Positions 1-47,699 of a stretch of DNA of 47,699 nt are shown piece by piece. How positions within the stretch are numbered: position 1 is the first letter of the stretch; every line of letters starts with the position of its first letter. Source of the DNA: a virus; the IMG/VR virus record IMGVR_UViG_3300017971_000380, positions 1 to 47,699 of that record; one strand, given 5' to 3'. Position numbers and translations under genes: made by a program. Below the pieces are notes generated by a model. That model had not been told where the DNA came from, searched no databases, and worked only from the letters and a program-made list of their open reading frames with translations.

Positions 1-21
1 AAATCCCTAGTTCCATGTTAC

Positions 22-27
22 TATAAT
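22..27 (+). promoter_or_regulatory. Possible -10 box TATAAT near the left edge
   Basis: A perfect TATAAT lies just upstream of a structured leader and the 170-355 gene. A -35 box would fall at or beyond the window edge, and no good match appears if the two ends are joined, so this is a weak call. Confidence 0.3.
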
Positions 28-44
28 AGTAAGCGGGGGGAAAT

Positions 45-91
45 GGGAGCCGAGCCAATGACTAAGTCGTTGACCTAGTGACCCGGCTCCC
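45..91 (+). ncRNA. Nested hairpin in leader (structured RNA candidate)
   Basis: GGGAGCCG (45-52) pairs perfectly with CGGCTCCC (84-91). Between them CAATGAC (56-62) and GTCGTTG (66-72) form a second hairpin with a TAA loop. The length is about 47 nt, too short for a tRNA. It lies between a possible -10 box and the terminator-like hairpin at 108-141, so a leader or attenuator role is conceivable. No known RNA family is recognised. Confidence 0.4.
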
Positions 92-107
92 CACGCAGAT
101 TACGATG

Positions 108-144
108 GAGGGGTACGCCAACACCCGCTGGGGTGCCCCTCTTT
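108..144 (+). terminator. Terminator-like hairpin before the 170-355 gene
   Basis: GAGGGGTAC (108-116) pairs with GTGCCCCTC (133-141) with one wobble over 9 bp, followed by TTT. The T run is short, so it may be a weak terminator or an attenuator for readthrough into the next gene. Confidence 0.45.
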
Positions 145-169
145 ACATATCAAGATCGGAGACGGTCCA

Positions 170-355
170 ATGAAAGCAGGAGAACTACTCAAGAAGGTCG
201 CCTACGCAAACGTGCGTGAGAAGGGCCTTCTTTCTGTCTGTAGGCTAGACGGCAAGCGCTGGATAGTCGCACCACTCAAAGACGACTACGAACTATTCCA
301 AGACGAAAACGAAGAAATCTACATTCGCGTCGACCAAGACGTAGTCAACCTATAG
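170..355 (+). CDS. Small hypothetical protein (61 aa)
   Basis: A 61-aa acidic, soluble protein beginning MKAGELLKKV, with no family recognised. The ATG is preceded by GGAG at a workable distance. It is the only rightward gene left of the leftward structural block and ends just before the bidirectional terminator at 412-435. If the window ends join, it would be the last gene of the rightward replication block. No membrane segment or cysteine pair is present. Coding status rests on the ribosome binding site, the ATG start and its position between leader and terminator. Confidence 0.6.
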   Translation: MKAGELLKKVAYANVREKGLLSVCRLDGKRWIVAPLKDDYELFQDENEEIYIRVDQDVVNL

Positions 356-382
356 TCCTCATCGGGGTTCCTCCTTTTCGCG

Positions 383-400
383 GCTTGGCAATCACCAAGC
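383..400. terminator. Accessory hairpin in convergent region
   Basis: GCTTGG (383-388) pairs with CCAAGC (395-400) around a CAATCA loop. For leftward transcripts it lies just after the main terminator hairpin and its T tract, so it may back up termination. Confidence 0.35.
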
Positions 401-411
401 AAAAAGAAAGA

Positions 412-435
412 CCCCTCGGCTGTCGAACCGGGGGG
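412..435. terminator. Bidirectional terminator where the two blocks converge
   Basis: CCCCTCGG (412-419) pairs with CCGGGGGG (428-435) with one wobble, loop CTGTCGAA. Leftward transcripts run from the stem into TCTTTCTTTTT, a good T tract; rightward transcripts run into CCTTTCGCTTTC. It separates the 170-355 gene from the end of the leftward structural block. Confidence 0.75.
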
Positions 436-458
436 CCTTTCGCTTTCTGGACCACCTC

Positions 459-758
459 CTACATTTGACCGTAGAATAGCTGGTCCCCCTCGAGAGGGAC
501 ATTTCCACTCGTGATCTCGAGCACGTTCTTCGGGAACTTGCAGCCCCATGCCATGTTATAGAAGCTGCCTATTATCCAATACAAAGAGCCGGAGAACTTA
601 CCGCATAGGATGATGTCTGCGTTGGCGGCGAATATCTGTCGAAGTTGCTGGCAACCCCAGCGTCGGCTTGCCGCACGCGAGAGGACCTTCCGTGCCACGG
701 CGTTCACCTTGCTCACCCATCCCCTCCAGTCGTTTGTTTCCGATCGGTAACTTTCCAC
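459..758 (-). CDS. Hypothetical protein, last gene of leftward block (99 aa)
   Basis: GTG start chosen at 758 because AAGGGAAGGAG lies just upstream; an earlier TTG at 797 has no such site. The protein begins MESYRSETND, has a basic middle, and a hydrophobic aromatic C-terminal half (residues about 45-75) with two cysteines. No family is recognised. It is last in the structural transcript, where lysis genes often sit, but no peptidase or glycosidase motif is visible, so a lysis role is only a positional guess. Confidence 0.6.
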   Translation of the reverse strand: MESYRSETNDWRGWVSKVNAVARKVLSRAASRRWGCQQLRQIFAANADIILCGKFSGSLYWIIGSFYNMAWGCKFPKNVLEITSGNVPLEGDQLFYGQM

Positions 759-813
759 TTGAACTCCTTCCCTTAGATTTTCTGCGCAGTATGCCAAACA
801 CGCGGTGCGTGTG

Positions 814-1071
814 TTAGCTAAAGAGTCTGAGGATAGCCGCTACAGCCGACACTATCCCCCCGCCTATGAACGAGCCGAGCGCAAATAGCTTCTTGCCCGT
901 GAGAGTTAAGCTGATTGTTGCGTGGGGTCTGTTCTCGATTTTGGAGGCGAGAAAGCCGAACAGCGTTAGAGTCAGATCTCGTTCGCTGGCGTGTAGTGTG
1001 CCTTCCCTGGCGACCCGGCCAGCGGCTTCCTCTATGGCGTCTTCAAGTTGAAAACTTCTCCCGTTGGCCAT
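814..1071 (-). CDS. Small protein with C-terminal membrane helix (85 aa)
   Basis: The ATG overlaps the upstream stop as TAATG. The first 60 residues are charged and helical, starting MANGRSFQLE. The last about 23 residues, from LFALGSFIGG onward, form one hydrophobic glycine-rich segment ending in RLFS, so the protein is probably tail-anchored. Size, topology and position at the end of the late transcript fit a holin-like or other lysis accessory protein, but no family motif is seen and a minor virion membrane protein is equally possible. Confidence 0.65.
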   Translation of the reverse strand: MANGRSFQLEDAIEEAAGRVAREGTLHASERDLTLTLFGFLASKIENRPHATISLTLTGKKLFALGSFIGGGIVSAVAAILRLFS

Positions 1072-2315
1072 TACGTCACCATTGCCATCAGCGTCTCATG
1101 CGCGGCGGCAATATCTCCTTCCTCTGCGGCTCCTCCACCGCCCCCGGAACCCTCGAAGGCAAACCCCCACCCTACGTCGTCAGTAGATGCTGCTCCTGTC
1201 GGGTCAGCTTCTATGGTAAGTAGCTCACCGTCTGATACTGAATCGTTCAGCGCCGCACTGTTAGCGGTTTGATTGGCATCGCTCAGTGTGGCGACCACGT
1301 TGGAGTCCACCCCGTCGATGCGTACTGTGAATGCGTGTGAAGTGCCCACTCCTGGGGGAGTCTGTGCACGTACATACAGTTGTTTGATTGTACCGTCTGG
1401 AACACGTTGGCCGAGGTTAGATTCTGCGGCTTGCCATGCGCCTAGTTTGTTACCTGCGGCTGGGCTGTACTCATCAGCAGCATTGCTTGGCGGGTCTCCG
1501 CGTGTATTACCGAGCATCGGGGACTTGCCGGAGTCGGCTCCGTCGAGTGCGACGGTGACGCCGAACGAGTACCAGGGTGTGACAGCAGGGCCGTTCTGTG
1601 GCTGTACCAGCATACATATCAGGTCACCCTTCGAGAACGCCTGAGTGTTGACAACGTCGTTGCCGGAGACGTTGTCGGCCTGTATGGTGCAAGTGATGCT
1701 TGTGCTGCCGAAGTTCCGGCGCACTGTATATGCGTAAGCGTCGGGGAAGTTGCCTGGGTCGGCGTTCATCAGGACGTAGAGGTTCTTCACCGTACCCGCA
1801 ACGGGCATGGGCGATAGGTAGCGTTCCTCCACGGTCGAGCCACCGCCACCCTCGTGCGAGTAGAAGGAACCCACTTTGGCGGTGCCCGTGCTGCCCTGAG
1901 AGCAACCACCGATCCAGTAGTCGTCTTCGGTGTCGGGGTCTTGTTCGATTGACCAGCTTGGGTAGGTAGCAGCAGCCCCGCCAGAGCCGACGCATCTGAT
2001 CTCGATGTAGTCGCCAGGGGTTACGTCGACTGTGTTGGACGTGTCCTCACCCGTAGTCTCAGCGTTCGAGATAGTAACGGCAAGGGACTGAGCTACGTTG
2101 TTCTTCATAACTGTGAAGACGTAGGTTTCTCCGGCCCCAGGAGCAACAGTCAAGTTTACCTTGAGGTTCTGTAGCGTGGTATCATGGGGGCAGACAGCCA
2201 TAGCCTCTCGGCCTTGCGTGCTCGTGGATACTCCACCGAACATGCCCAGGTAGACCGTACCTACGGATACGGCATTGTGACCGCCCCCAATTATTACTTG
2301 TGGAGTGCCAGCCAT
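1071..2315 (-). CDS. Three-repeat beta-domain virion protein (414 aa)
   Basis: The sequence contains three diverged copies of a domain of about 80-130 residues. Each opens with T-(L/V/I)-(Q/K)-x-L-x-V, followed by a Y/H-x-F/Y-T-V strand and a closing aromatic strand (roughly residues 47-125, 175-255 and 310-390). They are linked by glycine/serine-rich stretches. This architecture suggests a jelly-roll-like surface fibre or receptor-binding protein. The C-terminus is Gly/Ala-rich then helical. ATG at 2315 follows an AGGGGGA site. The gene sits among small beta-rich virion genes. The function is inferred from architecture and context only. Confidence 0.75.
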   Translation of the reverse strand: MAGTPQVIIGGGHNAVSVGTVYLGMFGGVSTSTQGREAMAVCPHDTTLQNLKVNLTVAPGAGETYVFTVMKNNVAQSLAVTISNAETTGEDTSNTVDVTPGDYIEIRCVGSGGAAATYPSWSIEQDPDTEDDYWIGGCSQGSTGTAKVGSFYSHEGGGGSTVEERYLSPMPVAGTVKNLYVLMNADPGNFPDAYAYTVRRNFGSTSITCTIQADNVSGNDVVNTQAFSKGDLICMLVQPQNGPAVTPWYSFGVTVALDGADSGKSPMLGNTRGDPPSNAADEYSPAAGNKLGAWQAAESNLGQRVPDGTIKQLYVRAQTPPGVGTSHAFTVRIDGVDSNVVATLSDANQTANSAALNDSVSDGELLTIEADPTGAASTDDVGWGFAFEGSGGGGGAAEEGDIAAAHETLMAMVT

Positions 2316-2324
2316 GGCGTCCCC

Positions 2325-2861
2325 CTAGACTGAGAATTCGATTCTGAATGTGAGCTGGACGTCGTAGAGCAGCAAACTGGCACCTGCAGCAACTATCGCG
2401 TCGGAACGGTTGGTCTCCTCTGAGCGGAAGTTGTAGGTCGCGTTACCGTCCACTTCACTCTTAACGTCCGCGCCTATGAGAGTAACGCCACCACGACCTG
2501 CGCTAGCTGCCGTGAGGAAGCCGTTCTGGTCGAACGTGAAGGCGACAATGTCATCCGTACCCCATGCACCTGAGGACTTCTTGACGCGCAACGTCTTCGA
2601 GGCTGCATTTATCTTGTTCTCGCCAGCCGAGCTATCCACAAACCTAGCGATGTGCAAGATGGGAATAGCCTTGAGAATAGTGGCTCCAGTGGGTATACCT
2701 GCTACTACCACATTTGGAAAGTCCAAGTCCGCAGCTACAGCCGGGACCGTGACAAGATCACCTATAACGCCAGGGCATATAGTAACACCATATCCAGTAG
2801 TGGGTATGCTACTGACGTCAGTAGGCTCTTGGATTGTGATTGTTCCGTCGAGTCCTCCCAT
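2325..2861 (-). CDS. Beta-rich virion-associated protein (178 aa)
   Basis: A soluble, beta-rich, cysteine-poor protein beginning MGGLDGTITIQEPTD and ending with alternating hydrophobic strands (LLLYDVQLTFRIEF). The ATG is preceded by AGGAGGAACC, an ideal ribosome binding site. It lies between other probable capsid or tail surface proteins in the late block. No family is recognised; tail or head decoration is inferred from position and composition. Confidence 0.7.
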   Translation of the reverse strand: MGGLDGTITIQEPTDVSSIPTTGYGVTICPGVIGDLVTVPAVAADLDFPNVVVAGIPTGATILKAIPILHIARFVDSSAGENKINAASKTLRVKKSSGAWGTDDIVAFTFDQNGFLTAASAGRGGVTLIGADVKSEVDGNATYNFRSEETNRSDAIVAAGASLLLYDVQLTFRIEFSV

Positions 2862-2869
2862 GGTTCCTC

Positions 2870-3157
2870 CTAAACAGCTATCCAGTCGACGCCCTCAGTG
2901 TTTACACTGACGTCGATCTCGATAGCACGGGGATCGTTGATTGGCAGGGTTATAGACTCGCCAGCCGCCAGTCCGTCTGCCGGGTACTTCTTTGCGTCTG
3001 TCGTATTGTCAACGACGTAGACCACGCCACCGTTCGCGGCTTTGGCTCTGATCTGCACACTCGAGCAGTTAATCTCTCTGGTAGTCAGAGCTTCAGGCGT
3101 TCCAGCGACGGCGACTGTCTTCGAGTCAACAGCGATTGGGGTCGTTTCTACAGCCAT
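2870..3157 (-). CDS. Small beta-barrel-like virion protein (95 aa)
   Basis: The compact protein begins MAVETTPIAVDSKTV and has strand-like blocks (SVQIRAKA, GVVYVVDN, ESITLPI, AIEIDVSV) and the ending GVDWIAV. This pattern resembles small phage decoration or stalk modules that occur as single beta-sandwich domains. AGGAGG lies 5 nt before the ATG. No named family is asserted. Confidence 0.7.
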   Translation of the reverse strand: MAVETTPIAVDSKTVAVAGTPEALTTREINCSSVQIRAKAANGGVVYVVDNTTDAKKYPADGLAAGESITLPINDPRAIEIDVSVNTEGVDWIAV

Positions 3158-3183
3158 TTCAGCCTCCTAAGTTTCATTATACC

Positions 3184-3639
3184 CTAATAGTCGTGATAAT
3201 ACACCTTTACTTTGCACGTCCTACCCCCGTCTCCCGTAGCTAACTTCGCACGTATGCGAGAATTTGCAGCTACGCGGGGGGACTGGACTGGTAGTGAGAT
3301 AGAGCTTGACCAGACTCCTGAGCGCGAGAATGCTATGTTGCAGAGCCACGTGTCTGAGGCGCCATAGTAGAAGTCAATCTGATAATCGTCGTTCGCATCC
3401 GGCTCCGATACAAAGGCAAAGTGAATATCGAAGATGTCAGTGATGGTCGAAGCTGGAATGATCTCCGTCAAAGCCCCTTGCGTCCAGGCCGCCCCGCCAT
3501 CGGCAAGTGTAACAGGGTCGGCTAAGGCTGGATAGACCTGGGACGGCTTGTGAGCATGATCTTCGAGAATCTCTAAGACGCTCTCGGTATACGCAGAAGA
3601 AAGTTTCTGCTGGCTCTCTATGTGTCCTCTCTGATTCAC
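3184..3639 (-). CDS. Virion-associated beta-sandwich protein (151 aa)
   Basis: GTG start overlaps the upstream stop (GTGA). The first about 45 residues are helical (MNQRGHIESQQKLSS), then come strands such as FDIHFAF and YQIDFYYG, and a C-terminal basic beta segment ending KVKVYYHDY. This resembles a short helical attachment followed by a beta-sandwich tip, as in small tail or head fibres. The family is not recognised. The ribosome binding site (GGAG, about 11 nt upstream) is mediocre, which suggests translational coupling to the DUF3008-like gene. Confidence 0.7.
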   Translation of the reverse strand: MNQRGHIESQQKLSSAYTESVLEILEDHAHKPSQVYPALADPVTLADGGAAWTQGALTEIIPASTITDIFDIHFAFVSEPDANDDYQIDFYYGASDTWLCNIAFSRSGVWSSSISLPVQSPRVAANSRIRAKLATGDGGRTCKVKVYYHDY

Positions 3640-3788
3640 TTGCGCGCAAACTCCTCAAGCTCCTTGGCAGTCATAGATTGATACATCTTCAGGGCTGCTC
3701 CGTAGAGCGTGTGTACTTTTCGCTTCCCTCTCTTGACCGCCAGGGCTGCGCCTGCGGCCTTGCGCTGGTCCTCGCTTTTAGCTGGCAT
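3636..3788 (-). CDS. DUF3008-like small protein (50 aa)
   Basis: The start MPAKSEDQRKAAGAALAVKR and the block MYQSMTAKELEEFA match the conserved pattern I know for DUF3008 proteins, short basic proteins of unknown function found in bacteria and phages. ATG at 3788 is chosen over longer upstream frames because GGAGG sits 6 nt before it, within the end of the 604-aa gene. Stop and next GTG overlap as GTGA. Confidence 0.8.
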   Translation of the reverse strand: MPAKSEDQRKAAGAALAVKRGKRKVHTLYGAALKMYQSMTAKELEEFARK

Positions 3789-3789
3789 G

Positions 3790-5604
3790 TTACACCTCCA
3801 CCAGTACCATACGGGCGGCATGCACAACATCCCCCCGCGCCTCGTCGTACATGTAGTGGAGGGACGGGAATCCCGCTTGTACTGTGCAGTTGTATGTGTT
3901 CCCCAGGTCATCTTCGACGACTATGAAGTACGAGGTAGTATCTCTGAGTCCCTCGAGGAACGTCATCTCTGTGTCGTTTTCCACGACGACTGTTGCGTCT
4001 ATAGTCATCTTCTTTGGTGGCTTGAGTGCGCCCGTAAGCTGGAAGCTGAGCAAGTTCACTTTGTTGCTGCTGTTAGTGGTGTTGCCAGCGAACTTCAGCC
4101 GGACACGCTTGCCGGAGATAGGAGTGGACAGGGACAGTGAGTTGTGACCGTTGGTCTGGCAGATACCAGTGGCGCCGAACAGCGTCCAGCCCCCACCGTC
4201 GATCTCATAGTAACAGGTGACTTTCGTGTTGGCCTCACGCTCCAGATATACTTCCAACGTGTGCCATAGCTTATTCCATTGGGGGAGCCCCGCGTCGAAG
4301 TAAGGGGTGATCATCACCCAGTCTGCCTCGTATGGGCCCCAGTCTGCCTCGTCGACTTCGATGTAGTATATGCTAACCCCGGAAGCCCATATCAACCAGG
4401 GCTTCCCACTGGTCTCTTTGATCACTGACATACCGTTCGTTGCGCCAGAGAAATTACCTACAATTGGAGACCATGAGTATTGACCGCGCGAGACTTCAAC
4501 ACCCTTGTAGATGTAGGTCGTGGTCCCGCTGCGGAGTACCGATACATATACCGCATCCTGATCGAAGGCGATGTTCTTGATGTTGCCTATGGTGTCCAGC
4601 GCGCTGAACGGCCAGAACTCAGAGTCGCGGAATGGTCCACCTTGTCGCAGATCATACTCATTCTCGCCCACAGCTACAAGCTGTTGCAGGCGCCATGTCT
4701 GATCGCTGAACCACGCCTCTGACATAATCTGATCTGCCACAGAGTAGCTATCTGTGCTTGCCCGGTTGGCTAGCCTGTCATCCACGTCGAATACACGATC
4801 GTCCTCACCCAACATATAGAGCGTGCGCTCAGTACCTATGAACATGTAACCGTTCACGGTGAAAATGTTGTTGATCGTGTCCCCATCGTGACCTATCTGA
4901 ATGCCTGCGGTCCAAGTAGGAGTGACAGGGTCAACGGAGCGCTGTATATAATTGTCGCTGTAGGTGGCTACAAGCTGAGAGCCATTGGCGTCAGACACCA
5001 CGTGGAACCAGTCAGCCGTACCAGCAGGTACTGCTTTTTGCGTCATAACTGCGCCGTTCCAGTACCAGTAGTGAGTCGGGTTTCCGGGGTCGTTGGCGCT
5101 CACATACAAACTACCATCGTACACGACCATGTTGTTCGTAGTGCCACCACCAGGGACAGTCCAGTCTAGGTTCCAGGCGGCTCCTGTCCAGTGGTACAAC
5201 TTCGTAATCGTCAGTACGTATATGTCGTCGTTGTACAGGATGAATTGCCTGGGGTTATCGCCCGTACTGGACATAGTTGTGACGTCGGGTCCGTGCAGGA
5301 CCTTGCCGCGCACAGATGTATCTATGGCGTATCCGTCCTGATAGCGAGCACGGGCGGCCTTGTGGGTGAGTTCAGGATCGAACTCCTCCAGGCCGTGTCC
5401 CCACTGCCAGTCTGTCATATCGAACGTCAGCTTCTCGAACGGGTTTAGGCCGAGTGCAGTCTGCGCTCTAGTGGCGACGCGGGGGGAAGGTGGCCTCTCC
5501 TCAATAGTAAGGGCCCTCCTCCCGGCCTCGTCCACTGTCAGCAGGTCGAACGCTTGGCTAGTCGTGTTGTTCGTAAACTTGATGCCGCCGAAGTGGTTAG
5601 CCAT
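3790..5604 (-). CDS. Beta-propeller-like tail protein (604 aa)
   Basis: After an N-terminal arm of about 90 residues, the protein shows repeated propeller-like blades: FILYNDDIYVLTITKLY, NMVVYDGSLYVSAND, NNIFTVNGYMFIG, NIAFDQDAVYVSVL and similar, each strand followed by W/Y-rich turns. The last about 150 residues form a beta-sandwich-like region. Podovirus tail nozzle proteins and other phage tail hubs use propeller folds, so a tail nozzle or hub role is proposed. It lies directly downstream of the two adaptor-like genes, as expected for a tail component. Length and context fit; no specific family is claimed. Confidence 0.75.
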   Translation of the reverse strand: MANHFGGIKFTNNTTSQAFDLLTVDEAGRRALTIEERPPSPRVATRAQTALGLNPFEKLTFDMTDWQWGHGLEEFDPELTHKAARARYQDGYAIDTSVRGKVLHGPDVTTMSSTGDNPRQFILYNDDIYVLTITKLYHWTGAAWNLDWTVPGGGTTNNMVVYDGSLYVSANDPGNPTHYWYWNGAVMTQKAVPAGTADWFHVVSDANGSQLVATYSDNYIQRSVDPVTPTWTAGIQIGHDGDTINNIFTVNGYMFIGTERTLYMLGEDDRVFDVDDRLANRASTDSYSVADQIMSEAWFSDQTWRLQQLVAVGENEYDLRQGGPFRDSEFWPFSALDTIGNIKNIAFDQDAVYVSVLRSGTTTYIYKGVEVSRGQYSWSPIVGNFSGATNGMSVIKETSGKPWLIWASGVSIYYIEVDEADWGPYEADWVMITPYFDAGLPQWNKLWHTLEVYLEREANTKVTCYYEIDGGGWTLFGATGICQTNGHNSLSLSTPISGKRVRLKFAGNTTNSSNKVNLLSFQLTGALKPPKKMTIDATVVVENDTEMTFLEGLRDTTSYFIVVEDDLGNTYNCTVQAGFPSLHYMYDEARGDVVHAARMVLVEV

Positions 5605-5616
5605 TGCTCCCCCCGT

Positions 5617-6477
5617 TTACGTCCTATACCATGAGATGTCGTACTGTGGGTTCCTGAACCCGGAGAACCGTTGTGTGGCCGGGTAGCCCACAGGAGCGAA
5701 CTTCATAAGTCGCTCGTTATAGTGGCCAGATGCGATGCCGAATCGGCGCTCGAACTCCTCCCTGAACGCGGGGAAGTCTGCAGCACCGCGTTGGCACCAC
5801 AGCATGCCTGCGCGAGCAGCCACTATAAGTTCTTCCCCATCCGAGAGATCGGTAACGGCCATGGGGACGTGGCCAAACAGCCTGAGAGTCTTGCTGCCGG
5901 AGATTTCAGAGCGCAGCTTGAGGTAGGGTTTGGTGTCACTCTCCTTATATGTGACTTCCCAATCGAGTAGTTCGAGGCTATCTTCTGTCTCGCTGCTGCT
6001 CACAAGGTGGACCTGGCGCGGCCAGTTGTTTATCCATGAATGGGAGGATATATCATAGTGAAGTTGATCGGTGACCGTGGTGATCTCCTTGACTTCCTTC
6101 TTGAACAGAATGCCGGAGTTCAGCAACGTCAGTGCTTCGGTGATCATATCATCGCAGTCTGCGCCGGAGTAGAACCTGTGCACCTCGTATGGCTGGGCGC
6201 TGTCCACCTGTGCGGAGAAGGCGCGGAACACTAGCAGCTCACCTGTCTGGTGACTGAGCATCTGTATCCGACGTTCCTCATCTGAGCCGGAGCCAGTAAC
6301 ACCGCTCGGGAGCAGCAGGAAGCTGCGCTCCTTGAGAAACTCGTTTGGCCGCTCGTCGAGTAGCTTGGAGTCTTTGATGGAGTGTCCGTTAGCGTCACCG
6401 TTAGAGGTGAGTGTACTGTACCAGTAGTCACCCACATCGCGCTTCATTTGTCTGCGTGCTGAATCTGCTGTAGCCAT
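5617..6477 (-). CDS. Adaptor-like head-tail protein, paralogue B (286 aa)
   Basis: ATG at 6477 overlaps the upstream stop (TAATG) and follows GGAG. The central segment (LHYDISSHSWINNWPRQVHL and the following TEDSLELLDW) aligns by eye with the neighbouring 302-aa protein (MDYDLTAYGWHNNMPLQAYL). This marks an old tandem duplication. The C-terminus is basic and aromatic. Size, alpha/beta composition and position between fibre and propeller genes suggest a connector or adaptor, but the family is not identified. Confidence 0.75.
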   Translation of the reverse strand: MATADSARRQMKRDVGDYWYSTLTSNGDANGHSIKDSKLLDERPNEFLKERSFLLLPSGVTGSGSDEERRIQMLSHQTGELLVFRAFSAQVDSAQPYEVHRFYSGADCDDMITEALTLLNSGILFKKEVKEITTVTDQLHYDISSHSWINNWPRQVHLVSSSETEDSLELLDWEVTYKESDTKPYLKLRSEISGSKTLRLFGHVPMAVTDLSDGEELIVAARAGMLWCQRGAADFPAFREEFERRFGIASGHYNERLMKFAPVGYPATQRFSGFRNPQYDISWYRT

Positions 6478-7331
6478 TAGGCTCCTTCCGTGTCCCTGCG
6501 AGAGGGCTGCTTTGTCTGACTCTCATCGGGGATCATGGCGTTCTGGAACTCAGCGTCTACCCAGGCTGCAGGTGGAGTGGGTATGTTCGCAAGACGCTCT
6601 TGAACGCGCACCTTCAAACGATCAGCCAGCACAGTCAAGCGGTCAGCGTCACGTCTTGGTTGACCCAGGGCGCCACCCTCAAGAAGCTCCAAACCTGCTA
6701 GAGCGGAAGCAACATACAACTGTGCAGTGGACATACTGCCTGATGCTACAGCCTTGAGTCCGACAACGCGGAGCTTCCACCCGGTCGGGGGGAGAGGTCC
6801 AGTGACGTGAATCTTCGTGCCGTGCCAGTACCAGTCGGTATATGGAATCGCAGACTCGGTATCTCCGGGCGGCACAAGGTAGGCCTGTAGAGGCATGTTG
6901 TTGTGCCATCCGTATGCCGTGAGATCGTAGTCCATCTGATTGCCCACGATGGTTATGTCCTGTGGGTCAACATCGTGTATGAGGTCTACTCGAGACGAGC
7001 GGACTTGATCTATCGCAGCTTCCTTCTCGGCAGCCGAGAACAGATGGTTGACCTCGTAGGTGACACTTATGGCGATCTGGCCTGTATAGTTGGCGCGCAT
7101 TGTGACAGTGCCAGCCGATTTACTGGCAGCGTAGCGCTCCTCACCATCGTATGTTCCTGATGTGATCAGAATGGTAGTGAAGTATTTCCGCACGAAGCCA
7201 TCATCGTCATAGTTGCCGAGAGCTGTGTCTGTGACGGTGGACCCGTCTCCGGCCCCGGCAGCCGTGGTCGTGCCAGCTAGATAGTCTAGCAGGTCCTTGC
7301 TTACTTGCTGTCGTTCTGCGTCGCTTGCCAT
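6477..7331 (-). CDS. Adaptor-like head-tail protein, paralogue A (284 aa)
   Basis: The start is taken as MASDAERQQVSK at 7331, one base after the upstream stop (TAAGATG); an earlier in-frame start at 7385 would overlap the fibre gene. A helical N-terminus is followed by a beta-rich segment, a helical stretch with DQVRSSRVDLIHDVDPQDIT, and a region shared with the next gene. A C-terminal helical region (residues about 210-260) ends in a charged tail. It is proposed as a head-tail connector from context and size. Confidence 0.75.
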   Translation of the reverse strand: MASDAERQQVSKDLLDYLAGTTTAAGAGDGSTVTDTALGNYDDDGFVRKYFTTILITSGTYDGEERYAASKSAGTVTMRANYTGQIAISVTYEVNHLFSAAEKEAAIDQVRSSRVDLIHDVDPQDITIVGNQMDYDLTAYGWHNNMPLQAYLVPPGDTESAIPYTDWYWHGTKIHVTGPLPPTGWKLRVVGLKAVASGSMSTAQLYVASALAGLELLEGGALGQPRRDADRLTVLADRLKVRVQERLANIPTPPAAWVDAEFQNAMIPDESQTKQPSRRDTEGA

Positions 7332-7332
7332 C

Positions 7333-8646
7333 TTACCAGTTCCCGTTCCACCGCGCTCGTACCTGCACACGCCAGTCAACCGCATTGGGTGTGACTTCGG
7401 CCAAGTCGAGTGTGGTTACGTTAGTTTGGTTCTGTTGTACGAGGCGGCCACTCTCAGAAGTCATAGCCCCCGATGGGAAGTCTACACCTAGCTGGAAGAA
7501 TCCGTCTACTACAGCAGCACCACGTCGATGAATGAAATGAATGCGGAGTATTTGTCCCTCGGCAGCCGCACCAGCGGCATTACCGAATGTCCATTGGTTT
7601 TGCGCGGCCTGACTTATTCCCGTAACCGTGGGAGTTTCATCAACCCGCACCGACTGTAGGTCATAGTTGGCGCCAACATCAGAGTTGATCTGGAGTTCAA
7701 TCTGTGCGGCATTAGCCGCGTCCATTACCTCTACGGTAATATCCAGCTCGTCCCAGGTCCCGGCTGTCCCAGGTATGGTTACAGTTGTGGAGCCTACGTT
7801 GGTGTCCTGCTCGTCAACGACTGTCAACCACTCACCAGTGTTGGGGCGGCTCATTACCAGCGGCGAGACATATATGTGCCTCTGTGCAGCGATCGTACCT
7901 CGTGCGTGAAATATCCTTTGGCAGTTGGTTGCGGCTACGGGTAGGTTCGTGGTGTGCGTCGCTACCAGCACGCCATCGAGGTAGAACAGGCAGACGCCTG
8001 GGAGCCAGATGTACTTGCAGTGTAGCTTTGCGGACATGGCACCAGCCGCGCCTATAGCTGTGCGTGTGCGAGCAGCGCCGGAGCCGTTGACAGCATACAT
8101 CTGGTTGCCGTTCTGCTCAAAGCCCACGTGGACTTGGTTGGTCGTGCCAAAGTAGTCGTTGGTGTTGCAGTAGCCGCCGAAGAAGGTGATCGTTCCCCCC
8201 GCGTTGGCGTCGCGCTTGATGTAGAATTCCATGGAGTGATAGGCCATATCGCCTATGTCGTTGACTGTCTCGTAGGCGTACTTGTCGTCGTTTATGAGGC
8301 GCACGTCGAAGTCTAGGTTGCCGGACTCCCACGTAATCGAGCCCGTACCTGGGGTGTCCTCGAACGTAAACCAGTTGCTACCGGGCCCCGACGTAGCAAA
8401 GTCTGCGGCATCATAACCGTCAACCTTGTCGGCGTCAAAGCCTATACCTGTGGCATCTATGTTGTGGGCGAGTTTGTCTACGGTTATCGCATCATCTGCG
8501 ACCTTGGCTGTGGAGACGGAGCCATCAGCATGATCAATGACCCCGCCTCCATCTTCTTTGTTCGACAGCGTAGAGTGGTCTGTCCCGACCTCTGCTTTGT
8601 TGGTCGGTATGAACCAGCTTCGCCCAGGTGAGTGTGATGTCACCAT
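7333..8646 (-). CDS. Tail fibre with lectin-like domain (437 aa)
   Basis: The N-terminal 95 residues carry the fibre-like pattern DGSVSTAKVADDAITVDKLA followed by ADKVDGYDAADFA, typical of trimeric phage fibres. Residues about 100-265 form an all-beta region (SMEFYIKRD, FLDGVLVATHTT-type strands, CLFYLDG) resembling concanavalin/LamG-type carbohydrate-binding folds. The C-terminal third is another beta domain ending VQVRARWNGNW. Host-surface binding is the likely role. ATG at 8646 follows GAGGTGAACCC. Confidence 0.8.
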   Translation of the reverse strand: MVTSHSPGRSWFIPTNKAEVGTDHSTLSNKEDGGGVIDHADGSVSTAKVADDAITVDKLAHNIDATGIGFDADKVDGYDAADFATSGPGSNWFTFEDTPGTGSITWESGNLDFDVRLINDDKYAYETVNDIGDMAYHSMEFYIKRDANAGGTITFFGGYCNTNDYFGTTNQVHVGFEQNGNQMYAVNGSGAARTRTAIGAAGAMSAKLHCKYIWLPGVCLFYLDGVLVATHTTNLPVAATNCQRIFHARGTIAAQRHIYVSPLVMSRPNTGEWLTVVDEQDTNVGSTTVTIPGTAGTWDELDITVEVMDAANAAQIELQINSDVGANYDLQSVRVDETPTVTGISQAAQNQWTFGNAAGAAAEGQILRIHFIHRRGAAVVDGFFQLGVDFPSGAMTSESGRLVQQNQTNVTTLDLAEVTPNAVDWRVQVRARWNGNW

Positions 8647-8657
8647 GGGTTCACCTC

Positions 8658-9224
8658 TTACGCAGCGTGTGTGATGGCCCCACTGGCCGTAAGCAGCCCT
8701 GTCGGCAACACGCAGACAAGGTAGTTGGTCAGTGCGCCAGCTTCCTCAAGGTCGAGGTCAGCATCACCGTCAGACTCGGACACAAGCAGGCCAGCCACGT
8801 TGGCCGTCCACTCGATCAGAAGACCGTCGGTCCCGATGGATGTGCCCACCGATGGGGCAGTACCGATAGCATCTCCATTCGCATCAGCGGACAGGTAGCA
8901 CAGCACGGCAGAACGTACTGCCATGTCAGAGCCAGCCGCATCTTTGAACTGCAGGGCCACGTTAATTACGTTGGCGGCCTCGGCGCCCACCACGAACGAA
9001 ATCGAGGCGAGCTGTCCATCGGTAAGGTTGAGTTCAGCAACCGTAGCCGTAATCCCGTCAAGGGCGTTCAGCTCAGCGGCTGTCGACGTAACCTGGGTAC
9101 TGCCAATATAGAAGGCAGTCACATCCAGATAGTCGATGACCTTGTTCTTGTTCGGGATGATGGCCTTTTCCCCGGTAACCGTACCGGGAGTAATGTCATA
9201 GAGTGATCGTGTTCCGTTAGGCAT
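8658..9224 (-). CDS. Virion protein with AELN repeats, paralogue 1 (188 aa)
   Basis: The N-terminal part contains the phage fibre repeat TSTAAELNALDGITATVAEL. The C-terminal about 110 residues are nearly the same as the whole of the next gene to the right (shared block TAPSVGTSIGTDGLLIEWTA, then EEAGALTNYL and SGAITHAA). It is probably a capsid decoration or fibre protein. GGAGG precedes ATG by 7 nt. The fused AELN repeats set it apart from its shorter paralogue. Confidence 0.8.
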   Translation of the reverse strand: MPNGTRSLYDITPGTVTGEKAIIPNKNKVIDYLDVTAFYIGSTQVTSTAAELNALDGITATVAELNLTDGQLASISFVVGAEAANVINVALQFKDAAGSDMAVRSAVLCYLSADANGDAIGTAPSVGTSIGTDGLLIEWTANVAGLLVSESDGDADLDLEEAGALTNYLVCVLPTGLLTASGAITHAA

Positions 9225-9235
9225 TCAGTTCCTCC

Positions 9236-9634
9236 TTACGCAGCATGCGTGATCGCGCCAGAGATAGTCAACGAGCCGTTCGGTAGAACGAGCACGAGGT
9301 AGTTAGTCAGCGCGCCAGCCTCTTCCAAGTTTACGTCGATGTCACCGTCGGCCTCGGATATTACGAGTCCGGCGACGTTGGCAGTCCACTCAATGAGCAA
9401 ACCATCCGTGCCAATGGAAGTCCCCACAGAGGGGGCAGTACCGATTGTCATTCCAGCCGAGTCAGCGGCCAGATACCAAAGAAGGGCCGCAGCTTCCGTC
9501 ATGTCTTTGCCGTCGATGTTCTTGAGTTGAACGGCTACGTTGATGATGTTTGCGGCCTCTGTCCCAACTGTGAAGGATGCTGAGTTGACTTTGTTGTCAA
9601 GGTAACCGAGCACCTTCGATTCGATAGGTCCCAT
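9236..9634 (-). CDS. Virion protein, short paralogue 2 (132 aa)
   Basis: It is homologous over almost its full length to the C-terminal domain of the 188-aa neighbour but lacks the AELN repeats. Expected to be an all-beta surface domain. ATG at 9634 is preceded by AAGGAGAAGAA. The two genes probably arose by tandem duplication and may form mixed or alternative surface proteins. Confidence 0.8.
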   Translation of the reverse strand: MGPIESKVLGYLDNKVNSASFTVGTEAANIINVAVQLKNIDGKDMTEAAALLWYLAADSAGMTIGTAPSVGTSIGTDGLLIEWTANVAGLVISEADGDIDVNLEEAGALTNYLVLVLPNGSLTISGAITHAA

Positions 9635-9659
9635 TTCTTCTCCTTCCCGAGTTCAGGAG

Positions 9660-9723
9660 CGGGGGGAAGGCCTTGCTCCGTGGACTAGCCCTCGGACTAC
9701 CGCACGACTTGGCTCTCCCCCCG
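9660..9723. repeat. Intergenic inverted pair of the octamer (9-bp arms)
   Basis: GCGGGGGGA and TCCCCCCGC face each other with about 47 nt between, inside the 110-bp gap between two virion genes. As RNA or extruded DNA the 9-bp arms could pair fully. There is no T tract to make it a standard terminator. Confidence 0.6.
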
Positions 9724-9744
9724 CAGGATACTTATTCAGTTGTC

Positions 9745-10146
9745 TTAGGCGTCGACCTTCGCGTGTTCAGAACGCTCCAGCCACACCTGCACCGCGCCGA
9801 AGTTCACTCCCCCGCCACCGTCAGTCACGTTGAGGTTGACAGTGAGGGCAGTTGCGTCCGACTTGGTGGGCGGCAACGGGAGGATAAGCAGGAACGGGAA
9901 CGTGGTGTTGTCGTCAATGTCGTCCGTATGCGTTACCTCGATCTTGTCGCCGGAGGTGGTGATCTTGGCAGTCACCTTGAGCGTGTCCCCGGTGCTTGCC
10001 TGCGGGACGAGGACGTAGACGCCCAAGTTTGCCACATGGGGACTACCCTTGGTCAGAGTCGCGGTGACGTTCTCGTCAATGGTGAGGTTACCGTCAGTCG
10101 AAGCCCTGAGCATGGTAGTCGTGGATGCATCTCTAGGTCCGGGCAT
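9745..10146 (-). CDS. Capsid decoration-like protein (133 aa)
   Basis: An all-beta, cysteine-free protein starting MPGPRDASTTTML, with strands TLKVTAKITTSGDKIEVTHT and FPFLLILPLP, placed immediately after the major capsid gene. In many phages this position holds a head decoration or stabilising protein of similar length. The ATG follows GAAAGGAGTAGAC. Function is inferred from position. Confidence 0.75.
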   Translation of the reverse strand: MPGPRDASTTTMLRASTDGNLTIDENVTATLTKGSPHVANLGVYVLVPQASTGDTLKVTAKITTSGDKIEVTHTDDIDDNTTFPFLLILPLPPTKSDATALTVNLNVTDGGGGVNFGAVQVWLERSEHAKVDA

Positions 10147-10158
10147 GTCTACTCCTTT

Positions 10159-11091
10159 CTATGAGCCTATCGCTTGCACGCCATAGAGGCGCCCAGCGGC
10201 TCGAGAATCCCACAGTGCCAGTCCTACTGGCCACTCGAAGACGACGCGGTGGGTAACGCCATCGTCAGTTATGTCGTCGAACAAGCGCTTCGGAGCGTGC
10301 ATCTGGATACCAGTTACGGCCTTCTCGCTCAGCACTACAGGGTAGTAGCTGGTCTCGTTGGTCCCGGTTCCTTCCGCAGCACCTATGATCGCTGTCGACT
10401 GGTCGCCCTTGGTGCCCATATACATGAGCGGTATGCCCTTATAGGAGTCAACAGCGCGGTCAAAGGCGTCGCGCGTGACGTCCAACAGGCCCTCGCGTCG
10501 GGCTACGCGAATCAGGTTCCAGAGTCCCTCTTTCGAGGTGCAGATCACATCGGCGGTCTGGCCGCGCAGGTTCCACAGGCACTCGTCGAGCTTGTCGAGG
10601 AATGTCTGGCGGTTAGCGCTTGAGGCCGCGACGTTCAGGGGAGACCCGGCGTCTATATAGGCAGGGTTGGCCGAAGTCAACCGTGTCTTCAATCCGTCGA
10701 ATCCCTTGGGGTCCGTGGTTCGGTCACCATTGATGAAATACTGGTGGAAGGTGAACATGAACCGTTTGGCTTGCAGGACTAGGTTCTGTGCATACGCATC
10801 TATCTCGCGCTGGCCGGGGAGTTTCAGGGCGCGGTCAATGTCGATCTTGCCCCCCAAGAGGTAGATACCTTCCTGAGCCTCTTGGAAGGAATCGGACGTC
10901 TCGCTATAGGACTCGCCTATATCCCTGAAGGTCGCATCGGTTACGCTTGTGTTCTTCCACGTCTTGAGCCAGAAGCTGTCGACGTCCATGAACGGCATGC
11001 GCTGCATGAGCTGGGACTGTATGGCCCAGTCGAGGATTATCCCCGCTATGACCTTGTCCTTCATGCCCTTTGAAGCAGTTATCAGGTCCAT
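10159..11091 (-). CDS. Major capsid protein, HK97-fold type (310 aa)
   Basis: The protein follows the scaffold gene and has hallmarks of podovirus gp7-type capsid proteins: an N-terminal helix, an E-loop region with SYSETSDSFQEAQEGIYLLG, the block FINGDRTTDPKGFDGL after a spine helix, and a C-terminal domain with GIPLMYMG and VVFEWPVGLAL. The length is usual for the family. It forms the icosahedral shell. ATG at 11091 with AAAGGA upstream. A promoter candidate lies before the scaffold gene. Confidence 0.88.
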   Translation of the reverse strand: MDLITASKGMKDKVIAGIILDWAIQSQLMQRMPFMDVDSFWLKTWKNTSVTDATFRDIGESYSETSDSFQEAQEGIYLLGGKIDIDRALKLPGQREIDAYAQNLVLQAKRFMFTFHQYFINGDRTTDPKGFDGLKTRLTSANPAYIDAGSPLNVAASSANRQTFLDKLDECLWNLRGQTADVICTSKEGLWNLIRVARREGLLDVTRDAFDRAVDSYKGIPLMYMGTKGDQSTAIIGAAEGTGTNETSYYPVVLSEKAVTGIQMHAPKRLFDDITDDGVTHRVVFEWPVGLALWDSRAAGRLYGVQAIGS

Positions 11092-11111
11092 CCGTTAATT
11101 CCTTTCGTGGT

Positions 11112-11834
11112 TTACTGGTCCATCCCTCGGATAGGCGTCCACTTCTGACTCTTGATGATGTCTTCGGGACGCATCTTCGTGATGTCCGTTTCATTACCAG
11201 CACTGCGACTCATATCAACGGGAGGAGCCTTATCCCCTTCGTCATCGTCCCCAGTTGAGTCGTCCTTATCTCCAGTCTGGCCGGACTGGTCCGCAGGTGG
11301 AGTGGCCGCTCCCCCTTTGGCTTGGGCGACTACGGACTTGGCGAAGTTAGGCAGGTCGTTCCAATCGACTTTGTCGGGGTCTATCCCGACTTCTCGTAGA
11401 GCCGAGGCGATCTGTTCTTTGGCTACTGCAGCTTGGTCACTCGAGTCAGTAGGAGCCTGAGAAGGTGTTTGGGAGGGCGTCACCGCCGGAGCGTTCTGCC
11501 TCTCCAACACTCGCTTCAGAAGGTATTCCTGCCGTTCCTCTGAGGACATGCCTGTCAGGAGCCGCTGCTCAAAATCATCTCGCTCCCGCCGAAGGCGTTC
11601 AGTCTCGGTTTCCGCATCCTTCTTCACCTGTGCGACTTGACGGTCAGCTTGACTTTGGAATTTGTTCCAAACGTCTGTCGCCCCAGCCTTTGCGGCTGCC
11701 GCTACCAACTCCTTCATCTGGTCTTCAGTGTAGGTCTTTCCTACAGTATTCTGTTGTCCTTGCCCATCCTTGGGCGTCTCATCGGGCGTTCCACCTGGGG
11801 CCTGACCATCACGCGGTTCTGCGTTTGTAGTCAT
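11112..11834 (-). CDS. Capsid scaffolding protein (240 aa)
   Basis: It is highly charged, with disordered Pro/Gly-rich N- and C-terminal parts around a coiled-coil centre (ETETERLRRERDDFEQRLL) and a basic C-terminal end (IIKSQKWTPIRGM) of the kind that binds capsid subunits. It lies directly upstream of the major capsid gene, as scaffolds do. ATG at 11834 follows GGAGG. It would guide prohead assembly and then leave the capsid. Confidence 0.85.
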   Translation of the reverse strand: MTTNAEPRDGQAPGGTPDETPKDGQGQQNTVGKTYTEDQMKELVAAAAKAGATDVWNKFQSQADRQVAQVKKDAETETERLRRERDDFEQRLLTGMSSEERQEYLLKRVLERQNAPAVTPSQTPSQAPTDSSDQAAVAKEQIASALREVGIDPDKVDWNDLPNFAKSVVAQAKGGAATPPADQSGQTGDKDDSTGDDDEGDKAPPVDMSRSAGNETDITKMRPEDIIKSQKWTPIRGMDQ

Positions 11835-11863
11835 GTCGATGACCTCCGATGGTTTCTACTGTT

Positions 11864-11893
11864 ATTGTAATCGGTTTCTATACCGTTTGTCAC
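11864..11893 (-). promoter_or_regulatory. Candidate promoter for scaffold and capsid genes
   Basis: On the minus strand GTGACA and TACAAT are separated by 18 nt, overlapping the end of the giant gene and about 30 bases before the scaffold ATG. It would give extra transcription of the abundantly needed scaffold and capsid proteins. Confidence 0.4.
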
Positions 11894-14800
11894 CGTAGCT
11901 TCATAATCCCAGCTTGCCGGGTAGGAATGGAGCCGGGGCTAGCTATGAATAGCTGGTACACACGCTCCATCTCGGGGTCGCTGTGCCGCATGCGGAGCCT
12001 TGTGTTACGGACAACGGCCTCTGCCACGGAAAGTTGAGAGTGCATGCTCAAAATCTGCCGTGCCTGCTGCTCAAGGTACGCCTTCTGATTCGGGTCGACT
12101 TCCTTCTGTGCCTGGTTCTTGATGCGTCTATACATCTTGTAGGCATCCCCGAGCATCGGATCAAGAGCGCTCATCTGCTCATGGACTTGGTCCCTGATAC
12201 CATAGTACATTCGCCTGTAGGGCTCAGCCAGAGTGAGAGCACGCTCCAACGGTGTTTCCGTCTTGCGTAGCTCTGACTCGACGATGCTCCTGATAGGCTC
12301 TGGATAGTTTTCGAGGATTTGGTTGCGTGTGTCGTAGAACGCATTCCAATCGGTATCTCCAGTGTCCGGGTTCTCATAGTCCTCCACCTTGATCGCGTAG
12401 TACATCTCGAGCGCTTCGTCGACAGGAGACAGCATTGGGGATGGCTTGCCGTACCGCTCTGCATACTTCACGCGATCTTCATAGGTTATCGGCACATCCT
12501 TGTACTCAGGTAGAGAATGTATGCGGTCGAACAGGGTTGCCCGTTGGCGCCGAAGCGTGCTGAGTTCGTCAATGGCCATGCTGCCGGATATGATGCCACG
12601 CTCCCACCAGTCAGACAGCTTACTCACCTCTGCCTTGTAACGGTCCCGCTCAGTCTCCATTGCGTTCCAGAACGAGTCCTGCGCCTTGAGAGCCTTCTGC
12701 TCCTCAATCGGCTTGAGCGAGATCGTGCTGTTGTACCAGTGATCGTAGTTCTGTAGGCGATCACGAATAGCCGCGCGCTGTGGGCCAGATGTGGCGATCA
12801 TCTCATATGGAGACATACCCAGCTTGCGAAGTTCTTCCTGCATCTTCTGGTCGATGCCGAGGACTTCCTCGATGACTTCGCTTGAGGCCTGTTTGAACTC
12901 CTCCTTCTCGGTCGGCCTGTAGCGCACTGTGGACGCCTGGTTGTTGACTATCAGTCGCCACGCAGCCTCGCGCTCAGCGTTCCTCAATATAGTCTGCGCT
13001 CCCTCATCCCCCCGCTCTGCAAGTCCACGCACTGTGGCAGCACTCTTACCGTACTTGTCGGCGATCACGAGATCGGTATACATGTTCGTGAAGCGCGAAT
13101 CAAAGGCAAGGCTGTGTAGCGGCTCGGGAATGCTCCCGGTAGCTGCCGTTATGCCGTGCAACGCCAAGCTGATAGGCGGGGGGATCATGGAGGCTGGCTC
13201 ACCCATGGCGGCGCTCTGAACGCCGGATATGAGCGGCGAGAAGTAGAAACCCCCGCGACCCAGCCAATCGGTGAATTGCTCCCAGCCTCCGCGATACCCC
13301 TCATGAAGTTCAGGGAAGTCTCGCACACCTATACGTCTAAGGGAGCCCATGGCAGTCCCCTTGGCGGGATTAAACTCGAAACCAGCCCACGTCGGATTGT
13401 AGCCATAATCCCAGTCCAGCGACAGTTGCACACCATATTTCGCCAGGATAGGGCGTTTTGCAGCAATCCGGGCAATACGAGGCCAGCGACGAGATTCGTA
13501 CATCCAGAACGGCATAAACCGTTGCATTATGAAGTCGCCAACTGTGCGGTTGTCATAGTCGACGAACATCTTGTTGTACTCGTCGGCAGTTATCTTTGAG
13601 GCATTGAGCCGTGCTTCTCTAGCTTTGGACTTGAAGTCGGTCATGCCGTCGAGTTGATTTGCCACGCGGTCGATATATCCGTTCATCGTGCCTATGGCAT
13701 CTTCACCTATGGGCGGGTTGTCCACAACATCTATCATGCCTGTGATAGCCTGGTTGACGCCTTCCATCTGCTCGTCAATGATCGAGTTGTACTGCTTGAG
13801 CGGTTCCGGCATAGTGGCCAGTATGTCTTGATCGGTAAGCTGCACTGTGCTAGTGCGCTCCAAAAGCTCCTCACCCTGTTCTGTGATTTCTGTGCGCCAG
13901 CGACCGTTGCGAAGCTGCTTCACGAACTTGAGATGGCCACCTTCAACAAGCTCCACCAGGGCCCCGGTGGGCATAACGTCTCCTACCTGAGCATCCCGTA
14001 GAGTCTGCAGGTGGCGCGGTGAAAGCTGGTCGATGTTGGAGCGCTGAGCGACCTGCGAGTATAGATGCTCGAACGCTTCGACCTGGGCAGCGTCGTCTTC
14101 TGGCAGTGCGGCCAGGAACTCCTGCACCTTGGGAGAGTCCATAGTTTCAAGCTGAGACACCATTTCATCAACAGTGCGTGGTAGGTTGCCGCTATTGAAA
14201 GTCAACACCTCGTCGGCTGCCCCGGCTATGTGTCGGCGCGTGACGCCAGTGATCTTCTCAAACTCGGAGAGAGCTTCGCCCTTCTCTATTCCACGAGAGA
14301 ACTTGTTACGTTCTGCGGTAGCTTTGCGTAGCTCTGCACGTATTGCGCGCTGCTCGTTGGGGCCGATAGCATTTGCGAGTCTGGCCTCTGCGTCTGAGAC
14401 AGCCACGTTTAGTTCGTCCCACTTACCCTTAGCATACTGGGGAATCAAGTCCTCGAATGCCTGGGCACGCTGATTGGTGAAGTTGTCCAGCTCATCTATA
14501 AGCTGAGACAGCACCATAGGATGCAGCTCGCGCTGTTCGGCGTCTGCTATGTCTGCTTTGATCTGACGTATGGAACGGTCTGCGTCGCGGAGAGCCTTCG
14601 GACGGAGAGGCTCCCGAGCGAACGAGTAGTTGGCAAGTCGCTCCTCGATCTCGTCTATGTGTTTCTTCGAGATCACGAGTTCGTTGTCTATGAAATTCAG
14701 GCGACTCTGTATACGCTCGACAGAGGCATCGCTGGCGATTACCAGCCGATTCTGTAGCTGGTCCCTCATTGCGAGCAGCTTGTCCTGCTTCTGAGAGGCA

Positions 14801-17394
14801 TCGCCGAGAGCAGACTCCAGGCCAGCCTTCATGAACTGCCTGTCCTTCGGACCGAGTTCGCGTGGAAGCGCGTCGAATATCTGTACCCAACCTTCTCGTG
14901 CCCGGTTAGCGTACATACTCCGAAGCTCCATCTCGCTCTCCCACAACTCCTCACCCAATGATTCGACTTCGAGCCAGAATGAGGAAGTGCGTTCCTCCGG
15001 CGGTGTACTGGAGAACAGCGCACGACGCTGGGCCCTGTGCTGCTGCCACGTATCCTGCAGGTTCTTGCTCAGGGCGTCGTAGTTGTCAAATATCTGGTCG
15101 ATCGACTGCTTCATAGCTGACTGCTGTGCGGGGGGAAGTTGCTGGGCGAGCAGTCTCTCGAGGTCCGGCTTAGTGCGTGTGAGCGCGTCCTGATACATCT
15201 TGCGCACGGCGCCCAGGTCCTCGTCGATGGTCTTCATCGCGTCGGTCCAGATGCGCTCCTTCTCGAGCGGACTCTTGTTCTTGGCTAGCTGTCGGGCGTG
15301 GGCGTTGAGTTCTCGCGGAACGTCAGCAAGTGTGTCATTGGCGGCCTGGAGCATGCGGAGAACTCCAGCAGCTTCAGACGGTGTTCGAGGACTTCGTTTG
15401 CCCAGCGCGTCCACAAAGTCTCCGAGGCGCGCCTTAATACCGACTGTAGTGAACTTGTGCCAGTCAAGCATGTGTTCTCTGAGTTCATTTGCTGTGGCCT
15501 CCATGTTCTCTCTTGTGATTCCACCCTCGCGCCATATACGCTTGAGGAACGTGCGGCGCACGTCAGTGGGCATCTCGGGAAATTGCTCGAGTACATCAAC
15601 CTGAGCGCGCTGAATGTAGCGCTTCGAGCTGACCATGCCCTTGATGCCACGAATCGCATCAGCGTCCCCCCGCGAGGCGACCATCCAGATTTTCTCTGAG
15701 AGATCCTCGAAGATGGCTCCGGCTTCCTCTGGAAACTCCGTCTCAATGAATTGCTTGAGGCCCTTGAGATCGGACTGCTTGACGCCTAGCTGATCTAGTT
15801 GCTTGGCGAATTCCTTCTGGAAGCGTCTGAGGTATGCTTGTCGGCGCACACCCTTACCTACTCGGGACGAGGCCCGAACGAATTGGCCGCCGAGTGCGTC
15901 GACGATCTTCTGCAGGGGTGTTGAGCGATTGGCCTTGTACACGCCAGTCATGACGTCCAGCATGTTGTTGACCTGATCTTCTAGGTGGTGTAGGTGCTGC
16001 GGAGTCTCCGGCAGATCTCCTACTGCCAAACGCCACATGTCGTCAGCAACGCCTCTACCGCGCTTGAGACCGCCCATGCCCAGGACGCCGAAGCCGACAT
16101 CCTCTATGATGTTCATGGGGGCAAAGCCTGTGAACGCCAGGTGGGCAAGGGCCCACGGACGGACAAGCTGTGGCTCTATCTTGCGGAGATACACATTATC
16201 CCACGCCTTCGTGACGAATTCGTCGACTCCGTTGGCTATCCATTGGGCGCGGTCTTGATCGAGACGCAGACCCTCGAAGAAGCCCTGTATCTTCTCGCGC
16301 CGCTGAGCCTTAACACCCTTCTCAACGACTTCGCCGGATATGCGGGTCCCGCCTTTGAGAATGGCCTGCCGATCTATGTCGGCTGCCAGTCCGGCAAGGT
16401 ACGCGGATGCTTCCTCGGGAGTCATACCCATGACGTTCTTCTCGATCGTCTCGAAGCGCTTGCCATAGAATTCATCCAACTTATTCCAGATAGAACGGAA
16501 GCTGAATGACCCCGTGTCGTCAGGCCAGTTGGTCCTGTTGCTGAGCGCTTCTACCGTATCGGCGGGTGTGCCGCCTACGATCTTCTCGCCGAAGAAGTCG
16601 TTCGTGGTCGCGTAGATGCGGCGCCAGGTATCCTTCACTTTAGCAGTGTGGTGTGGTTCAGCTAGCAGGCCAGTGAGCCGCTTGACACCGGGTGTGGCCG
16701 TGAACGCTTTGCCTGTGCCCTTGAGCGCCATCTCCACGGCTTTGTCGGGTGTGCGGTCGAGTATATGCAGAGGAAGTAGTATGGGTTTGAGCGCCTTCGG
16801 TGCCTTCGACATGAGTTTGCCGGGGACGCCAAGGCCTACGAGGTTGAGCGGGTCAACCACGAGTTCCATGAAGCCCTTCACTCCCCAGGGAGTGTCCTGC
16901 TTATAGTAGGCTTCCTTCGCAGCTTCCATCCAGTTGAGTATGCCGCGTTGTTTCTCCTCACCGTACTTCTCCCGCAGGGAAGCCTGTGCTTCCTTCATGC
17001 GTCGCTCAAAGTCCTGCTCGCCTGGAGCCAGCTTGAACGCGCCAGCGAAGATGGAGCCTATGAGAGGATCGCCCACATTCTTCTGATACTTCTCAACGGC
17101 GGTGAGTATGTTTGCTCCCCAGCGCTTGTACCACGGCGCCTGCCCCTTCATTTCCTCGAATTTGGAAGCGGACTCCGCGCTAGTGAGCGGGGGGATAACT
17201 GGTGTCTTGAAAAGGCGGGACGACCAGTCCTCGCCTGATATTGTGTCTGCCTCACGAAGTAGTGCGTGCGCGGCCTGGGGACCGTCATGGGCAAGCAGGT
17301 AGTCTGCCAGCCAGTCCTTTACGCCGTCACGATCAGTCTGGTCCTCAATTCCACCGTAGATTTTGAGGACGTTCTCAATACGAGGGTCAGCCAT
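11890..17394 (-). CDS. Giant virion-type protein (1834 aa)
   Basis: The largest gene in the window lies between the Pro/Gly-rich 455-aa gene and the scaffold. The sequence is mainly helical with long charged coiled-coil stretches (for example residues about 760-1100) and scattered hydrophobic segments (WALAHLAFTGFAPMNII near 425; FIMQRFMPFWMYESRRWPRI near 1295). No lysozyme, peptidase or ATPase motif is visible by eye. Size and position suggest an internal virion or DNA-ejection protein, as large head proteins of podoviruses are, rather than a tape measure, because no tail-tube genes accompany it. GGGAGG precedes ATG. Confidence 0.8.
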   Translation of the reverse strand: MADPRIENVLKIYGGIEDQTDRDGVKDWLADYLLAHDGPQAAHALLREADTISGEDWSSRLFKTPVIPPLTSAESASKFEEMKGQAPWYKRWGANILTAVEKYQKNVGDPLIGSIFAGAFKLAPGEQDFERRMKEAQASLREKYGEEKQRGILNWMEAAKEAYYKQDTPWGVKGFMELVVDPLNLVGLGVPGKLMSKAPKALKPILLPLHILDRTPDKAVEMALKGTGKAFTATPGVKRLTGLLAEPHHTAKVKDTWRRIYATTNDFFGEKIVGGTPADTVEALSNRTNWPDDTGSFSFRSIWNKLDEFYGKRFETIEKNVMGMTPEEASAYLAGLAADIDRQAILKGGTRISGEVVEKGVKAQRREKIQGFFEGLRLDQDRAQWIANGVDEFVTKAWDNVYLRKIEPQLVRPWALAHLAFTGFAPMNIIEDVGFGVLGMGGLKRGRGVADDMWRLAVGDLPETPQHLHHLEDQVNNMLDVMTGVYKANRSTPLQKIVDALGGQFVRASSRVGKGVRRQAYLRRFQKEFAKQLDQLGVKQSDLKGLKQFIETEFPEEAGAIFEDLSEKIWMVASRGDADAIRGIKGMVSSKRYIQRAQVDVLEQFPEMPTDVRRTFLKRIWREGGITRENMEATANELREHMLDWHKFTTVGIKARLGDFVDALGKRSPRTPSEAAGVLRMLQAANDTLADVPRELNAHARQLAKNKSPLEKERIWTDAMKTIDEDLGAVRKMYQDALTRTKPDLERLLAQQLPPAQQSAMKQSIDQIFDNYDALSKNLQDTWQQHRAQRRALFSSTPPEERTSSFWLEVESLGEELWESEMELRSMYANRAREGWVQIFDALPRELGPKDRQFMKAGLESALGDASQKQDKLLAMRDQLQNRLVIASDASVERIQSRLNFIDNELVISKKHIDEIEERLANYSFAREPLRPKALRDADRSIRQIKADIADAEQRELHPMVLSQLIDELDNFTNQRAQAFEDLIPQYAKGKWDELNVAVSDAEARLANAIGPNEQRAIRAELRKATAERNKFSRGIEKGEALSEFEKITGVTRRHIAGAADEVLTFNSGNLPRTVDEMVSQLETMDSPKVQEFLAALPEDDAAQVEAFEHLYSQVAQRSNIDQLSPRHLQTLRDAQVGDVMPTGALVELVEGGHLKFVKQLRNGRWRTEITEQGEELLERTSTVQLTDQDILATMPEPLKQYNSIIDEQMEGVNQAITGMIDVVDNPPIGEDAIGTMNGYIDRVANQLDGMTDFKSKAREARLNASKITADEYNKMFVDYDNRTVGDFIMQRFMPFWMYESRRWPRIARIAAKRPILAKYGVQLSLDWDYGYNPTWAGFEFNPAKGTAMGSLRRIGVRDFPELHEGYRGGWEQFTDWLGRGGFYFSPLISGVQSAAMGEPASMIPPPISLALHGITAATGSIPEPLHSLAFDSRFTNMYTDLVIADKYGKSAATVRGLAERGDEGAQTILRNAEREAAWRLIVNNQASTVRYRPTEKEEFKQASSEVIEEVLGIDQKMQEELRKLGMSPYEMIATSGPQRAAIRDRLQNYDHWYNSTISLKPIEEQKALKAQDSFWNAMETERDRYKAEVSKLSDWWERGIISGSMAIDELSTLRRQRATLFDRIHSLPEYKDVPITYEDRVKYAERYGKPSPMLSPVDEALEMYYAIKVEDYENPDTGDTDWNAFYDTRNQILENYPEPIRSIVESELRKTETPLERALTLAEPYRRMYYGIRDQVHEQMSALDPMLGDAYKMYRRIKNQAQKEVDPNQKAYLEQQARQILSMHSQLSVAEAVVRNTRLRMRHSDPEMERVYQLFIASPGSIPTRQAGIMKLR

Positions 17395-17396
17395 CG

Positions 17397-18764
17397 CTAC
17401 CTCCCGATAGTTACTTTGGGCTGAGTGGTGCCTTTGAACTGGAGGTCTTCAGCCTGTTGCAAGAGCTGGTTCACATCGAACCCGAACACATCAGACAGGC
17501 CTTGGAATACGCCCATCATCATCGGGTCCTTCTGTAGTCCGGCAACTTGTCCTGGCGCTATCTGAGTAAGAGGGGCAGCACCTACTCCGGCGAGTGGTAC
17601 ATCTGCAGTGCCGAAGATACCCTGCAGTGCCTGGGGCACGTTGACTCCCGGCACGTACTCCTCCCCCCGTGTACGAGCGGCACCAGCCGCCACGTTGATG
17701 AGGGAGCGTGGTGAACCGAGCGCGGATAGGAGAGACAGCTTTGTCTGGAGCGCCTGTAGTTCGTCGGCTGCAGTAGAGCGTTCGCGCGCCATCTGCTCAA
17801 GTTGTGGAACGCGGACTGAGCCTGTTGGGGCCCATCCTATGATGTTGCCCATTACGTCCATTTGAGGCTCCATCCTTACGAGAGCTGTCGTGGTTATGGG
17901 CTGTCCGTTCTCGTCGTATCCGATGACGTAGTCGGGCACTTCCTGCTCGAACACATCGAACATGGTGCTCGCCACGTTTCCAGTTTGTGGTTGTTCAGTG
18001 ATAGTTCCGGCGGCCATTGCACGCTGTAGCTGCTCGTATATGTCTCCTGATTGAGTTATTGGAGCCACTTGGTCTCCTGTCTGAGTAGGCGTGGGAGTTG
18101 GTTGCCCGACAGGTCTCGGAGGTACAGCGCCAGTGATCTGTTGCGGCACGGCAAGTGCTCCCTGTCCGGCTGCACCAGTAGGCGGCTGGACTGGCTGTGG
18201 AGGACCACCAACAGGAGTCATAGGTCCGCGCATAGGTCCATAGTCCATGCCCTGCGCCATGACTTGCAGTGTGGATGGGTCCTGTGCCTGCATGGGCGGC
18301 ATGCTTCCGGCCACAGTTGTACCTACGCCTGCGCCTGCGCCGAGCAGTCCAGCAAGACCGAGTATCTTAGTCAAGTTGCCGAGAGAACCTACGCCACCAA
18401 CACCTGCTGTAGGCATCTGGTAGCTCTCGCCACTCGGCAGAGTCATACTTACGCCACCCCCTGGTCCCATAGCGAACGGAGCGCGCTGTGGTACTGGCCC
18501 GGTTATTGGCGTTGGGGTTGCGGTAGGTCCTCGTCCAGAGGGCGTGGCTCCATTAGGAAGTGGTGCAGGTTGTGGCGTGGAAGTGACAGAACGCCCCTGG
18601 GCAACTGAGGCCATTCGGGCCTGAACTTCCGCGTCTGACAGGCCTTTCGCCCGTTTAATCTTGGCGATCTCTTTGACCATTGTGGCATTGCTGATCACCC
18701 CGTTGTCTCTGAGGAAAACCCATTCCTCTATTGTCCGGCCTTCACGGCCTATTCCCATAGTCAT
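17397..18764 (-). CDS. Pro/Gly-rich virion-type protein (455 aa)
   Basis: The N-terminal about 60 residues are helical and charged (SDAEVQARMASV). Residues about 60-260 are low-complexity Pro/Gln/Gly/Thr-rich with a hydrophobic glycine-rich stretch (KILGLAGLLGAGAGVGTTVA) that could cross a membrane. The C-terminal half is more ordered (FDVFEQEVPDYVIGYDENGQ; helices near 330). ATG at 18764 has GGAGG 6 nt upstream. A role as a partner of the giant protein in the internal core or ejection apparatus is inferred from adjacency. Confidence 0.7.
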   Translation of the reverse strand: MTMGIGREGRTIEEWVFLRDNGVISNATMVKEIAKIKRAKGLSDAEVQARMASVAQGRSVTSTPQPAPLPNGATPSGRGPTATPTPITGPVPQRAPFAMGPGGGVSMTLPSGESYQMPTAGVGGVGSLGNLTKILGLAGLLGAGAGVGTTVAGSMPPMQAQDPSTLQVMAQGMDYGPMRGPMTPVGGPPQPVQPPTGAAGQGALAVPQQITGAVPPRPVGQPTPTPTQTGDQVAPITQSGDIYEQLQRAMAAGTITEQPQTGNVASTMFDVFEQEVPDYVIGYDENGQPITTTALVRMEPQMDVMGNIIGWAPTGSVRVPQLEQMARERSTAADELQALQTKLSLLSALGSPRSLINVAAGAARTRGEEYVPGVNVPQALQGIFGTADVPLAGVGAAPLTQIAPGQVAGLQKDPMMMGVFQGLSDVFGFDVNQLLQQAEDLQFKGTTQPKVTIGR

Positions 18765-18765
18765 A

Positions 18766-19026
18766 TTAGTCCTCCGCTAGGGCAAACTCCTTCTCAGCCA
18801 TGATCTTGCAAACCTTGCAGGGCTTTTCCTCACCGTCGTCATGGCCGAACGCTTCCTGAACCTGTACGATCTGCTCGACGGTCAGATTACTGTACTGCTG
18901 CCTGAACCGCCGCAGGATAATGTCGTCTTGATCTGAGGACATCATATCCACCAGATAGTCAACAGCCGAGTTGATGACGTCTACCATCTGATCGGTAACG
19001 CCCTCGAGAAGCTCCTTATCTGCCAC
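18766..19026 (-). CDS. Small acidic protein after portal (86 aa)
   Basis: An all-helical acidic protein starting MADKELLEGVTDQMVDVINS, with a C-terminal C-x2-C (KPCKVCKIM). GTG start at 19026 overlaps the last codons of the portal gene; GGGAG is upstream. Probably a portal-associated or assembly factor by position; not recognised as a family. Confidence 0.65.
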   Translation of the reverse strand: MADKELLEGVTDQMVDVINSAVDYLVDMMSSDQDDIILRRFRQQYSNLTVEQIVQVQEAFGHDDGEEKPCKVCKIMAEKEFALAED

Positions 19027-20752
19027 CTAGCATCTCCCTTCCCGGCAGGAGCATCTGGTCCCGGTCTACGGCCTGGGCCTGCCTGTTGGTGTCCTCTGTC
19101 TGCTTAGCGGGGGGAGCTTGACCTGTTCCCCCCGTGGGTAGCATCTGTGCGATCTGCTCTTGGAGGGCCATCTTGTCCTGCAGCTTGTTAGAAGCAAGGG
19201 CGACCACTATCTGGAGGATACCCTCGGACAGGAGAGCCCGGTTACCGAGTATGCGCCCGAGTTCCTCGGTTGGGTCAACGTCGGGCTGGCCGTTCTTGAT
19301 GGCCGTCTCTGCTGACATAATTCCAGAGCCTACCATGGCAGCGTAGTTCTGTTGTTTGCGTATCTCGTCCTCTGGCTCCTGCACGTTGATCTTGACGTCA
19401 ACTGCATGGTGGCCTCGGAAGGTGGATTTGCTGACTGGCTTGAACTCATCGCGCCGAGCGCCAGCATCCACGTTAACGGGATTGCGTACCGCGTTCTCCA
19501 TGTACATAGCGGACTTCTTGCAAATGAGCGTGAGCAGCTTGGACCCAGCTTCGGCAAAGCTGTTGTACATCAGCTTGGCTTCGGCAAGGGTGAGCTGGTG
19601 CTGGTAGCCAGTGCGCGTGCCGGGTTCTCGCTGGCCACGGACTACGCGCGGTGCGGTGGCTGCACTGATGATTGCGCTGGCGACTGAGAGGTGCTGGTAG
19701 ACTTGGTCCGGCACGAGTTGTGGCGCCAGGTCGTTAACCTTTGTTCCAGGCGGGATGGGTATGATCTGGCCATACTCGTACTCTATAGGATGCATCTCGT
19801 TGGCGCGCTCGCCCTCTACTGTGCGGACTGGCCACGCGCCCATCACGTTTACTATGTCGGCGATGGAGTAGTTACGGGACTCAGACTCAAGGACCCTCTT
19901 AACGTGGCGCATCAGGCCTACGAAGCGTTTATCAAGAGCATGGTCCTTGGCTTCGTTGCCGAGGCCTGAAGCCATGAATACGTATGGATGCGCGCCCCAA
20001 CCGTGCTTGTGCATGCCGACTTCCATGGCCGGGTCACCTTCTATGTCGACACCCATGTATTCCTTGTCCCAGTATTCGAGTACCTCCACTTGGTCGAATG
20101 GCTTGCGACTCTTGGGGTTGCCCCACTCTGGATAGTTGCGGTTGAGTTCGTAGACGTACTTCTTGGAGCACTGGATGACCCACTCAGGCTGATCGTGGAA
20201 CGGGTCGAAGTAGACTTCAGAGGGGTGAAGTACCTGAATGCTGAACGGCATGGTTTCCGTTTTGTAGTAGTTATAGTCGGTGATGGCCGCCTTGTACTCG
20301 TCTTCGGACTTGAACTCATTCCTGCGCGGCTTGCGCGGGTTCTGCTTCTTGTCATAGACGAACTTGGCTATGCAGATACCGTAGAGCACGACGTGCTTCA
20401 TGAGTTCGCGGTAGGGGGAGACGAGGCCCTGGTTCTCGAGGTAGTTGAGCAGGGCTTCGTAGAAGCGCCGGAGAAGCTGAGCTTGCTCCGTGCCGCGCTT
20501 CGTAGGCGTGCGCCGAGGGACCTCCACGCGGCGGTGGTAGGTGGATATGTGGTTTACGGCTGTCTCGACTATCTCACGGGCTGTTGGGAGAACAATACCT
20601 CGATTTTTGAACTTGGCTGGTAGTTTGAGTTCGTCCGCAAATTCAAGCTCGAAGTATGATTCGTCCTCAGACAGCTTTTCGTGGAGTTGAGTGAACATTC
20701 CAGAGACGCTGTTCCTAGCCTCGGAGATGTTCTCAAATGTTAGGACTGCCAT
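19016..20752 (-). CDS. Portal protein (578 aa)
   Basis: Located after the terminase as portals usually are, with typical portal sequence features: an N-terminal helical wing (AREIVETAVNHISTYHRRVE), a middle alpha/beta body (LHPSEVYFDPFHDQPEWVIQ), a crown region with helices, and a Gln/Pro-rich C-terminal tail. It would form the dodecameric ring for DNA packaging and tail attachment. ATG at 20752 overlaps the upstream 99-aa gene by 20 bases; GGGAGG lies upstream. Length is normal for podovirus-type portals. Confidence 0.87.
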   Translation of the reverse strand: MAVLTFENISEARNSVSGMFTQLHEKLSEDESYFELEFADELKLPAKFKNRGIVLPTAREIVETAVNHISTYHRRVEVPRRTPTKRGTEQAQLLRRFYEALLNYLENQGLVSPYRELMKHVVLYGICIAKFVYDKKQNPRKPRRNEFKSEDEYKAAITDYNYYKTETMPFSIQVLHPSEVYFDPFHDQPEWVIQCSKKYVYELNRNYPEWGNPKSRKPFDQVEVLEYWDKEYMGVDIEGDPAMEVGMHKHGWGAHPYVFMASGLGNEAKDHALDKRFVGLMRHVKRVLESESRNYSIADIVNVMGAWPVRTVEGERANEMHPIEYEYGQIIPIPPGTKVNDLAPQLVPDQVYQHLSVASAIISAATAPRVVRGQREPGTRTGYQHQLTLAEAKLMYNSFAEAGSKLLTLICKKSAMYMENAVRNPVNVDAGARRDEFKPVSKSTFRGHHAVDVKINVQEPEDEIRKQQNYAAMVGSGIMSAETAIKNGQPDVDPTEELGRILGNRALLSEGILQIVVALASNKLQDKMALQEQIAQMLPTGGTGQAPPAKQTEDTNRQAQAVDRDQMLLPGREMLGGR

Positions 20753-21032
20753 TGATCATAGCCTCCCGCAGAGAAGTAGGCTCAAGGCCAGAAAGAGACG
20801 CCCACCACTCGAAATCTTTGCTGTCGAGCCACTCACTGGCCCATCTTTGGTTCGCATCTGATTCTATCTTAGCACGTTCTTGATACGAAAGTCTCCTGTG
20901 ATCCTCACCAAAACGGTATCTATAGGGTAGTTCGTCCGTTATGCAGCCTTTTTGATGCAAGTCCTCAAGAGCGCACTTAAAAACTGCGGCTACAAGGTCG
21001 TAGTATGGGTCACCTGTTGACCGGGCTAGCAT
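20733..21032 (-). CDS. Hypothetical protein between terminase and portal (99 aa)
   Basis: A soluble, Trp-rich charged protein (MLARSTGDPYYDLVAAVFKC; WASEWLDSKDFEWWASLSGL). It overlaps both the terminase end (23 bases) and the portal start (20 bases), which is strong evidence for a coupled coding gene. AAGGA sits upstream of the ATG. No family is recognised; a packaging accessory role is only suggested by location. Confidence 0.65.
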   Translation of the reverse strand: MLARSTGDPYYDLVAAVFKCALEDLHQKGCITDELPYRYRFGEDHRRLSYQERAKIESDANQRWASEWLDSKDFEWWASLSGLEPTSLREAMINGSPNI

Positions 21033-22653
21033 CCCTTTCCTTCTTTCTGGCCATCTTACCCGCGCCTCTGCAGCGTGGGCACACGGTCTTGTGGTTCTCT
21101 ATGTATGGATGCTCAGCGGGGATGAGGCCTCCTTCGCAGTCTTCCTCCGGGCATACGATGATCTCCCACAATTTGTATGGGTCACGCATGCGCCAGTCAA
21201 TGACGCTCATTGTGACGAGAGGTCGTTCCGGGCCGCCATCTATATAGCTGTATGGCTTGCCCTCGAATGGGACGTGAGCTTCGATCGTCTGGAACCATGT
21301 AATGGCGAGGGACATAACCTCGTCGTCCCCGACGCCCTGGCCCTCGAATCTGTTCTTCTCCTCAATGTAGCCGAAGCCCAACATCTCGTCGAGAGTTTCT
21401 TGAGAGTGCACCTTCAAAGAACCAGTGCGAGTGGCGATCTCTAGGTGTCCGAGTATTAGGTCCCTATTCGTGGGCCCGGTGTGCCAGCCTATCTGGCGCT
21501 TTGTGCGGTGGTAGATTCGGTGGAGTGGATACTTGTTCTTCTTGAAGTGATTGAGGACGACCAGACCTTGAGGCTGGACTTCGCAAGCCACAAATGGGTA
21601 GTCGTATGCTTCTAGGACGGTGATAGCATGCTCAGCGAATTCGTCAAGAGGGATGCGGGTCCCGATTCTAGCTGCCTGAAAGCAATTGGATGGGTCAGTA
21701 ACATCAATGATTTGCATACAAGTTTGGTCTCGTCCTTCGATTCCAAAAGCCGGGTCAATACCCGCAATATATCTATGTCCCTCTTGGTAGGAATGCCATA
21801 CTTCTGCAATTCCGATATGGTGATCGGGTGGTCGAATTGGCATGTGTTCGAGTACAGACAGGTCGAACATGCAGGTTCCTGAAACGGTGAAGGCATCTTC
21901 CTCGTTCTCAGGGTATTCTTGCATAGCGAGGTAGTAGGGCATGTCGCGTTTCTGCTGCTCCCACCATGCTTTGTCACGTCCAGGCTTGACGTAGTAGGGA
22001 ATGAAGATTGGCACATAGCTGGACCCTCCTTCCTTGGCCTTCGAGTAGATTTCATAGAATAGGTTCTGCTTGCCGTTGGCGGTGGACACACCCACCAGTT
22101 GACCACGCTCAGCAGTCGGGTACACACCCGAATAGAGAGCACGTGCGTCTGGATGGAATGCCCACTCGTCCATGATGATGATAGAGCCTGTGTAGGAACG
22201 ACCACTGCCGCCGGACGAAGGGAACGAGCGAATAGCGGAATCCATAGTTGGGAAGGTGAGTATGCTGCTGGTGTCGGAGCCCAGGGGGAGTTGGAGCCAG
22301 CTTGGAAGGTTGCGCCAGATGATCTTGACGCGGTTCACGAGTTCCTGCGCTTCGTCGTCACGGCGGGAAAAGCAAAGGACGTTGGCGCCGGGTTTGAACA
22401 AGGCGTTCCACAGTGCATAGGCGCAGAGGAGCCACGAGACTCCTATCTGACGGGCTTTGAGGATGCATATGCGACGTTCGGTGAGAAGGAGATGGAGCAT
22501 CTGGTCGAGGTGCTTCCACCGTTGAAAGCGTACAATGCCCCCACCATCCTGCTCTGAGGCAAGGATGTAGACATAGTTCCAGATGAAGTAACCCGGTCCT
22601 GTTACCGGGTCAGCACACTTGGAGTATTCAGCGCTAAGAGCTGTCTGCTGCAA
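21010..22653 (-). CDS. terL: Terminase large subunit (547 aa)
   Basis: ATPase motor and nuclease that packages DNA through the portal. The Walker A-like motif is LKARQIGVSW (65-74), Walker B is IIIMDEW (158-164). The nuclease has D300 in AGIDPAFG, and GDDEVMSLA (442-450) supplies further acidic residues. An unusual C-terminal addition carries C501, C506, C525 and C528 (CPRCRG), a likely zinc ribbon. The start is a TTG at 22653 inside the terS gene with GGGGGCGA upstream; no nearby ATG competes. Confidence 0.92.
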   Translation of the reverse strand: MQQTALSAEYSKCADPVTGPGYFIWNYVYILASEQDGGGIVRFQRWKHLDQMLHLLLTERRICILKARQIGVSWLLCAYALWNALFKPGANVLCFSRRDDEAQELVNRVKIIWRNLPSWLQLPLGSDTSSILTFPTMDSAIRSFPSSGGSGRSYTGSIIIMDEWAFHPDARALYSGVYPTAERGQLVGVSTANGKQNLFYEIYSKAKEGGSSYVPIFIPYYVKPGRDKAWWEQQKRDMPYYLAMQEYPENEEDAFTVSGTCMFDLSVLEHMPIRPPDHHIGIAEVWHSYQEGHRYIAGIDPAFGIEGRDQTCMQIIDVTDPSNCFQAARIGTRIPLDEFAEHAITVLEAYDYPFVACEVQPQGLVVLNHFKKNKYPLHRIYHRTKRQIGWHTGPTNRDLILGHLEIATRTGSLKVHSQETLDEMLGFGYIEEKNRFEGQGVGDDEVMSLAITWFQTIEAHVPFEGKPYSYIDGGPERPLVTMSVIDWRMRDPYKLWEIIVCPEEDCEGGLIPAEHPYIENHKTVCPRCRGAGKMARKKERDASPVNR

Positions 22654-23011
22654 TATCGCCCCCGAGTACCCGGACTCCGTTCTCGTTGACCGGGACCTCT
22701 ACGATTCTTTCCTCATCAGGGGCTTCAATTTGTCCTTGTCGCTCGACGCCCATACGGAACGCCTTGGCGAGATCAGCAGCCGTTTGGGCCGCAGTTCCCC
22801 CCGCCTCTAGCTGTGGTGCACGGCCTACCGCTTGGTCGAGTAGGTATTTTGCAGCGTTGAATCGTATGTGGTCACTATCAGACTGCAAAAGGCCGACCAT
22901 AACACGCAGTGCATCGCCGAAGTGCTTGTTGATCCTGCCTCTCCGCGAGGGTGGCGTAGGCTCTCTGAGGTCTACGTCGTGGTGATCTGATGGCGCAAGT
23001 TCTGTCGTCAT
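22634..23011 (-). CDS. terS: Terminase small subunit (125 aa)
   Basis: Overlaps the terL start by 20 bases. The middle (NKHFGDALRVMVGLLQSDSD, then FNAAKYLLDQAVGRAP) is a helical DNA-recognition type region seen in small terminases, followed by an acidic C-terminal tail. The ATG at 23011 (MTTELAPS) is preferred to the one at 23050: the upstream ATG lies within the promoter -35 region, while the -10 box ends exactly 6 nt before 23011, so the mRNA is probably leaderless. No Shine-Dalgarno sequence precedes it. Confidence 0.78.
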   Translation of the reverse strand: MTTELAPSDHHDVDLREPTPPSRRGRINKHFGDALRVMVGLLQSDSDHIRFNAAKYLLDQAVGRAPQLEAGGTAAQTAADLAKAFRMGVERQGQIEAPDEERIVEVPVNENGVRVLGGDIAADSS

Positions 23012-23017
23012 ACTATT

Positions 23018-23047
23018 ATCATAACCGGGGTGACTATCTTTTGTCAA
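23018..23047 (-). promoter_or_regulatory. Leftward late promoter (leaderless terS transcript)
   Basis: TTGACA, 18-bp spacer, TATGAT, then AATAGT and the ATG of terS. Transcription would begin at about the start codon. It overlaps the rightward promoter at 23030-23058. Confidence 0.7.
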
Positions 23048-23058
23048 CATGCTACACT
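23030..23058 (+). promoter_or_regulatory. Rightward promoter (leaderless transcript)
   Basis: GTGACT, 17-bp spacer, TACACT, then AAAACT and ATG at 23065. It is divergent to and overlapping with the leftward late promoter, so binding of polymerase at one should hinder the other. Confidence 0.6.
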
Positions 23059-23064
23059 AAAACT

Positions 23065-23274
23065 ATGGTAATGCCTACTTGGACACAGACTATGAGTGAG
23101 GTCGATCGCACCTTCCGTAATGCGGGGGGAAGTCTAACTCACTTGCCGCCCTCGACGCCCCCGCAGAATCCGGCAATGCAGCCGACAGCGAGCGAAATGG
23201 ATGCGCTCAGGCGTGTATTGCTGCGCAGAACTTTGAAAGGAGCAGCCAATATCCTCAGTCAAGGAGTTGGCTAG
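23065..23274 (+). CDS. Small hypothetical protein, first of short operon (69 aa)
   Basis: Begins MVMPTWTQTMSEVDR. The sequence is Pro/Thr-rich in the middle with a helical basic end (LRRVLLRRTLKGAANIL). The ATG sits 6 nt after the -10 box with no ribosome binding site, arguing for a leaderless mRNA; longer upstream frames would run through the promoter. It contains one copy of CGGGGGGA. No family is recognised. With the next two genes it forms an operon ended by the terminator at 23683. Confidence 0.6.
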   Translation: MVMPTWTQTMSEVDRTFRNAGGSLTHLPPSTPPQNPAMQPTASEMDALRRVLLRRTLKGAANILSQGVG

Positions 23275-23438
23275 TGCCCCTTACCCCATTCAACCTAGAG
23301 CAGGAGCTGGAAATTGCGCTTGCTAAGGTTATCAAGACCATAACCAGCTCTGATGGCTGTGCTTGTGAGGGTACAGTTGTCTCCATTCGGGTCGAGGATG
23401 GAAAGCTGGTAGTTGAGTATGAGGACGGAGGAACCTGA
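23274..23438 (+). CDS. Small hypothetical protein (54 aa)
   Basis: GTG start overlaps the upstream stop (TAGTG), with AAGGAG 7 nt before it, and the stop overlaps the next ATG (TGATG). The protein has a helical N-terminus (LEQELEIALAKVIKTITSSD) with two cysteines (GCACEG), then a beta hairpin (VVSIRVEDGKLVVEYEDG). Not recognised; overlaps on both sides make coding very likely. Confidence 0.65.
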   Translation: MPLTPFNLEQELEIALAKVIKTITSSDGCACEGTVVSIRVEDGKLVVEYEDGGT

Positions 23439-23647
23439 TGGCGCTAGTGACAATGGAGCTGGACCCTAACGCTACGGCGGGTCTTACAGATGGCCCCGAA
23501 GTAGTAGCCGCTCTGAAAGCCATGGCCGATGTGGACAGGGAAGTTGTGCTTACAGCCCCTGTGAGTGGCGAGTATCCTGTAGTCTACGTCCAGAGGAACG
23601 CGAGCGGGAAACTGGCTGCTGTGTACGACGATACGCCGATACCGTAG
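23438..23647 (+). CDS. Small hypothetical protein (69 aa)
   Basis: Begins MALVTMELDPNATAG, alpha/beta, ending in a beta strand and a short acidic tail (VYDDTPIP). GGAGG precedes the ATG. It is the last gene before a strong intrinsic terminator, so the three-gene operon is isolated from the downstream early region. Confidence 0.65.
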   Translation: MALVTMELDPNATAGLTDGPEVVAALKAMADVDREVVLTAPVSGEYPVVYVQRNASGKLAAVYDDTPIP

Positions 23648-23682
23648 CCACTCCGTAATGGCCTAGTGCAATTGCGGACTAA

Positions 23683-23711
23683 CGGGCTCCCTTCGGGGGG
23701 CCTGTTTTTTT
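23683..23711 (+). terminator. Strong intrinsic terminator
   Basis: CGGGCTCCC pairs with GGGGGCCTG over 9 bp (two wobbles) around a TTCG tetraloop, followed by seven T residues. Confidence 0.92.
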
Positions 23712-24160
23712 GTGCAAAAAAATTATATGTGGATTTCTAGGGGAGGTAGGTACTTCTCCATATATACCGACATTTTATGACAGGGAGTTGGGCCTGAGTG
23801 TCAGATAAGGGGTTGGGAGTCCTGGGCGCGCGGCGGGTCCAATACCGGGGGTGTTATGTCAACCCCAGGGAGCGCATTATGTCAACATCGCAGCGCGTGC
23901 TGCGTAGCTGGCCGCCCTGTCCATCGCATAGCTAGCGCGCCGGGGGTCCATAGTTCGCGCGAACTAGAGCGCGCACGAATCCACTTCAACGCGGTACGCA
24001 CCGCGCTTGTGTTCCACTTGATGCATGCTAGGCGCGCCGTGTTCCACTAGGCTAGCACGTGCTAGCTGTACGACCGAGCGCAATTGTGGCCGTTTCCGTC
24101 TGAAAATAGCCTTGAGCATACCATCCCTTCAAAGCTGTTGAGACCGTCGATATTGAGCAT
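23712..24160. other. Gene-free palindrome-rich region (origin or operator candidate)
   Basis: No convincing ORF. It holds two perfect 16-bp palindromes, TAGTTCGCGCGAACTA (23951-23966) and GCTAGCACGTGCTAGC (24051-24066); direct repeats TTATGTCAAC at 23854 and 23877; and GTGTTCCACT at 24009 and 24039 (30 bp apart). GGCGCGCC and ATGCAT lie between the latter, and CTAG/GCGCG tracts occur throughout. It is the longest noncoding stretch in the window and lies between the divergent promoter hub and the early genes. A replication origin or a repressor-binding region are the main possibilities. Confidence 0.6.
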
Positions 24161-24199
24161 CTTGATCAAATCTTGACTGAATCTTTACCAAATCTTTAT
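24161..24199 (+). repeat. 11-bp tandem repeat array 1
   Basis: Three consecutive 11-bp units CTTGATCAAAT, CTTGACTGAAT, CTTTACCAAAT plus a partial fourth. One-helical-turn spacing suggests cooperative protein binding. The first unit occurs exactly again in array 2 (26689-26699). Confidence 0.75.
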
Positions 24200-24235
24200 G
24201 TGCTCAGGCACGAATTGTTAAGTTTTCATGATTCC

Positions 24236-24280
24236 AGCTACGAATTAGCTACGAAAACGGCTATTGACAGCTACGAATTT
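24236..24280 (+). repeat. 11-bp phased repeats over the gp88-like promoter
   Basis: AGCTACGAA(TT) occurs at 24236, 24247 and 24269 (spacings 11 and 22), the last overlapping the promoter just after the -35 box. Likely operator sites. Confidence 0.6.
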
Positions 24281-24292
24281 ATCCCTTATGCT
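24264..24292 (+). promoter_or_regulatory. Early promoter (leaderless gp88-like transcript)
   Basis: Perfect TTGACA, 17-bp spacer, TATGCT, then ATCAGC and ATG at 24299. Phased repeats upstream and over it suggest regulation. Confidence 0.7.
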
Positions 24293-24298
24293 ATCAGC

Positions 24299-24895
24299 AT
24301 GCCAAATTTGATAAGGCGGGTGACCATGATGAAAGTATCTAATGGCAATCACAAGGTAGGACGCGACACCTTGATACTCAACATCACATCAGCTAGGGAT
24401 TGCGTATCTGCCAAGCTAGGGCTCTGCCAGCTATGTGACTCGTCGAAGTGCTACGCACTTAAAGCAGAGCGGATGTACCCCTCAGTCTTGCCTTATAGGC
24501 AAGCCCAAACCGAGCAGTGGGATAGCCTATCGGCTCAACAACTAGCGGCGGGATTGCTAGCTAAAGCTAGGGCCAAGCGCTCGAATCCAATCAAGTATGT
24601 CCGCTTGCAAGAGTCCGGCGACTTCCGAACGCAAGCAGACGTCGACAAGGCCGAAGCTATGGCGCGGTTGCTGAATGCCGAAGGCATTACGACCTACACC
24701 TACACTGCCAGACGTGACCTAGACTTCTCTCAGTGCGTAGCACTGGTGGTCAACGGGAGCGGTTTCATGGCCAGCAACGAATTCAAAGCTGTAGCTAGCT
24801 ACAGTCCCAAGGCCATCAAGTGCAAAGGGGCATGCCTGAATTGCCAGCTTTGCAAGGTATCCCGCAATCTCACAATCGAAGTGGAAATGCACTAG
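24299..24895 (+). CDS. Phage gp88-like cysteine-rich protein (198 aa)
   Basis: Matches the gp88 family found in many phages: an N-terminal NGNHKVGRDTLILNIT, a cluster C-x8-C-x2-C-x5-C-YALKAERMYP, and the motif RLQESGDFRTQADVDK followed by YTYTARRDL. A second, C-terminal cluster C-x3-C-x2-C-x2-C (CKGACLNCQLC) suggests a metal or iron-sulfur site. Biochemical function of the family is not known to me. ATG at 24299 fits a leaderless transcript; the alternative ATG at 24326 has AAGGCGG upstream. A longer TTG start at 24173 would put the promoter inside the gene. Confidence 0.8.
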   Translation: MPNLIRRVTMMKVSNGNHKVGRDTLILNITSARDCVSAKLGLCQLCDSSKCYALKAERMYPSVLPYRQAQTEQWDSLSAQQLAAGLLAKARAKRSNPIKYVRLQESGDFRTQADVDKAEAMARLLNAEGITTYTYTARRDLDFSQCVALVVNGSGFMASNEFKAVASYSPKAIKCKGACLNCQLCKVSRNLTIEVEMH

Positions 24896-24931
24896 CCGTA
24901 GGCTAGGAAATTGAGAATAGGAGTAACTACG

Positions 24932-25117
24932 ATGAATTGGAACAGCTACATAGTCAAGGATTACGACAACACGGTTAAGGTTTCCGAGTGCTGCGATGCA
25001 CCAGCAGGTAACGACGTAGTCGAGACCATCGCCGGAATGTTCGAGGGACGCTGCCCCAGGTGCCACGAAGTGGCAGAGTTCGACACCCTCAACAATTGGG
25101 CAGTCCGCGAGAGTTAG
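24932..25117 (+). CDS. Small zinc-ribbon protein (61 aa)
   Basis: MNWNSYIVKDYDN start has AGGAG 8 nt upstream. It contains C-C in SECCDAP and C-x2-C in GRCPRCHE, a probable four-cysteine zinc ribbon. Not otherwise recognised. It follows the gp88-like gene in the same direction and is followed by intercistronic stem-loop element 1. Confidence 0.7.
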   Translation: MNWNSYIVKDYDNTVKVSECCDAPAGNDVVETIAGMFEGRCPRCHEVAEFDTLNNWAVRES

Positions 25118-25187
25118 ACTCCCTGCTACGGCGCTCCGCTCACGGGGGGAGCGTCGGACAGGCAGCCTAAACGAAAGGACAGCAGCT
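25118..25187 (+). repeat. Intercistronic stem-loop element 1
   Basis: Starts ACTCCCTG right after the stop codon; the hairpin GCGCTCC (25131) pairs with GGAGCGT (25148); ends with AGCCTAAACGAAAGGAC, which supplies the next ribosome binding site. Contains a CGGGGGGA copy. Confidence 0.7.
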
Positions 25188-25355
25188 ATGACAGACGAGA
25201 AGTATCAGGCCTTCCTACGCAGGTTCGACATTGAACTCTGCCCCAAGTGTGGATGCCTGATGGAACCCAACGATGTGACAGGCGTAGTAGAATGCCTAGA
25301 GTGCTTCCTCAGAGACGTAGACACCGACGAAGCTATAGGACTGATTGGGGGATAA
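25188..25355 (+). CDS. Small zinc-ribbon protein (55 aa)
   Basis: MTDEKYQAFLRRFDIELCPK begins a protein with C-x2-C-x-C (CPKCGC) and C-x2-C (CLEC), a likely zinc ribbon, and an acidic C-terminus. GAAAGGAC precedes the ATG. The function is unknown. Confidence 0.7.
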   Translation: MTDEKYQAFLRRFDIELCPKCGCLMEPNDVTGVVECLECFLRDVDTDEAIGLIGG

Positions 25356-25356
25356 C

Positions 25357-25533
25357 ATGAACAGACTGAACGAGATCAAGGTGGTGGTGGGCCATACCGA
25401 GCGAGCCATCCGCAAGCTGAACGAGATCGGGATAAACAGCCGACGCCTCAAGGCCGCTCACCTGCTCCTGCTCCGTGCAGGCAGCCAGCTAGATTGGGAA
25501 ATGAGCAACATCAGAAGGGAGAACGAATCATGA
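25357..25533 (+). CDS. Small helical hypothetical protein (58 aa)
   Basis: MNRLNEIKVVVGHTERAIRK is basic and helical throughout. GGGGGATAAC upstream; stop overlaps the next ATG (ATGA). The function is unknown. Confidence 0.6.
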   Translation: MNRLNEIKVVVGHTERAIRKLNEIGINSRRLKAAHLLLLRAGSQLDWEMSNIRRENES

Positions 25534-25958
25534 CCTACGCGAATGGACGGAAAGAGTGCATCAAGGCTCAACTCAAAGGGTGCAAGAGGGCGATCAAGAT
25601 GCGGATGGAAGACCTGACCGACGCACAGACGGACTTTGAGGTAAAGGCCGCAGCCTTCAAGAGCCACGTCTCCGATTTCAACAGAGACCTGCTTGATAGG
25701 GCAGCCACCCGCCTACAGAGAACAGTGCATGCCTACAACGACACCTTCCAGCGCATCAAGGAGCTAGAGCGGGAACTCGAGCCCCCCACATTCGTGTTCG
25801 AGATTCGGGAGATCGGCCATCGCAAGCTGATACGTGAAGTCAAGGCCGAAACGCTCGAGAAGGCCCGAAAACTGCTCGATAACGGCCACTACGTGAGCCT
25901 GGACGAGGGCGAGTGGGAGCACAGTGATTGGGAAGTGGAGCCTCTACTCGACAGCTAG
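25530..25958 (+). CDS. Coiled-coil hypothetical protein (142 aa)
   Basis: The start MTYANGRKECIKAQLKGC at 25530 overlaps the previous stop and has GGGAG upstream. Residues about 15-90 are amphipathic helix typical of a coiled coil; the C-terminal 50 residues are acidic and alpha/beta (FVFEIREIGHRKLIREVKAE). No family is recognised. Followed by stem-loop element 4. Confidence 0.7.
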   Translation: MTYANGRKECIKAQLKGCKRAIKMRMEDLTDAQTDFEVKAAAFKSHVSDFNRDLLDRAATRLQRTVHAYNDTFQRIKELERELEPPTFVFEIREIGHRKLIREVKAETLEKARKLLDNGHYVSLDEGEWEHSDWEVEPLLDS

Positions 25959-26024
25959 CCTTCCCATCGAGGGGCTGAGTCCGCTCAGCCTCTCCATTGG
26001 GCAGACTAACAGAAAGGAACAGAT
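25959..26024 (+). repeat. Intercistronic stem-loop element 4
   Basis: GAGGGGCTGAG pairs with CTCAGCCTCTC over 11 bp with a TCCG loop, extended by CCCA/TGGG; ends GACTAACAGAAAGGAA before the next ATG. It is the most diverged member of the family. Confidence 0.65.
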
Positions 26025-26522
26025 ATGAGCATCTACAAGGACTACACATACGCTCGCAGACAGATCGCCTTCGCACGCTTCTGTGTGGCTGCTGCACGCT
26101 CGCACGACGACTACAGCTTGGCCGTGTACACCCTGCGTGATCTGGCATTCACCGAGGCTGCCGGACTCAAGGCGCTGGCCTGGTGCTACGCCGGACACTT
26201 CTCCACCTGCACCAAGCGTGAAGCTATCAACTTCATAGCTGAGTGTCAGCGCAGGTTCCCCAACGTGACCACATGCTGGCATTGCAACGGCACCACGCGC
26301 GTCAAGCACCCTGAGAAGCCTTGGGACATGCCCTGCACCGTCTGCACGAACGGCTACGTGCTCGAACAGTGCGCCTTCAACTACTGCGCAGGCATCAAGA
26401 ACAGCTTCACCTGGGAACAAGACGCACGCTGCCGACTCGATCGCAAGCCATGCGGTGGTGTCTCTTGCGCCATGCGTCAGAAAGACATAGAGGACATACC
26501 CAATGACATACGTGACCATTAA
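26025..26522 (+). CDS. DnaJ-type zinc-finger protein (165 aa)
   Basis: The N-terminal 75 residues are helical (YARRQIAFARFCVAAARSHD). Residues about 83-112 hold CWHCNGTTR and CTVCTNGYV, two C-x2-C-x-G/N units in the spacing of a DnaJ central zinc finger. Further cysteines follow near the C-terminus (QCAFNYCAG). No J domain is present. It may be a protein-binding adaptor. GAAAGGAA upstream. Confidence 0.7.
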   Translation: MSIYKDYTYARRQIAFARFCVAAARSHDDYSLAVYTLRDLAFTEAAGLKALAWCYAGHFSTCTKREAINFIAECQRRFPNVTTCWHCNGTTRVKHPEKPWDMPCTVCTNGYVLEQCAFNYCAGIKNSFTWEQDARCRLDRKPCGGVSCAMRQKDIEDIPNDIRDH

Positions 26523-26682
26523 ATCCGACGAAGCCAAGCGCTGGCTCCCTGCTTTCCTCGCCCTGGACGAGTTTGCCGCCGACATGGGTATCGAGCAGTA
26601 CCTAAGCTCCGACCAGGCGCAGGCTCTGACAGACCTGAAAGCTCGACTACAGCTAGCAGCGGAGGCCCTTGACAATTCTTGA
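26503..26682 (+). CDS. Small hypothetical protein (59 aa)
   Basis: MTYVTIKSDEAKRWLPAFLA starts within the previous gene (20-base overlap) with GAGGA upstream; helical and acidic. Its stop lies inside the second 11-bp repeat array. The function is unknown. Confidence 0.6.
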   Translation: MTYVTIKSDEAKRWLPAFLALDEFAADMGIEQYLSSDQAQALTDLKARLQLAAEALDNS

Positions 26683-26730
26683 CCAAATCTTGATCAAATC
26701 TTGACATTTCTTGACCCGAATCTTTACTTT
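26668..26730 (+). repeat. 11-bp tandem repeat array 2
   Basis: Units CTTGACAATT, CTTGACCAAAT, CTTGATCAAAT, CTTGACATTT, CTTGACCCGAAT and CTTTACTTTC follow one another with 10-12 bp period, ending just before a TATAAT box. The unit CTTGATCAAAT is identical to the first unit of array 1. Confidence 0.8.
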
Positions 26731-26737
26731 CAAGGCG

Positions 26738-26743
26738 TATAAT
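26738..26743 (+). promoter_or_regulatory. -10 box TATAAT after repeat array 2
   Basis: Perfect -10 box with no good -35 at 16-18 nt; the TTGAC repeats lie further upstream. This layout suits a promoter that needs an activator or is controlled by a repressor bound to the array. Confidence 0.5.
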
Positions 26744-26772
26744 GAAGACCCGACATGGGAAAGGAGATCAAA

Positions 26773-27027
26773 ATGGGACGACTAGCGACAAACATACAGA
26801 TGCACCTAGAGCAGGACACCGAGATGATCACCGATCTGAACCCCTGCGTGCACCCACACACCGATGGGATGGGCAATAAGCTGAACGAGGCCTACGTCAG
26901 CTTCCACATCGGTCCCCGGTTCCACGACATCACCATCTTCGCCCCCGTCTCGAAAGCGCGAGCCATCCTGGCTCAGGTACAGCAGGGCATCACCAAATGC
27001 ATGGAGATGTACTACGACCGGGATTAG
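26773..27027 (+). CDS. Small hypothetical protein (84 aa)
   Basis: MGRLATNIQMHLEQDTEM at 26773 is chosen because AAAGGAG lies 6 nt before it. Alpha/beta, with a beta strand region (AYVSFHIGPRFHDITIFAPV) and C-terminal helix. First gene after the array 2 promoter; unknown function. Confidence 0.65.
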   Translation: MGRLATNIQMHLEQDTEMITDLNPCVHPHTDGMGNKLNEAYVSFHIGPRFHDITIFAPVSKARAILAQVQQGITKCMEMYYDRD

Positions 27028-27091
27028 ACTCCCTGACAGGTTTTGAGGGTTCACCTTCAAAGCCTGGACTGAGAGCCTAATGGAAAGGAGC
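27028..27091 (+). repeat. Intercistronic stem-loop element 2
   Basis: ACTCCCTG, then a 13-bp stem (27037-27049 with 27054-27066) and TTCA loop, then AGCCTAATGGAAAGGAG. The 3' flank is identical over 17 bases to element 3. Confidence 0.75.
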
Positions 27092-27094
27092 ATG

Positions 27095-27340
27095 ATGGGG
27101 CACAAGTTGACAATCGAACTCGACCTGTCCAATGCTGAGATCAGGGAACTGATCACTGGCGATGACCCTGAATACCCTCCCTTCACCCACGTCGCTATGA
27201 ACATCGCCTCTGACGTGACCCAGGCAGCTTGTGAGGGCAGGTTCGGCAAGCGCCTCCAAGGCTTTGCCCAGGGCCATGTGGAGATGCTCAACGCACAACT
27301 AGCCGAGATGGAACTCAGACTGATGGAGTACAGCCAATGA
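27095..27340 (+). CDS. Small acidic hypothetical protein (81 aa)
   Basis: MGHKLTIELDLSNAEIRELI. Start at 27095 leaves 4 nt after AAGGAG; the ATGs at 27080 and 27092 are too close to or before the site. Helical C-terminal half. Stop overlaps the next ATG. Unknown function. Confidence 0.6.
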   Translation: MGHKLTIELDLSNAEIRELITGDDPEYPPFTHVAMNIASDVTQAACEGRFGKRLQGFAQGHVEMLNAQLAEMELRLMEYSQ

Positions 27341-27534
27341 AACAGATCAGGGTCACACTCAAGCGGGACAACAACAAGGCGAACCAGGGCTACAAGCACT
27401 GCTACACGATCACCCGCATCGTAGGCGCTCTCGTCTTGCACACAGCGCGGGGGGAGTTCAGAGCCGGACAGCCGATCACGGAAGTCGACGCCGAAGCCCT
27501 GGTGAGCAAGTACGGCACCACAGTCACCAGCTAG
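27337..27534 (+). CDS. Small hypothetical protein (65 aa)
   Basis: MKQIRVTLKRDNNKANQGYK; beta-rich basic protein. ATG overlaps the previous stop (ATGA). One CGGGGGGA copy is read here as Arg-Gly-Glu. Unknown function. Confidence 0.6.
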   Translation: MKQIRVTLKRDNNKANQGYKHCYTITRIVGALVLHTARGEFRAGQPITEVDAEALVSKYGTTVTS

Positions 27535-27546
27535 AAAGGAGCACGA

Positions 27547-27756
27547 ATGTACACGACGATTAACTTCAAGACCAAGAAGGCGCTCAAAGAGGCAGTCGCA
27601 CAGGGAGATGTCGTAAGCGTCTTCCAGCCGGGGCCATTCGGCGGTGTGGAGATGCAGGATGGCACAGTCTACCTCGAGGGCCCACACTATCCCGAGCCCC
27701 ATCGCTGGTACGCCCAGGCAGAACTCAAAGACGGAAAGGTGGTGAAAGTCAAATGA
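27547..27756 (+). CDS. Conserved small phage protein (69 aa)
   Basis: The blocks TKKALKEAVAQGDVVSVFQP, PGPFGG, TVYLEGPHYPEPHRWYA resemble a small protein common in actinobacteriophage and other phage genomes whose function I do not know. AAAGGAGCACGA precedes the ATG. Stop overlaps the next gene's ATG. Confidence 0.72.
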   Translation: MYTTINFKTKKALKEAVAQGDVVSVFQPGPFGGVEMQDGTVYLEGPHYPEPHRWYAQAELKDGKVVKVK

Positions 27757-27938
27757 GAACTCCCTTTACCCTCGTGTTCATGTGCTTCGCAGTGTGTGGC
27801 ATAGCTAGCGGTGTAGGGCCAGTGCATGGCTGGACGTGGGGACTGATCGCCGGAATAGCAGCCGCTCCAGTCGCAGCCCTGATCACCCTGTGGATAACCA
27901 AGTACGAACTCTTGCTTCGGGAAAGGAATAGGCGATGA
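27753..27938 (+). CDS. Small two-helix membrane protein (61 aa)
   Basis: Two hydrophobic segments (residues about 5-24 and 28-48) are followed by a basic tail ending LLLRERNRR. Both start and stop overlap neighbours (ATGA). Membrane function unknown; a holin-like role is possible but its place in an early operon argues against it. Confidence 0.65.
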   Translation: MRTPFTLVFMCFAVCGIASGVGPVHGWTWGLIAGIAAAPVAALITLWITKYELLLRERNRR

Positions 27939-28573
27939 CCAAAGACACAGTGAACCTCAAGTCCCTGACCCCTCTACTCGCTGAACTCGAACGGGCAGCC
28001 AGGTGGGTGCCGGACGCGACGGGCATGGACTACCTCGAGCACCCGATCGTGTTCACCATCCAGACCAACGGCAGGCGCCCCTCAGTCCTGGGCCACTTCG
28101 CTTCCGAGCGGTGGGCCGACAAGGATGGCAACAAGGTGCACGAAATCTCCATAGCAGCCGAGCACCTGCACCGTGAGCCGATCGAGGTTATCGAGACGGT
28201 CATCCACGAACTCGTGCACGCCTGGAACGAGGAACTCGGAGTGCAGGACACCTCTCGAGGCAACCTGTACCACAACAAGCAGTTCAAAGAGGCTGCCGAG
28301 AGCGTGGGCCTGGTCGTGGTGAAGATGGCCACCCACGGATGGGCGGGTACGTCCCTCTCCGACTCGCTCCGCGCGAAGATCGAGGACGGTCTCGTGATCG
28401 ACGAGAAGGTGTTCGAGCTGGCTCGTCAGGCGCTCCCAAAAGCACCGAAGAAGCCGCCTACAAAGCAGTATACATACCGCTGTCAGCCGTGCGGCTACTC
28501 CGTAAGATCGAAGAAAGCAGGCCTGAGTATTACCTGTGACGACTGCGGAGAGAAGCTGGAGATCAAGTCATGA
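27935..28573 (+). CDS. SprT-like zinc metalloprotease-type protein (212 aa)
   Basis: The zinc-binding motif HELVH (91-95) lies in ETVIHELVHAWNEEL, with a third ligand candidate H113 in LYHNKQFKEAAESVGL, the classic SprT layout. The C-terminus has C-x2-C (CQPC) and C-x2-C (CDDC), a zinc ribbon as in SprT/Spartan relatives. Spartan relatives cleave DNA-protein crosslinks; a similar role in phage DNA metabolism is plausible but not shown. Confidence 0.85.
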   Translation: MTKDTVNLKSLTPLLAELERAARWVPDATGMDYLEHPIVFTIQTNGRRPSVLGHFASERWADKDGNKVHEISIAAEHLHREPIEVIETVIHELVHAWNEELGVQDTSRGNLYHNKQFKEAAESVGLVVVKMATHGWAGTSLSDSLRAKIEDGLVIDEKVFELARQALPKAPKKPPTKQYTYRCQPCGYSVRSKKAGLSITCDDCGEKLEIKS

Positions 28574-28767
28574 CGGACTGGCTCTTGCTCGGCGCCCACG
28601 CATACGAACCAACGTGCACTGAGTGCGGAAGGGAGATCACCCATGTTCAGCATGCTAAAGACGGACTGTGCGGATTCTGTAAGAGGCGTGAACTGGTGCG
28701 ACTGGCATCTACTGCGGATAGGGTGGAATTTGTCACCCCAAAGATTGTCTATGAGGAGGGTCAATGA
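28570..28767 (+). CDS. Small zinc-ribbon protein (65 aa)
   Basis: MTDWLLLGAHAYEPTCTECG with C-x2-C (CTEC) and C-x2-C (CGFC) separated by 17 residues; a compact zinc ribbon. ATG overlaps the preceding stop (ATGA). Unknown function. Confidence 0.7.
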   Translation: MTDWLLLGAHAYEPTCTECGREITHVQHAKDGLCGFCKRRELVRLASTADRVEFVTPKIVYEEGQ

Positions 28768-28840
28768 TCTAATACTGCTCAGACTCGGTCCACTCGACAT
28801 CTACATCGGTCGACAATACAACATGAAGGAGTACAACTAA
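28751..28840 (+). CDS. Possible tiny protein (29 aa)
   Basis: MRRVNDLILLRLGPLDIYIG: the frame fills the space between neighbours and its stop overlaps the next ATG (TAATG), as in most junctions here. However, no ribosome binding site precedes 28751 and an AGGAGG follows the ATG. Tentative. Confidence 0.35.
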   Translation: MRRVNDLILLRLGPLDIYIGRQYNMKEYN

Positions 28841-29367
28841 TGGACTACGGAATCACAATACAGGACGGCTCTGGAACCAGCACGCACGTGTCGCTGCGGA
28901 TAGGCAATCGCTCCGGCGGGTTCATCGACAGCCTGATGTCCTACCTCGGCACCCTCAAGTTCACGCGCTCCCCACGCGACTCGAACGACTATGCCAGCCC
29001 AGGCCACCTCGCAACGAAGCTGGTCTACAACTTCGGCAACATGTACGACGATGGCGTGGTCGTGGTGTCCAAGCACACGAACATGGACTACACCCTCACC
29101 ATCAAGCCAGCCAACTTCGATGGCCAGCACATGAGCGTGAAGGTTGAGAAGTACGGTAGCCAAATCTTCCAGGGCCACCCCCGCGACTTCTACGCCAAGC
29201 AGTTCGCTGGCACCGCCTTGTTCGTGCCCTCAGACTCACGCGCCAAGGAGCACGTCGTGACCTGCGACGCTGCTGGCCAGTGGCACTGCACCTGTGAAGA
29301 TCACACCTACCGTGACCGAGAGTGCAAGCACATCGCCAAGGCCAAGAGCCGGGTAGGCATCTATTAG
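28840..29367 (+). CDS. SWIM zinc-finger protein (175 aa)
   Basis: The C-terminal region WHCTCEDHTYRDRECKHIAK is a SWIM motif (C-x-C-x11-C-x-H), a zinc finger involved in DNA or protein binding. The N-terminal 140 residues are alpha/beta and not recognised. AAGGAG precedes the ATG inside the upstream tiny frame. Stem-loop element 3 follows the stop. Confidence 0.8.
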   Translation: MDYGITIQDGSGTSTHVSLRIGNRSGGFIDSLMSYLGTLKFTRSPRDSNDYASPGHLATKLVYNFGNMYDDGVVVVSKHTNMDYTLTIKPANFDGQHMSVKVEKYGSQIFQGHPRDFYAKQFAGTALFVPSDSRAKEHVVTCDAAGQWHCTCEDHTYRDRECKHIAKAKSRVGIY

Positions 29368-29431
29368 ACTTCCTGCCACGGGGGGAGAGGCTATCTCCCC
29401 TCGCACAGGCAGCCTAATGGAAAGGAGAATT
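29368..29431 (+). repeat. Intercistronic stem-loop element 3
   Basis: ACTTCCTG, then GGGGAGA (29382) paired with TCTCCCC (29394) over a GGCTA loop, then AGCCTAATGGAAAGGAG. Contains a CGGGGGGA copy in the stem. Confidence 0.75.
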
Positions 29432-30052
29432 ATGGAAACGATAAGGCTGACACTGACTCTGGACGAGGCCATCCTACTCGACGGTAAGGTGTCCGACCCC
29501 AAAGTACAGGCACAAATAGATTGGGCCAAGCAGGTCACAGCCGAGGGTAACGACATTGTCGCCAAGATCAAGGTGGTAGCCCTCACCACAGGAGCGCTCG
29601 ACTTCTCGATATGCTCCTTCCAATTCTGTGAGTGCTGCGGCAGTGCTGGCTACTTCACCTATACTCGGGACACCCGCTACCACAACAAAGGCACGCCCAA
29701 CCTGTCACGCCCGAAGAAGCACTACGGCTACCGCATCGGCGGCTACATGATCTGCCGCACGTGCTTCGGAAAGATAGAGGATGCCCTACGTACTCGACTT
29801 GAGGGCGTCAAGGCTGAACTCCCCCAGGCGCTCACCAGCAAGATGCCTGAGCACCTCAAGGAACTCGAGTACAAGTGCGAGAGCTGTGGCTGGGTAGGCT
29901 GGGAGTTCGAGATAGGCAAGCTCCCCGCTCTGTTCGGCGGCTACTACCGAGGCTTGTGCCCCAGTTGTGAGGCCAGGAACCTACCATTCGGCAAGCGCAA
30001 CCTCAAGATGACCGGGAATTGGCGTGTAGTCCCGGCAGAAAGGAAATCATGA
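29432..30052 (+). CDS. Multi-zinc-ribbon protein (206 aa)
   Basis: METIRLTLTLDEAILLDG start at 29432 follows AAAGGAG. It has C-x-C-C in FCECCGSAG, C-x2-C (CRTC), C-x2-C (CESC) and C-x2-C (CPSC), so two four-cysteine zinc sites are likely. Ends basic and overlaps the next ATG. Unknown function; perhaps a transcription-related adaptor. Confidence 0.7.
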   Translation: METIRLTLTLDEAILLDGKVSDPKVQAQIDWAKQVTAEGNDIVAKIKVVALTTGALDFSICSFQFCECCGSAGYFTYTRDTRYHNKGTPNLSRPKKHYGYRIGGYMICRTCFGKIEDALRTRLEGVKAELPQALTSKMPEHLKELEYKCESCGWVGWEFEIGKLPALFGGYYRGLCPSCEARNLPFGKRNLKMTGNWRVVPAERKS

Positions 30053-30441
30053 TCACAAGAGAACAACTGGAACAGCTCCCCCCGAAGCTACTGGTACACC
30101 TGATGGTAGATGTGCTCGACCACGACCTTTCAGATATAGACTACCAGTTCAGGCAAACCCGCAGAAATCACAAGCAGATGACTACTGGTGAGGCTTGCTG
30201 GGACTGCCGTGAAATCGAGGGACGCATCGAGGGAACGTGGCCGGACACACCTGAGCCCAAGTACGCAGACTTCGAGGTCGTGGGCACCCTGGTCGGCTGC
30301 TTCGACGATCTGCTGAGCAACGTGCGAAGAATAGTCGAGGAACTCAACGCCTCGCGCTCCATCCGCACCGACCGTGCACAACGATTAGCCGAAAGTCTGA
30401 CCAACATCAGCATCAAATTTGACAAACTGAGAGGTGACTAA
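30049..30441 (+). CDS. Helical hypothetical protein (130 aa)
   Basis: Start MITREQLEQLPPKLLVHL at 30049 follows AAAGGAAATC; helical throughout with C-x2-C (CWDC) in the middle. Stop overlaps the next ATG (TAATG). Unknown function. Confidence 0.65.
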   Translation: MITREQLEQLPPKLLVHLMVDVLDHDLSDIDYQFRQTRRNHKQMTTGEACWDCREIEGRIEGTWPDTPEPKYADFEVVGTLVGCFDDLLSNVRRIVEELNASRSIRTDRAQRLAESLTNISIKFDKLRGD

Positions 30442-30890
30442 TGCCTAGTTTCCAGACCACGCCCCAGGGCTACGAGATAAGTCATCCCCTGCACATCTCA
30501 ACCGAAGCTGTCCGGCGCTGCATCACCGAGGCCAGCAACAAGATCGACGCGATCAAGCGCCTGCGAGATACGTATGGGACAGGCCTGCGCGAGGCCAAGG
30601 AGATCGTCGAGCACCAAGTAGATCACTGCGTAGCGAACCGCATATTCTTGGCGCAATGGTGCACGCCCCGCTACGTGAAGTTCCTCATATCCGAGCGCAT
30701 GCTCAGGCAGCTTGACGCCATGTCCCTCATACGCCTGATGTACTTTGTACACGTGACGCCTGTGAAGGCCACTACCCTCTCGGAAACACTGAACAGCATC
30801 TTCCAAGGTAACAGCGGTGTTGTTCAGGACATAGCCCTCAAGGACATCGAGCGCACCCTGCGGAAGTACCGGGAACTGGAGGACCAGTGA
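30441..30890 (+). CDS. Protein with ribosomal L7/L12-like segment (149 aa)
   Basis: Residues about 33-56, NKIDAIKRLRDTYGTGLREA then KEIVE, match the K-x-x-x-I-K-x-x-R-x-x-x-G-L-x-E-A-K-x-x-V-E pattern of the L7/L12 C-terminal domain, which binds translation GTPases. The rest is helical and not recognised. This could be a mimic of the ribosomal stalk or merely a shared alpha/beta fold. Confidence 0.65.
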   Translation: MPSFQTTPQGYEISHPLHISTEAVRRCITEASNKIDAIKRLRDTYGTGLREAKEIVEHQVDHCVANRIFLAQWCTPRYVKFLISERMLRQLDAMSLIRLMYFVHVTPVKATTLSETLNSIFQGNSGVVQDIALKDIERTLRKYRELEDQ

Positions 30891-31120
30891 TGATGTGGTT
30901 CGGGTGGATAATCGCCACCAAGGACATGCGTTACTTCCTGCAGTCAATAGGGGTAGACGTCTTCGGAGCCGAGGCCTATCCTACAGGCGCGCGCTTCTTC
31001 ACCAACTCCTGGCTACTCGATGTGCGCATGTCCGAGGAAACCTTTGAGAGGCTGGACAACTATTGGGGCGTCCTTGTGTGGCACCTCCTTCACCTTCCAG
31101 CCGGGGGAGTACAGATATGA
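30890..31120 (+). CDS. Small hypothetical protein (76 aa)
   Basis: MMWFGWIIATKDMRYFLQSI; GGAGGA lies 6 nt upstream of the ATG at 30890, overlapping the previous stop. Aromatic-rich, soluble. The stop overlaps the next ATG. Unknown function. Confidence 0.6.
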   Translation: MMWFGWIIATKDMRYFLQSIGVDVFGAEAYPTGARFFTNSWLLDVRMSEETFERLDNYWGVLVWHLLHLPAGGVQI

Positions 31121-31566
31121 TGTTCAGACCAGCTAACGCTGACGAAATGATGGCCATCATGCGCACCGAACTCACGAAGCTGTACATGCACCACTTCAAG
31201 CTGAACGTGGGTGAGGCCATCGTGCAACTCATCAAGCACCTACGCATGGACCTCGAGGCCATGGAAGTGTGGGAGATCACTACGCAGGCCAGCGTCCTGT
31301 TCCAGCAACAACACACCTACAAACACCTCGTGGTCGGGCCCGGTGAGGAGGCCTGCAAGCTGATGGCTCAGCAACTCACCAACGAAGAACTGGCTAAAAT
31401 CTACAGTAACTTGGACGCCGTACAGGTGGTGTTCCTCGTACTCAAATCAAGGAGACTACAATGGAGCGATATACCGTCATCGTCCGATCCGGGCCAATCA
31501 CCCGATCTGTCTCAGTCAGAGCCGCCACAGGACTCGGAGCCGCCGACATCGCCCTCCGAATCTTGA
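31117..31566 (+). CDS. Helical hypothetical protein (149 aa)
   Basis: MMFRPANADEMMAIMRTELT follows GGGGAG by 7 nt. Residues 1-105 are helical; the last about 40 residues are Ser/Pro/Asp-rich and lie opposite the start of the next gene in another frame (106-base overlap), so the true domain may end near residue 110. Unknown function. Confidence 0.65.
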   Translation: MMFRPANADEMMAIMRTELTKLYMHHFKLNVGEAIVQLIKHLRMDLEAMEVWEITTQASVLFQQQHTYKHLVVGPGEEACKLMAQQLTNEELAKIYSNLDAVQVVFLVLKSRRLQWSDIPSSSDPGQSPDLSQSEPPQDSEPPTSPSES

Positions 31567-32078
31567 GAAAGGATGACATCAATGAAACTGGAAAAGCCCA
31601 CTTTGCATACACCGTGGAGTCGGTCGTGTCTGTTCTGGACCGCGATCTTCTGGATGCTGAACACGATAGATGCGACGCTGACAGCGGCAGTCCTGCAGGC
31701 GGGGGGAACCGAATTGAACCCAGGGGCCTCACTGCTCATGCGGTGGTTTTCGATGAGTGGGTGGGTACTCCTCAAAAGCACGACGCCGATACTGACGGGG
31801 ATGCTCGTGTGGATGGTGTTCCCAAAGGCCATGCGTCTGATGACAGTGATCATGGCGCTGGTAGTCCTGTGGAATCTAGGCATGATTTGCGTCTCGTTCT
31901 GAACGCAGTCAACCCGCCAGTCACAGCGACCTATGAGAGGACCATCCCGTACCAGGGATACATCGTCTTCGACCAAGAGGATGAGGGTCCCTATGGATTC
32001 CAGCTCACCGCCGGGGAGTGCATGCGCCTATCGCGCTGGCTCGTCGACGTGGCTGATCAAATACACAGGAGGGAATGA
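31461..32078 (+). CDS. Hypothetical protein overlapping two other frames (205 aa)
   Basis: The ATG has an ideal AAGGAG 6 nt upstream. Residues 1-60 (MERYTVIVRSGPITRSVSVR) and 150-205 (YQGYIVFDQEDEGPYGFQLT) look like normal protein. Residues about 65-145 are Asp/Gly/His-rich and lie over the membrane protein at 31582-31902 in another frame. Either this is one protein with an overprinted middle, or two short genes flanking the membrane gene whose frame happens to be open. Confidence 0.5.
   Translation: MERYTVIVRSGPITRSVSVRAATGLGAADIALRILRKDDINETGKAHFAYTVESVVSVLDRDLLDAEHDRCDADSGSPAGGGNRIEPRGLTAHAVVFDEWVGTPQKHDADTDGDARVDGVPKGHASDDSDHGAGSPVESRHDLRLVLNAVNPPVTATYERTIPYQGYIVFDQEDEGPYGFQLTAGECMRLSRWLVDVADQIHRRE
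31582..31902 (+). CDS. DUF5658-like membrane protein nested in another frame (106 aa)
   Basis: MKLEKPTLHTPWSRSCLFW begins a protein with about four hydrophobic segments. FWMLNTIDATLTAAVLQAGG followed by TELNPGASLLM matches the LN-x-x-D-A-x-x-T...G-x-E-x-NP signature I associate with DUF5658. AAAGGAT lies upstream of 31582. It lies wholly inside the 31461-32078 frame. Confidence 0.7.
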   Translation: MKLEKPTLHTPWSRSCLFWTAIFWMLNTIDATLTAAVLQAGGTELNPGASLLMRWFSMSGWVLLKSTTPILTGMLVWMVFPKAMRLMTVIMALVVLWNLGMICVSF

Positions 32079-32176
32079 TGATACCCCTATGGGCCGCCCT
32101 TACAATGATAGCACTGCTCATCTTCATGGGCTGGTGCGTGCACAAGCTAGACCAAATCAGGAGAATGCCGCTATGA
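32078..32176 (+). CDS. Tiny membrane protein (32 aa)
   Basis: MIPLWAALTMIALLIFMGWC is one hydrophobic helix followed by a short basic tail (HKLDQIRRM). GGAGGG precedes the ATG, and it overlaps both neighbours (GAATGATG; ATGA). Confidence 0.55.
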   Translation: MIPLWAALTMIALLIFMGWCVHKLDQIRRMPL

Positions 32177-32325
32177 AGAAGAACCCAGGCCGCAAACTGC
32201 GCCGGAAGAACACCCGGCAGATGACGATCGCACTCCGCTCCATGGTCAAGGGACGCTCTCCCTACTGGCGCCCACGTCACTTCGACCTAGACCGCCCAAG
32301 TGTGAGGGCCCGAGCCGATGGTTAA
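32173..32325 (+). CDS. Small basic protein (50 aa)
   Basis: MKKNPGRKLRRKNTRQMTIA is strongly basic, probably nucleic-acid binding. AGGAG about 9 nt upstream; stop lies inside the next gene's start region. Confidence 0.6.
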   Translation: MKKNPGRKLRRKNTRQMTIALRSMVKGRSPYWRPRHFDLDRPSVRARADG

Positions 32326-32662
32326 CTTTGGCGAGTTACGTCGAAGGAAAATGCCTGAGCCAACCTATGAGGAGCTGATGCTACCGACCGTGCACAATCA
32401 CCGTCACTCATGGTGGGACTTCGATGGCAGGGACGCAGTCAACATCGACCGTCGCACAAAGTGGGGCAACCCATACCGTGTGACCAAGAACCGAACGCGT
32501 GAGAGAGCCATCGAACTCTACCGGGGTTACCTCAAACAGCACCCTGAATTGGTCGAGGCTGCACAGCGGGAACTCAAAGGTAAGCGTCTGATCTGCTGGT
32601 GTAATCCGCTGCCGTGTCACGGTGACGTGCTGGTTCGCGTAGCCAATGGGCTTGACTGGTAG
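32318..32662 (+). CDS. DUF4326 protein (114 aa)
   Basis: The core NIDRRTKWGNPYRVT, AIELYRGYLKQHPELVEAAQ and LKGKRLICWCNPLPCHGDVL matches DUF4326, a small cysteine/histidine family frequent in phages, with unknown activity. An alternative start at 32351 (MPEPTYEE) has AAGGA too close. Ends next to the promoter at 32652. Confidence 0.88.
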   Translation: MVNFGELRRRKMPEPTYEELMLPTVHNHRHSWWDFDGRDAVNIDRRTKWGNPYRVTKNRTRERAIELYRGYLKQHPELVEAAQRELKGKRLICWCNPLPCHGDVLVRVANGLDW

Positions 32663-32680
32663 GCGAATGTAGGCTATACT
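32652..32680 (+). promoter_or_regulatory. Promoter TTGACT-17-TATACT
   Basis: Good sigma70-type promoter overlapping the end of the DUF4326 gene; it would start transcription about 15 nt before the ribosome binding site of the gene at 32702. Confidence 0.75.
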
Positions 32681-32701
32681 AAAGAGTACGGAGGTGAAGC
32701 A

Positions 32702-32920
32702 ATGCGTCTCGAGAAATGGACGGGCATCTTCACGAAGCACTCAGACAAAGCCTACACTGTGAAGCTGCGGCACCATGTCACACCCATGCAGTTCTCACCC
32801 TACCAGTACCCCTACCTGGCCCGATGGCTCTGGATTCTGCTCGGCGAACCCGACGCCGTGGAGATCACAATAAGGCCCTGCGAGCACCCCGGAGACCTCG
32901 AAAATATCACCCCAAAATAA
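32702..32920 (+). CDS. Small hypothetical protein (72 aa)
   Basis: MRLEKWTGIFTKHSDKAYTV; aromatic and beta-rich. CGGAGGTGAAGC precedes the ATG. It is alone between its own promoter and the long hairpin at 32929-32978, so it may be expressed as a single-gene unit. Unknown function. Confidence 0.65.
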   Translation: MRLEKWTGIFTKHSDKAYTVKLRHHVTPMQFSPYQYPYLARWLWILLGEPDAVEITIRPCEHPGDLENITPK

Positions 32921-32928
32921 CTGAATTC

Positions 32929-32978
32929 TCTATAATAGAGAGAGGGTAGAAAAAATACTACCCCCCCTCTCTTATAGA
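32929..32978. terminator. Long inverted repeat, terminator or operator
   Basis: A 21-nt arm pairs with a 21-nt arm at 18 of 21 positions around an A-rich 8-nt loop. The left arm contains TATAAT (32931). Without a T tract it is not a standard terminator; it could separate the single-gene unit from the next operon or act as an operator. Confidence 0.55.
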
Positions 32979-33082
32979 ACGGACAGATCAGATTCATAGC
33001 TACACAAAGCTAACGATTTCGTCCGAAAATCAGGAAAATCTGGAAAATGCCAGTGAAAAAATTCACAGCGAAAGGAGTAAAA

Positions 33083-33421
33083 ATGAATGACATTTTTGTC
33101 ACGCTTGGGGACTTCACGGTGGCCGAGAAAAACTACGGAATCTCCGGCAAACCCGTCCTCACTCCCCAAGTCGTTGATGCTCTCCTGCTGGTCGACGTCG
33201 CTCAGCAAATCTTCCATGATCGCTGGACCGTTTACCTCGGCATGCTCCACCAGTGGGCAGAGAGCAAGCACCATGCCAACCAAGACTCCGAGCCAATCAG
33301 CCGGAACGCGCGGCTCAACCTGACTGCAAAGTCACTCCGCGAAGCCAAGGCCGATATGCTCAGGGCTTGGGACAACCTCAAGAAAGCCATCAGCAAACCA
33401 AGAAAGCAGAGGTACTTCTAA
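33083..33421 (+). CDS. Hypothetical protein (112 aa)
   Basis: MNDIFVTLGDFTVAEKNYGI at 33083 follows AAAGGAG by 5 nt. N-terminal beta, C-terminal long basic helix (LTAKSLREAKADMLRAWDNL). Two small hairpins lie in the leader at 33040-33066. Stop overlaps next ATG (TAATG). Unknown function. Confidence 0.7.
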   Translation: MNDIFVTLGDFTVAEKNYGISGKPVLTPQVVDALLLVDVAQQIFHDRWTVYLGMLHQWAESKHHANQDSEPISRNARLNLTAKSLREAKADMLRAWDNLKKAISKPRKQRYF

Positions 33422-33636
33422 TGCCGAAATACGGATTCAAATGCCCCAACGGTCACGAGTTCGACCACCCCTACACGATGGGAGAGATCGTGCAGAAACC
33501 GTCTCCCCCCTGCCCGGAGTGTGGCGAATTCGCTCAACGTACCTTCCACTGCAACTGGCAGTTCGCCAACAAGCCCACGTGGTCGGAAGATTACAACGAT
33601 GACCGCGACGCTCACAGGAGGATTTTCGGGTCATGA
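33421..33636 (+). CDS. FmdB-type zinc-ribbon protein (71 aa)
   Basis: MPKYGFKCPNGHEFDHPYTM and then PCPECGEFAQRTF follow the FmdB zinc-ribbon pattern (aromatic start, C-x-N/D-G-H-x-F, C-P-x-C-G). One of the first pair of cysteines is replaced by the NGH element. Function probably nucleic-acid or protein binding. Overlaps both neighbours. Confidence 0.75.
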   Translation: MPKYGFKCPNGHEFDHPYTMGEIVQKPSPPCPECGEFAQRTFHCNWQFANKPTWSEDYNDDRDAHRRIFGS

Positions 33637-33761
33637 AACTCTGTCAAGGATGCCTGAACGTCGTCATCGAAGACGAAGAATCACTATGCGCAGCCTGCAC
33701 AGACACAGCCGAGAAAATCGTATGGGCTGCAGAGGAGAATCAAGATGATAACTCACAATAA
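33633..33761 (+). CDS. Tiny four-cysteine protein (42 aa)
   Basis: MKLCQGCLNVVIEDEESLCA: C-x2-C and C-x2-C spaced for a zinc finger, then a helical acidic tail. Start overlaps the previous stop (ATGA); the AGGAG near its end serves the next gene. Confidence 0.65.
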   Translation: MKLCQGCLNVVIEDEESLCAACTDTAEKIVWAAEENQDDNSQ

Positions 33762-34227
33762 CCTACTCACAATCACAGATGAGGACACGACCGCACGCCG
33801 GGTAGACATGCTCAAGGTCCTCATGTCGCACATCACCGTTCTTGAGCCGGATGGGGAGATATGGAGCGGTCTCGAATTCAAAGGCGTCCGTGTTGAGTGG
33901 AGTGTCTACGGCTACGCCCGTAACGAGTACGTCCTCTCATTCAGCACACGCCGCCTGCGTCGCTACAAGCGCTTCATGGTTGGTAAGGCAGTCCCTCTCA
34001 AGGAACTCAAGAAGAAGTTCGAGGAGGTTCTCAACGACTACTCCGACCGCTACGAGACCGAGTGTCTCCAGAGAGACGGGGTTAGTCTCATGCGCGAGGC
34101 CCTGGACCTCAAGAACGCGAGCTGTCACTACACCTATGGGGGCTACTTCAACATCCAGATCGACATCCCGCCCGACCTAGAGCTAGCTGCCAAGGTTGGA
34201 GACGCACTACGGGAGCTGATTCAATGA
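33745..34227 (+). CDS. Hypothetical alpha/beta protein (160 aa)
   Basis: MITHNNLLTITDEDTTARRV. Strands such as VRVEWSVYGYARNEYVLSFS, then a helical basic middle and a C-terminal helix. AGGAG 7 nt upstream. Not recognised. Confidence 0.7.
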   Translation: MITHNNLLTITDEDTTARRVDMLKVLMSHITVLEPDGEIWSGLEFKGVRVEWSVYGYARNEYVLSFSTRRLRRYKRFMVGKAVPLKELKKKFEEVLNDYSDRYETECLQRDGVSLMREALDLKNASCHYTYGGYFNIQIDIPPDLELAAKVGDALRELIQ

Positions 34228-34586
34228 ACACTCTCCAGATTCTATTCCAAGACAAGAGACACTTCATACTCGGCGCGCCGGATGGAACCACCCTCACCGT
34301 CACCCACGACACAGCCCGTCGCCTGAACAGCTTTGTGCCTCTCGACCCAGCAAGCCGGGTGCACGTAGTGCCGTGGTATCACGACTACTGGCGTGTGCTC
34401 AAAGGTCCCGATCTCAAGGCCATGTCGGTGAACGACTCTCCCCCCGCCACGGTCACCTATGACACATATGAGGTCAAGATGGAGCTGTTCAGATGTCCGG
34501 GGGGAATGCTGATCAAAGTAGGCTTTTGCCCGTTGGATGGCAAGTGGTACGTATCCACCAAGAAGCCGGAAAGGCCAAACATATGA
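34224..34586 (+). CDS. Hypothetical beta-rich protein (120 aa)
   Basis: MNTLQILFQDKRHFILGAPD; all-beta with Trp/Tyr-rich middle. It contains two CGGGGGGA copies in opposite orientations 59 bp apart (34439, 34498). Overlaps neighbours at both ends. Unknown function. Confidence 0.7.
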   Translation: MNTLQILFQDKRHFILGAPDGTTLTVTHDTARRLNSFVPLDPASRVHVVPWYHDYWRVLKGPDLKAMSVNDSPPATVTYDTYEVKMELFRCPGGMLIKVGFCPLDGKWYVSTKKPERPNI

Positions 34587-34876
34587 TAGTTACATGGACA
34601 ACCCGGTATGCCTCGTTCTCTGAGCGTGGAGTGCACATGATCATCGTGCCGGACACCTTCACGGCGTTCACCCAGGACGGTCAGGTCACCTTCATACGAG
34701 AGGACGAGGACTACCAAGTCAAGCAGGACGATCTGCAGATGGAGTTTGAACACACCCCGTATGGCAACTACATACTCAAGGAGGTCCGCGTTGAGAACAG
34801 TGAAGAACCTATCGAGGAAGCTGACGGAGTGCCGGGAGAAGGACCACCCGAACAAGTGGAAGACGGAAACGGGTAG
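34583..34876 (+). CDS. Hypothetical acidic protein (97 aa)
   Basis: MIVTWTTRYASFSERGVHMI begins a beta-rich domain; the last about 30 residues are acidic and overlap the next gene in another frame. GGAAAGG upstream; ATGA overlap with the previous stop. Unknown function. Confidence 0.65.
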   Translation: MIVTWTTRYASFSERGVHMIIVPDTFTAFTQDGQVTFIREDEDYQVKQDDLQMEFEHTPYGNYILKEVRVENSEEPIEEADGVPGEGPPEQVEDGNG

Positions 34877-34931
34877 GCTGTGGTGCCCCATGTGCGGTAA
34901 GTACGTCGACGGAGGTTCGGATGAAAGTTAA
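34791..34931 (+). CDS. Small zinc-binding protein, TTG start (46 aa)
   Basis: The TTG at 34791 has AAGGAGGT 5 nt upstream, a very strong site, and the product (MRTVKNLSRKLTECREKDHP) has C/H residues and CPMCG at its end, a likely zinc ribbon. It overlaps 86 bases of the previous gene and 11 of the next. Confidence 0.5.
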   Translation: MRTVKNLSRKLTECREKDHPNKWKTETGRLWCPMCGKYVDGGSDES

Positions 34932-35301
34932 AGAGGGGCTCCTGTTCAACATCATACCCTACAAGCGTACCGAGATCGCCGACCATGAGGGCTGCCCGAT
35001 ACTCATAAAATACATCTTCTGGCCCCTCGAGGGGAGCAGGGCAACCACCGTTGTAGTCACCCATGCAGCCACCGGGTTGCACGGCGACTATATATGGCAC
35101 ACCGAGGTGAGCTGGTCGGGCCTACACAAGACAACTACAGCAAACGCTATTCGTATGGGCGAGGCTATGGCCCTCGTAGTCCAGAGCGCCCAAATCGAGA
35201 TAGCCTTGAAGGAGAGCAATGCGACCGTACAGGAAACTGATGCAGCCGCTGTGGGACAGGATGGTCCTGAAAGCGGAACAGAACGATCACAAGAAGTATG
35301 A
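34921..35301 (+). CDS. Hypothetical protein (126 aa)
   Basis: MKVKEGLLFNIIPYKRTEIA; beta-rich first 65 residues then helix; acidic C-terminal tail overlapping the next gene by 83 bases. GGAGG 5 nt before the ATG. Unknown function. Confidence 0.65.
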   Translation: MKVKEGLLFNIIPYKRTEIADHEGCPILIKYIFWPLEGSRATTVVVTHAATGLHGDYIWHTEVSWSGLHKTTTANAIRMGEAMALVVQSAQIEIALKESNATVQETDAAAVGQDGPESGTERSQEV

Positions 35302-35671
35302 GATCACGCCCCTACGTGTGCTTATATCAATGCTGTGCGCTGAGGTTGCTGAACTCTGCGACTCACTCAAGGGCTTGCCTGACCCGGAAGCTGTTTGGCG
35401 AGAAGCTGCTGACGTGGCCAACTTCGCCTGGATGGTAGCCGAGAAGGGCGCAGGACCCGCCCCTGAATCCTGGCTGTGGTACAAGGAAGCTATGCAGAGC
35501 GTAGTCGACCAGTGCTGGGACGGGACGTACTGCTCACTCTGTGGTACGTACAAACATAAATCATGGTGCCCCGTAGGGGAGTACCTAGAAAGGAATAGAA
35601 ATGCAGGACAACAAGATACCGGGAATGCCGAACTTCCAAGTAGCGGACCCGAGACTGACAGCGGTAGCTGA
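35219..35671 (+). CDS. MazG-like pyrophosphohydrolase-type protein with zinc ribbon (150 aa)
   Basis: The region LISMLCAEVAELCDSLKG plus EAVWREAADVANFAWMVAEK fits the E-x-x-E-L ... E-x-x-D-V-x-N-F metal-binding helices of the MazG/all-alpha NTP pyrophosphohydrolase group. A zinc ribbon-like CSLCGTYKHKSWCP follows. AAGGAG before the ATG. Such enzymes hydrolyse nucleoside triphosphates; substrate unknown. Confidence 0.65.
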   Translation: MRPYRKLMQPLWDRMVLKAEQNDHKKYEITPLRVLISMLCAEVAELCDSLKGLPDPEAVWREAADVANFAWMVAEKGAGPAPESWLWYKEAMQSVVDQCWDGTYCSLCGTYKHKSWCPVGEYLERNRNAGQQDTGNAELPSSGPETDSGS

Positions 35672-35879
35672 CCTGGCGGTTTACGCCGCCGAGTTGGCCA
35701 ACCACGCCTGCCGAATCATGATCAAGTCCGGCCAGGTAAAAATGTCTGACTCAGATGGGCAGCGCCTGATCGCCTTGGCCAAATCCATCCAGCAGAAGGT
35801 GGCCACCGTGGGCCAGTTCTTCGGGGCACGCATCCCAATCTTCAACCCCCAGGACAGAATCACTCCACCGAGGAGCTAA
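35601..35879 (+). CDS. Hypothetical helical protein (92 aa)
   Basis: MQDNKIPGMPNFQVADPRLT; helical (LAVYAAELANHACRIMIKSG). AAAGGA precedes the ATG; overlaps the previous gene by 71 bases. Unknown function. Confidence 0.65.
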   Translation: MQDNKIPGMPNFQVADPRLTAVADLAVYAAELANHACRIMIKSGQVKMSDSDGQRLIALAKSIQQKVATVGQFFGARIPIFNPQDRITPPRS

Positions 35880-35881
35880 TC

Positions 35882-36439
35882 ATGAGAGGAGCCGCGTACA
35901 CACCAGCCAACACAGTTGGCACACGTCCCGCTCATCCATGGGAGCAGTGTAGGGAGCAGTCCGACATGTATTGTCATGACTTGCGCATACACCTACCCAT
36001 GTGGTGTCGTCCATGGGAGTCGGAGCAGTGCCCGAAAGGGTTCAGGCCTATGATTCCCTACCCCGATCGCTTCAAGGTGCCCAAGAAGATCACCCTTCAC
36101 CTCGGCATTTGGTCTACGGATTCGTTTAGCATGGCTGTGCATATGGCCAAGCTGTACTTCCTGGACGAACAGCTCATAATCCACAACTGCCAGCGCCCCC
36201 ATTGCCAATGGGAGAAGGGCTACCCAGGTGAGACTGGAGAGTATGGACTTCCTCCTGCGCTTCGGGTGGCTGTGCGCTTGAACAACTTCTCCAACTACTA
36301 CTATTTTTGGGTGAAGCGCGAGCGTACTACGCGAGACATAATAGAGGACATGTGGAAGGACATGCCGGACAAGATGACAGCTATGTGTCAGGCGTGGAAA
36401 AACTGGACATTCATTGAGACACCGAAGGGAGAAAGATGA
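35882..36439 (+). CDS. Hypothetical cysteine-containing protein (185 aa)
   Basis: MRGAAYTPANTVGTRPAHPW with four cysteines within the first 52 residues (a possible zinc site), then an alpha/beta body rich in aromatics (LNNFSNYYYFWVKRERTTRD). AGGAG 7 nt upstream. Not recognised. Confidence 0.7.
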   Translation: MRGAAYTPANTVGTRPAHPWEQCREQSDMYCHDLRIHLPMWCRPWESEQCPKGFRPMIPYPDRFKVPKKITLHLGIWSTDSFSMAVHMAKLYFLDEQLIIHNCQRPHCQWEKGYPGETGEYGLPPALRVAVRLNNFSNYYYFWVKRERTTRDIIEDMWKDMPDKMTAMCQAWKNWTFIETPKGER

Positions 36440-36678
36440 AAGATTTGAAGGCCTCACTGCAGGCCATCAGGCAACTCGACACCGCCATAGACTTCAATAA
36501 CAACAAGGTAGCCGAGCACACCGCCGCCCGAGACAAGTGCATTGACTCGCGCCTCGAGGAACGGAACGCTATCCTCCACTGGTTCAGGGATACCCATGGC
36601 ATCGACCTGTTCTCCCTAACCAGCTTCGAGATCAACAAGATGATTGCCGCTATGTGCGTCGCTGTGGGGGTGGAATGA
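36436..36678 (+). CDS. Small helical protein (80 aa)
   Basis: MKDLKASLQAIRQLDTAIDF; amphipathic helices suggesting a coiled coil. Overlaps both neighbours (ATGA). Unknown function. Confidence 0.65.
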   Translation: MKDLKASLQAIRQLDTAIDFNNNKVAEHTAARDKCIDSRLEERNAILHWFRDTHGIDLFSLTSFEINKMIAAMCVAVGVE

Positions 36679-37070
36679 TGGGTGGAATCAGAAGTCAGAC
36701 AGAACTGACAGCCGTTGTAGCCATCGAGACCCTCTGCCGTGAGTGTTTTGAAACTGCACGCTCAAAAGGCTGGTGGGACGACTTACTCAACATCCCTGAG
36801 AAGATCGCCCTCATGCATTCAGAACTGTCCGAGGCTCTCGAGGACTATCGAGAAGGACGCATGGGGACCAGGCTACGCTACGACAGCACCGTCTCTCCCG
36901 TAATTGAGGAAAAGCCCGAGGGATTCTGGACAGAGCTAGCTGACGTCCTAATCCGTATCTTCGACTTTGCCGGACACCACGATGGGGGCGAAGCTCTGGC
37001 CGACGCACTGGTGCTCAAGATGCGCTTCAACGCAACCAGACCATACAGACACGGAGGTAAGAAAGCATGA
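36675..37070 (+). CDS. MazG-like nucleotide pyrophosphohydrolase (131 aa)
   Basis: IPEKIALMHSELSEALEDYR, then FWTELADVLIRIFDFAGHHD: the E-x-x-E-A and E-L-A-D-V-x-I-R metal-binding helices of MazG-like enzymes are intact. It would cleave non-canonical or excess NTPs/dNTPs. Start MMGGIRSQ at 36675 overlaps the previous stop. This is the second MazG-like gene within 1.5 kb. Confidence 0.82.
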   Translation: MMGGIRSQTELTAVVAIETLCRECFETARSKGWWDDLLNIPEKIALMHSELSEALEDYREGRMGTRLRYDSTVSPVIEEKPEGFWTELADVLIRIFDFAGHHDGGEALADALVLKMRFNATRPYRHGGKKA

Positions 37071-37258
37071 TACCATTCACACTACAAGGCTACGAAGACA
37101 AGCAACGCTTCAACATTGAAACGATCGTCTGCGCGTGTGGGTACACTGGCAAACCCAGGTCTCCTGTATCAGCGCGACGCGCTGTTGCCGGGGAGAGGGC
37201 CCTCGCCTCATGCCCCGAATGTACACGGCAGTATCAGGTGCGTGTAGATGGCAAATAG
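37067..37258 (+). CDS. Small zinc-ribbon protein (63 aa)
   Basis: MIPFTLQGYEDKQRFNIETI with C-x-C (VCACGYTG) and C-x2-C (CPEC) about 25 residues apart. ATGA overlap with the MazG-like gene. Unknown function. Confidence 0.7.
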   Translation: MIPFTLQGYEDKQRFNIETIVCACGYTGKPRSPVSARRAVAGERALASCPECTRQYQVRVDGK

Positions 37259-37592
37259 TACCACAGTACGCCGCCAAGTCGCCATTCCAGAAGTTCGGCA
37301 GGAAGAACTCAAGATCAAGAACATGGTTGTGACCGTGGCCGGGGAGAACACCGTGATCATCAACGTAGGTAGACCGAACACGGTAATCCGAGCCATGGCC
37401 AACACGATCGGCCACCTGATACACCGCCTACTGGCACGGGGGGAACCTCGAGAGGAAATACTCAGCCTAATGCGTGGGGTAGGAGATCACGGCAGGAAGC
37501 CCGATGGCACAGCTCCAGGGCATTCTATTGCAGGGATTGTGGACGCTATGGCTATCGGCCTGCAAGAAGGCTGGGACAGTTTGGAGGAATAG
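37248..37592 (+). CDS. Protein resembling the TSCPD/NrdJ C-terminal domain (114 aa)
   Basis: The segment NTIGHLIHRLLARGEPREEI, then LMRGVG and IVDAMAIGL follows the G-x-L-I-x-x-x-L-R-x-G-x-x-x-E-E-I ... D-A-I-A pattern of the TSCPD domain attached to B12-dependent ribonucleotide reductases. The defining cysteine motif is absent. It may be a regulatory or DNA-related relative. Confidence 0.55.
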   Translation: MANSTTVRRQVAIPEVRQEELKIKNMVVTVAGENTVIINVGRPNTVIRAMANTIGHLIHRLLARGEPREEILSLMRGVGDHGRKPDGTAPGHSIAGIVDAMAIGLQEGWDSLEE

Positions 37593-38726
37593 ATGGACTA
37601 TGGATTAAGACGAAAGGGCTGGTTTCCGGCGGCTCGACGGTTCTACGAGGAGATCGGAGAGGTATCCAACTTCCCCATCGCCTACGTGTACGCAATGTTC
37701 CTTGCGATTTCCGGCCACCTGATAGGTAGAAACTGCTGGTTTTGGTATGGGCGAGACCTGTACCCGAATCACTACATCTGCTTGGTTGGCCCTAGCGGAA
37801 CCAGTCGCAAGAGCACGGCGATGTCGCTGGGAGACCGCGCTGTGAAAAGCGCCCTCGGAGACGAGTGGCTCCCCCCGCTGCGCCAGATCACAACATCTCC
37901 GGGCCTGCTGCTGCACATGCAGAATACAGGCGGTCACACGATGGTGGTGCTGGACGAGATTGCCTCAGTGCTGACCAAGTCCAAGCGGCAAGACTTTGCT
38001 GCCGACTTGATAGCCCGACTGGTAGAGCTGTACGACTGTCCTAACTTCGCAGGGACCCATACACGCAAGGACCCTATCGAAGTGGACGAGCCGTTCCTCA
38101 CATTCGTGTCGGGCAGTACAACCGACTGGCTCAGGCGCTCGCTCACAACAAGCGACCTGATGGCCGGGTTCGGCAACCGAATGTCATTCGTGCTGGGCAC
38201 ACCGCGCAAAGCTCACTCGCTGCCTCGGCGCATGCCGACCACTATCAAGGTAGGCTGGGACCGTCTGCTCAAGTTCAAAGGCGAGATACGCATGAGCGAT
38301 GCTGCGTTCGATGTGTGGGACGACTTCTATACGAAGTTCGAGAAGTTCCTGAACAACCCACACAACACTCCGTTCGTGCGCGTCATGTCCGAGCGCATAC
38401 CTGAGAAGATACTCAAGGCCGCCATAGTTGCGAGTGTGTGGGCTCAGACACGATTGATCGACGACATTATCATGGAAGGTTCCGTAGATTGGGGGAGATA
38501 CTTGCATAATTGCGTGAAGGAAGTCGCGCCATCCTTTGAGGAGACCGAGCGCCAGCTCATGGCGTTCCTCCACTCCAAAGGCGGTGAGGCTACAAAGCAG
38601 GATATAGACACAGAGTTTGGGCATCGCATTGCGTCTCGCAAGCTACGTGATGCGATCGACCAGCTACAGTGGCTGGGCCTAATTCACAAGCCGGATGGAA
38701 ACATCATATCGGTAAAAGAGGATTGA
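37593..38726 (+). CDS. DUF3987-type replicative ATPase/helicase (377 aa)
   Basis: Walker A is GPSGTSRKST (66-75), in the form G-x-S-G-x-x-R-K-S-T typical of DUF3987 proteins; Walker B is MVVLDEIAS (117-125). A C-terminal winged-helix-like region (KQDIDTEFGHRIASRKLRDA) may bind DNA. It is a likely replication helicase or loader. No primase domain is fused and none is recognised elsewhere in the window. Confidence 0.8.
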   Translation: MDYGLRRKGWFPAARRFYEEIGEVSNFPIAYVYAMFLAISGHLIGRNCWFWYGRDLYPNHYICLVGPSGTSRKSTAMSLGDRAVKSALGDEWLPPLRQITTSPGLLLHMQNTGGHTMVVLDEIASVLTKSKRQDFAADLIARLVELYDCPNFAGTHTRKDPIEVDEPFLTFVSGSTTDWLRRSLTTSDLMAGFGNRMSFVLGTPRKAHSLPRRMPTTIKVGWDRLLKFKGEIRMSDAAFDVWDDFYTKFEKFLNNPHNTPFVRVMSERIPEKILKAAIVASVWAQTRLIDDIIMEGSVDWGRYLHNCVKEVAPSFEETERQLMAFLHSKGGEATKQDIDTEFGHRIASRKLRDAIDQLQWLGLIHKPDGNIISVKED

Positions 38727-38751
38727 CAATGCGGACGGTTTCAGCTATAAT
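38723..38751 (+). promoter_or_regulatory. Perfect consensus promoter TTGACA-17-TATAAT
   Basis: Both hexamers match consensus exactly with 17-bp spacing. It overlaps the end of the DUF3987 gene and drives the minigene, the secreted-type protein and probably the SSB-like gene. Confidence 0.92.
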
Positions 38752-38774
38752 AAAAGATAAGAAAGGGGGAATCC

Positions 38775-38786
38775 ATGCGAAGGTAA
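38775..38786 (+). CDS. Three-codon minigene ATG CGA AGG TAA
   Basis: GAAAGGGGG ends 5 nt before this ATG, making it the best ribosome-loading site of the transcript, yet the frame stops after Met-Arg-Arg. The next in-frame gene starts 8 nt after the stop. Minigenes of this kind, such as the lambda bar minigenes, can stall ribosomes or deplete tRNA; here the role is not known. Confidence 0.4.
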   Translation: MRR

Positions 38787-38794
38787 AGCGTCGT

Positions 38795-39166
38795 ATGCTT
38801 CCGATTCTGTTCACCGGGCTGCTGGCCCTTGTCGCTGGTGCTGCGCTAGCGTATGTGGCTCTCAACATTCCAGTGGACATAGAGACGAAGGAAGCGCTTT
38901 TCTGTGACAGTGGGTGTACGATGGCATTCAGCCTCTACCCATTACAGGAAGAAACCCTCACCGCAGTGATTAGGAACGACGGCCCCGTTGCACTGGACGC
39001 GGACATACTGCTCACCTGTTCACCCGATACGAACGACCTGAGTGTCACTATCACGAACAAGTTGACAGTCCCACCAACTTCCACCGCACCGCTACCAGTG
39101 ACGGTCCAGATGAAAAAGAATGGAGCGCCGCAGACCTATAGCTGCAATCTCACAGTCGATCGTTAG
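38795..39166 (+). CDS. Membrane-anchored extracytoplasmic Ig-like protein (123 aa)
   Basis: MLPILFTGLLALVAGAALAY is a signal or anchor helix preceded by basic codons. The remainder is beta-rich with four cysteines (LFCDSGC, LTCSPD, YSCNL), fitting a small Ig-like outer domain. It has its own consensus promoter, as phage morons for superinfection exclusion often do. The start at 38795 is inferred because the earlier ATG is out of frame. Confidence 0.65.
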   Translation: MLPILFTGLLALVAGAALAYVALNIPVDIETKEALFCDSGCTMAFSLYPLQEETLTAVIRNDGPVALDADILLTCSPDTNDLSVTITNKLTVPPTSTAPLPVTVQMKKNGAPQTYSCNLTVDR

Positions 39167-39196
39167 GCAAGAAAATCTATACGGAGGTTCAATCTA

Positions 39197-39961
39197 ATGC
39201 CATTAGTAGGACGATCAGATCAAGCAACCAAGGGTGGTTCAAGGTACAATATCACCAAGTTCTCCGCTGTGTTCGCCGGAGTCGAGGGCGACATCAAAGG
39301 CCGCTACGGAGTCCAGTTCCGCAACGACTACATCGACGTGGAGCCCCTGGAGTTCGTCGAGGCGCAGGTCCTTGATAATGGGAAACTGCCTGAGTACATC
39401 AAGCAGAACAGTGGGGACAACTCCATTCAGATTCTCCAGTTGAGGAACTGGGAAGAGTTTGCCAAGAAGAACGGCTGGAAAGACGACGGTGTCGCCTCGG
39501 TGCGTGACTGGCTCGAGGAAAGCCAGCGCCGGATAGTCTTCCAACTCGTCGAGCACCAATTCCTCGATGACAACGGCAAGCCCAGCGTGGACGAGGACGG
39601 CAACGAGCTGTCCCCCGGCAAGTTCTACGGCATTGCCAGCTTCGAGAAGGGCGCCGACACTGATACCTCAGACGACGAGCCAGAGGACGAATCCGAGGAC
39701 GAGGTCCCTGAGATACCCGACCTGTTGTCAGCCAAGATCGTGAAGGTTGTCGCAGATGGTGCCTCAACGCGGGAACTCATTCGCCGCAACGCTCTCGACA
39801 GGCCCAAGGGCAAAGAGTTCGAGAAAGCGTACCCCGGCGGCCTCAAGGCCATGCTGGACAAACTCGTTGAGGACGGTCTCCTGACCGTGGCGAAGGGCAA
39901 GTTTGGGCTGCCCACTGCAGACGACGAGCCTGAGTCCTCGGCAAACGCAGACGACTTTTAG
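39197..39961 (+). CDS. SSB-like protein with acidic tail (254 aa)
   Basis: The N-terminal about 130 residues are beta-rich (YNITKFSAVFAGVEGDIKGR, GVQFRNDYIDVEPLEF). An acidic linker (DTDTSDDEPEDESEDE) follows, then a winged-helix-like segment (RELIRRNALDRPKGKEFEKA), ending in an acidic tail NADDF resembling the SSB tail that binds partner proteins. Position beside replication genes supports ssDNA binding; the fold is not proven. GGAGG precedes the ATG. Confidence 0.55.
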   Translation: MPLVGRSDQATKGGSRYNITKFSAVFAGVEGDIKGRYGVQFRNDYIDVEPLEFVEAQVLDNGKLPEYIKQNSGDNSIQILQLRNWEEFAKKNGWKDDGVASVRDWLEESQRRIVFQLVEHQFLDDNGKPSVDEDGNELSPGKFYGIASFEKGADTDTSDDEPEDESEDEVPEIPDLLSAKIVKVVADGASTRELIRRNALDRPKGKEFEKAYPGGLKAMLDKLVEDGLLTVAKGKFGLPTADDEPESSANADDF

Positions 39962-39993
39962 GTAGCAGGGGACAATTGATTCCCTATCTACGC

Positions 39994-40068
39994 GGGGAGT
40001 TCGGGTGGGTAGCGAGCGGTGATGGAGATTACGGTCTCCACACGGACGAGGCTTTTGCCGGACTCCCC
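39994..40068 (+). ncRNA. Structured RNA candidate in 268-bp gap
   Basis: GGGGAGT (39994-40000) pairs perfectly with ACTCCCC (40062-40068). Inside are hairpins TGGAGA-TTACGG-TCTCCA (40023-40040) and GGC-TTTT-GCC. The outer stem mimics a tRNA acceptor but no D arm or T loop is present and the anticodon-like loop has the wrong size, so it is not a normal tRNA. It may be a leader element of the following gene. Confidence 0.45.
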
Positions 40069-40229
40069 ATTGGGGCAGAGCAGGAAGACCTGTAGGTGTC
40101 TCGCCATAACTATCGGAGAGGTTGCTCCGGCGCACGTCGGACAGCAAAAAGAGAGCGAAATCTACGTTCACGAGCCACGGGTACGAGGGGTGCAACTCCC
40201 CTCCTGCTCCACCAAGACTGGAGGACACC

Positions 40230-40691
40230 GTGAAGAAATTCTATGCAGGTGGCGCCTGGGCAGACAGGGCTCGCGTCAACGCAATCATCAAGGAACTCAG
40301 CGCGGAAGGGTACGAATGCGTGCTCGACTGGACTGAGGACTCCCCGGACAGCGACAAGATCGTCGCTACCAACTTCAAGCGAATGGCCAACCGGGACATC
40401 GAGGCTATCGTTACAGCCGCACAGTTCGGCGTCTTCATACATGACGACAGCACACGCATTTATCGAGGCTCCTACTGCGAGCTAGGTGCTTGCCTTGCCA
40501 GAGGCATCCATTGCTTTGTGCTGATCGACCGAGACGGAGCCAACATGCGGAACGTGTTCCACCACCACGACCTCTGCCACGTTCTACACGCCGACCCCAA
40601 CGTGTCGTTTGTGCACTTCATCCTGGCGCGCATCTCCCTAATCGAAGTCGAGGAATCGTGGCGCACAATCCCGGTGCCTGAACCGCAATGA
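40230..40691 (+). CDS. Nucleoside deoxyribosyltransferase-like protein (153 aa)
   Basis: The start KKFYAGGAWADRARVNAIIK (VYLAG-like strand) and the motif RGSYCELGACLARG (G-x-x-x-E-x-G-x-A-x-A-x-G) match the nucleoside 2-deoxyribosyltransferase-like fold. GTG at 40230 has GGAGG 5 nt upstream; the longer TTG frame from 40122 lacks a site. It may act in nucleotide salvage or base exchange. Confidence 0.72.
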   Translation: MKKFYAGGAWADRARVNAIIKELSAEGYECVLDWTEDSPDSDKIVATNFKRMANRDIEAIVTAAQFGVFIHDDSTRIYRGSYCELGACLARGIHCFVLIDRDGANMRNVFHHHDLCHVLHADPNVSFVHFILARISLIEVEESWRTIPVPEPQ

Positions 40692-41419
40692 AGTGCTACG
40701 AGAACCCACGAGTTGCCGATTGGGCCGTCAAACAGATCATTGAGAAGATGGCCAAAGGCGGGAACAGAACAGGGAAGCCACACGCAAGCGAAATCTATCA
40801 GTGCTTCCGGCGCACGTACCGTCACCGCAGTGGTGACCAGCGCACATATGGGCGCAAGGCAGTGCTGAGATTCGCAGCAGGTTTCGCAATGCAGGAGTGG
40901 TTCCTCGGGCCAGAAGCAGACGGCCAAGAGGCGTTCGGTGTGATCTTCTCCCCTGACCGAGTAGAGGGCAACCATGTCCTCGAGTTCAAGACTACTCGCT
41001 ACTCATATCAGAAGAAGCGTCTCACCGACAGGGACAATGAGCCTCCCCCCGCTAGTCACCTGGGGGTAAACGTCGTCGATGTTGATTGGGAACCCGGCAA
41101 GTTCTCGCCTACGCGACTTGATTCGTGGGTTCTCAGGACAGGACTGTACTGTGCAGCCATAGGCACCAACCTGGCGCATGTGCTTGTGTTCTTCCTCTAT
41201 GCCGATGATGTGAGGGCGTGGACCTTCGAGTACAGTAACGAAGATCTCGAGTGGCTCATGTACGATGCAACTAGGCGGGGGGAAGTTCTACAGGAGCACC
41301 TAGATTATGGAGTGCAGCCCGGTGTGGCAACAAGGCTAGGTGATTGGGAGTGCGGCTTCTGTCCGTACCTACAGGATTGCCTGCCTGAACTCAAGAAGGA
41401 TGGTTACAAGGAGGACTGA
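40688..41419 (+). CDS. Cas4/RecB-like PD-(D/E)XK nuclease (243 aa)
   Basis: Catalytic D90 (IFSPDRVEG) and E99-F-K101 (VLEFKTTR) form the nuclease core. C39 together with C-x2-C-x5-C near the C-terminus (ECGFCPYLQDC) gives a probable iron-sulfur cluster as in Cas4-type exonucleases. Expected in DNA end processing and recombination. ATG overlaps the previous stop; one CGGGGGGA copy in each orientation lies inside. Confidence 0.83.
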   Translation: MKCYENPRVADWAVKQIIEKMAKGGNRTGKPHASEIYQCFRRTYRHRSGDQRTYGRKAVLRFAAGFAMQEWFLGPEADGQEAFGVIFSPDRVEGNHVLEFKTTRYSYQKKRLTDRDNEPPPASHLGVNVVDVDWEPGKFSPTRLDSWVLRTGLYCAAIGTNLAHVLVFFLYADDVRAWTFEYSNEDLEWLMYDATRRGEVLQEHLDYGVQPGVATRLGDWECGFCPYLQDCLPELKKDGYKED

Positions 41420-41661
41420 TGGAAGTTCTGATTAAGTGTCCAAGCTGTAACGAGTACATTATAGGCGCTGTTTGTGTGAAGTGCGGTAAGCTGTGTGGTA
41501 GGCATATAGGCGCTACGTTCGTGCACTCGGGCGGCGCCCACGTGAAGTTGTTCCTCTGTACTGAGTGTAATGCCCAGGTGCAAATTGAGCAGTACAGGGA
41601 GCGAGAGACTTGGCCAAAGGAAGTTAAAGATAAGGAGATCACATATGCCAACACCTACTAA
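41419..41661 (+). CDS. Small zinc-ribbon protein (80 aa)
   Basis: MEVLIKCPSCNEYIIGAVCV: C-x2-C, C-x2-C (CVKC) and C-x2-C (CTEC) suggest one or two zinc sites. TGATG overlap with the nuclease gene. Unknown function; perhaps a partner of the flanking recombination genes. Confidence 0.7.
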   Translation: MEVLIKCPSCNEYIIGAVCVKCGKLCGRHIGATFVHSGGAHVKLFLCTECNAQVQIEQYRERETWPKEVKDKEITYANTY

Positions 41662-42553
41662 AACAGAGGAAAGCCCGTTCACTAGCTTGGACGAGGCACT
41701 CAACAGAGAAGTGATACTGATGGGTGGGGGACCCGGCGATGGCAAAACCTACAGCGTCGCCAAGATCATCGAGGAGTGTGAGGAGACCGGGCATCAGGTC
41801 GTAGTGATCGACCGAGACCGGGGGCTGGCCAAAGTCGTATATGACGTTATGGGCCGAACTCCCGACTGCCTACACTACGCGATCTGTGACAAGTGGGAGA
41901 AGGTGAACCAGGCCGTTGACTTTGCGTTCAAGAACCTGGGCCCCGGCGACTGGCTGGTGTTCGAGATGATCGGTGCGATGTGGGACTTCGCTCAAACAGA
42001 GTACAGCCGCAAGGTGTACGGAGATCTCACCGAGCACATGCTGAACCTTCGTGCGGAAGCACAGCAGGTCATACGCAATGCGGGGCTGGACCCGAAGTCC
42101 AAAGACGCCCGGAAGAAAGTGGCTGAGAAGGTCGGATTCGGTGGGCTTGATGGCCGCCAAGACTGGTCGTTTATTAAGCGCATGCATAATGACGACGTGT
42201 TTATTAAAGCCATCGTAGAGGGTGACTTTAATATCCTCTCCACCACGAGCATGACTCCCGTGGCCAAAGATGAGGCCGAGAAGTACCCGCTGTGGGTGAC
42301 GCTTGGTCGCAGGCCTACCGGGGAAAAGGAACAGCCTCACCGCCATGACACCCTTGTGGTGGTCGAGAAGAAAGGCAACAAGTACGTCTGGCGCACCGAC
42401 TTGGGCGCGCGTGAGGGTAAAGATCGCGGAGGCCGTAAGCTGGTACGCGACGTGGACTTCACGGACATAGGTTTCTGGCGGTCCTATCGGGACTACCATA
42501 ATCTTGAGAGTGTACCCTCAAAACAGGAGGACTCGGATGATGACGAGTATTAA
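41645..42553 (+). CDS. RecA-like P-loop ATPase, Sak4/AAA_24-type (302 aa)
   Basis: Walker A is GGGPGDGKT (27-35), then VVVIDRDRG at the next strand, and a Walker B-like strand WLVFEMIG (103-110). This layout is that of phage Sak4-like and AAA_24 recombinases, which pair single strands with an SSB. Acidic C-terminus (EDSDDDEY). Start at 41645 follows AAGGAG by 7 nt. Confidence 0.78.
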   Translation: MPTPTKTEESPFTSLDEALNREVILMGGGPGDGKTYSVAKIIEECEETGHQVVVIDRDRGLAKVVYDVMGRTPDCLHYAICDKWEKVNQAVDFAFKNLGPGDWLVFEMIGAMWDFAQTEYSRKVYGDLTEHMLNLRAEAQQVIRNAGLDPKSKDARKKVAEKVGFGGLDGRQDWSFIKRMHNDDVFIKAIVEGDFNILSTTSMTPVAKDEAEKYPLWVTLGRRPTGEKEQPHRHDTLVVVEKKGNKYVWRTDLGAREGKDRGGRKLVRDVDFTDIGFWRSYRDYHNLESVPSKQEDSDDDEY

Positions 42554-42920
42554 ACGCAAGGTTCGCATTTGGTGGCTCCGCTGGTGCAACTGGTTTCGTG
42601 AGGGATGGGACCCACAGCCGAAGACTGTGCTCCAGATTCACTACGAGGCCCTGCGCCGGATAGCCGAGCTGCGTGAGGAATGCCGAACACTGCAGCCGGA
42701 GGAAAACAGACTATGGTTCAATCTAAAACTGCGCGAGATCAGTCGAATCCTATCAAGGTCGATGTCAGAGAGCGCCTTGAAGTCGAGGATTGGCTCAAGC
42801 GAGAGGGTTACCCGACGAGCGTTGAGACGCTTCAGGTCGGGGATTATGCCTGGTATTCTCCAGACCGCTCTGAAGTCATCCTCGTCACACGCAAAGCGGC
42901 AGACTTCTTCGAGAGCCTGA
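42537..42920 (+). CDS. Basic tryptophan-rich protein (127 aa)
   Basis: MMTSIKRKVRIWWLRWCNWF with AGGAGG 6 nt upstream. Residues 1-75 look genuine (helical, basic). The last about 50 residues are Ser/Arg-rich and lie over the start of the ERCC4 gene in another frame, and may be a by-product of an open frame. Unknown function. Confidence 0.55.
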   Translation: MMTSIKRKVRIWWLRWCNWFREGWDPQPKTVLQIHYEALRRIAELREECRTLQPEENRLWFNLKLREISRILSRSMSESALKSRIGSSERVTRRALRRFRSGIMPGILQTALKSSSSHAKRQTSSRA

Positions 42921-43486
42921 CAAGCGGTCACCTACAAGACGAGATCAAACGATGCATCCAATTCATAACCGCATACGGTCTTGGCAGACTATTCTTCTTG
43001 CAGGAAGGTTTGTGGGCCGGAGCCGACTTCAAGACTGGTGGGCTGGGCTACTTCGAGCGTGCGGGAAACGAGTGGTTCCGGCGCAAGAGGGACTTCCGAG
43101 GTACGATCAAGAGTCACTTTGGTGTCCAGGCAAGCTGCTCATCTGTGGGAGTTCATGTTCTACAGACTGGCTCCCCCGTAGAGTCTGGCATGATGATTGG
43201 CCTGCTCTACGATCGCACAATGGATGGCTGGCCAACGAAGTTGACTCAAGGTCTGCCGAAGCCGTTGTTGAGATGGTCTACCGACGACGAACAGAACGAG
43301 AAGATCACCCGGCTTATGGCCTTGTGGCCCCGAGTGCCTGAGCGTGTCCTGCTCCGCATCCTCCACGATAACGGGGGGAGCCTACGGAAGACGCTGATGA
43401 AGATGATGCAGGACCCCGACAGCTTTGCGGAGTACAAGGGTATAGGCGCGAAACTTATCAAGAATTTGAAAGAGGTGCTACAATGA
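42713..43486 (+). CDS. ERCC4-type nuclease with altered active site (257 aa)
   Basis: DVRE (17-20), LQVGDYAW (40-47) and VTRKAADFFESL (58-69) fit the XPF/ERCC4 nuclease pattern, G-D-x(n)-E-R-K-x3-D, except that the catalytic Glu is Thr59. The C-terminus (EYKGIGAKLIKNLKEV) resembles a helix-hairpin-helix DNA-binding motif. It may be inactive or use another residue; a structure-selective DNA binder is possible. GGAGG lies 10 nt upstream of 42713. Confidence 0.78.
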   Translation: MVQSKTARDQSNPIKVDVRERLEVEDWLKREGYPTSVETLQVGDYAWYSPDRSEVILVTRKAADFFESLTSGHLQDEIKRCIQFITAYGLGRLFFLQEGLWAGADFKTGGLGYFERAGNEWFRRKRDFRGTIKSHFGVQASCSSVGVHVLQTGSPVESGMMIGLLYDRTMDGWPTKLTQGLPKPLLRWSTDDEQNEKITRLMALWPRVPERVLLRILHDNGGSLRKTLMKMMQDPDSFAEYKGIGAKLIKNLKEVLQ

Positions 43487-43884
43487 AACCCGCAACGCTA
43501 TCGGACAATCAACAGGATTCGGTCGAGGAAGTGCTGCGTAAGAACTTCCCCCACGGCCACAGTGAATTCATACCCCTGATGATGCGCTTGCTCGACCTGC
43601 ACAGTCGCAAGAACAAAGACTACGCAGGCGGCGGCAATCCTCTCGGGAACTTCCATAGAGTGGCCAACCTGCTGTCTCAGTATCCCAACCTCGACCCGAG
43701 TGACCCGCGTGTGGTTGCCCTCACCTACGCCTTCAAGCAGATCGACGCGGTGATGTGGCTGCTGTGTACGAACCGGGATGGAGAGGTAGAGGGAATATCC
43801 GACCGTCTACAGGACATAGCTGTGTACTGCATGCTGGCTATGATTCTGGACGGGGAGAGGAAAAGCGATGAACTTGGGGCGTGA
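43483..43884 (+). CDS. DUF1599-like nucleotide-modification-associated protein (133 aa)
   Basis: LHSRKNKDYAGGGNPLGNFH, then a helix pair ending LQDIAVYCMLAMIL, follows the K-N-x-D-Y-x ... D-x-A-x-Y pattern of the nucleotide modification associated domain (DUF1599). Its enzymatic role is unknown. ATGA overlap with the ERCC4-like gene. Confidence 0.72.
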   Translation: MKPATLSDNQQDSVEEVLRKNFPHGHSEFIPLMMRLLDLHSRKNKDYAGGGNPLGNFHRVANLLSQYPNLDPSDPRVVALTYAFKQIDAVMWLLCTNRDGEVEGISDRLQDIAVYCMLAMILDGERKSDELGA

Positions 43885-44089
43885 GTTCCCACACGATCAG
43901 AGGTACATAGGTAAGCCCTGCATCCATTGCGGGTCCAAGAACACCTACGCGGAGATATACCCGCACTCGATCGAGGGGAGCTGCCTGTCCTGCCACAAGC
44001 CAAACCCGGTGCCGGACAGTATCGTGTTGAAGTGGGGAGTCGGAAAGGAAGTAAAGCAATGCCAGCCTACACAGAAGAACAGATTGTAG
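43868..44089 (+). CDS. Small zinc-ribbon protein (73 aa)
   Basis: MNLGREFPHDQRYIGKPCIH with C-x2-C (CIHC) and C-x2-C (CLSC) 21 residues apart. GAGAGG upstream; overlaps the previous gene by 17 and the polymerase start by 31 bases. Unknown; may partner the polymerase. Confidence 0.65.
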   Translation: MNLGREFPHDQRYIGKPCIHCGSKNTYAEIYPHSIEGSCLSCHKPNPVPDSIVLKWGVGKEVKQCQPTQKNRL

Positions 44090-46377
44090 AGAAAACGAAG
44101 GACCTAGACTCCTTCGCACATACGCTCCGCACCTGCCGCCGCTGCACAATGCGACGGCGTTGCCGCTTCCCCGTACCCGGCTCAGGCTTGGCTCCGTCCG
44201 ACGTCATGGTGGTAGGGCAGGCTCCCGGCTGGCAAGAGGATAAGGAAGGCATCCCATTCATAGAGCAGGCCGGGGAGTTCCTCTCCACCTGTCTCAACCG
44301 CGCGGGGCTGGACTGGACCAAGGTGTACTTCACAAACGCCTGCAAATGCTACCCAGGACGGAGACGTGGTGGTGACAACGCGCCCGACAAAGACAGCCTG
44401 GAGGCCTGTGAGGTGTGGCTCCGGCGCGAGATAGAGCTGGTGCAGCCAAAGGTCTTGGTAGCCATAGGCGCAATATCCATGAAGCACCTGGGCGTCAAGG
44501 GCGGTGGCATCAACATCAACAACGGCAAGGTGTGTGAGAGCAGCATATACGACCTTCCAGTCATACCGCTCCTTCACCCTGCTGGACTGATGCGTCCGGG
44601 TAACTCACGTGAGACGCCCAAGTTCGTGACAGGCATCAACGCCATCAACACCTTCCTGTCCGGCGGCATCACTCCCCCCGCCTATGCAGAAACTGCTAGG
44701 GGGCTGACGTTTGATGATACGTTCGGGCTGGACATTGAGACTGAGGGATGGGAAGAAGGCCGCCACGATATATGGTGCACGGGTGTGGCTAACGGTGAAG
44801 TTCGTACTGCACAGCGCGAGCATAAGGATTGGCAGACTACAATCTCTCCCGACGCTACTCCTGTGTGCCACAACGCTGTGTTCGACCTTGACCACCTCGG
44901 TCGAGCGGGAATTGAGTTCGATGACTTCCACGACACCATCCTAGAAGCACACATGCTGGGCCACAAACCGCTTGGCTTGAAGGCTCTCACGCCTGTATTT
45001 ACAGGCAACCAACTGCGTGATTTCAAGGACGTCTCGACACGCGGGGGGAGGAACAAGAAGCTGACCTACGAAGATGTGAAGGACGAGATGTTGGACTACT
45101 GTAGTCTGGATGCGTGGGCGACGTGGCAGCTTCACCAGATGTTCTACCCTGAGTTGGAGAAGCATCCGAAGTGGCTGGAGTTCTACGAGAAAGAGAAGAA
45201 GATCAGCCGCGCGATAATACAGATGCAGCGTACCGGGCTCCCCATTAGTCAGAGTAGGCTGGATACTATGCGCGATAGTGTGATCGAACGCGCCGGAGAG
45301 CTGGAGGAACAGCTCCATAGTATGGGCGTGACTCACCCAGGCGACAACGATTACATCGGGCGCAAGTTCTGGCACGGTAAATCGAAAATCGAGCACACCA
45401 AGACAGGTAGGTTCTCAACGCGCGAGGCGCACCTGATGGAAAACCGAGGGCCCGATGATGATTGGGTGGAGCTTCTTATAGAGTGGCGCAAGCTGATGAA
45501 GTTCCTCTCCACCTACATCGAAGCATACCGGGGACAGGACTTCGTGCATCCGTCGTTCAATCAGACAGGCACACAGACTTGGCGCTGGTCCTGCTCGAAC
45601 CCCAACTTCCAGAACGTGCCCAAGTCTACGGCTGTTGGTATCTACCAGTTGTTCGTCGCGCCGGAAGGATACATGTTCGTCAGCTTCGACTACTCCCAGG
45701 TGGAGTTGCGCGCGCTGGCGATAGCGTGTCAGGACCCGGTGATGCTCGAGGTGTACCGCTCAGGCGGTGACATACACGATGAAACCATGAGGGCATGCGG
45801 CTTTGATTTGGCTCACCCTGAGAACCTAGACCTTGCTCGACGTCTGGCTAAGATCATCAACTTCGGCATCATATACGGTATGACTCCCTACGGTGCCGCT
45901 CCGAAGTTGGGCGTTGACGAAGCAGCCGCCGCAGAGTTCATAGGTAACCTGTACAACAGGTTCAAGAACATCGAGCCATGGCAGCAGAAACAGATCGAGC
46001 ACGCTCTCGAACACGGCTACGTTGAGAGTCCTAGCGGTCGTCCGCTATGGGTGCCCAACATGTCTGTGAGTGAAGGCACGCTCTACCACAGAGGCACGAA
46101 GCAGTGCCAGAACTTCCCCATACAGTGTGAGGGGATAGAGGTCGTGAAGACAGGTATGCTCCAGGCGAAGGATGCCCTTCCCTACTTGGTGTGCCAGGTC
46201 CACGACGAACTTCTGTATCTTGTGCCAGAGGCACAGGCGCAGGAGATATACGACTACCTTGCGAAGGCGCTGATCGTGAAGGATGATATAGACTACACGG
46301 TTGAGGGAGCGATCGGCAAAACGTGGGGTGACATAAAACACATACCAGATGATCTATTTGACGAGGAGGAAGAATGA
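44059..46377 (+). CDS. Uracil-DNA glycosylase / 3'-5' exonuclease / DNA polymerase A fusion (772 aa)
   Basis: Residues about 20-200 are a family 4/5-type UDG: cysteines 26, 29, 95, 97, 117 for an iron-sulfur cluster, GQAPG (53-57) and HPA (173-175). Residues 215-360 are a DnaQ-like exonuclease with D225, E227, D277, Y347 and D351. The rest is PolA: motif A D544 in FDYSQVELR, motif B RRLAKIINFGIIYG (594-607), motif C QVHDE. A similar UDG-PolA arrangement is known in phage SPO1. Start at 44059 follows AAAGGAAG. It is the replicative polymerase. Confidence 0.93.
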   Translation: MPAYTEEQIVEKTKDLDSFAHTLRTCRRCTMRRRCRFPVPGSGLAPSDVMVVGQAPGWQEDKEGIPFIEQAGEFLSTCLNRAGLDWTKVYFTNACKCYPGRRRGGDNAPDKDSLEACEVWLRREIELVQPKVLVAIGAISMKHLGVKGGGININNGKVCESSIYDLPVIPLLHPAGLMRPGNSRETPKFVTGINAINTFLSGGITPPAYAETARGLTFDDTFGLDIETEGWEEGRHDIWCTGVANGEVRTAQREHKDWQTTISPDATPVCHNAVFDLDHLGRAGIEFDDFHDTILEAHMLGHKPLGLKALTPVFTGNQLRDFKDVSTRGGRNKKLTYEDVKDEMLDYCSLDAWATWQLHQMFYPELEKHPKWLEFYEKEKKISRAIIQMQRTGLPISQSRLDTMRDSVIERAGELEEQLHSMGVTHPGDNDYIGRKFWHGKSKIEHTKTGRFSTREAHLMENRGPDDDWVELLIEWRKLMKFLSTYIEAYRGQDFVHPSFNQTGTQTWRWSCSNPNFQNVPKSTAVGIYQLFVAPEGYMFVSFDYSQVELRALAIACQDPVMLEVYRSGGDIHDETMRACGFDLAHPENLDLARRLAKIINFGIIYGMTPYGAAPKLGVDEAAAAEFIGNLYNRFKNIEPWQQKQIEHALEHGYVESPSGRPLWVPNMSVSEGTLYHRGTKQCQNFPIQCEGIEVVKTGMLQAKDALPYLVCQVHDELLYLVPEAQAQEIYDYLAKALIVKDDIDYTVEGAIGKTWGDIKHIPDDLFDEEEE

Positions 46378-47252
46378 GATTCGAGCTAGCCAAAGTCAAG
46401 CATATCCGAGAGTCCGCTGTTCCATGGTCTGATCGTGGACTGCTGCTCAGCATAGGCGATTTTCATAGTGATGATAAGGCCTGTGCAGTCGACCGCATGA
46501 AGCGGGACATAGATCGCGCCTTGACATACGAGGCGAAGACCGGGAACTTCGTTAGGTTCCTGAATATGGGGGATAACGTCGACGTCATGTCGCCATCCAA
46601 CCGCCGGAACCTCAAGGCCATCAAGCTGTACGATTCCGTGCATGATGTGTTCGAGGAAGCCTGTGCGCAGTCCGTGGAGAAGCTGCAGAAAATATTGGAG
46701 CCAACTAAGGGCAAGTGGGTAGGTATGGTGCAGGGCCACCACTACTACGAGTTCAGCGATGGGACCACGTCGGACACGAGACTGGCGCAGTTCCTGGGTT
46801 GCCCGTTCCTCGGTGACTGTGGCATCGTTCGCCTGCAGTTCAAAGATGAAGGGGGCCGGACTCGAGGGGAGCATGACATATGGTGCCACCACGGAACAGG
46901 CGGCGGGAAGCTGCCCACCTCTCCAGGGAACATCCTGTACCACGTCTCTGCTGCTTTCGATGCGGACTCGTTCCTGATCGGGCACCAACACAAGCTGTTC
47001 ACCGCTCCGTATGACCGTGTGTATGTCACGCGCAAACGACCGTACCGGGTTCGCCACCGCAAGATTCAGTTGGGCTCCGCAGGTGGATACCTTCGGGCTT
47101 ACCAGTTGGACAGTCAACGCCAGGGGCGAGCGCAGGGCGGCTATGTCGAGAAGGCGGTGTTCAACCCGACAACCATGGGACCTCTCAAGATGTGGTTCGA
47201 GTGCTTCACCGATAGGGGTGACCGAGTCATAGAGAGGACGATGGAAGTATGA
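46374..47252 (+). CDS. Calcineurin-like metallophosphoesterase (292 aa)
   Basis: Metal ligands are D29-x-H31 (GDFHSDD), D67 (NMGDNVD), H122 (GHHYY, where the usual Asn is His), H172/H173 (WCHHGTGG) and H204-x-H206 (IGHQHK). Such enzymes act as nucleases or phosphatases; next to the polymerase an SbcD-like nuclease role is plausible, but no SbcC partner is seen. ATGA overlap with the polymerase gene. Confidence 0.82.
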   Translation: MRFELAKVKHIRESAVPWSDRGLLLSIGDFHSDDKACAVDRMKRDIDRALTYEAKTGNFVRFLNMGDNVDVMSPSNRRNLKAIKLYDSVHDVFEEACAQSVEKLQKILEPTKGKWVGMVQGHHYYEFSDGTTSDTRLAQFLGCPFLGDCGIVRLQFKDEGGRTRGEHDIWCHHGTGGGKLPTSPGNILYHVSAAFDADSFLIGHQHKLFTAPYDRVYVTRKRPYRVRHRKIQLGSAGGYLRAYQLDSQRQGRAQGGYVEKAVFNPTTMGPLKMWFECFTDRGDRVIERTMEV

Positions 47253-47699
47253 CACACATTTACATCGACGGCTCATGGTCAGGAAAATCGAAGTGTGGTG
47301 GATGGGCAGTGCGCGTAGACAGCCCCGGTGTCCGTGATCACCGAGGTGAGATCGCCCCGATGTACAAGATCGGGCACATCTGCGGCGAAACATCGCAGTA
47401 CATGGAGGTCTTTGCTTTGAAGGAAGCGCTCAAAATTTTGCACGCAGGGCAAAACGTGACTCTCCATACCGACTCGAAGTATATCGAAGGAATGCTAACT
47501 AGGGGTTGGGCTGCCAGGGCTCATCCTGGGCTATGGTCCACGATCCGTCAACTGCTCGATCGGTTAAGTCTGAGTCTCACGGTGATACATCACGAGCGAA
47601 ATAGTACCGACGAGATGGAAGATATTGACAATCGAGCGAACATCGGGAGGAAGCATCAGGACCTGCACAAGTGGTTTCAAGAGAACGTGAAAAAGGGGG
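47249..47699 (+). CDS. rnhA: Ribonuclease HI, truncated at window edge (150+ aa)
   Basis: All four catalytic acids are present: D7 (YIDGS), E53 (YMEVFAL), D75 (LHTDSKYI) and D127 (EDIDNRAN). It would remove RNA primers from the new DNA. No stop is reached; joined to base 1 the frame would continue eight codons beyond the split one and stop at 24-26. ATGA overlap with the upstream gene. Confidence 0.93.
   Translation, partial: MTHIYIDGSWSGKSKCGGWAVRVDSPGVRDHRGEIAPMYKIGHICGETSQYMEVFALKEALKILHAGQNVTLHTDSKYIEGMLTRGWAARAHPGLWSTIRQLLDRLSLSLTVIHHERNSTDEMEDIDNRANIGRKHQDLHKWFQENVKKG

Follow-up and report, generated by a model that had tools for sequence, protein, structure and literature searches.

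Phages that bear a recombinase and lack a RecBCD inhibitor over-represent the recombination signal Chi in their genomes (Bobay et al., PMC3784561). Phage P1 possesses 50 Chi sites in 94.8 kb, one per 1.9 kb, distributed over both strands (27 and 23 sites, against 2.5 and 2.0 expected under an order-2 Markov model). Among other dispersed sites, the E. coli FtsK-orienting KOPS has the sequence GGGNAGGG, and the stoperator-type repressor sites of actinobacteriophages are longer, variant-tolerant, and oriented with transcription. Nick motifs, the enrichment of which is detectable from sequence alone, have been described as TACTRTGMC in phage tf (PMC3517423) and as WACTRTGAC in phage Rembedalsseter (PMC11780129); they number 13–14 per genome, lie on one strand, and are concentrated in one part of the genome.

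The window analyzed here, 47,699 nt in length, is the genome of a tailed phage (IMGVR_UViG_3300017971_000380), and its most frequent octamer is CGGGGGGA. We find that CGGGGGGA is a strict octamer and, almost certainly, a signal that is read at the DNA level. At a probability of roughly 0.45, we favor the reading that it is a strand-specific Chi-type signal, acting in recombination or DNA protection, for an enzyme of an unsampled host or of the phage's own.

Enrichment and strictness of the octamer

Exact copies of CGGGGGGA number 34, with 19 on the + strand and 15 on the - strand, and all coordinates claimed for them in an earlier note on this DNA are correct (Table 1). With the sites left unmasked, Markov models of order 2, 3 and 4 predict 1.0, 1.8 and 3.5 copies on both strands, respectively; with the sites masked, the expectation is 0.78–0.94, nowhere near 34, and the observed number is about forty times that due to chance (Poisson P about 1e-41 to 1e-43). 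The enrichment thus withstands the Markov-model check that had been proposed for it.

The motif is short, asymmetric, G-rich and non-palindromic, without dyad symmetry. Counts of C-Gn-A in the window for n from 2 to 8 are 343, 91, 27, 4, 34, 0 and 0, with a C-G6-A to C-G5-A ratio of 8.5. Variants with one mismatch are not clearly in excess, at 34 against 27–31 expected. The flanks of the sites are unrelated beyond one base on either side; within 40 bp of the sites there is no second conserved block, and conservation is confined to position -1 (G in 24/34) and position +8 (purine in 27/34).

Relative to gene direction, 15 sites are sense, 12 antisense and 7 intergenic, and the genic sites occupy all six combinations of phase and orientation, which bears out the earlier claim that protein selection does not explain the copies.

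Table 1. Positions of the CGGGGGGA sites and of two putative DNA-processing genes in the window.
Feature	Position	Strand	Context or evidence
CGGGGGGA site	34..41	+	intergenic
CGGGGGGA site	855..862	-	within 814-1071(-), sense
CGGGGGGA site	3275..3282	+	within 3184-3639(-), antisense
CGGGGGGA site	3830..3837	-	within 3790-5604(-), sense
CGGGGGGA site	5480..5487	+	within 3790-5604(-), antisense
CGGGGGGA site	5608..5615	-	intergenic
CGGGGGGA site	6786..6793	+	within 6477-7385(-), antisense
CGGGGGGA site	8194..8201	-	within 7333-8646(-), sense
CGGGGGGA site	9660..9667	+	intergenic
CGGGGGGA site	9716..9723	-	intergenic
CGGGGGGA site	13007..13014	-	within 1834-aa structural ORF
CGGGGGGA site	13177..13184	+	within 1834-aa structural ORF
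CGGGGGGA site	15129..15136	+	within 1834-aa structural ORF
CGGGGGGA site	15665..15672	-	within 1834-aa structural ORF
CGGGGGGA site	17188..17195	+	within 1834-aa structural ORF
CGGGGGGA site	17662..17669	-	within 17397-18764(-)
CGGGGGGA site	19108..19115	+	within portal-like gene
CGGGGGGA site	19127..19134	-	within portal-like gene
CGGGGGGA site	22796..22803	-	within putative small-terminase gene
CGGGGGGA site	23123..23130	+	outside gene models used; inside uncertain short ORF
CGGGGGGA site	25143..25150	+	intergenic
CGGGGGGA site	27448..27455	+	within 27337-27534(+)
CGGGGGGA site	29379..29386	+	intergenic
CGGGGGGA site	30077..30084	-	within 30049-30441(+), antisense
CGGGGGGA site	31700..31707	+	within 31573-31902(+)
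CGGGGGGA site	34439..34446	-	within 34224-34586(+), antisense
CGGGGGGA site	34498..34505	+	within 34224-34586(+)
CGGGGGGA site	37437..37444	+	within 37248-37592(+)
CGGGGGGA site	37870..37877	-	within helicase gene 37593-38726, antisense
Cas4-like (RecB-family) nuclease gene	40688..41419	+	phrog_1706 E 5e-6; ExK motif, C-terminal cysteines
CGGGGGGA site	41044..41051	-	within Cas4-like nuclease gene, antisense
CGGGGGGA site	41276..41283	+	within Cas4-like nuclease gene
Sak4-like ATPase/annealing protein gene	41570..42553	+	phrog_124 E 5.5e-5; Pfam AAA families near/below cut-off
CGGGGGGA site	43372..43379	+	within ERCC4-domain gene
CGGGGGGA site	44673..44680	-	within UDG-PolA gene, antisense
CGGGGGGA site	45042..45049	+	within UDG-PolA gene

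Spacing and pairing of the sites

The sites have a density of one per 1.4 kb and a same-strand spacing of 2.5–3.2 kb. With the window closed into a circle, gaps on the + strand range from 1306 to 4015 bp (CV 0.29; none of 50,000 random placements was as regular) and gaps on the - strand from 1465 to 7281 bp (CV 0.44, P 0.0008); the even spacing claimed for each strand is therefore real and far more regular than chance. The spacing carries on in step over the window ends, with gaps of 2691 bp (+) and 3881 bp (-). A toy model that permits the loss of a site only while the gap on that strand remains below about 3.5–4 kb, that is, a model limiting the longest gap, reproduces the site number, the CV and the minimum gap. 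Together with the independence from gene phase, this supports the proposed DNA-level site recurring on both strands at intervals of 2–3 kb.

As had been described, the two members of each of the 15 nearest pairs point in opposite directions, at distances of 19–1408 bp that show neither a preferred spacing nor helical phasing. The opposite orientation largely follows from the regularity on each strand, and pairing is weaker as separate evidence than the earlier note had it: when the order of the gaps was randomized at unchanged gap lengths, + and - sites were only modestly closer than expected (P 0.003–0.04), with a median distance of 474 bp versus 799 bp expected (P 0.018), such that some extra pairing is left over.

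Search for relatives and a host

A search for the motif in related phages and candidate hosts revealed no comparable enrichment, either in distant relatives, as aligned by capsid, terminase and UDG-PolA, or in 1,196 genomes. Megablast with the first 25 kb of the window returned no close relative from the phage collection, and the polymerase, capsid and portal proteins returned none from viral contigs. A terminase search identified 11 loci at about 31% identity, all without the CGGGGGGA motif. Among the distant relatives, the loci L041, L543 and L553 hold 4–7 copies (O/E 2–6) without the regularity of the window. Among the fetched viral loci of at least 12 kb, no other octamer combined strictness, use of both strands, and evenness. 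A literature search for the octamer letters matched 243 papers, and none of the best 20 by title and abstract dealt with such a phage motif.

The host survey started from five selected bacteria and covered 1,196 whole genomes of their phyla, drawn evenly rather than exhaustively, with the reversed pattern as control. No surveyed genome matched the density of CGGGGGGA in the window. Many genomes displayed an excess over the control, which is largely a matter of composition, as the Markov O/E was close to 1 in most; fragments of about 20 genomes likewise gave O/E values mostly near 1, a few small samples reaching 2–5. The C-G6-A excess was absent from 29 of 29 candidate genomes, in which the C-G6-A to C-G5-A ratio was 0.07–0.50, compared to 8.5 in the window; the highest value, 0.50, belonged to G629. 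Genome G1136 was rejected as host: one 20-kb sample of it gave an O/E of about 4.5, but its ratio over the whole genome was 0.31. Thus, with neither a matching density nor a C-G6-A excess, no host was found.

Phage genes for DNA processing

Judged by its sequence, the Cas4-like nuclease gene may belong to a recombination system of the phage; a tie of this gene and of the Sak4-like gene to CGGGGGGA is something that we only infer. Other replication genes encode a UDG-PolA, a DUF3987 helicase and an RNase H. Neither a primase domain nor a nicking enzyme was recognized among the phage genes. The earlier statement that no known primase gene is seen requires qualification for 37593–38726, which has matches to Pfam DUF3987 and to PHROG families that go by the names of DNA primase and helicase, but over the helicase part of these families. 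Among the ORFs scanned, none matched a Gam/Abc2-like RecBCD inhibitor; many small ORFs match nothing.

A Chi-type signal and its rivals

Three properties point to a Chi-type signal: like E. coli Chi, the octamer is strict, G-rich and non-palindromic, with no variant excess; both strands are used at similar numbers, independent of gene direction; and the same-strand gaps fit a model that limits the longest gap only. Furthermore, the phage has a Sak4-like gene and no recognizable inhibitor among the ORFs scanned, which would fit the phages that over-represent Chi (PMC3784561). In the mechanism that we envisage, a DNA-end-processing helicase-nuclease would travel along the phage DNA, recognize CGGGGGGA in one orientation only, and upon recognition halt degradation and change over to recombinase loading. 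Each strand would need a site no more than a few kilobases away from any DNA end or break; selection would act against long gaps on a strand while surplus copies lying close together would be lost by drift, and the two together would generate even spacing on each strand independently. Candidate readers are a host enzyme of the RecBCD/AddAB type, or an enzyme set with the phage Cas4-like nuclease and Sak4; the reader, the reading direction and the effect on recombination are those that we infer for CGGGGGGA. Counting against a Chi-type signal, none of the 1,196 genomes reaches the density and the 29 candidates lack the C-G6-A excess, and the extra cross-strand pairing (P 0.003–0.04) is not predicted. 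Even spacing is not general for phage Chi, as the sites of P1 are not evenly spaced (CV 0.64–1.27). Were the octamer Chi-like, the phage genome would reveal the signal far more clearly than the host genome, and scanning phages for strict, evenly spaced octamers would be a route to the recombination signals of uncultured bacteria.

It is a good deal less probable, at perhaps one chance in four, that CGGGGGGA belongs to the phage's DNA processing and not to that of the host, being read on either strand, at set maximum intervals, by recombination or replication machinery that the phage encodes. Such a viral system would be Chi-like or priming-like, and its sites would be selected to cover both strands evenly. 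Comparably doubtful is that the sites direct site-specific single-strand events on both strands, be it lagging-strand priming or programmed nicks, every 1.3–4 kb per strand. The regular same-strand spacing of 2.5–3.2 kb would suit such events, the phage encodes its own PolA, DUF3987 helicase and RNase H, and LUZ24-like phages are known to carry localized nicks at a 9-nt motif that is strict or nearly so (PMC3517423, PMC11780129). However, the tf and Rembedalsseter motifs are one-stranded, clustered and not even, and the phage genes include no recognized primase domain or nicking enzyme. The familiar primase recognition sites are about 3 nt long. If nicking or priming is what takes place at CGGGGGGA, the motif would provide a case of even both-strand cover, bearing on the long-unexplained function of motif-linked phage nicks.

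It is improbable that the octamer has another role, for instance in orienting a DNA translocase as a polar site or in self-marking for a defense or counter-defense nuclease. KOPS-type orienting sites are also strict non-palindromic octamers, but orienting sites are polar within an arm, whereas the left half of the window has 9 + and 10 - sites and the right half 10 + and 5 -. Slightly less probable still is that the sites bind a protein, of phage or host origin, that organizes, packages or partitions DNA, with opposite pairs every 2–3 kb as anchors. The even cover of the whole genome and the residual co-localization of + and - sites (474 bp versus 799 bp expected, P 0.018) are consistent with anchors; binding-site families usually comprise many graded variants, however, and here near-misses are not in excess (34 versus 27–31), pair distances of 19–1408 bp lack preferred spacing or helical phasing, and there is no dyad symmetry, with flanks conserved only at -1 (G) and +8 (purine).

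Chance, base composition, coding constraint, transposition and assembly artefact, for which one might cite the general error-proneness of G runs and an order-6 Markov expectation of 30.7 (not a test, as that model is fitted on the motif and contains its heptamers), are refuted by a masked expectation of 0.8–0.9, by 34 copies of C-G6-A against 4 of C-G5-A and 0 of C-G7-A, and by the six phase/orientation classes, the unrelated flanks and the even spacing. Coding constraint, G-quadruplexes and slippage were also rejected, given that each site contains one run of G and that the sites fall on both strands and in all phases. Intrinsic terminators with GGGGGGACC...GGTCCCCCC inverted copies were rejected, with only the copies at 19108 and 19127 lying within 50 bp of each other in the window. 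Hairpins of this type occur in unrelated phages, and in a scan of the phage collection for adjacent inverted copies, the inspected motif-dense matches among those listed were terminator-like hairpins of GC-rich phages.

Comparison with known systems

Stoperators, like CGGGGGGA, are asymmetric and occur as many copies scattered over a phage genome; they were rejected because the window has no variant excess and sites in sense, antisense and intergenic positions. KOPS is likewise a strict, asymmetric, G-rich octamer; CGGGGGGA differs in having no polarity in either genome half. The nick motifs of LUZ24-like phages (also phiKMV-like phages and T5) are short, asymmetric, far above chance, and spread throughout coding sequences, in a phage genome of similar size (about 46 kb); unlike tf-like motifs, CGGGGGGA uses both strands (19 + / 15 -) evenly and is associated with no known nick.

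In sequence, CGGGGGGA is unlike any of five Chi motifs that have been listed for Proteobacteria (PMC8022716); unlike phage Chi, it is evenly spaced, and no host that carries it was found. Chi in lambdoid phages and P1 shares with CGGGGGGA the form of a strict, asymmetric, G-rich octamer, the use of both strands, and the occurrence within genes as well as between them. P1 Chi has a similar density on both strands, which furnishes a precedent for the density and not for the even spacing. At order 2, the O/E of CGGGGGGA is about 33, as compared to about 11 for Chi in P1 and a median of 2–5 in lambdoid phages.

An octamer in strong and strict excess

The octamer CGGGGGGA, of the form C-G6-A, is present in 34 copies in the 47,699-base window (19 on the + strand and 15 on the − strand, at the positions reported in the earlier note), and is the top-ranking octamer by count. 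Markov models of order 2, 3 and 4 predicted 1.0, 1.8 and 3.5 copies on both strands, or 0.78–0.94 when the sites were masked before the background was measured; the claimed enrichment is borne out, and amounts to ~33-fold at order 2. The clearest internal control is the C-Gn-A series, which for n = 2 to 8 yields 343, 91, 27, 4, 34, 0 and 0 in the window; in sampled bacterial genomes, the series drops steadily with n (3036, 1304, 428, 74, 26, 2 and 0 in the genome G1035). The 24 one-mismatch variants, pooled, were seen 34 times against 27–31 expected, indicating that recognition of CGGGGGGA, if it is recognised, needs all eight letters. Flanking the sites, a G occupies position −1 in 24/34 and a purine position +8 in 27/34, with no further position notable.

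Against a gene set drawn up by hand, CGGGGGGA runs in the sense direction at 15 sites and antisense at 12, with 7 more between genes; the sites within genes cover all six combinations of phase and orientation. Selection on CGGGGGGA acts on DNA rather than protein, as had been proposed, and artefact and coding explanations are excluded. A second octamer, GCGCCGGA, is weaker and less regular (15 copies against 2.5 expected at order 4; for instance at 6161, 30511 and 45290), with most copies in the right arm.

Spacing and pairing of the sites

With the window treated as a closed circle, gaps between + sites measure 1306–4015 bp (CV 0.29), a regularity matched by 0 of 50,000 random placements, and gaps between − sites 1465–7281 bp (CV 0.44, P 0.0008), which upholds regular spacing on each strand. 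The only irregularities are a long − strand gap from 22796 to 30077 and a right arm with fewer − sites (5, against 10 +). The inverted pairs described earlier do have opposite orientations, but the pairing is mostly a by-product of same-strand spacing: same-strand sites are never less than 1.3 kb apart, so close pairs are necessarily opposite. With gap lengths kept and gap order shuffled, a residual proximity of + and − sites above expectation was found (P 0.003–0.04, by measure used).

We also queried a toy birth-death model with low gain, in which site loss is allowed only where the same-strand gap stays below ~3.5–4 kb. Its output (15–19 sites, CV 0.22–0.34, minimum gap ~0.4–1.7 kb) brackets the + strand; in this model, a reader travelling on one strand that must meet CGGGGGGA within a few kb would be enough to generate the spacing, with no ruler needed. 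Chi-type and priming-type sites fit the pattern well, repressor-type and polar translocase-type ones poorly.

The phage genome

The window is the genome of a tailed phage. Its right arm encodes a DUF3987/helicase, a Cas4-like nuclease, a Sak4-like ATPase, an ERCC4-domain protein, a uracil-DNA-glycosylase (UDG)/DNA polymerase A fusion and an RNase H. Judged by its core motif, the ERCC4-domain protein may be an inactive nuclease retained for DNA binding. The Manatee Spring phage (MW202455) polymerase aligns across both parts of the fusion.

Principal features of the window
Feature	Coordinates	Strand	Remark
Major head protein	10159-11091	-	
Portal-like protein	19016-20752	-	weak match
Large terminase	21010-22653	-	
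TCTTGACCAAA-type direct repeats (~11 bp), two blocks	24160-24199; 26666-26716		flank region between divergent gene arms
ERCC4-domain protein	42680-43486		core VTRKAAD in place of usual catalytic ERKxxxD
UDG domain fused N-terminally to family A DNA polymerase	43927-46377		Pfam UDG 1.9e-26, DNA_pol_A 1.8e-70
RNase H	47249-47699 and 1-26		overruns window end

Read past the end into base 1, the RNase H frame reaches a stop after eight codons, suggesting that the contig closes into a circle or that the genome is permuted; the spacing of CGGGGGGA also stays regular through the ends, and both fit a circular map. The TCTTGACCAAA-type repeats look like iterons or operators and possibly mark a replication origin. 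In two stretches, 25143-25188 and 29379-29417, an intergenic CGGGGGGA site precedes a leader that is similar in both (GGCAGCCTAA...AAAGGA) and lies directly before the next gene.

Relatives and candidate hosts

The earlier note had proposed seeking the motif in related phages and hosts. No close relatives were found, and >200 distant-relative loci, collected by capsid, terminase and polymerase, lack comparable enrichment. Capsid relatives in bacterial genomes fall mainly in Chloroflexota, Actinomycetota, Bacillota and Deltaproteobacteria. One distant capsid relative (L020) holds 14 copies of ATGGACAA/TTGTCCAT against 0.5 expected, some in close inverted pairs; these copies are probably repressor operators. 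In three GC-rich phages (L200, L184, L214), CGGGGGGA lies within GGGGGGACCTC...GAGGTCCCCCC hairpins; this terminator-like element recurs and bears no relation to the sites in the window.

We counted CGGGGGGA in 1,196 whole genomes, taking the reversed octamer as control; the genomes came from the phyla to which Tepidiforma, Gordonia, Desulfotruncus and two MAGs, one proteobacterial and one deltaproteobacterial, belong. In this survey of few phyla, assigned by the titles of the starting records, no sampled bacterium displayed CGGGGGGA as a genome-wide signal. The densest genome, G1204, has one copy per 2.8 kb at 66% GC (O/E 0.9–1.5), and the window one per 1.4 kb at 56% GC; the C-G6-A/C-G5-A ratio is 0.07–0.50 in the 29 most promising genomes versus 8.5 in the window. 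On contig C1 of G954, G370, G574 and G216, the copies listed first all lie on one strand, in runs of hundreds of kb to 2.6 Mb; these chromosomes seem to have a strong strand polarity of G-rich octamers.

A tentative role and known systems

The most likely reading, at a probability of about 0.45, is a putative Chi-type role: an end-processing nuclease would read CGGGGGGA in one orientation and thereupon change over from degrading to recombining. The candidate reader would be a host enzyme, or one based on the Cas4-like nuclease and Sak4 that the phage itself encodes. The main rival, a priming or nicking site, we consider less likely; the known motif-linked nicks, in phages akin to the LUZ24-like phage tf, lie on one strand only and are clustered (PMC3517423, PMC11780129), whereas CGGGGGGA is even and on both strands, and nicking here would therefore be a new form of the phenomenon. 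A binding site for a DNA-organising protein is more doubtful still, because CGGGGGGA has neither variants nor symmetry.

For the Chi-type role, phage P1 served as yardstick, since the Chi of its host is known. Its 94.8 kb carry 50 Chi sites on both strands (27 versus 2.5 expected in one half, 23 versus 2.0 in the other; order 2), placing high both-strand density within the range of real phage Chi use. P1 Chi is unevenly spaced (CV 0.64–1.27), unlike CGGGGGGA, whose degree of enrichment also sets the window apart. Chi is over-represented in lambdoid phages that possess a recombinase and lack an inhibitor (PMC3784561). The window would belong to this gene class: it has a Sak4-like recombinase, and no inhibitor of RecBCD was recognised among the ORFs scanned, many small ones of which match nothing.
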